Source of the DNA: a virus
IMG/VR virus record: IMGVR_UViG_3300047321_000459
Coordinates: 1 to 22,639 of that record
Strand: one strand, 5' to 3'
Length of the DNA: 22,639 nt
How positions within the stretch are numbered: the stretch's first letter is position 1; every line of letters starts with the position of its first letter. Below the pieces are notes generated by a model. It had not been told where the DNA came from. It ran no database searches and saw nothing but the letters and a program-made list of their open reading frames with translations. Shown here in pieces: positions 1 through 22,639 of the stretch. A program made the position numbers and the translations under genes.

Positions 1-1023
1 GTGGTGCAGTTCGACGAGGACGGCGACGTCTTCTGCCGGCAGATCACGGCCGACGATCACACGGGTGCGTTCTATGACCTCGACGCCTACGTGGCGAACG
101 CTGAGGTGACCACGGGCCATCGGGTCCGCGCTATCACCATGCCGGACATCCACGTCAGGAAGATCGACCAGACCAACTGCATGGCCATCTTCGGATGGGA
201 CATGCGTGGCGGCAGGGCGCAGCTCCGCAACAGCATGGTCGACGTTCTCGATCCCGAGAACATCATCGGTCACGACATCTTCGACAACGAGGCGCGGAAC
301 CATCACCACGTCCACGACAATGCCTACAGCTATGAGATGGCGATCCGTGGCCGCGACAGCGTGGAGCAGGAAGTCGACCAGTGCGGTCAGTTCTTGCTGA
401 CGGCGATCGGCGAGGGCGTTTTGCCGATGGTTACGGTCGGCGGGCGAACCTTCGTCGTTGCGGAAGGCAACCACGACATCGCGCTGGAGAAGTACGCCCG
501 CGAGGCGCGCTACCGGAACGACGGCATCAACGTCCGCTACGGCCTCCAGCTGGAAGAGGCGTACCTCGACTACGTCGAGAGGCGCTCGCATGCACTCGAC
601 AACGACAGGCCGGTGCCCCGGTTCTCGCTGCTCGAACACGCCATCCGGATGAAGTATCCGCAGCTCGGCGAGCAGGTTGTCTGGTGCCATGACGGCTACA
701 GCCACCTGATCGACGGCATCGAGGTCGGCAACCACGGCTTCCGCGGAGCGAACGGCGCCAAGGGCACCGTGGCCGGCTTCGCGCGGGCAGGGCGCAAGAT
801 GTCGATCGGCGACAAGCACAGCCCCGAGATCATGGAGGGCGTGTATGTGGCCGGCGTCTTGAACCTGCGCCACGGCTACAACAAGGGCCTTTCGGGCTGG
901 GCGGTCACCGTGATCATCCAGTATCCGGACGGCAAGCGCTCGCTGCTGACGCTCCAGAAGGGCAAATGGCGGCCGGGCCGGAGGGTTATCCGCGTGCCGG
1001 CGCCGACGTCTTTGGCTGCCTGA
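1..1023 (+). CDS. Calcineurin-like metallophosphoesterase, T5 A1-type phage protein (possibly partial at 5' end)
   Basis: The protein shows the metal-binding motifs of the calcineurin-like phosphoesterase superfamily in the right order: D-x-H at residues 49-51 (PDIH), an HDIFD segment at 91-95, GNHD at 156-159, a His at 245 in VGNHGF, and GDKH at 270-273 in the place of GHxH. The last motif is followed by SPEI..GVYVAG, as in phage metallophosphoesterases related to the T5 pre-early protein A1. Family members hydrolyse phosphodiesters using two metal ions. In T5, A1 is needed for host DNA degradation and second-step DNA transfer, but that role is only inferred here. The reading frame is open at base 1 with GTG, so the true start may lie before the window. 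The stop is followed after 30 bases by the next gene. Confidence 0.7.
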   Translation: MVQFDEDGDVFCRQITADDHTGAFYDLDAYVANAEVTTGHRVRAITMPDIHVRKIDQTNCMAIFGWDMRGGRAQLRNSMVDVLDPENIIGHDIFDNEARNHHHVHDNAYSYEMAIRGRDSVEQEVDQCGQFLLTAIGEGVLPMVTVGGRTFVVAEGNHDIALEKYAREARYRNDGINVRYGLQLEEAYLDYVERRSHALDNDRPVPRFSLLEHAIRMKYPQLGEQVVWCHDGYSHLIDGIEVGNHGFRGANGAKGTVAGFARAGRKMSIGDKHSPEIMEGVYVAGVLNLRHGYNKGLSGWAVTVIIQYPDGKRSLLTLQKGKWRPGRRVIRVPAPTSLAA

Positions 1024-1026
1024 TCG

Positions 1027-1042
1027 CTTGCACGAATGCAAA
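1027..1042 (+). promoter_or_regulatory. 16-bp motif copy before the deoxyribosyltransferase-like gene
   Basis: CTTGC-ACGAAT-GCAAA lies four bases after the stop of the first gene and touches the AAGGAGG of the next. It matches the consensus TTTGC-TTGAAT-GCAAA at 12 of 16 positions or better and points with transcription. Confidence 0.55.
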
Positions 1043-1053
1043 AGGAGGATTCG

Positions 1054-1515
1054 ATGCTTGTCTATCTCGCTGGGCCGATCTCGGGCCTGAACTTCGAGGG
1101 CGCCACCGACTGGCGGCAGCACGCAAAAGCGGAGCTGGGCCAGTTCGGGATCAAGGCGCTCTCGCCCCTGCGCGAGCAGGAGCACCTGAAAGAGGTTGGT
1201 GTCTTCACGGACGCAGCCAAGGAGACCGCGCGCTTCAAGTCGCCGATGTCGATGCCGAAGGGCCTGACGGTCCGGGACCGCTGGGACGCAACGCGCTGCG
1301 ACGTCCTGCTGGTGAACCTGCTGGGAGCCACGAAGGTCTCGATCGGCACGGTGATGGAAATCGCCTGGGCCGACCTCAGCGGCATCCCGATCGTCTGCGC
1401 GATCGAGGAGACCGGCAATCCGCACGAGCACGCGATGCTCAACGACCGGATCGGATTCCGTGTCCCGACGCTGTGGGACGCGATCGATGTCACCCGGCAG
1501 CTGCTTGCTGCCTGA
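1054..1515 (+). CDS. Nucleoside 2-deoxyribosyltransferase-like protein
   Basis: This 153-residue protein starts with the YLAGPISG motif of the nucleoside 2-deoxyribosyltransferase/DUF4406 superfamily. It then has D-x-W-D-x-x-x-C-D followed by LLVNL and SIGTVMEIAWAD, which match the conserved 'CD..lvNL....GT..E...A' block containing the catalytic Glu of that fold. Enzymes of the group transfer or hydrolyse the deoxyribosyl bond of nucleosides or nucleotides; the exact substrate cannot be read here. ATG 1054 is preferred over ATG 1036 because a strong AAGGAGG lies at 1042-1048, and ATG 1036 sits upstream of that site and inside a repeated motif. It lies between the phosphoesterase and a dNMP kinase, which supports a role in deoxynucleotide supply. 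Confidence 0.72.
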   Translation: MLVYLAGPISGLNFEGATDWRQHAKAELGQFGIKALSPLREQEHLKEVGVFTDAAKETARFKSPMSMPKGLTVRDRWDATRCDVLLVNLLGATKVSIGTVMEIAWADLSGIPIVCAIEETGNPHEHAMLNDRIGFRVPTLWDAIDVTRQLLAA

Positions 1516-1518
1516 ACG

Positions 1519-1534
1519 TTTGTTTGAATGCAAA
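1519..1534 (+). promoter_or_regulatory. 16-bp motif copy before the dNMP kinase gene
   Basis: TTTGT-TTGAAT-GCAAA lies just after the preceding stop and overlaps the start of AAAGGAG. It points with transcription. Confidence 0.6.
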
Positions 1535-1544
1535 GGAGATTGCA

Positions 1545-2228
1545 ATGACGGTTATCGGCCTCTCGGGTTTCGCACAGTCGGGCAAGACGACGGCGGCGCT
1601 GTACCTGGAGAAGAAGTATGGCGTGCGGCGTAAGCACATCGCCGAGCCGCTGCGGGCCATGCTCGCGGTGCTGCTGCAAGCGAACGGCATGTCGAGCGAC
1701 ATGATCACGCGCTACCTGGAGGGTGATCTCAAGGAGTCGATGATCCCGGAGCTGGGAGTGACCTCGCGCTACGCGCAGATCACCCTGGGCACCGAGTGGG
1801 GCCGCCAGCTGATCAACGAGGATCTGTGGGCTGACACCTGGGCTGCCGGCGTTGCGGACGGCGAGTCCGTGATGAACGACTCCGTGCGCTTCCCGAATGA
1901 GGCCAGCGCCATCCGCAGCCTGGGCGGCGTCGTGATCATGATCAAGCGTCCGGGCACCAAGCCGGCGAAGTTCAGCTGGGGCAAGTTCGGCGAGTTCCTC
2001 TACGACAAGCTTGGCATCATGTGGGGCGTGCATCCGAGCGAGCGAATCGACCTGATCCGGCCGGACTTCGTCATCCACAACGACGGGAGCATGGAGACGC
2101 TCTACGCCGACCTGGACAAGGCCATGGCAGAGCACTTCAAGCAGAAGCAGCTGACGAGCTTCGCCAACTCCAAGAAGGCACTCGCGGCAGCCACCGGGCT
2201 CGCCTTGGCTACGGGACTCGGCCGCTAA
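1545..2228 (+). CDS. Deoxynucleotide monophosphate kinase (dNMP kinase)
   Basis: The 227-residue product begins with a beta strand and a P-loop, GFAQSGKT (residues 8-15), and carries VMNDSVRFPNEA..IR..GG near residues 105-125, the hallmark block of phage dNMP kinases of the T4 gene 1 type. It should phosphorylate dNMPs to dNDPs in the cytoplasm for phage DNA synthesis. The start at 1545 has AAAGGAG at 1532-1538; an upstream extension to base 966 in the same frame would run through the preceding gene and is rejected. The stop TAA overlaps the next ATG by one base. The C-terminal tail rich in Ala and Leu after residue 205 is an unexplained extension. Confidence 0.85.
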   Translation: MTVIGLSGFAQSGKTTAALYLEKKYGVRRKHIAEPLRAMLAVLLQANGMSSDMITRYLEGDLKESMIPELGVTSRYAQITLGTEWGRQLINEDLWADTWAAGVADGESVMNDSVRFPNEASAIRSLGGVVIMIKRPGTKPAKFSWGKFGEFLYDKLGIMWGVHPSERIDLIRPDFVIHNDGSMETLYADLDKAMAEHFKQKQLTSFANSKKALAAATGLALATGLGR

Positions 2229-2524
2229 TGGCCGGGCTTCAATGGACAGAGGACCATAGGCCCCAGCGATATGGCTGGGCGCCAGGGTCCTACCTGAACC
2301 ACTGTCACGGCGCCGGGTGCAAGGAGCGCGAGGACAAGACATTCATCGGCGACAAGCGGGCAATCATCTGCGCCGACTGCGCCTATGCGCTGCCAGACCC
2401 TGAGCCGGAGCCGTCATTCGAGGTGCGCTTGCGGGCTCAGGTCACCGAGCTGCTTCGCCGCACGAGGAAACTGGAACTGGAGATTGAAGAATGGCAGAAG
2501 CGGAAGCGCGCCTCATCAACATGA
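2228..2524 (+). CDS. Small Cys-containing phage protein with C-terminal helix
   Basis: This 98-residue protein is not recognised. It has Cys/His pairs CHGAGC (residues 26-31) and CADC (48-51) that could form one zinc-binding site. A long, charged helix rich in Leu, Glu, Arg and Lys follows from about residue 63 and may be a coiled coil. Its ATG overlaps the TAA of the dNMP kinase by one base (TAATG), which implies translational coupling. The next gene begins inside its last 34 bases. Confidence 0.55.
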   Translation: MAGLQWTEDHRPQRYGWAPGSYLNHCHGAGCKEREDKTFIGDKRAIICADCAYALPDPEPEPSFEVRLRAQVTELLRRTRKLELEIEEWQKRKRASST

Positions 2525-2685
2525 AGCTGACCCGGGGTGACGCAGAGGTCATCACCCCGGAGCAGATATGGGCTGAGATCGGGAAGATCTTCGTTCAGCG
2601 GGCGACCGGAGAGCTAAAGCCGACCGGTCCCGTCAGAAGCAACCAGCCCCAGGTCGACGTGCGGGAGCTGGTGAAGGGCTTGTAG
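2491..2685 (+). CDS. Small hypothetical protein
   Basis: This is a 64-residue acidic/basic mixed protein with no recognised family. The start at 2491 has GGAG eight bases upstream, inside the preceding gene, and the two genes overlap by 34 bases. A second in-frame ATG at 2521 lacks a clear ribosome binding site. The central part (about residues 12-40) is predicted to be helical and the C-terminus is Pro- and Gln-containing. It is the last gene of the plus-strand block and ends only 5 bases from the convergent stop at 2691; no terminator hairpin is visible between them. Confidence 0.5.
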   Translation: MAEAEARLINMKLTRGDAEVITPEQIWAEIGKIFVQRATGELKPTGPVRSNQPQVDVRELVKGL

Positions 2686-2690
2686 GACGA

Positions 2691-2951
2691 TCAGGCGTAG
2701 ATGGAGGGTGCGGTGACCTGCGGCTTCACGGCCCGCACCCCAGTCCGCACATGCCGTCCGCCGATTGCCTCGACAAACGCACGAATCTCCTTGCCGAATA
2801 GCCGGCGCTGCCCGTGCGACAGATTGCCGAAGCGGTCGGTGATCAGCGTGTCCAGGGCGTGGAAGGGCGAGCGTCCGAGCCGGCGAGCCGCCATGATTGT
2901 GTCATGGCAGGCAGTTTCTTCGAGGAAGGCGCGAATCTGAAGAGAGGTCAT
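2691..2951 (-). CDS. Small hypothetical helical protein
   Basis: An 86-residue protein without a recognised family, rich in Arg and predicted helices, is encoded at the end of the long minus-strand block. The start at 2951 has AGGA nine bases upstream. An in-frame ATG at 2984 is directly abutted by AAAAGGAG, too close to serve it, so the start remains uncertain. About 107 bases without a gene separate it from the upstream gene, so it may have its own weak translation start or promoter, but no clear promoter was seen. Confidence 0.5.
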   Translation of the reverse strand: MTSLQIRAFLEETACHDTIMAARRLGRSPFHALDTLITDRFGNLSHGQRRLFGKEIRAFVEAIGGRHVRTGVRAVKPQVTAPSIYA

Positions 2952-3058
2952 AGGTTGGATTCCTAGTGGCGGGCCGGGTGACATACTCCTTTTCAAGAGC
3001 GAGGAAAGAGGGTCCAGCAAGTATTTCGACTAGACCCCCCACCGTTTGCTGCGCCGCG

Positions 3059-3340
3059 TCAGAAAATACGCAGGGTGGCACGCGAGATCTTGTCCGGGAG
3101 AAAGCCCTTTGGCATGTCCCGGAGCCGCTCGGTCTCGAACCGCAGGTCATCCAGCGTGATCTGCTGCCGGATGCGCTCCAAGGCCTCCTTCTTAAACTCC
3201 TCATCACCACGGGGCAGCGGGTGCGTGCGGCCGAACTCCAGCTTGCGCTTGCCCTCGGTCTTGTGGCGCACCTCGTAGCCCATGAACCCCAGGATGGTGA
3301 TCACGTCGACGAGGGGGTATCCGTAAACTGTCTCTCTCAT
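3059..3340 (-). CDS. Hypothetical protein with charged C-terminal half
   Basis: The 93-residue product has no recognised family. Its first half (VYGYPLVDVITILGFMGYEVRH) looks like a compact alpha/beta unit, and the second half is strongly charged and helical. ATG 3340 overlaps the TGA of the upstream Lar-like gene as ATGA and has GGAA nine bases upstream. This is preferred to an ATG five codons earlier, which would run further into the neighbour. It is part of the coupled 3059-5653 gene run. Confidence 0.55.
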   Translation of the reverse strand: MRETVYGYPLVDVITILGFMGYEVRHKTEGKRKLEFGRTHPLPRGDEEFKKEALERIRQQITLDDLRFETERLRDMPKGFLPDKISRATLRIF

Positions 3341-3585
3341 GCTGCCAGATTCCATCTTTCAACCGCGGTGATGTGTCGGTGGTAATAGTCCTCGGGTCCT
3401 ACCCGCTTTGACAGCGGACCATCAGCTCCGCAGGCGAGGCAGGTGACGTGCGGGTGAGGGCCCATGTAGAGCCCGACGTGCAGAGACTTGCAGAACGGAC
3501 ACCACTTCAGCTTCCTGCCGAAGCGGTGCTGGACCTCCTCGGCTCTCATGACGTTCCGGTCGTTAAACTGCGTCCAGCTGCTCAT
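3337..3585 (-). CDS. Zinc-ribbon protein resembling the restriction-alleviation (Lar) family
   Basis: This 82-residue protein has CPFC (residues 29-32) and CLAC (49-52), followed by GADGPLS and a C-terminal AVERWNLAA. The pattern 'CPFC...V.C..CGA.GP......A...WN..A' is typical of the Lar family of small phage zinc ribbons. Lar of the Rac prophage lowers type I restriction of incoming DNA, but most family members are untested, so the anti-restriction role here is inferred. ATG 3585 overlaps the preceding TGA (ATGA) with GGA upstream. The downstream gene is coupled by another ATGA. Confidence 0.65.
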   Translation of the reverse strand: MSSWTQFNDRNVMRAEEVQHRFGRKLKWCPFCKSLHVGLYMGPHPHVTCLACGADGPLSKRVGPEDYYHRHITAVERWNLAA

Positions 3586-3740
3586 GATACGTCCAAGGGT
3601 TTGAAGGTCGTGCGGCTGAACTGCCAGTGGTCGACCCTTCCGCAACAGGAGCAGGTGTTGGCCCGCACCCAGCCACGGCTGCTCTGTCTCCACGGCTCGT
3701 AGACGTTCCAGTGCCCGATGATCCAGCAGAGCCACTTCAT
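3582..3740 (-). CDS. Very small Cys-rich phage protein (DUF1660-like)
   Basis: The gene encodes 52 residues that begin KWLCWIIGHW and contain CSCCGR near residue 30. Small phage proteins with an N-terminal 'C..[LI][IF]GH.W' and a later CxxCG, such as DUF1660, share this layout, and the Cys/His residues probably bind one zinc ion. The start is well supported by AAGGAG eight bases before ATG 3740 and by a 4-base ATGA overlap with the upstream gene. No biochemical function is known to me. Confidence 0.5.
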   Translation of the reverse strand: MKWLCWIIGHWNVYEPWRQSSRGWVRANTCSCCGRVDHWQFSRTTFKPLDVS

Positions 3741-4114
3741 GCCGCGCGCTCCTTGAACCAGGCCTTGATGAAGCGATCGAGCTTCGGCGCCCGGCGCGGG
3801 AGCTGCGCCAGGCCGGTCCCGATCCCGTCCTCCGGGACCACGACGGTGTGACCGACTGCGAGAATGTGGTCGATCTTTCCCAGATCGAATCCGACATGAG
3901 CCCAGCAGTCGGGTTCGTTGTCGGCGAAGAAGGCGGTGTTGTCGTTGCTCGGCGCCCACTTGGTCACGACGCCGATCGCGTTCGGCTCTCCACGCATCTC
4001 TCGCGCCTGGCCGCCGTAGCCAATGCGCTGCATGTTGTCGCCGAAGACGTAGAAGGTGTCCCGGTTGTTGCGCAGGTCCTGCCTCCTGATGAACTTTTGG
4101 TAGCGAATTGGCAT
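3737..4114 (-). CDS. Conserved YVFGDN-family protein (probably DUF7831)
   Basis: The 125-residue protein contains YVFGDN (residues 22-27), GYGGQAREMRGEPNAIGV (32-49) and GIGTGLAQLPRRAP (97-110). These blocks belong to a widespread bacterial and phage family that I believe is DUF7831; the label is from memory. The Gly-rich loops and the GxGTGLA segment resemble nucleotide- or ADP-ribose-binding macro-type loops, but this is only a suggestion. The 4114 start has a weak GGA and lies next to the TGA of the upstream gene; its own stop overlaps the next start as ATGA. Confidence 0.6.
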   Translation of the reverse strand: MPIRYQKFIRRQDLRNNRDTFYVFGDNMQRIGYGGQAREMRGEPNAIGVVTKWAPSNDNTAFFADNEPDCWAHVGFDLGKIDHILAVGHTVVVPEDGIGTGLAQLPRRAPKLDRFIKAWFKERAA

Positions 4115-4115
4115 G

Positions 4116-4388
4116 TCAGTATCCGAAATAGATCCAGTAGTCGGTGTCGCGTTCGAGCAGATCGCAGAGGTGGAGGAAGCGATCGGGCTGCTCCAGGCTG
4201 CTTTCCCTGATGCCGGCGCGGAGCTGGTCGACGAAGGTCGGGCGGACCATGTCCTCGTCTCCTGGCTTCGTGATCGTTCGGCAGTTCCTGAGCACGGCCG
4301 GGAATTGGCTGTCGCCGGAGTGGCGAACGAAGTCCCAATCCGGGTGATCCTCGCAGGTGTTGCGATAGAGGCTGATGTGGATGCCCAT
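4116..4388 (-). CDS. Hypothetical protein
   Basis: This 90-residue protein begins MGIHISLYRN and ends with an aromatic DYWIYFGY tail. The pattern 'mGi.isly......wd..R..gD..f' recalls small phage proteins of unknown function, and I cannot assign a family. GGAGG lies four bases before ATG 4388, and the start overlaps the upstream TGA (TGATG), so translation is probably coupled to the oxygenase-like gene. Confidence 0.55.
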   Translation of the reverse strand: MGIHISLYRNTCEDHPDWDFVRHSGDSQFPAVLRNCRTITKPGDEDMVRPTFVDQLRAGIRESSLEQPDRFLHLCDLLERDTDYWIYFGY

Positions 4389-5026
4389 CACGCCTCCGAT
4401 GTCGTGTGGTTGCGCTCGACTCCGCGGGGCACGGTCGGCCATTCCGGGAAGGCGTGATTGACCGAGTTGCCTTCCAGGTCGTAGCGGGAGCGGGAGACCG
4501 AGATCTTCACAAAGCTCCGCATGCCGGACGTTAGGTTTGCGGCCACGCGATGGATGACGGACTCGTCCAGGCGCAGCAGGTGCTTGTCGCCATAGGTCCG
4601 GGTGTACTGCGGAGCATAGGCAGCCGCATACTCCATCTCGCCCAACGACCGGTGGTGATCCTGGGTGAACGGGATCAGCTTTGCCGGCTCCCAAAACTCC
4701 GTGCCGCAACGATCCGACCAGATGTAATTCAGGTCATCCGTCATGAAGCCATCGGAATGCCAGCCCGGACGGTTGCCCGGATTATCCTTCGACACCCACA
4801 GCGTCTTGGCGGTCAGATAGACGTAGCTGTCGCGCCAACGCTCGCGATCGCAGTCGAAGTAGGCCTGGAACACCAGCTCATCGAACTGACGCAGGTTGTC
4901 CGGATAGATCGGCTCCCACCGCCCCGGAAGCTTGATGGGGCAGTACATCCAGAACATCATCTCCTTCGGGGAGAGTCCGACGTATCCGAGATCGACCGGG
5001 GCGCTTCCGTAGAGCTTATTTGCCAA
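4388..5026 (-). CDS. Probable Fe(II)/2-oxoglutarate-dependent oxygenase
   Basis: The 212-residue protein has the expected facial-triad layout of the double-stranded beta-helix oxygenases. H90-S-D92 (GWHSDGF) follows a strand (YVYLTAKTLWV), then comes a CGTEFW strand at 107-112, a distal H159 in ESVIHRVA, and R170 eleven residues later in RSFVKISVS, placed to bind 2-oxoglutarate. Such enzymes hydroxylate proteins, small molecules or nucleic-acid bases; the substrate is unknown. The start is an inferred TTG at 5026 with GAGGAG seven bases upstream, because no ATG or GTG occurs in the first 20 codons. It overlaps the preceding gene by 11 bases. Confidence 0.6.
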   Translation of the reverse strand: MANKLYGSAPVDLGYVGLSPKEMMFWMYCPIKLPGRWEPIYPDNLRQFDELVFQAYFDCDRERWRDSYVYLTAKTLWVSKDNPGNRPGWHSDGFMTDDLNYIWSDRCGTEFWEPAKLIPFTQDHHRSLGEMEYAAAYAPQYTRTYGDKHLLRLDESVIHRVAANLTSGMRSFVKISVSRSRYDLEGNSVNHAFPEWPTVPRGVERNHTTSEA

Positions 5027-5420
5027 AGTTGATCTCCTCGAAGATGTAGAGGCCCAGCTCCTGCTGCACGAAGACGGCGCAGAACCCGACGTAGTCGAGC
5101 TGAAGGCCATCGGGGATTTTCCCGCCGCACTTGAACGCTCGGAATTTGCGCTCCTCGTCCGGAGCATCGGTCCGTACCATTGCCCAGAGCCAGAACATGC
5201 CGCCTTGGTCAGCGACGCGCAGGATCCTCGCGCCCTTTGGCAGCTTCATCGTGAACTGCTCCAGCACCGGCATCTGGTATTTGAAGATCGTGAGGCCTTC
5301 GACGTCGGACATCTTCTTGCCGCGGGTCTTCTCGTCCCACTGGTCGGCCTGCAGCCGCGCCTCAGCTTCATGCAAAGCGCCAAATTCCCGCTCGTAGGCG
5401 GCCCCATCAGACAGACTCAA
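5016..5420 (-). CDS. DUF7352-like phage protein
   Basis: From about residue 42 the 134-residue protein has a 95-residue beta-rich domain: IFKYQMPV...F.MKLPKGARILRV..QGGMFWLWAMV....EERKFRAFKCGGKIP......YVGF..VF...LGLYIFE. This is the pattern of a common phage family that I know as DUF7352. Its function is unknown. The chosen start is TTG 5420, with GGAGG six bases upstream and a TTGA overlap with the preceding stop. This adds a charged 36-residue helix before the domain. ATG 5312, directly before the domain, has no good ribosome binding site. Confidence 0.62.
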   Translation of the reverse strand: MSLSDGAAYEREFGALHEAEARLQADQWDEKTRGKKMSDVEGLTIFKYQMPVLEQFTMKLPKGARILRVADQGGMFWLWAMVRTDAPDEERKFRAFKCGGKIPDGLQLDYVGFCAVFVQQELGLYIFEEINFGK

Positions 5421-5653
5421 ATTCCACCTCCAAATTCATCCCAAAGCTTCTTCCGCGCCTCGTCGCGGAACTCCTCTGCTGCCGCCATGGCTTTCTTGCT
5501 CGTGGGGTAGCAGTCCTCTTCTTCCTCCGAGAGCTGGCAGACCATGCCGCCAACTGTCGGCACGTACTTGGTCCTGTTCTCGAAGTGACGCGGCGATGCC
5601 TTGCATTTGCCGTTGGCGACGATCCGCAGCCGTGCTTCACGCGACTCCATCAT
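5417..5653 (-). CDS. Small hypothetical protein
   Basis: This 78-residue protein has an N-terminal basic strand region (ARLRIVANGKCKASP), two Cys residues in the middle and a charged C-terminal helix. The family is not recognised. Two adjacent ATG codons at 5653 and 5650 follow GGGGAG; the first overlaps the TGA of the winged-helix gene upstream. Its own TGA overlaps the TTG start of the next gene. Confidence 0.55.
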   Translation of the reverse strand: MMESREARLRIVANGKCKASPRHFENRTKYVPTVGGMVCQLSEEEEDCYPTSKKAMAAAEEFRDEARKKLWDEFGGGI

Positions 5654-5925
5654 TCGGTCTCCCCGACGTATTGGAGCAGCGTCATGCCGTCGTGCGTGCA
5701 GCAGTAACCGGCGCCTCTCGGACCATCTTCGTCCCAGAGTCCCTTGCCGAACTCGGCGAAGCCTTTTCGTGCAAGGGCTCGCACCGCACGACGAACATGC
5801 GATTTGTCGAGGCTCGACCGCTGGGCGATCCCGCGGAACGACAGGAAATTGGCCCCGTCGTCCGCGTAGACCTGGCCAAGCGCGCGGAGAGCTTTCAGCT
5901 CTCGTTCGCTGACCGGAACCGTCAC
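5650..5925 (-). CDS. Predicted winged-helix DNA-binding protein
   Basis: The 91-residue protein begins with a helix (SERELKALRALG) and continues with FRGIAQRSSLDKSHVRRAVRALARKGFAEFGKGLWDEDG..GAGYCCTHDG, which matches a winged helix: helix 2, turn, recognition helix 3 and a two-stranded wing. It probably binds DNA as a small regulator. Start choice is uncertain. GTG 5925 overlaps the upstream TGA as GTGA, the spacing style used throughout this block; GTG 5940 in the same frame would add five residues. Neither has a strong ribosome binding site. No target site can be assigned. Confidence 0.6.
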   Translation of the reverse strand: MTVPVSERELKALRALGQVYADDGANFLSFRGIAQRSSLDKSHVRRAVRALARKGFAEFGKGLWDEDGPRGAGYCCTHDGMTLLQYVGETE

Positions 5926-6440
5926 GTCGGGGAAACCCACGCGCGGATGCGGCTGCGGGAATAGACTGCCTCGCGAACGCGGCCACCGTGGTTGCCGCTG
6001 ATGACGATCGGGTCTCCCTTGGCCGTGAAGCCCGAGACAACGCCGACGTGCCCGCCGCCGCGGCGGCCCATCGTCACGACAGCGCCGACCTGCGGAGCGA
6101 CGTGCTGGTGCTTCTCCCAGGAGAGAGCGCGGTCATCGACATCGTTGGCGCCCGTGACTTTGCGGAGGAATGCCGAGCACCACAGGGTGCTGCGAACGCC
6201 AACCTGGTGGGCGGTCTCGCCGAGGAACTGGCGTGCGCGATCGACAGTGCCGACTCCGGCGTTGAAGCCGCTTTGGAAGCCAGAGTGGAGTCCGCCGAAG
6301 AACGACTGCTCCTGGGGAGCGGTGACGTTGATCTTGGCTACGCGGGCCTGGTGATGGTGGTGCCGGGGGCGGGCCTCAGCTGCTGAAAAGGTCGCAGCGA
6401 GGATCGCGGCGCCGATGAGCGCCGTGGTCAGTTTTCTCAA
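5922..6440 (-). CDS. Exported TIGR02594-type (CHAP/NlpC-P60-like) protein
   Basis: The 172-residue precursor has a typical Sec signal peptide (residues 1-23, ending SAAEA) and a His-rich stretch after the cleavage site. The C-terminal domain carries LWCSAFL with candidate catalytic C88, GGHVGVV with H131, and ISGNHGG at 148-153, the arrangement of TIGR02594 proteins related to papain-like peptidoglycan hydrolases. It probably acts on peptidoglycan in the periplasm, as a lysis or cell-wall enzyme. The start is TTG 6440 (TTG AGA AAA CTG) with AGGAG seven bases upstream; no ATG is available in frame before the signal peptide. No holin was identified next to it. Confidence 0.7.
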   Translation of the reverse strand: MRKLTTALIGAAILAATFSAAEARPRHHHHQARVAKINVTAPQEQSFFGGLHSGFQSGFNAGVGTVDRARQFLGETAHQVGVRSTLWCSAFLRKVTGANDVDDRALSWEKHQHVAPQVGAVVTMGRRGGGHVGVVSGFTAKGDPIVISGNHGGRVREAVYSRSRIRAWVSPT

Positions 6441-6452
6441 GATACTCTCCTG

Positions 6453-6773
6453 TTATGCGAGGTGGTCGGGCCAACCGGCCTGCGATGCCGCCTCGTTGGA
6501 TTGGCGACGTGCAGCGACGTCGCGACGATCAGCCTCTACGGCTGCGTAGGTCGGCAGACGGGTCCACTCGTCGTCGTATTCGCGAGCGAGGGTCTGCTGG
6601 ACCTGGGAGGCGAACAGGCGCGCGGCCTGCTCACCCATGTCTGCGAGGACAACGTCCCCGAAGACCATTCGGAATTTGATCTGGGGCTTTTCGCCCTCGT
6701 TCTCGATCTTGATGGCGGTGAAGCTGATGGGGCCCGCCTGCAGGACGGTGATGTTGGTGATCTCTTGGCTCAT
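6453..6773 (-). CDS. Hypothetical phage protein
   Basis: This 106-residue protein has a beta-rich first half (ITNITVLQAGPISFTAIKIEN...IKFRMVFGDVVLADM) and a helical charged second half. No family is recognised. ATG 6773 overlaps the methyltransferase stop as ATGA, with TGGAA upstream. Twelve bases separate its stop from the next gene's TTG start. Confidence 0.55.
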   Translation of the reverse strand: MSQEITNITVLQAGPISFTAIKIENEGEKPQIKFRMVFGDVVLADMGEQAARLFASQVQQTLAREYDDEWTRLPTYAAVEADRRDVAARRQSNEAASQAGWPDHLA

Positions 6774-7402
6774 GCTGCTTCCACCTCTGCTGCTGGGTTG
6801 TTGTCGTTGTCGAACTTGGTGATCTCGTTGCCCCAGGCGTCCCAGCCGGGGCGCTGCACGCGGGCGAAGATGTCGGCCTTCGGATATGGCCCGGCCATCT
6901 TTGCGGCATCCACGTAGCCCTGCTCGGGCTTGCGGGAGTGCTCTCGGCGCGTCTCAAGGATCGCGGATCGGATGTTGCGGCTGTGGATGCGCGGCTTGCC
7001 GATCTTCCCGATCAGGAAGGGCTCATGGCAATTGCGGAGCACGTAGCCGGTGCCGAACGTCGGCCGGCTCATGTCCTTCACCATCTTCACCCAGACCCCT
7101 TGGGTCACGTAGGTGACGTTCCACTGGCGGAAGCACTCGCGGGCGGCGTCGTACATCGGGGCGGTGGCGTAGAGCCACACCCACATGCCGTCGCGGTGAG
7201 CAAGGCGCTGGACATCGAGATCGAAGATGTCTTCGAGCGTCATGCAGTCGTAGTGCTGCTCAGCCGACTTGCCCTTTCCGGCGTCGGAGTAGGTCTTGAA
7301 TGTCCACGGCGGATCGATCTTCGCGAGGCCGTAGTGGTTCTCCTTCAACGGAGCGAGGTTGAAGGCAGGTGCCGGCATGATGGGGAACGGAGAGATTTGC
7401 AT
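6770..7402 (-). CDS. MT-A70 family N6-adenine methyltransferase
   Basis: This 210-residue protein has the DPPW catalytic motif at residues 30-33 (AKIDPPWTFKTYS), a middle WVWLYATAPM strand and G-Y-V-L-R-N-C-H-E-P-F-L-I-G near 119-132. The C-terminus has HSRKPEQGY and FARVQRPGWDAWGNE. These are the features of the MT-A70/M.MunI-like branch common in phages. It should methylate adenine N6 in DNA, probably to protect phage DNA or alter regulation; the recognition site is unknown. ATG 7402 has GGAGG nine bases upstream, directly after the previous TGA, and lies inside a copy of the repeated 16-bp motif. An alternative ATG eight codons later lacks a ribosome binding site. Confidence 0.85.
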   Translation of the reverse strand: MQISPFPIMPAPAFNLAPLKENHYGLAKIDPPWTFKTYSDAGKGKSAEQHYDCMTLEDIFDLDVQRLAHRDGMWVWLYATAPMYDAARECFRQWNVTYVTQGVWVKMVKDMSRPTFGTGYVLRNCHEPFLIGKIGKPRIHSRNIRSAILETRREHSRKPEQGYVDAAKMAGPYPKADIFARVQRPGWDAWGNEITKFDNDNNPAAEVEAA

Positions 7403-7411
7403 TCAAGCAAG
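7396..7411 (-). promoter_or_regulatory. 16-bp motif copy at the methyltransferase start
   Basis: On the minus strand CTTGC-TTGAAT-GCAAA overlaps the ATG at 7402 and the end of the upstream gene. It points with transcription. Confidence 0.55.
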
Positions 7412-7597
7412 CCTCCGGGCACGACGAGGCCCGCCGTGGTTCTCCACAGCTCTGATCCCGTAGACGACGATGCCCGAGCCGTAGCTCTCGGTCACCTCGA
7501 CGGCCGACACCTTGTCGCTCTCGAGTATTTCGAGCGCGCGGCGCTTCGTGGCGCACATGTTCCGGCGCTTGAAGCGCTTCAGCAGTCTATCGAACAT
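7403..7597 (-). CDS. Small basic hypothetical protein
   Basis: This 64-residue protein is strongly basic at both ends (LLKRFKRRNMCATKRR and PRRARRLA) with a beta-rich centre (VSAVEVTESYGSGIVVYGI). The family is not recognised. ATG 7597 overlaps the upstream TGA (TGATG) with GGGGAAG before it. An in-frame ATG at 7621 would extend it further into the neighbour and is less likely. Confidence 0.5.
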   Translation of the reverse strand: MFDRLLKRFKRRNMCATKRRALEILESDKVSAVEVTESYGSGIVVYGIRAVENHGGPRRARRLA

Positions 7598-7896
7598 CAC
7601 TTCCCCAACTTCTCTTTCCACTCGCGAGCCTCAACCAGAAGCCGCTGATCGATCACCTTGGTTTCGTCCGTCTGCATGATCGCCTGCACCAGCAGGGCGT
7701 CCGGCAGGGTCGACATGCAGGGCTGTTTCTTGTCAGGTCGCTTGCACCCGGGCTCCGTGAGCTTCTCCCGGACCACGAACATCTCGCGATCCGGGCCGAA
7801 GCGTTCGATCAGGCCGTCGATCTTCATCCGGCCCTCTCGATCGCAGCCGGCGCACTTGACCCTGACGTAGGGCAGCGGCCACTCGCTCAGTTTCAT
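7597..7896 (-). CDS. Small Cys-containing (zinc finger-like) protein
   Basis: The 99-residue protein has CAGC (residues 15-18) and two later Cys residues in PGCKRPDKKQPC (48-60), which could complete one zinc site. The segment between them (DGLIERFGPDREMFVVREKL) recalls short phage proteins of unknown role that read a two-Cys knuckle. ATG 7896 overlaps the stop of the dCMP deaminase (TGATG) with CGGAG upstream, so the two are probably translated together. Confidence 0.55.
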   Translation of the reverse strand: MKLSEWPLPYVRVKCAGCDREGRMKIDGLIERFGPDREMFVVREKLTEPGCKRPDKKQPCMSTLPDALLVQAIMQTDETKVIDQRLLVEAREWKEKLGK

Positions 7897-8441
7897 CAGA
7901 ACTCCGCTGGCTTGGTCGTGTCGATCAGATCGCAGGTCACACCAACCTCGTCGTAGATAGCCTGCGCCTCAGCGAGGGAGTCCTTCCACCGCTCCTTCAG
8001 CTCATCGGGCAGCTCGGGCGCCACGACGCGGGTGATGCCGGTCTGGACGACGTGCAAGGAGCAGCGCTTGCAGGTCAGGAACGGCCAGGTGTAGAGCGTG
8101 TAGCCGTGCAACGGCTCTCGGGCGGTCAGGATGGCGTTAATCTCGCCATGGATCACGAGGTCGTACTTGATCTCGCGGTTGGTTAGCCGCTCGTCGGTGT
8201 CGGCGATGCCTCGGGGGAAGCCGTTGTAGCCGAGCGACGCGACCGTCCGATCGGGGCGCGTGATGACGGCGCCGACCTTCGTGCTCGGGTCCTTCGATGC
8301 GGCCGAGACCGACCTGGCGAGACCCAGGAAATACTGGTCCCACCAAAGCTGGGTGCGCTGAGTCGGCTTGGGCTCATCCTTTTGGATCGGGTAGACTTGG
8401 TCGGCCTTGTTGCGGAGGTCGTCGTGATCCCACTTCGCCAT
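7896..8441 (-). CDS. dCMP deaminase
   Basis: The 181-residue protein has the cytidine/deoxycytidylate deaminase zinc site: H98-G-E100 (VIHGEINAIL) with Glu as proton shuttle, and TCKRC with C124 and C127. It also has the upstream block DPSTKVGAVITRPD..VASLGYNGFPRG (51-78) typical of dCMP deaminases. The usual HAE and PC..C are HGE and TC..C here, with all ligands kept. It converts dCMP to dUMP, the substrate of the ThyX encoded near 16.5 kb. ATG 8441 overlaps the upstream TAA by one base; an upstream in-frame ATG at 8507 would run into the neighbouring gene. The N-terminal 30 residues are an extension. Confidence 0.88.
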   Translation of the reverse strand: MAKWDHDDLRNKADQVYPIQKDEPKPTQRTQLWWDQYFLGLARSVSAASKDPSTKVGAVITRPDRTVASLGYNGFPRGIADTDERLTNREIKYDLVIHGEINAILTAREPLHGYTLYTWPFLTCKRCSLHVVQTGITRVVAPELPDELKERWKDSLAEAQAIYDEVGVTCDLIDTTKPAEF

Positions 8442-8707
8442 TACGACACCACCTTCAGGCTCAGGATGCAGTATCCCGGCGACAGGACGGCGCTGGAGAA
8501 GGCGCACGGCACGGTCCGGTTGGTGATGTAGGTGACTTCCACGTTGATCTCCTCGCCCGTGTAGGCGCCGTTGATGTTGTCGTATTCCTGGAGAACCAGC
8601 ACGTCGCCGATCTGGAAGCCTTCATCTTCACGCACGTCATGGAGCTTGCGGCCGGCCTTGATCGCCTGGAAGAAGTGGGTCCAGGACTTCTTGTGGTGGA
8701 CCCTCAT
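8441..8707 (-). CDS. DUF3850 (ASCH-like) protein
   Basis: The 88-residue protein follows the DUF3850 pattern closely: H..SWTHFFQAIKAGRKLHDVREDEGFQIGDVLVLQEYD....YTGEEINVEVTYI......PGYCILSL. This family has an ASCH/PUA-like fold and is thought to bind RNA or modified nucleic acid, but its role in phages is unknown. ATG 8707 overlaps the upstream TAA by one base, with AGGAGG ten bases upstream. Confidence 0.75.
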   Translation of the reverse strand: MRVHHKKSWTHFFQAIKAGRKLHDVREDEGFQIGDVLVLQEYDNINGAYTGEEINVEVTYITNRTVPCAFSSAVLSPGYCILSLKVVS

Positions 8708-9360
8708 TACTTGGAGTCCTCCTGCGTGAAGTGGTTGAAGCCATCGCTGTCGATGAACGGCTCGCACTTGGTGACCTTGCCGGCCGCGACAGCCTCTGCG
8801 ACCAGATCGAGCATCTCCGTGCTGATCCCGCCCTGAACGCCGCGACGGCGCATCGTGGTCATGACGTTGGCCCGACGCTGGATGCGCGGGGAGAGCGTCG
8901 TGATCAGGTCGGTGCTCGCCAGCGGCTTCAGCTCGACCTTGCGCTCGACGTAGATCTTCTTGGGCTTGCCGGGCAGCGAGACGCCGCGGGCCGCCGCTGC
9001 CTGCTCGATCGACAGGCCAGCAGCGATCTCGGCCGGGGTCCGCCGGAACCGCTTTGCCGATGCCTTATTGTTGGCGGGTTTGGCGGCTTTCACAGCCTGC
9101 GCCTCTGGGGCCTTCTCCGAAATCTGGGGATTGCCGCGCGCAGCTATGGCCTCCTCGACCGACAGGCCAAGCTCGATCTCTCGGTTCGTCCTGCGGAACC
9201 GCTTCACCTTCGCCGCCATCGGCGAGGGCAAATATGTCTGTTCAGAAACAACTTGAGTTGTCAGTTGGTCAGCAATGCTGACCGAAAGCGTGGGCTGCTG
9301 CGGCGCCCGGAAAACAGGCAATACCCGCTGAAAAATCGATCTTACGGCTGCACGGAACAC
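8707..9360 (-). CDS. Predicted DNA-binding protein with two KRFRRT repeats
   Basis: This 217-residue protein contains two copies of a 24-residue basic unit, at about residues 53-76 and 103-126. Each reads KRFRRT-x2-EI-x2-GLS-x-E-x-A-x-AARG, and 17 of 24 positions are identical. The GLSxExAxxARGVS segment resembles the first part of a helix-turn-helix. The C-terminal region (ISTEMLDLVAEAVAAGKVTKCEPF) is helical and resembles the ends of small phage regulatory proteins. A nucleic-acid-binding role is inferred. The start is GTG 9360, with AAGGGGG nine bases upstream; ATG 9219 lacks a site. It is the first gene of the 9.3-to-2.7 kb run, directly downstream of a paired copy of the repeated palindrome. 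Confidence 0.6.
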   Translation of the reverse strand: MFRAAVRSIFQRVLPVFRAPQQPTLSVSIADQLTTQVVSEQTYLPSPMAAKVKRFRRTNREIELGLSVEEAIAARGNPQISEKAPEAQAVKAAKPANNKASAKRFRRTPAEIAAGLSIEQAAAARGVSLPGKPKKIYVERKVELKPLASTDLITTLSPRIQRRANVMTTMRRRGVQGGISTEMLDLVAEAVAAGKVTKCEPFIDSDGFNHFTQEDSK

Positions 9361-9379
9361 AGTCGAAATCCCCCTTGCG

Positions 9380-9409
9380 TTTGCATTCTGTCGTTTGCAT
9401 TAAAGCAAA
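9380..9409 (-). promoter_or_regulatory. Paired motif copy upstream of the KRFRRT-repeat gene
   Basis: On the minus strand TTTGC-TTTAAT-GCAAA (9409-9394) has perfect 5-bp arms, and a second half copy GAATGCAAA lies at 9388-9380. Both point towards the gene starting at 9360. Confidence 0.6.
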
Positions 9410-9548
9410 TGGAGGCAGAAATCAAGTTCTTGTTGGGAAGAAGTTGCAGGTTCCCAGGTGAACGTTTATTCAAATGATACAGCGGGGATTGTAGTGGTTT
9501 TCAGACTTGGCCCGGGCGTCCCAGTATTTCTACGGAACCGAAACGGTA

Positions 9549-9566
9549 CTTGCATTTTGATGCAAA
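9549..9566 (+). promoter_or_regulatory. Wider-spaced palindrome upstream of the 9616 gene
   Basis: CTTGC-ATTTTGAT-GCAAA has near-perfect arms but an 8-base centre, two more than the other copies. TTGCAT and ATGCAA form a perfect 6-bp inverted repeat within it. Confidence 0.5.
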
Positions 9567-9615
9567 CCTCGTTAGCACACTGGCCCAAGAGCACGGCCTT
9601 GGGGGCCGGGAGAAA

Positions 9616-9942
9616 ATGAGAATAACGAAAATGCATACCACCTTCGAATACCGCTCCTATGAAATCAGCCATGACGGGAGCGCCTTCGTCGCTGCCTCGA
9701 AGGATGGGGAACCGCTCCAGCTCAGATCCAAGCACCTGCTTCGACTGACCCGTGCGGTCGACACGATGTGGAATGCGTTGGAGGGAACTGTACCGGCGCC
9801 GACGTGGCTCTTCGGTGAGACCGATCTCGTCGATATCGACGCGGCGTCAGAGGCAATGCTGGTGGTGGATCGGACCTCGGAGGTCTTGTCGTCGTTCCCT
9901 TTGGGCCCCTTGGTGGGCGTGCCCGCGCGGGCTGCTGCCTGA
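9616..9942 (+). CDS. Hypothetical protein, paralogue of the next gene's N-terminal domain
   Basis: The protein is 108 residues if it starts at ATG 9616. Its first 70 residues align with the N-terminal domain of the following gene: TT-x(1,2)-YR-x-Y-x-I, then a Gly, FVA or YVA, S-K/G-D, a Ser followed by an RL..A.D..W..LE helix, a P-x-W and a final D-x-D. This points to a tandem duplication. Ribosome binding is unclear: GGGAG lies only three bases before 9616, and ATG 9631 is the alternative. A TTG at 9550 would overlap the palindrome. The C-terminus is hydrophobic (SSFPLGPLVGVPARAAA). Function is unknown. Confidence 0.5.
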   Translation: MRITKMHTTFEYRSYEISHDGSAFVAASKDGEPLQLRSKHLLRLTRAVDTMWNALEGTVPAPTWLFGETDLVDIDAASEAMLVVDRTSEVLSSFPLGPLVGVPARAAA

Positions 9943-9950
9943 GGACTGCG

Positions 9951-10562
9951 ATGACGACCATCTACCGGAATTACCTCATTGCCAGAGTTGGCGACAAATA
10001 CGTTGCCAAGTCCGGCGATGAAGACTGCATCCTGGTATCCACGACGCAGCGCCGCCTTTACGAGGCCATCGACGATCTTTGGCTGTCGCTGGAGAAAGGC
10101 GCCGAGCCAGCATGGTTTACCGGCAGCTCGGCGATTGATCTCGACACGTTCGGCCCGGAGTCGGTGCCGTCGAGTTCTGACCCGCCAGCGACACGGGTTC
10201 GGCCTGGGGCGTATAGGATCAGCTACCTGACCTTCGCCTTGACAGCTTTTTGCGTGGCAGCCCCGCTCTCCTATATTATGGAGATGATGTGCTTCCCGAA
10301 GCAGGTCGATGTGATGCTGACGGTTGGCGTCTGCGCCGTCGCGGTCGCTTTCGGCAAGCGGTACGCATTGATTGCCGCAGCCATCGCCACGATCGTCTTC
10401 AACTTCATCGGTGTTGAGCCGATTCTAAGCTTTTCGATCCCGACCGCCGGAGAGCTGGCGTTTGCCTCAATGAACATCCTCGTCGCAATCGGCATCCCGG
10501 AATTACTCAGGATGCGATTTCTGCAATGCTTACAGGGGAGAGGCCGAACTCCAAACACCTGA
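9951..10562 (+). CDS. Membrane protein: duplicated N-domain fused to a KdpD-like four-helix domain
   Basis: The 203-residue protein starts at ATG 9951 with GAGG six bases upstream. Residues 1-68 form a soluble domain paralogous to the preceding gene product. After a Pro/Ser linker (70-88), four hydrophobic segments follow at about 91-110, 118-133, 138-155 and 167-184. The segment from about 125 to 188 reads VAVAFGKRYAL..A..ATIVFNFIGVEPILSFSIPT..EL, which strongly resembles the DUF4118 transmembrane domain of KdpD sensor kinases. No kinase domain is present. It probably sits in the host inner membrane with the N-domain inside. Its last 56 bases overlap the convergent minus-strand gene. Confidence 0.62.
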   Translation: MTTIYRNYLIARVGDKYVAKSGDEDCILVSTTQRRLYEAIDDLWLSLEKGAEPAWFTGSSAIDLDTFGPESVPSSSDPPATRVRPGAYRISYLTFALTAFCVAAPLSYIMEMMCFPKQVDVMLTVGVCAVAVAFGKRYALIAAAIATIVFNFIGVEPILSFSIPTAGELAFASMNILVAIGIPELLRMRFLQCLQGRGRTPNT

Positions 10563-11160
10563 TCGTCATGTCGTTCGTGCCCGAGCCACCGGGACACGCT
10601 ACCGCGAACTGCGGGCGACCTTCTCTTAGCATTTGTTCATTGCGTACGTGGCCGGCGAGAGCATCGTAGAGCTTGCCGTATTTGTTCTTTCGCACCACTG
10701 CGCCCGGCCGATCGATGTTGTCCCAGTCGGCCGGGTATGGATCAAACTCGACACCGCGGTCCTCAGCCCATTTGCGAGCCAGCCTGTCGGCTCCAGACGC
10801 TTCCCCCTCAACGATGCATGTGATCCGTCTACGCGCATGGAGCGCGTCCAGACCGTGATACAGCGTGCTTCTGGCGGCATAGTTGCGACCACCGAACACG
10901 ACCACGCGGAAGTTGGCCTTCAGCAGGATCGAGTCGCCGTGGCAGCGGTGCGGCGCGCAGTAGCACTTCAGGTTTCTGCCGACGAGCGCCGACACGTCAA
11001 TGTCGGGCAGCTGCTCGCAGTCGAACTGATTGCAGACCTGGTCACGGTCGCCGTGAGCCCCGATGACGAATCGGTTGCCGTATGGCGAGCCGCGGCCGAT
11101 GTAGACCGCGTCTGCCGGCGCATCGCCGTGGTGGATGTTGTAGACTCGAGGTGCCGGCAT
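10507..11160 (-). CDS. DUF4326-SLOG (DUF2493) fusion protein
   Basis: The 217-residue protein joins two domains. Residues 1-82 match DUF4326: VYIGRGSPYGNRFVIG, then a D/R segment, then LKCYCAPHRCHGDSILL with its CxC..xxCHGD motif. Residues 84-217 match the DUF2493/YspA branch of the SLOG superfamily: VVVFGGRNY, IVEGEASGAD (117-125), PADW (143-146), RNEQML (173-178) and a C-terminal PGGSGTNDM (190-198). SLOG domains bind or process nucleotide-derived ligands. The fusion suggests both parts act on one nucleotide-type substrate. ATG 11160 overlaps the upstream TGA. The tail overlaps the convergent gene by 56 bases. Confidence 0.72.
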   Translation of the reverse strand: MPAPRVYNIHHGDAPADAVYIGRGSPYGNRFVIGAHGDRDQVCNQFDCEQLPDIDVSALVGRNLKCYCAPHRCHGDSILLKANFRVVVFGGRNYAARSTLYHGLDALHARRRITCIVEGEASGADRLARKWAEDRGVEFDPYPADWDNIDRPGAVVRKNKYGKLYDALAGHVRNEQMLREGRPQFAVACPGGSGTNDMTIRCLEFGLSPVSIAEIAS

Positions 11161-11456
11161 CAGCGCTTCATGTCGCAGTCGTAGCTCACCCCGTTCAGCT
11201 CGAAGTCGGCAACGCCCTGCGTGGCGGTGCAGAAGTCGAACCCGACGCCGTCCTTCTCGGCGTGCCAACCATACCTACCGCAATCCTCCTTGACCTTGAT
11301 GCTGTAGGTGACGCCCTTCCAGGTCAGGGTGTTCGCCATCTCGTCGATCTTCACCGGCAGCTTGCGGCCATGATCCTTGCACATGTAGGTGTAGGTAGGG
11401 GCTGCGTTGGCCTGGGTGACGCCAAGGGCGAGGGCGATCAGTAGAATTTTCTTCAT
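11160..11456 (-). CDS. Exported small protein with four cysteines
   Basis: The 98-residue precursor has a clear Sec signal peptide (MKKILLIALALGVTQANA, residues 1-18). The mature part, about 80 residues, is beta-rich with Cys in YMCKDHG, KEDCGRYG, FDFCTA and YDCDMKR, probably forming two disulfides in the periplasm. The rhythm 'Y.C..G..L.V.......L...G..Y' faintly recalls MliC-type lysozyme inhibitors, but I would not assign it. The start has TGGAG seven bases upstream. Confidence 0.6.
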   Translation of the reverse strand: MKKILLIALALGVTQANAAPTYTYMCKDHGRKLPVKIDEMANTLTWKGVTYSIKVKEDCGRYGWHAEKDGVGFDFCTATQGVADFELNGVSYDCDMKR

Positions 11457-11458
11457 CG

Positions 11459-11884
11459 TTAAGCTCCAAGTGCATTCTTCATCCAGCTGAGCTGCTCGCC
11501 CATCTGGAGTCCTTCCATCGGGATTTTGACGGTATCGAACCTGGCGGCGAATCTGTCCATCAGAAACTCGCGGTAGCGCTCGCCAGCAAGGACGAAGGCA
11601 ACATCTCCCTTCAAGCCGAAATCGTGCAGCTGCAGCTCGACGACACGCGCCCAGCCACGACGATCTCCGATCGGCATTCGGTTTAATGTCGTCTCGTACG
11701 GGTCTACCATCGTGTTGGGCGACAGCAGGCCGTGCTCAGCCGACAAGATGAACCAACGATCGGCATTCCGCCTGGCCCACTCCCGCGCCATGCGGAACCA
11801 CGGCGAGATGTAGAGGTGCTCGGCCAGCTCCGTGGTCGTCGACTTGGTCTTGACGCACGAGACGAAAGCGACCCGTTTCCTCAC
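11459..11884 (-). CDS. DUF6884 family protein
   Basis: The 141-residue protein has VAFVSCVKTKS (residues 5-15), LYISPWFRMAREWA (24-37), WFILSAEHGLLSP (44-56), DPYETTLNRMP and PMEGLQMGEQLSWMKNAL near the end. These are the conserved blocks of DUF6884, a family related in pattern to YaaA/DUF328-type proteins and common in phages and bacteria. Its chemistry is not established. The start is GTG 11884, overlapping the upstream TGA as GTGA. Confidence 0.7.
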   Translation of the reverse strand: MRKRVAFVSCVKTKSTTTELAEHLYISPWFRMAREWARRNADRWFILSAEHGLLSPNTMVDPYETTLNRMPIGDRRGWARVVELQLHDFGLKGDVAFVLAGERYREFLMDRFAARFDTVKIPMEGLQMGEQLSWMKNALGA

Positions 11885-12300
11885 TTCTTCCTCTCCATCC
11901 CCATGATGATGTCGCGTGCAGACTGAGGACGTCGATATCCTTCCTCGCGCCGCCCAGGCGGGATGATGTCGTAGTCGACATCTGACATGGACACGAGCCG
12001 TCCAAGGCCTTCACCTCGGTCCTTGATCCAGGCAAGCACTTCGGGCGTCGGGACCACTAGGTTTGCTTGCCCGGTCGGGTGAAAGCAGTTCTTTCCGTTC
12101 TTGGCATAGAACGCGCCCTCCTGTTTCAGATAGACCCGGCCCCGCTTCGGGTTGGTGCCCGTAATCTCGTCGAGCCGGTATTCGAGGAAATGCCCGTGGG
12201 TGTTGCGAACGACTGCCACATCTCCTTCGGAGACGTTGCGGTAGTACTCTGCGACCTGCTTGGCGTCTTGGGCGTTGCAGGGAGCTTGCAGTTTGGTCAT
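11881..12300 (-). CDS. Hypothetical beta-rich protein
   Basis: This 139-residue protein has a central beta-rich part (EGDVAVVRNTHGHFLEYRLDEITG..PKRGRVYLKQEGAFYAKNGKNCF) resembling small barrel domains, and a charged Arg-rich C-terminal helix. No family is recognised. ATG 12300 overlaps the upstream TGA as ATGA, with AGGA upstream; longer in-frame extensions run into the neighbour. Confidence 0.55.
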   Translation of the reverse strand: MTKLQAPCNAQDAKQVAEYYRNVSEGDVAVVRNTHGHFLEYRLDEITGTNPKRGRVYLKQEGAFYAKNGKNCFHPTGQANLVVPTPEVLAWIKDRGEGLGRLVSMSDVDYDIIPPGRREEGYRRPQSARDIIMGMERKK

Positions 12301-12683
12301 GAGGTCAGTCCTGCCCAATGGAGTTGGTGTGTGGTGTCGAAGGTCCAGTTGTTGATGCGGCCGACCTGCGAAGGCTCGACGCGGTTCTGTCGCATCCACG
12401 CATAGGCGGCGTTCTCAGCCGCGTGGGTGACCTTCACATGGTAGCCGCTCGACCGGATCGCGGCCGGCGTCTCCAGCATGAACTTCCGCAGCGGGGATAG
12501 GCCGCTCCAGGCTCCGGCAACGCGCCGGCACATGTGGTCGAAGTCGTGGTCCGACATAAAGGAGTGGTCGTGCCGGTAGTAGAGCAGGGACGCTACGACG
12601 ATCTGCCGAGCGCAGAGGTCGAGCGACGGCCCAGCCTCCTTCGCTGCCGGCAGGTCGGCGAACAGATCCAACGTCTCCGTCAT
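12297..12683 (-). CDS. Hypothetical protein with a YY...SDxxFD motif
   Basis: The 128-residue protein contains ARQIVVASLLYYRHDHSFMSDHDFDHMCRRV in overlapping parts (about residues 24-54). The spacing of YY, the acidic residues and SDxxFD is like domain Ia of NAD-dependent DNA ligases, which binds NMN, but no adenylation domain follows. The resemblance may be only structural. The rest is helical. ATG 12683 overlaps the DUF551 gene's stop as ATGA. Confidence 0.5.
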   Translation of the reverse strand: MTETLDLFADLPAAKEAGPSLDLCARQIVVASLLYYRHDHSFMSDHDFDHMCRRVAGAWSGLSPLRKFMLETPAAIRSSGYHVKVTHAAENAAYAWMRQNRVEPSQVGRINNWTFDTTHQLHWAGLTS

Positions 12684-12997
12684 CGCGACCTCTTCGGCGG
12701 CGCCGGCCGGTGCATCCAGTGGGTCGCCTTCACCTCGGGCGAGAGAGCGTAGCCAGGCGGGAGTCCGCCGGACGGATGCCAACCCGGAAGGTTCGGCGGG
12801 CGGTGCTTCCAAGCCACGTCGGTCACGCGACCCTGCAGCATCGGCTGGCCCCGCTTCACCTGGAAGGCGTCCGGGCAGTAGAACTTGACCATGCTGTGGT
12901 CGGCATCCGGGCCGGCGCTCTCGATCCAGAGATCAACCACAGACCCATCGGTCGGAGCCGTCTCAATCGGCTGCCAGTCCTTCATGTCATTCGTCAT
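12680..12997 (-). CDS. DUF551 family protein
   Basis: The 105-residue protein starts MTNDMKDWQPIETAPTDGSVVDLWIES, the hallmark 'W.PI.TAP.DG..VLLW' opening of DUF551 phage proteins, and ends with THWMHRPAPP, matching the usual 'TH..W.P.P.P' ending. The function of DUF551 is unknown. ATG 12997 has AAGGA eight bases upstream. It is separated from the upstream gene by a 58-base gap containing a strong hairpin. Confidence 0.75.
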   Translation of the reverse strand: MTNDMKDWQPIETAPTDGSVVDLWIESAGPDADHSMVKFYCPDAFQVKRGQPMLQGRVTDVAWKHRPPNLPGWHPSGGLPPGYALSPEVKATHWMHRPAPPKRSR

Positions 12998-13021
12998 CGC
13001 TTCGTCCTTGATTGGTGGAGC

Positions 13022-13048
13022 GGAGCCCGCCGTCGTAGCGGCGAGCCC
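13022..13048 (-). other. GC-rich intergenic hairpin without a T run
   Basis: An inverted repeat with arms GCCCGCCG (13025-13032) and CGGCGAGC (13039-13046) and a 6-base loop lies between the genes at 13056 and 12997. It has one G-T wobble and can be extended by two more pairs to 13023-13048. No T tract follows on either strand, so it is either an imperfect terminator or an mRNA processing/stabilising element. Confidence 0.45.
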
Positions 13049-13055
13049 CAACGCT

Positions 13056-13277
13056 TCACGCCCTTGCGGTCCAGGGGTTTTCGAGCTTCTTCATGGAGCG
13101 CTTCCAGCTCGCGACGGCTTCCTTCGCCGCCTTGGGTGCTGCGGCTCCCAGTTGCGTTACGACCTCCTCAAGGGCCATCCAGTCGGCCACGGAGTTGTTC
13201 CAGGGATGCAGGGACAGGGCGACCGCCTGGGCGTGCAGCTCGGCGTTCCCGCGCCGGCTCGGCTTGGCCTTGGCCAT
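13056..13277 (-). CDS. Small basic hypothetical protein
   Basis: This 73-residue protein begins MAKAKPSRRG and is mostly helical, with Trp residues and Lys/Arg near both ends. No family is recognised. ATG 13277 overlaps the upstream TGA (TGATG) and has AAGGAG eight bases upstream. It may bind nucleic acid because of its charge, but this is a guess. Confidence 0.5.
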   Translation of the reverse strand: MAKAKPSRRGNAELHAQAVALSLHPWNNSVADWMALEEVVTQLGAAAPKAAKEAVASWKRSMKKLENPWTARA

Positions 13278-13540
13278 CAGCGGAACTCCTTGCAATAGTC
13301 GCCGCTGCCGAAGGTCCCGGACGGGCAGGGCGCGCCCTTGATCTTCGGGTAGGCCCGGGGTGTGTCACGGTGGAGCGCCTCGCACTTGGACCCCAGGCCG
13401 ACGTAACCGGTCGGGCAGGTGCCCTCCCGCCGGATGGTCTCGCGACCGTCCTTCGGCGTCGGATAGGGGCTCTCGGCGAAAGCGAGAGTATTGGTCATGG
13501 CCACCAAAGCGAGTGCCACGAAATAGGTGGTTTTGGTCAT
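13277..13540 (-). CDS. Exported small Cys-rich protein
   Basis: The 87-residue precursor has a signal peptide (MTKTTYFVALALVAMTNTLAFA). The mature region contains two similar units, CPTGYVGLGSKCE and CPSGTFGSGDYCKE, each with a C-P-x-G and a second Cys seven to eight residues on. Each probably makes one disulfide in the periplasm. The family is unknown, though such CP.G...G..C units occur in many proteobacterial exported proteins. The start has GGAGG nine bases upstream. It is the first gene leftward of attP, so its promoter is probably within 13541-13700. Confidence 0.6.
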   Translation of the reverse strand: MTKTTYFVALALVAMTNTLAFAESPYPTPKDGRETIRREGTCPTGYVGLGSKCEALHRDTPRAYPKIKGAPCPSGTFGSGDYCKEFR

Positions 13541-13578
13541 GGAAAAAGTCCTCCGGTGCGAACGGACGCAGAACAGAC

Positions 13579-13606
13579 TGCACACCGATTGCACACTTTT
13601 GCACAC
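13579..13606 (+). repeat. Three TGCACAC direct repeats (putative integrase arm-type sites, left arm)
   Basis: TGCACAC occurs at 13579-13585, 13590-13596 and 13600-13606, spaced 11 and 10 bases, so all lie on one DNA face. They lie about 96 bases from the attP core. Repeats of this kind are typical of arm-type binding sites for the N-terminal domain of tyrosine integrases; binding here is inferred. Confidence 0.65.
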
Positions 13607-13625
13607 ATGTTCACGTTCTGTGCTT

Positions 13626-13661
13626 GGTATTCAGGGGTATTCGGAGCCCCGTGGTATACCA
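13626..13661. repeat. GGTATTC/GGTATAC repeats and imperfect hairpin between arm sites and attP core
   Basis: GGTATTC is found at 13626-13632 and 13636-13642, and GGTATAC at 13653-13659. TGGTAT (13625-13630) and ATACCA (13656-13661) also pair, as do GGGG (13634-13637) and CCCC (13647-13650). The position between arm sites and core is where excisionase or IHF sites usually lie, so these may be Xis sites. Confidence 0.4.
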
Positions 13662-13701
13662 GGCGGACGTGAGATTTGTCAGTGATTTCAGAGGTTTAGA
13701 A

Positions 13702-13754
13702 TGGTGGGCGCACAAGGGATCGAACCTTGGACCTCTCCCGTGTGAAGGCACGGG
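13702..13754 (-). other. attP: attP core: 3' fragment of tRNA-Val(CAC)
   Basis: Read on the minus strand, 13746-13702 gives an anticodon loop TTCACAC with CAC at the anticodon position, an anticodon stem half GGGAG, a 5-base variable loop, a complete T arm (CAAGG/CCTTG stem), the acceptor half TGCGCCC, discriminator A and CCA. The 5' half of a tRNA is absent, so this is not a functional tRNA gene. CCCGTG (13737-13742) and CACGGG (13749-13754) form an inverted repeat around a 6-base centre in the anticodon loop, as expected for integrase core sites around the crossover. The integrase gene ends 80 bases away. Confidence 0.8.
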
Positions 13755-13808
13755 TCCATTTCATTTCACCCCTTAAAACATAGTGTATTCTGATCTTCTC
13801 GTCATTGC

Positions 13809-13826
13809 TGCACACATTTTGCACAC
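13809..13826 (+). repeat. Two TGCACAC direct repeats (putative integrase arm-type sites, right arm)
   Basis: TGCACAC occurs at 13809-13815 and 13820-13826, spaced 11 bases, in the same orientation as the three left copies. They lie about 55-60 bases from the attP core and directly before the integrase stop codon. Confidence 0.65.
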
Positions 13827-13833
13827 CTCACTT

Positions 13834-14991
13834 TCAGGCCAATTTTACCATCTTGGCCTTCTGCTTCTTCGTCAACGGCTTCAGCCGCTGGCTCTCCCAC
13901 CGCAGTGGATCGGTCATCCAGGGCGCCTCCGCCCACTCCTTGAAGGTCGGCAGGGTGTTGATCGCCCTGATCCGTTCGGCCTCTGGGACGTCGACGTAAT
14001 CGTGGCTGGTGTCGTCCACGACGTGTCCCAGGATCTGGTCCTTGATGTAGGCGTGGATGCCGTTGACCACGAGCTGGGTAGAGACCGTATGGCGGGCCGT
14101 GTAGGGCGCGATGTCGAGGATGCCGGTGCGGCTGCGGGCGTTCTTGATGCCCTTCTTCATCTGGCCGCCATTGCCCTCCACGACCGTCCAGGGCTCGCCC
14201 TCCCACGTCCTGACGAGCCTGGTGCCGTCCTTGCGCTTGAGCAGTCCGCGCATCAGCGGGACCAGGAACTCGTGCATCGGGACGCCGCGGGGCTCGCCCG
14301 TCTTGGACGACGGCAGGGTGATCCACCTCTTAGGGACGCTGACCTGCTCCCGGTCCATCAGGAACAGCTCGATCGGCCGCATCCCGGTGTAGAACAGGAT
14401 GGTCATGACGATGGCGTTGGACGGCGCCATGGCGGTCACAAACTTGACCGCCCGGTCATAGGTCGTCGGGAAGCTGCCGACGCGCTTCTTCTTGGTCTTG
14501 AAGGTCCGGGTGCCCTTCGGCTTCTTCGGCCGCCGCCACTTGCGGAAGTCGGCCCACTCGTTGCCGACCGCATGGTTCCAGACGGCCACGAACGGGGTGT
14601 AGACCTGCCGGTTCCGGGTGTCCGGCAGGACGTTAGGGAGCAGCTCCAGGGCGATCTCGTCGAGCCGGGACTGGGTAATGGTGCGCAGCTTGACGCCCAT
14701 CAGCTTGCCAGTGAGGCCACTGGTCTCGCCGGTAGCCTCGTCGTATTTGCCCAGAAACCGGGTGTCGCCGCCGGCAGCGATGTAGGAGACGACGGCCTCG
14801 TCGAAGGTCACCACAGCCTTCTTGCCGTGGACGACCTCCTGCAACAGCTCGCCCTCGCGCTTTATGCGCTTCGCTTCCGCGGTCGGCCGGTGAGTAGTTT
14901 TAGTTGACTCGAAGATCTTGCCACCTTCGGCGTCGGTGCCGCGGAGGTAGAAGTTCGACGTCGGGGTTCGTTGATAGAGGTAGAGACGCAT
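13834..14991 (-). CDS. int: Tyrosine integrase
   Basis: The 385-residue protein has the catalytic residues of phage tyrosine recombinases: R205 in TGMRPIE, K230 in SSKTGEPR, R300 in PYTARHT (a Tyr replaces the usual first His of the HxxR box), H323 in ILGH and Y332 in SHDYVDVP. The N-terminal 60 residues are an arm-binding-type region and about 65-160 a core-binding helical domain. It should recombine the attP at 13.7 kb with a host tRNA-Val(CAC) gene. ATG 14991 is chosen for GGGAAA seven bases upstream; TTG 15006 is possible but lacks a site. The 5' end overlaps the HTH gene by 130 bases. Confidence 0.92.
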   Translation of the reverse strand: MRLYLYQRTPTSNFYLRGTDAEGGKIFESTKTTHRPTAEAKRIKREGELLQEVVHGKKAVVTFDEAVVSYIAAGGDTRFLGKYDEATGETSGLTGKLMGVKLRTITQSRLDEIALELLPNVLPDTRNRQVYTPFVAVWNHAVGNEWADFRKWRRPKKPKGTRTFKTKKKRVGSFPTTYDRAVKFVTAMAPSNAIVMTILFYTGMRPIELFLMDREQVSVPKRWITLPSSKTGEPRGVPMHEFLVPLMRGLLKRKDGTRLVRTWEGEPWTVVEGNGGQMKKGIKNARSRTGILDIAPYTARHTVSTQLVVNGIHAYIKDQILGHVVDDTSHDYVDVPEAERIRAINTLPTFKEWAEAPWMTDPLRWESQRLKPLTKKQKAKMVKLA

Positions 14992-15179
14992 CGCATACTT
15001 TCCCAAATGGCCATCACGTCCGCGTCCGAGAACCTATAGACGCGGCCCTTGCGTGAAAAGAAATTGGTTCCAGCAATCAGGTCCGAGAGCGACTGTCTGC
15101 TGACCCTCAGCTTGGCGCACACCTCGTCGAAGGTGTAGACCTCGCCAAGCTTTTTGTTGTCGTTCGCGTGATCAGGCAT
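14862..15179 (-). CDS. HTH protein, probable excisionase
   Basis: The 105-residue frame contains a MerR/excisionase-type HTH: VYTFDEVCAKLRVSRQSLSDLI, then a turn and SRKGRVYRFSDADVMAIWESM (about residues 14-65), the layout of HTH_17/Xis domains that bind att DNA. Position just before int supports a role in excision or integrase control. Its last 44 codons lie over the integrase start and read as Ser/Arg-rich sequence, so the native C-terminus is probably this odd overlapping tail. ATG 15179 has a weak site and overlaps the upstream gene by 8 bases. Confidence 0.65.
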   Translation of the reverse strand: MPDHANDNKKLGEVYTFDEVCAKLRVSRQSLSDLIAGTNFFSRKGRVYRFSDADVMAIWESMRCVSTSINEPRRRTSTSAAPTPKVARSSSQLKLLTGRPRKRSA

Positions 15180-15561
15180 GGCCGGTGCCCGGGATCATCC
15201 AGATGCTGCACGACGGATCGCTGCAGCCCACGGTCGAGCCCTTCCTCCCGTAGATGACGATGTCACCATCCTGAGATCGCCAAACTGCGTCTGGCTGGGG
15301 GTAGAAGGTGGCGCACCAGACGCGGGTCTTGTGAAACCCGGTCGGCGGGCGGCCTGCGATCCAGTCGGTCGAGATGCCATTGAAGCTGACGCGACGATAG
15401 CGATAGGACAGCTCGCTGCCCGTGTCGCCGTGTGCGTCCATCTCGACCTCCCAGTCGTCGCCATACGCGCTGATGTCGATCCACTCGCGGTCTCGCTCGA
15501 TGCGACTGCGGGTGATCTCGCTGTGCCGGCAGAAGATGAAGTCGCTGTCCTCCAGGCTCAT
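15172..15561 (-). CDS. Hypothetical protein
   Basis: This 129-residue protein is beta-rich with many aromatic and charged residues (IDISAYGDDWEVEMDAHGDTGSEL, WIAGRPPTGFHKTRVWC) and a Cys pair near the end (GCSDPSC). No family is recognised. ATG 15561 overlaps the upstream TGA as ATGA, with CGGAG seven bases upstream. Confidence 0.55.
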   Translation of the reverse strand: MSLEDSDFIFCRHSEITRSRIERDREWIDISAYGDDWEVEMDAHGDTGSELSYRYRRVSFNGISTDWIAGRPPTGFHKTRVWCATFYPQPDAVWRSQDGDIVIYGRKGSTVGCSDPSCSIWMIPGTGHA

Positions 15562-15740
15562 TGCGCTTCTCCGATCAGGATACGGCTCTCGTCGCGGGTG
15601 TTGCCCAGCCAGCAGTTCGAGATGCCGGCGTAGCTCCGGATGTCCTGGTAGTGCAGATCCGCCTCCGCCTCCGAGGAGTAGGGCCCGGCCTGATAGTCTT
15701 TCCCCATGAGGGAGTAGTTGACGTAATGCTTCTGGCTCAT
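15558..15740 (-). CDS. Small hypothetical protein
   Basis: This 60-residue protein begins MSQKHYVNYSLMGKDYQAGPYSSEAEADLHYQDIRSY in overlapping segments. The 'GPYSSEAEA..........G' pattern (strand, then helix after a Ser-rich turn) is common in small phage proteins with a split beta-alpha fold. No function is known. ATG 15740 overlaps the upstream TGA as ATGA. Confidence 0.5.
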   Translation of the reverse strand: MSQKHYVNYSLMGKDYQAGPYSSEAEADLHYQDIRSYAGISNCWLGNTRDESRILIGEAQ

Positions 15741-16057
15741 TCTCGTTTCCCGAATACGCTGTCGACGGTCGGCCCATTCTCTGCGGGAGCGGTCCAGACC
15801 CTCGTCTGCTTGTTGCCGTGGTGGTGGCCCTTGACGTGGAAATCCTGCTCGTGTCGGGCGCGGTTCAGTTTCGAGGCCATGATCTTGAAGCCAGCAAGCA
15901 TCGCTTCATCGTGGTCTCGAAACGTCTGTGGCTTCCCGTCCTTGCCATTCACCCACTCCGGCGGATGGCCCGGAATGCCGAAGGTCGCGTGGTAGAGACC
16001 GTCGACTTCCTTGTGGGCGACAACCGCAGAATAGTAGGAGTTGGCAATCTTGGTCAT
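15737..16057 (-). CDS. Hypothetical His-rich protein
   Basis: This 106-residue protein has an aromatic N-terminal half (YYSAVVAHKEVDGLYHATFGIPGHPPEWVNG) and a His-rich stretch (DFHVKGHHHGNKQ) that might bind metal. No family is recognised. ATG 16057 overlaps the thyX stop as ATGA with GGGAA upstream, so it is coupled to ThyX. Confidence 0.55.
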   Translation of the reverse strand: MTKIANSYYSAVVAHKEVDGLYHATFGIPGHPPEWVNGKDGKPQTFRDHDEAMLAGFKIMASKLNRARHEQDFHVKGHHHGNKQTRVWTAPAENGPTVDSVFGKRE

Positions 16058-17031
16058 GCAGCTTCCCTGAAGACGTCTCGTTCGATGAATTTGCGGTTCT
16101 GGTTCCAGCCGCGGAGGTTCCCGTGGAGGTGCGGCTGCTGCCATCGGTCCGTGCGCCATTCGCCGTAAGGGCCGACGTGACCATTCACGCGGAAGTCGGG
16201 CGTGGCCTGATGCTCTGCCGGCGATGCATGGAGCGGGCGGGCGCCGACCAGATCGTTGAAGAGCTGAAGGTCCTTGTGAACCAAGGGCGTCTTGCCTTCG
16301 TGCGTCAGGTAAGATGTGCGAGCGCAACGGGCGACGGAGATCTTCTTCTGCGTCTCCAGCTCCAGCCACTCCTGCTCGTGCTCGGTCACAAAAGGCAAAT
16401 GCCACTGACCGGGCTGCAACAGCTGCGGCTCGCTGCCTGCAAACGCTTCCTTGATCGCGACTGCAAGCGCCTGGATCTCTGGCTGAGCATCCTTGTGGTC
16501 GCGAAGCTCGAAGAAGTTGTCCCAATCGGTCGCGGTGATCAGCACGTTGATGTGCGCGAACGGCTCAAGGAGTCGATTGACAACCTGCTTGTGATAGCCA
16601 GCCTGGTCGTAGGCGCGAGCGAATGCGATGGCGTGGTCTCGAGCCTCAAACCACATCTGTTGCGGACTGAGAAGCGAGCCGGCGCGCTGATTATCATTGG
16701 CGAATGGGTGTGGCATATAGTCCGACAGCTCGATGTCAGCCTGCATACCTTTCTGGTTCTTGCCCCAGTGGATCGGCATCGCGGTGTCGCGCAAGATATC
16801 GTCGATCAACCGCTGCACTGGGATCGCGCGAGAGCTTGAAGCATTGCGTGACAAATTGCGGTCGTACATCAGGCCGTCGTTGATCTCGACGATCATATCT
16901 GGCGTGGAACTGAGGACGCGATGAGTCAGTTCTTCCGCGTGGATGAAGCGCGGATAACGCGCAAGCGCCGTTTTCAGTTCGATTTGCTCAGTCGAAATGC
17001 TGTGCAGAATTTTCTTTGCAGAAATTGTCAT
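16054..17031 (-). CDS. thyX: FAD-dependent thymidylate synthase
   Basis: The 325-residue protein is a phage-type ThyX. It contains RYPRFIHAE..THRVL (residues 25-40), SRNASSSRAIPV (61-72), GKNQKGMQA (90-98) and HKQVVNRLLEPF followed by ITATDWDNFFELR..KDAQPEIQ, then a C-terminal part with CARTSY. It methylates dUMP to dTMP using FAD and methylene-tetrahydrofolate. Compared with the usual contiguous 'HR.FSRNASSSRAIP' signature, about 20 residues (SSTPDMIVEINDGLMYDRNL) are inserted between HRVL and SRNASSSR. ATG 17031 overlaps the upstream TGA as ATGA, with GGAGGAG ending 11 bases upstream. Confidence 0.88.
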   Translation of the reverse strand: MTISAKKILHSISTEQIELKTALARYPRFIHAEELTHRVLSSTPDMIVEINDGLMYDRNLSRNASSSRAIPVQRLIDDILRDTAMPIHWGKNQKGMQADIELSDYMPHPFANDNQRAGSLLSPQQMWFEARDHAIAFARAYDQAGYHKQVVNRLLEPFAHINVLITATDWDNFFELRDHKDAQPEIQALAVAIKEAFAGSEPQLLQPGQWHLPFVTEHEQEWLELETQKKISVARCARTSYLTHEGKTPLVHKDLQLFNDLVGARPLHASPAEHQATPDFRVNGHVGPYGEWRTDRWQQPHLHGNLRGWNQNRKFIERDVFREAA

Positions 17032-17234
17032 AGGCTTGCATTCTCCTCCAGGATGCGCTTTGCTTCTTGCTCGCTCTCGTAGGGACCGACTGCATCGAAG
17101 CAGTAGCCTTCGCCGTCAGGCCCCATATCGCCGTTCAAATCCTCCATACTGAGGATCCACCAGCCGCCGAGCCCTTCACCGGCTTCTTCGTCGGTGAGAA
17201 ATTTGATGACCGTTTTTGAATGGTGCCCGGTCAT
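17028..17234 (-). CDS. Small acidic hypothetical protein
   Basis: This 68-residue protein reads TVIKFLTDEEAGEGLGGWW at the start, then YCFDAVGPYESEQEAKRILEEN at the end. The 'GPYES.QEA...' strand-helix end is like the small protein at 15558-15740, a common phage mini-fold. ATG 17234 overlaps the stop of the small membrane protein upstream as ATGA with GGTGA before it. No function is known. Confidence 0.5.
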   Translation of the reverse strand: MTGHHSKTVIKFLTDEEAGEGLGGWWILSMEDLNGDMGPDGEGYCFDAVGPYESEQEAKRILEENASL

Positions 17235-17398
17235 GGCTTCACCGGGTCGACGATGCAGTACCAGCTGGATCTGACTAGCTCCTTGCGTGAACCTTGAGGG
17301 CACTTCGGCTCGTTGATGACCACTGAAACCCCAATGGCAACCAGCAAGACCGCGGCGACCCCGATCGCGACAAGCGCCGTGAACAATTCATCGTCCAT
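17231..17398 (-). CDS. Small single-pass membrane protein
   Basis: A 55-residue protein starts at ATG 17398 with GGAGG six bases upstream, straight after the TGA of the upstream gene. It begins MDDELFTALVAIG and has one hydrophobic helix at about residues 6-28, followed by a 27-residue soluble tail with two Cys residues and a Trp. It ends with TGA overlapping the next ATG. Good spacing on both sides supports it as a real gene. Its role is unknown; a membrane or lysis-related role is possible but not shown. Confidence 0.6.
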   Translation of the reverse strand: MDDELFTALVAIGVAAVLLVAIGVSVVINEPKCPQGSRKELVRSSWYCIVDPVKP

Positions 17399-17399
17399 G

Positions 17400-17885
17400 T
17401 CAAGCCTCCGACTTGAGCGGGATCGACTTCAGGAGCAGCTCAACCTGAGCCTGGAGCTGGCGGATTTGTTCCCGCTGTGCCCTGTTCTCAAACAGCTTCT
17501 CGTTGTTGGACGTGATCAGCTCCTTGATGCGCTCGTTCGCGAAAGCGGCATCGACGAACGAATCCTCGATCGCCTCAAGCAGGCGAGGTAGCGCCTGCAT
17601 CAATCCTGTCAGGAAACGGGCACGCTCGGCCGCGTCAGGGGTGATGCCGGTCAGCGCCAGTACTAACCCGGTCTGGGTATTGCGCACCGAATGCATCACG
17701 GTCTTTTCCGGCAGCACGATCAGTTCGCGGGTCTTGGCGAGATGGGTCTTCATCTCTTCGATCTGCTCGTCGTCGGTCAGCTCTGCTGATCCAGCCCATT
17801 CGGGGTCGGCGACGAACTTGAGAAACTTTCTCGCCTCGCGGACGAATGAAAGCAGCTCCTGATCAGTGTTCTGTTTGTCAGACAT
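17400..17885 (-). CDS. Hypothetical helical protein with C-terminal coiled coil
   Basis: This 161-residue protein is almost entirely helical. The C-terminal 50 residues (NERIKELITSNNEKLFENRAQREQIRQLQAQVELL, in overlapping parts) show heptad-like hydrophobic spacing and probably form a coiled coil. No family is recognised. ATG 17885 has GGAG eight bases upstream and follows a terminator, so it starts its own unit or depends on read-through. Confidence 0.55.
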   Translation of the reverse strand: MSDKQNTDQELLSFVREARKFLKFVADPEWAGSAELTDDEQIEEMKTHLAKTRELIVLPEKTVMHSVRNTQTGLVLALTGITPDAAERARFLTGLMQALPRLLEAIEDSFVDAAFANERIKELITSNNEKLFENRAQREQIRQLQAQVELLLKSIPLKSEA

Positions 17886-17913
17886 TGTAGGCACTCCAAA
17901 AATTTCCAAACAG

Positions 17914-17943
17914 AAAAATGACGGCCGCCCCGAAGGGCGACCG
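17914..17943 (-). terminator. Rho-independent terminator after the solute-binding protein gene
   Basis: On the minus strand an 8-bp stem with one wobble (GGTCGCCC / GGGCGGCC) and a TTCG loop at 17924-17943 is followed by GTCATTTTT. It lies 15 bases past the stop of the TAXI-like gene. Confidence 0.75.
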
Positions 17944-17958
17944 CCGTAGCCATTGCCG

Positions 17959-18834
17959 TTATTGCGGCTTGGCGAGCTTCTGGATGTCGGGCTTCGCAGC
18001 GTTGAAGCCGCGGAGGATCTTGTTGTAGTCGTCCTCGTGAGCGCCGATCCAATCGGTGTTGGCAACGAACACTGCGTCGACCTGCACCGTGCCGACAGAC
18101 TTGGTGCCATAGACCGTGCCGGACGGCTGAATGCGCGGATAGGTGTCCGCGGGGATCTCACCGTAGGTGTAGACGGGCTGCTTGCGGGCATCGACCGCGG
18201 TTTTGGTCATGTCGCGGTCGTCGGTGCCGACCAGGATCACAGCGTCGCCGGCCTTCTGCACTTCGTTCTTGATGAACGGAGCGTTGAGAGCGGTCACGAT
18301 CAGGCCGCACTGGACCAGAGAGCCATCCGCGACTGCCGAGAGCATGCGGTCACCCGAGAGCGGCGACGTGCTGACCTTGCCGTAGCGAGCCTTGTCAGCC
18401 ATGACGAAACCCTGCCACGTCGTGTTTCCGCCGGAGCCGTCCTGGCCGACAGCGACCGTCATGTCGCCCTTGAGGTTCACCATGCGACCGAGGTCGTACT
18501 TGCGGTTGCAGATCATGTGGACCTGCTCCTGGTACAGGACGCCGGCACGCTCCAGCGTCGAGATTGCCTTCGCGTTGCGCTGCGAATAGACCATCAGGGC
18601 GTCGGACTGGACGAAGCCGCCGTCGCACTCGCCGGCCACGATCTTGTCGAGGTTGTCGATCGAGCCCTTGGTGTAGACGACGTCCACGTTCTGAGCGCGC
18701 TGCTTCAGGTAGTGGCCGGCCTTGGCGTAGTTCAGCTCGGCATTGCCGGTGCAGAGACGAAACTTGTCGGCTGCGTGGGCGGTTGCGGTCATCGCGCTCA
18801 GGGCGAGCGCAGCGATCAGAAAGAGCTTCTTCAT
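17959..18834 (-). CDS. TAXI-type periplasmic solute-binding protein
   Basis: The 291-residue precursor has a clear signal peptide (MKKLFLIAALALSAMTATAHA). The mature part has the bilobed solute-binding pattern of TRAP-transporter TAXI/NMT1-like proteins: FRLCTG, VVYTKGSIDNLDKIVAGECDGGFVQSDAL (in parts, about 53-81), YQEQVHMIC, LKGDMTVAVGQDGSGGNTTW and DGSLVQCGLIVTALNAPFIKN. It should bind a small ligand in the periplasm, but no TRAP membrane subunit is in the window. It forms its own unit: AAAGGAGAACTAC before ATG 18834, the repeated motif and a hairpin upstream, and a terminator downstream. A phage-encoded copy is unusual. Confidence 0.68.
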   Translation of the reverse strand: MKKLFLIAALALSAMTATAHAADKFRLCTGNAELNYAKAGHYLKQRAQNVDVVYTKGSIDNLDKIVAGECDGGFVQSDALMVYSQRNAKAISTLERAGVLYQEQVHMICNRKYDLGRMVNLKGDMTVAVGQDGSGGNTTWQGFVMADKARYGKVSTSPLSGDRMLSAVADGSLVQCGLIVTALNAPFIKNEVQKAGDAVILVGTDDRDMTKTAVDARKQPVYTYGEIPADTYPRIQPSGTVYGTKSVGTVQVDAVFVANTDWIGAHEDDYNKILRGFNAAKPDIQKLAKPQ

Positions 18835-18854
18835 GTAGTTCTCCTTTGAGTGGC

Positions 18855-18870
18855 CCCCGCATTTGCGGGG
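18855..18870 (-). other. GC hairpin in the leader of the TAXI-like gene
   Basis: CCCCGC (18855-18860), ATTT, GCGGGG (18865-18870) makes a perfect 6-bp stem between the repeated motif and the ribosome binding site. No T tract follows on either strand, so it may act as a leader structure or a weak attenuator. Confidence 0.4.
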
Positions 18871-18874
18871 ACCA

Positions 18875-18890
18875 GTTGCATTCAAACAAA
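18875..18890 (-). promoter_or_regulatory. 16-bp motif copy before the TAXI-like gene
   Basis: On the minus strand TTTGT-TTGAAT-GCAAC lies about 40 bases upstream of the start codon and just after the 37-codon gene. It points with transcription. Confidence 0.55.
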
Positions 18891-18900
18891 CGCGAGGGGA

Positions 18901-19014
18901 CTAAAAAAACCAGCGGCTGATGGGGTAGCCGCGGGCAGCTTTCCAGACGGAGGTGGCGATCACGTAGATGCCCAGGCCGTCGAGGACGTGATTGGCGAGG
19001 AAGACACCGACCAT
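18901..19014 (-). CDS. Very small membrane protein
   Basis: A 37-residue protein starts at ATG 19014, nine bases after GAGG and just downstream of the previous TAA. It has a hydrophobic helix (VFLANHVLDGLGIYVIATSVW) and a basic, aromatic C-terminus (KAARGYPISRWFF). Codon use fits the neighbours, but a 37-codon frame can arise by chance, so confidence is moderate. It lies between the acidic-tailed protein and the TAXI-like gene. Confidence 0.45.
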   Translation of the reverse strand: MVGVFLANHVLDGLGIYVIATSVWKAARGYPISRWFF

Positions 19015-19017
19015 GGC

Positions 19018-19497
19018 TTATGCCTCGGGCTCAGCCTCAGGCGCCGGAGCGTCCTCGACTTCAGCTTCCGGAGCAGTCGTGGCTTCGGGTGCCGCTGTGG
19101 TCGGAACGTTAGCCTCGACCTGGTTCGGCAGGCCCGTTGCCGGGTTGTACTTCTGGTCGGGACGGCGAGCGAGACGGGTCGGGTCAACGCCTTCCATCAG
19201 GAGGCGCTTGGCTTCCTGGATCATGAAGCAGATGCCGACGACGCCGCAGGGGATGTCCGTGCCGTAGTCTCGGAAGCCGCTCCAGTCCTTGGGGTAGGTC
19301 TCCGGGATCGCATAGAAGGCATCGACGTTGCGCTCGCGGCGGCCCTTCATGGCGGTGAACATGGCAAGGCCTGCACCGAACAGTTGGCCCTTCGAGATGT
19401 CGGCCCGCTCGTTGGCGTCGCCCCACATCTGGTTCTGAAGGCCCAGCTCGGCGGCGATCAGGTCGAGGATTTGCTTCTCAGCTTCGTTAGCGTCCAA
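19018..19497 (-). CDS. Hypothetical protein with acidic Ala-Pro-rich tail
   Basis: This 159-residue protein has a folded helical first two-thirds (LDLIAAELGLQNQMWGD, FYAIPETYPKDWSGFRDYGTDI, GICFMIQEAKRLL) and a disordered Ala/Pro/Glu tail of about 30 residues. No family is recognised. The start is TTG 19497 (TTG GAC GCT) with AAAGGAGAACTACT upstream, nearly the same leader as the TAXI-like gene. Upstream lie the repeated motif and a terminator, so it begins a new unit. Confidence 0.58.
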   Translation of the reverse strand: MDANEAEKQILDLIAAELGLQNQMWGDANERADISKGQLFGAGLAMFTAMKGRRERNVDAFYAIPETYPKDWSGFRDYGTDIPCGVVGICFMIQEAKRLLMEGVDPTRLARRPDQKYNPATGLPNQVEANVPTTAAPEATTAPEAEVEDAPAPEAEPEA

Positions 19498-19521
19498 AGT
19501 AGTTCTCCTTTTGCAGTGCTA

Positions 19522-19537
19522 TTTGCATTCAAGCGCA
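19522..19537 (-). promoter_or_regulatory. 16-bp motif copy before the TTG-start gene at 19497
   Basis: On the minus strand TGCGC-TTGAAT-GCAAA lies just downstream of a terminator and about 25 bases upstream of the start codon. It points with transcription, consistent with a promoter/operator of a new unit. Confidence 0.6.
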
Positions 19538-19539
19538 CG

Positions 19540-19561
19540 AAAAAGCAAGCGGAAACTTGCT
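19540..19561 (-). terminator. Rho-independent terminator after the MazG-like gene
   Basis: On the minus strand AGCAAG-TTTCCG-CTTGCT (19561-19544) forms a 6-bp stem followed by TTTT. It starts only four bases after the MazG-like stop codon. Confidence 0.7.
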
Positions 19562-19564
19562 GTC

Positions 19565-19975
19565 TCAGTACTTTTTTCCGCCTGCCTTGGCCCTGTTTTC
19601 GAGCTTGTGGTCGGGACGGGTTGCGTTGACTAGGGCCTTCGCCACAGCTGGCGCGCCCAGGTCGTATCCCATGGCGCCGGCCAGATCGCCGACACGGAAC
19701 AGCACGTCGACCAGCTCGACGCAAATGCCCGGGAATTGGGGGAGTTTGTCGTCCATCGCGTCGATGCGATGCGCTTCGAGTGCTTCCGACACTTCGCCGT
19801 GGACGAGAGCCAGCTTGACCGGAACCATCAGCGGGTTCTTGCGCAGATCTTCTCCGGTGACCGGGTCGATCCACCAATGGGCGGCCATCTTGTGGGTGAT
19901 GCGGACCAGGGAGTCGATCGATCTCTTCAACTCCTCCACGTCCGCCTGTGAAAAATTGTCGTTCGCTACAGTCAT
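19565..19975 (-). CDS. MazG-like nucleotide pyrophosphohydrolase family protein
   Basis: The 136-residue protein follows the phage MazG-like pattern: LALVHGEVSEALEAHR (about residues 55-70) with the E-x2-E metal ligands, then LPQFPGICVELVDVLFRVGDLAGAMGYDL with E-x2-D, and a final NATRPDHK. Such proteins hydrolyse nucleoside triphosphates to monophosphates or modulate ppGpp; which applies is unknown. ATG 19975 overlaps the upstream TGA as ATGA, with AAGGAGG four bases upstream. Confidence 0.78.
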   Translation of the reverse strand: MTVANDNFSQADVEELKRSIDSLVRITHKMAAHWWIDPVTGEDLRKNPLMVPVKLALVHGEVSEALEAHRIDAMDDKLPQFPGICVELVDVLFRVGDLAGAMGYDLGAPAVAKALVNATRPDHKLENRAKAGGKKY

Positions 19976-20301
19976 GATGCCTCCTTAAATCGGAACTCGT
20001 CAGCCAGGTCCTCGAACATTCGGACCACGTCTTGCTGCTTGCGGCCAGTCTGGTCGTTCCAGTCGAACGGGTGTTTGCCCAGCTGACCCTTGATCAATGG
20101 GACGAAGCGCGCGTACGCGCCTCGATCTTCAGCGCCAGCCGCTCGTCGGATTGCGCCTTCAATGTCGAAGGAGCGAGCCTCCTGGCTGAAAACAGGGACT
20201 GGCTTACCAAGCCCATCCCGTGCGCAGGTCTTCTGCGTCCACCGCCCGGACTTTTTGAACAGTAACAGGCACCGCTCCACAATTTCGAGTTCGGAGAACA
20301 T
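19972..20301 (-). CDS. DUF6197-like hypothetical protein
   Basis: The 109-residue protein has RWTQKTCARDGLGKPVPVF, then SFDIEGAIRRAAG, and a Trp/Asp-rich segment near the end (PFDWNDQTGRKQQDVVRMFEDLA). This fits loosely the phage/bacterial family DUF6197 ('W.......D..G.......A..f...GA..RA'). Its role is unknown. ATG 20301 has GGGAG 13 bases upstream, and the 5' end overlaps the upstream gene's 3' end by 98 bases. Confidence 0.55.
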   Translation of the reverse strand: MFSELEIVERCLLLFKKSGRWTQKTCARDGLGKPVPVFSQEARSFDIEGAIRRAAGAEDRGAYARFVPLIKGQLGKHPFDWNDQTGRKQQDVVRMFEDLADEFRFKEAS

Positions 20302-20500
20302 TGCGCTTGCTGAACTCCCATTCGAATGCTGCGATCCGGTTGATGTCGCGACGCCCGAGCCTCATGAGGTCGAACGCCAGAGAGTGAAGAGGGACTCTCG
20401 ACGGAAGGAGAACGAAATCAGGCGGCGTGTAGACCGCCTGATCCGTTTCCTTGTCGATGATCCAGAGGCGCTTGTGCCTCTTGGCGACGAACAGGTGCAT
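20204..20500 (-). CDS. Hypothetical protein directly after NrdJ
   Basis: The frame from ATG 20500, which overlaps the NrdJ TGA as TGATG, gives 98 residues beginning [16 protein letters not shown]. The first 60 residues look folded, with mixed strands and helices. The last 33 codons lie inside the next gene in another frame and are rich in Arg, Val and Cys. No earlier stop occurs, so either the overlap is real or a frameshift has extended the gene. The family is not recognised. Confidence 0.45.
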   Translation of the reverse strand: MHLFVAKRHKRLWIIDKETDQAVYTPPDFVLLPSRVPLHSLAFDLMRLGRRDINRIAAFEWEFSKRNVLRTRNCGAVPVTVQKVRAVDAEDLRTGWAW

Positions 20501-22639
20501 CAGCTGCAGCCGGTCGTCTCGCCGCACGCCTCGCACTTCAAGCAGGTGCCGTTCCGCACCATCATGAAGTTGCCGCAGCCACTGCACTGATCTCCGGTGT
20601 AGCCGGACTGCTTTGCAACAGCTTGCTGGCTGGGCAGCGCCGACTTGACCTGAGAGGCGATCTTCGCCAAGGCAGCATCAGACGCATCAGCCACGTTGAT
20701 CGTGATCTGATTGTCGATGTTCACCACGGGAGCCTCGACACCGCCCGGGCCGACCGAGGTGCTCTCGCTCTCGTCAGGGGTGACGTGAGCCAGATCCTCG
20801 CGGCCGAGGTAGTTGATGCCGATGTCGCGCCAGATCCAGTCGATGATCGACGTCGCGCTCTTGATTCGATCGTGCGACTGGACGAAGCCAGCCGGCTCGA
20901 ACTTGAAGAACGTGAAGGCGTCGACATACTCCTCGACCGGCACGCCATACTGGAGGCCGATGCTGACCGCGATCGCGTAGGCGTTCATCATGGACCGGAA
21001 GGCGGCGCCCTCCTTGTGCATGTCGACAAAGATCTCGCCAAGCCGACCATCCGGGTACTGCCCGGTGCGGAGGTAGACCTTGTGACCTGCCACGATGGAC
21101 TTCTGCGTATAGCCTACGCGCTTGTCCGGCATCCGCTCGCGCCTGCGCACCAGCTTCTCGACGACCCTGACGACGTCCTGCTTGACCTCGACGATGGACG
21201 TGCCGTCAACCTCGTCCTGATCGTCGATCAGAGCGGAGTTGAGCGGCTGGGATAGCTTCGAGCCGTCGCGATAGATCGCGTTGGCCTTCAGCCCCAGCTT
21301 CCACGACATCATGTAGGCCTTGCTGATGTCCTCCACGGTGGCGTCGTTCGGCATGTTGATCGTCTTGGAGATTGCACCCGAGATGAAGGGCTGAACCGCA
21401 GCCATCATCTTGATGTGACCCTTCCAGTGGATCGATCGCGTGCCGATCTTGCCGCACTTGTTGGCGCAGTCGAAGATCGGATAGTCTGCCTCATCCAGAC
21501 CCGGAGCACCCTCCAGAGTCATGGTTCCGCAGACTTCGGTGTCTGCCTTCTCGATCTCCGCGTCCGTAAAGCCGAGCGCGTTCCAATCCGCCAAGAAGCG
21601 GATGGTGAAGGTCGAGCGTACAGCCGACTCAGAGATGTCGATCCCAGCACCGCGGGCAACCGTCTCGAAGTGGACCGGCAGACGACCGGTTCCGGTCGCG
21701 TACGTCGTGATGGCGTCGATGTCAGCCGCCGTGTACCCGAGCGAGCGAAGCGCTGCCGGAACCGACTGGTTGATGATCTTGAAGTAGCCGCCGCCGGCCA
21801 GCTTCTTGAACTTCACCAGCGCGAAGTCCGGCTCGATGCCGGTGGTGTCGCAGTCCATCACCAGGCCGATCGTCCCTGTCGGGGCGATAACCGTGGTCTG
21901 GGCGTTCCGGAAGCCGAACTGGACACCGAGGTCCATAACATCGGCCCAAATCTCCGCAGCCTTCGAGGCCAGACCTTCCTGATACTCGTGGTCCCAATCC
22001 AATCCTTCCGGACGGATCGAGAGATCGGCATAGGAGACAGATCCGCTCTCTTCTGCTGCGGCGTGATGGTTGTGCATCACACGCATCATCGATGCAGCGT
22101 TCGTCTCGTACTCCGGGAACGAGCCAAGCTCCCGCGCCATCTCGGCGGAGGTGCGATAGGCCACGCCAGTCATGATCGCCGAGATTGCTCCGGCGAAGGC
22201 GCGAGCCTCGTCAGAGTCATAGGCGATGCCAGCCGACATCAGCATGCCGCCCAGGTTGGCAAAGCCGAGACCCGTGGTGCGATACTGATACGAGAGCAGA
22301 GCGATCTGCTTCGACGGGAACTGAGCCATCGTGATCGAGATGTCGAGCACGATCTGGATCAGGCGACAGGCGTGGATGAAGCTGCCTTCGTCGAACACGA
22401 GCGGACCGTTGCCGTGTCGAGTCGTGAACTTCATCAGGTTGGCCGAAGCCAGATTGCACGCCGTGTCGTCCAGGAACATGTACTCCGAGCACGGATTGGA
22501 CGCGCGGATGTTGCCGCCGGCCGGGCAGGTGTGCCAGTCGTTCATGGTCGTGTTGAAGTGCAGACCGGGGTCAGCCGACTCCCAGGCAGCACGACAGATC
22601 TGATCCCAGAGGTCGCGGGCCTTGATGGTCTTCATGACC
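20500..22639 (-). CDS. nrdJ: Class II (adenosylcobalamin-dependent) ribonucleotide reductase, C-terminal part
   Basis: The reading frame is open to the window edge, so the N-terminus is missing; about 713 codons are visible. It has the catalytic N-P-C-S-E (with ATG 22635 as residue 1: N47, C49, E51) in [23 protein letters not shown] (in parts), [20 protein letters not shown], and a long C-terminus with a four-Cys cluster ([10 protein letters not shown]...CLKCEACG), possibly a zinc ribbon. The catalytic Cys and the C-terminal cysteines fit vitamin B12-dependent NrdJ. It reduces ribonucleotides to deoxyribonucleotides without oxygen. The ATG at 22635 is probably internal. No intein is visible in the part present. 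Confidence 0.88.

Follow-up and report, generated by a model that had tools for sequence, protein, structure and literature searches.

A short palindrome recurs through the 22,639-nt window analysed here (the whole stretch of viral DNA, IMG/VR record IMGVR_UViG_3300047321_000459), which raises the question of what reads it and to what end. The initial annotation described 16-bp copies of TTTGCTTGAATGCAAA, most of them in gaps and all with a core pointing with transcription, and likened them to the operator/stoperator sites of mycobacteriophage L5, with a phage promoter element as the main alternative. A motif search located all six of its 16-bp sites, which are given below with the half site that accompanies one of them (BDU, phage BDU-MI-1).

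1027..1042, plus strand: CTTGCACGAATGCAAA, 25.2 bits; between ORF 1-1023 and a nucleoside 2-deoxyribosyltransferase-like gene (1054-1515, Pfam PF05014), whose AGGAGG it directly adjoins; orthologous sites in BDU, G003, G004, G005 and G007.
1519..1534, plus strand: TTTGTTTGAATGCAAA, 28.1 bits; starts 3 nt past a stop codon and adjoins the GGAG of a deoxynucleotide monophosphate kinase gene (1545-2228, Pfam PF21448); orthologous sites in BDU, G002, G003, G004, G005, G008 and the distant G018.
7396..7411, minus strand: CTTGCTTGAATGCAAA, 28.2 bits; at the start of an MT-A70 adenine methyltransferase gene (6770-7402, minus strand, Pfam PF05063); orthologous sites at BDU 43143 and in G003 and G005.
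9394..9409, minus strand: TTTGCTTTAATGCAAA, near-palindromic, 25.7 bits on the minus and 20.1 bits on the plus strand; upstream of gene 8707-9360 (minus strand); similar counterparts at BDU 42199, G003 20290, G004 4400 and G005 117117.
9380..9390, minus strand: half site CAGAATGCAAA, downstream of the 9394 site, with two mismatches to TTGAATGCAAA.
18875..18890, minus strand: TTTGTTTGAATGCAAC, 24.4 bits; about 40 nt upstream of an NMT1-like periplasmic-binding protein gene (17959-18834, minus strand, Pfam PF16868); orthologous sites at BDU 33791 and in G002, G003, G004 and G005.
19522..19537, minus strand: TGCGCTTGAATGCAAA, 22.0 bits; about 24 nt upstream of gene 19018-19497 (minus strand); orthologous sites at BDU 33224, where the TGCGC arm is retained, and in G003, G004 and G005.

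With the 9394 palindrome counted on both strands, the window holds seven motif matches against a chance expectation of 0.03, and none of 100 shuffles reached seven. Under a matrix trained on BDU-MI-1 the six sites score 22.0 to 28.2 bits; the best unrelated sequence of the window reaches 9.4 bits, and the window-matched null is 0.025 sites above 17 bits. The motif family is thus real, but none of the six sites is an exact copy of TTTGCTTGAATGCAAA, each carrying one to three mismatches, and a wider variant that had been proposed at 9549 gave no match to the matrix. The core follows the direction of transcription at 6/6 sites and five sit in gaps, both as originally described, the exception being the 7396 site, which contains the ATG of the methyltransferase ORF. 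A search of the window against Rfam returned no match.

The phage is one of a family of large viruses that infect Bradyrhizobium and related soil bacteria; the host of BDU-MI-1 is Bradyrhizobium diazoefficiens. With an integrase, an attP matching tRNA-Val and a prophage in Bradyrhizobium hipponense, the phage is temperate. The motif was followed through seven near-complete genomes of 100-128 kb, including BDU-MI-1, which carry 23-41 sites each, and through two distant relatives (G017 and G018) with 29-33. Its placement in these complete relatives is not random. Among the 210 sites that score 20 bits or more in the seven near-complete genomes and the window, 189 are intergenic, and in codirectional gaps 169 of 180 point along transcription and 11 against it; in G017, 33/33 sites lie on one strand. 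The motif is also conserved together with its flanking genes, with placement kept in 107 of 122 ortholog pairs, whereas among genes lacking a site the figure is 21 of 513. The site most commonly stops 10 nt short of the start codon and runs straight into the Shine-Dalgarno. Sites head genes for replication, nucleotide metabolism and the capsid without distinction, a pattern to be expected if they serve silencing and not if they mark a single temporal class.

The full motif spans 20 bp, CR-TTTGC-N6-GCAAA-YG, and is palindromic around an asymmetric GAAT core; its information profile is symmetric over the extended palindrome. Of 103 non-redundant sites, 45 also have a TG some 10 bp before the palindrome; a reading of it as a third half-site was rejected, as the invariant T of the half-site is missing. 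In the two distant relatives, with repressors at 40-43% identity, the consensus of the 29-33 sites is shifted to CTTGCAAG[CA]ATGCAAA. This shift coincides with the most diverged repressors, a correspondence that is confounded by phylogeny.

The candidate repressor gene lies outside the window record, at 15009-15698 of BDU-MI-1 and with orthologs elsewhere, and a CI-type repressor is encoded in all near-complete records, from the seven close relatives to the distant pair. Its product has an N-terminal Cro/C1-type HTH (Pfam HTH_26, E=4.5e-6, over the gathering score). A search of PDB sequences with the repressor profile gave no real match and only fold comparison succeeded: the AlphaFold2 model (mean pLDDT 75.6, pTM 0.50) has as its best Foldseek matches a lambda-186 hybrid, LexA and lambda repressor, at E of about 5e-4. 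The C-terminal domain is accordingly predicted to adopt an S24/LexA/lambda-CI-like fold. The recognition-helix region is near-invariant wherever the motif is. The gene runs against its neighbours on the other strand, and 33/33 of the sites lying up to 700 nt upstream of it are inverted, flanking a putative promoter, TTGCAA-17-TATTTG.

We consider it probable that the phage's own lysogeny repressor recognises the motif, whose copies would act as dispersed operators and as stoperator-like roadblocks that silence the prophage. Repeated some 25-40 times, such a site would allow the whole prophage to be silenced. A minority of sites would be true operators overlapping sigma-70-type promoters, as suggested by a conserved overlap upstream of ruvC in several genomes (TTGACC-17-TATTTG, with a -10 that extends into the left arm). 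Most sites show no recognisable promoter and fall between one stop codon and the Shine-Dalgarno of the next gene; there, a bound repressor dimer could form an oriented roadblock to RNA polymerase. The inverted, variant sites just ahead of the repressor gene would fit autoregulation without switching the gene off. That this repressor recognises the sites, as a dimer, and halts elongation there is our inference. Such a block is not required everywhere, since BDU has structural operons of 21-23 kb without a single internal site, and the upstream TG has no ready place in this reading. More tentatively, a dimeric repressor of CI/LexA fold might halt elongating RNA polymerase at sites that are palindromic yet polar, set against the Shine-Dalgarno, with polarity provided by the GAAT core and the upstream TG; a stoperator mechanism would then have evolved a second time, independently, outside the actinobacterial phages. 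Bolder, and less likely, is the further idea of cross-talk with FixK2, the low-oxygen regulator of the host, to whose box the motif core conforms.

The motif could instead be a phage-specific promoter or activator element initiating each gene run. That sites head gene runs along transcription, that some directly follow hairpins (for instance BDU 75149, ahead of a capsid gene) and that TG is conserved upstream would suit such an element. However, at the commonest spacing the start codon follows after 10 nt that already hold the Shine-Dalgarno, which leaves no space for a leader. Sense-strand sigma-70 scores equal those of shuffles (7 of 103 sites above the 95th null percentile, 5.2 expected), and no -10 is conserved at a fixed offset downstream, for which reason both sigma-70 and T4-middle-type (MotA box) promoters were rejected. 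Early and late genes are both preceded by sites, and the orientation is inverted upstream of the repressor. No phage sigma factor matched over the cut-off in nine genomes, where the positive control did; a search for a single-subunit phage RNA polymerase gave no match, nor did its control. This alternative is weakened to an unlikely one, with a few conserved sites that do overlap a promoter.

The same DNA operators could also be bound mainly by another phage protein, such as a small Cro-like protein or an unrecognised regulator. Lambda CI and Cro do share operators, and a small ORF beside the repressor and convergent to it (BDU 14410-14601), a possible Cro, is conserved out to the distant relatives G017 and G018. 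This ORF has no HTH family match, however, and the clear HTH, the CI/LexA fold and the near-invariant recognition-helix region belong to the repressor, so that we give the other binder only a small chance.

Reading of the sites by FixK2 itself, a host CRP/FNR regulator, would link phage genes to low-oxygen or symbiotic life. The core TTGC-N6-GCAA does match the FixK2 box of Bradyrhizobium diazoefficiens, TTGA/C-N6-T/GCAA (PMC6710368, PMC9104804). Enrichment in the phages is nevertheless confined to TTGC-N6-GCAA (137 vs 13.4 expected) and does not extend to TTGA-N6-TCAA (6 vs 8.7 expected), while conservation covers the central GAAT and the flanks. Sites adjoining start codons could not serve an activator, and host matches beyond the prophage contig are few, little above a reversed control. 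We regard this reading as very improbable.

More doubtful still is an RNA hairpin with loop UUGAAU, adjoining the Shine-Dalgarno and bound by a translational regulator. A 5-6-5 hairpin can form, and the sites are oriented beside the ribosome binding site. Yet Watson-Crick pairs do not exceed expectation at any of the five arm pairs in the 210 sites, nor is there an excess of paired positions among 98 unique sequences, and arms without covariation argue against an RNA hairpin, as do the symmetry of the extended palindrome, the inverted sites upstream of the repressor and those overlapping promoters. Least credible are parS-like partition or genome-maintenance sites: some phages use dispersed inverted repeats as centromeres, but this phage integrates and has an attP, its sites are strictly pre-gene and oriented, and no ParB_N protein matched over the cut-off in nine genomes, where the positive control did.

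The operator/stoperator analogy is the best-supported reading, but its comparison with L5 calls for correction. As in the cluster A mycobacteriophages L5 and Bxb1, which have 20-30 dispersed sites, the sites are oriented along transcription, lie in short gaps or over gene termini with few at promoters, include some at the repressor locus, where cluster A has a site for autoregulation, and vary in motif with the repressor (PMC6550527, PMC9283540, PMC13313380). L5 sites, by contrast, are 13-14 bp long, without dyad symmetry and bound by a monomer (PMC6550527, PMC9283540) carrying HTH and Stoperator domains, whereas those described here are 16-20 bp palindromes with an asymmetric core, the predicted repressor combines an HTH with a CI/LexA-like domain, the hosts are alphaproteobacterial and the main-group genomes measure 100-128 kb. 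The best explanation is that the network would work like that of L5 but outside that family, with palindromic sites and a CI-fold repressor. Lambda CI/LexA-type systems share the Cro/C1-type HTH, the predicted S24-like C-terminal fold, palindromic operators and a repressor gene on the strand opposite its neighbours; they differ in having few operators instead of 25-40 dispersed, oriented ones, and in the cleavage-site Ser, which in some members here gives way to Thr or Ala (MPDNSF/MPDNTF/MPDNAL). The temperate myovirus P1 has 22 C1 operators dispersed over its genome, with the asymmetric 17-bp consensus ATTGCTCTAATAAATTT (PMC8546580). This partly resembles TTTGCTCTAATGCAAA; unlike the sites here, P1 operators are asymmetric and have no GCAAA arm. 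The conserved inverted repeats of phiC31 are palindromic repressor sites in many intergenic copies, and belong to a phage and repressor not known to be related to those described here. Repressor site networks are known in a few other viruses, and the proposed pairing of a lambda-type repressor with symmetric yet oriented sites is what distinguishes this one.

Stoperators have so far been studied almost exclusively in actinobacterial phages, and a search of one literature library for stoperators together with Bradyrhizobium found none. The reason for their orientation dependence is unresolved (PMC9283540). Here, the same oriented, gap-filling layout occurs with a different predicted repressor fold and palindromic sites in phages of nitrogen-fixing symbionts, so that the question becomes approachable in an independent system by comparing native with inverted sites. 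In addition, the motif and the CI-like repressor offer a simple signature for finding and typing large prophages and predicting immunity groups, and a probable immunity repressor can be named for a family of phages whose proteins are mostly annotated as hypothetical.

The half copy at 9380 noted in the initial annotation also has counterparts in relatives, at BDU 42217 and beside the corresponding G003 and G004 sites. Extra GCAAA half-sites downstream are only mildly enriched (25 vs 11-14 in control stretches).

All six palindromic TTTGC-N6-GCAAA sites that the initial annotation had placed at 1027, 1519, 7396, 9394, 18875 and 19522 were found in the window. None is an exact copy of TTTGCTTGAATGCAAA, from which each differs by 1-3 mismatches. 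Motif matches numbered seven against 0.03 expected by chance, and under a scoring matrix built from another phage the six sites reached 22-28 bits, compared to 9.4 bits for the best unrelated sequence. Because the window is only a 22.6-kb fragment of a viral record, the motif network was tested in relatives.

Among 50,697 phage records, only Bradyrhizobium phage BDU-MI-1 (121 kb) emerged as a near relative, with about 79% identity across 30% of the window. It carries 36 sites above 15 bits, almost all intergenic, in a genome of which only 13% is noncoding. Scanning IMG/VR with the motif pattern returned at least 120 stretches, many in 100-128 kb records with 23-34 copies each among the matches listed, and a reversed control pattern gave 0 matches. 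Six of these 100-128 kb records were read almost in full, their genes being called by our own script, the first version of which found 196 of the 207 annotated BDU-MI-1 stops. In a Bradyrhizobium hipponense genome with a prophage, strong matches were confined to the single prophage contig, and the count in the rest of the 8.8-Mb genome was not far above the reversed control. By this comparison the motif is a phage feature.

The window phage and its relatives are temperate. Window features noted here are:

13699-13748, 50-bp tRNA-Val match, beside the integrase
13834-15006, tyrosine integrase
17959-18834, minus strand, gene for an NMT1-like periplasmic substrate-binding protein (Pfam PF16868, E 5e-13)

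The 50-bp stretch matches the 3' part of B. hipponense tRNA-Val(CAC) without a mismatch and is probably the attP core.

Random placement or orientation, or absence of conservation in relatives, would have spoken against the regulatory network proposed initially; instead, the motif proved to be intergenic, oriented and conserved. BDU-MI-1, six other near-complete records and the window together held 210 sites of at least 20 bits, at least two sites being counted twice in the relative G004 (IMGVR_UViG_2693430034_000001), a record with repeated ends. In that record, the sites at 4400/121711 and 5871/123182 recur together with their flanks at an offset of 117,311 bp, and it is therefore longer than one genome length. 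Intergenic sites made up 189 of the 210. In codirectional gaps 169 sites pointed with transcription and 11 against, and 29 sites lay in divergent gaps. Sites most often end 10 nt before the start codon, so that the motif abuts the Shine-Dalgarno sequence, and many sites start 3 nt after the upstream stop codon. Orthologs of site-bearing BDU-MI-1 genes kept the site in 107/122 pairs, against 21/513 for site-less genes (Fisher P = 4e-82, on pairs that are not independent). Site density in BDU-MI-1 is one per few kb in the early and replication arms, and the structural genes (52-98 kb) contain two site-free intervals of 21-23 kb. Among the few conserved sites oriented against transcription is BDU-MI-1 100713-100728 (minus strand; TTAGC/CTAGC arm), 9 nt ahead of the first gene of an early operon, with counterparts in the relatives G003 (85477) and G004 (63597).

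The information profile of the motif is symmetric, with T2/A15 and G4/C13 near-invariant. Including the flanking preferences R(-1)/Y(+1) and C(-2)/G(+2), the palindrome measures 20 bp (CR-TTTGC-N6-GCAAA-YG). The hexamer at its centre is asymmetric (TTGAAT, ACGAAT or ATGAAT, with GAAT nearly fixed) and thus gives each site a direction. Arm changes are not compensated in the opposite arm, which argues that the motif is read as double-stranded DNA. Of the 103 non-redundant sites, 45 also have a TG at positions 10 and 9 bp ahead of the palindrome, where chance would give about 7. This enrichment is weaker in the distant group, and the TG does not qualify as a half-site. GC-rich hairpins end right at the sites G004:89107, BDU-MI-1 75149 and, in two distant relatives, G018:14003 and G017:36134, where, in readthrough transcripts, a terminator might take its U-rich tail from the left arm.

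The candidate binder is the product of BDU-MI-1 15009-15698, a 229-aa protein with a Cro/C1-type HTH. This region is absent from the window record. The protein occurs in all near-complete records bearing the motif, and the motif records without it are 60-75 kb fragments. Its AlphaFold2 model (mean pLDDT 75.6, pTM 0.50, flexible linker) best matched lambda repressor and LexA; the cleavage serine is not conserved. At 20 of 23 repressor loci a site lies about 0.9-1.3 kb upstream, in the repressor's orientation and near a ruvC-like gene. Sites within 700 nt upstream are inverted in 33/33 cases and flank a putative promoter, TTGCAA-17-TATTTG. Two records with repressors of 40-43% identity share only 26-27 of the 207 BDU-MI-1 proteins; their dispersed sites, 33 and 29 in number, follow the consensus CTTGCAAG[CA]ATGCAAA, and in G017 33/33 sites are on one strand. 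Repressor distance correlates with motif distance (Spearman 0.87), a figure from 36 non-independent pairs that phylogeny alone could produce. We consider it fairly likely that the sites are operators of this repressor. What the data show directly are the sites, their statistics and conservation, and the repressor's presence and predicted fold; its binding, its action as a dimer and any block of elongation we infer.

Most sites cannot count as ordinary promoters. Sense-strand sigma-70 scores around the 103 non-redundant sites equaled those of shuffled flanks. A search for RNA polymerase returned no match, though neither did its control. Conserved overlaps do occur individually. Upstream of the ruvC-like gene, TTGACC-17-TATTTG has a -10 reaching into the left arm (BDU-MI-1, G003, G004 and G005), replaced by a TATTAG variant in G002 and G008; the BDU-MI-1 76627-76914 gene is preceded by TTGACA and a TATACA-like -10 immediately ahead of the site; and BDU-MI-1 27115 and its orthologs are preceded by TTGACT-17-TA-type pairs with the site within the spacer. 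Classical operator function is therefore possible for a minority of sites. For a CI-fold repressor accompanied by 25-40 oriented sites, the best reading is a prophage-wide silencing network: the few sites at promoters would act as operators, and the majority, which fill the only room left between coupled genes, as stoperator-like roadblocks. A true orientation-dependent elongation block is the more doubtful part of it.

The initial annotation had likened the motif to the operator/stoperator system of mycobacteriophage L5. The likeness holds for the mode of working, both networks being dispersed and oriented. L5 sites work in a single orientation, and the L5 repressor locus includes a site for autoregulation (PMC9283540, PMC6550527), which may be compared to the inverted sites upstream of the repressor here. 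However, L5 sites are asymmetric without a dyad and its repressor is a monomer with a Stoperator domain, unlike the palindromic site and predicted CI/LexA-like fold found here; failing these two defining features, the phage system was not assigned to the L5 group. The P1 C1 network comprises 22 dispersed, asymmetric operators, and TTTGCTCTAATGCAAA of the motif resembles the C1 operator ATTGCTCTAATAAATTT (PMC8546580). As for host FixK2 boxes, the core TTGC-N6-GCAA is compatible with one (PMC6710368), but the phages show no enrichment of the second FixK2 form. Both resemblances are probably coincidental.

A conserved site lies some 40 nt ahead of the NMT1-like gene, an uncommon phage cargo. The encoded protein has a signal-peptide-like N-terminus, and the BDU-MI-1 ortholog lies at 33843-34724.
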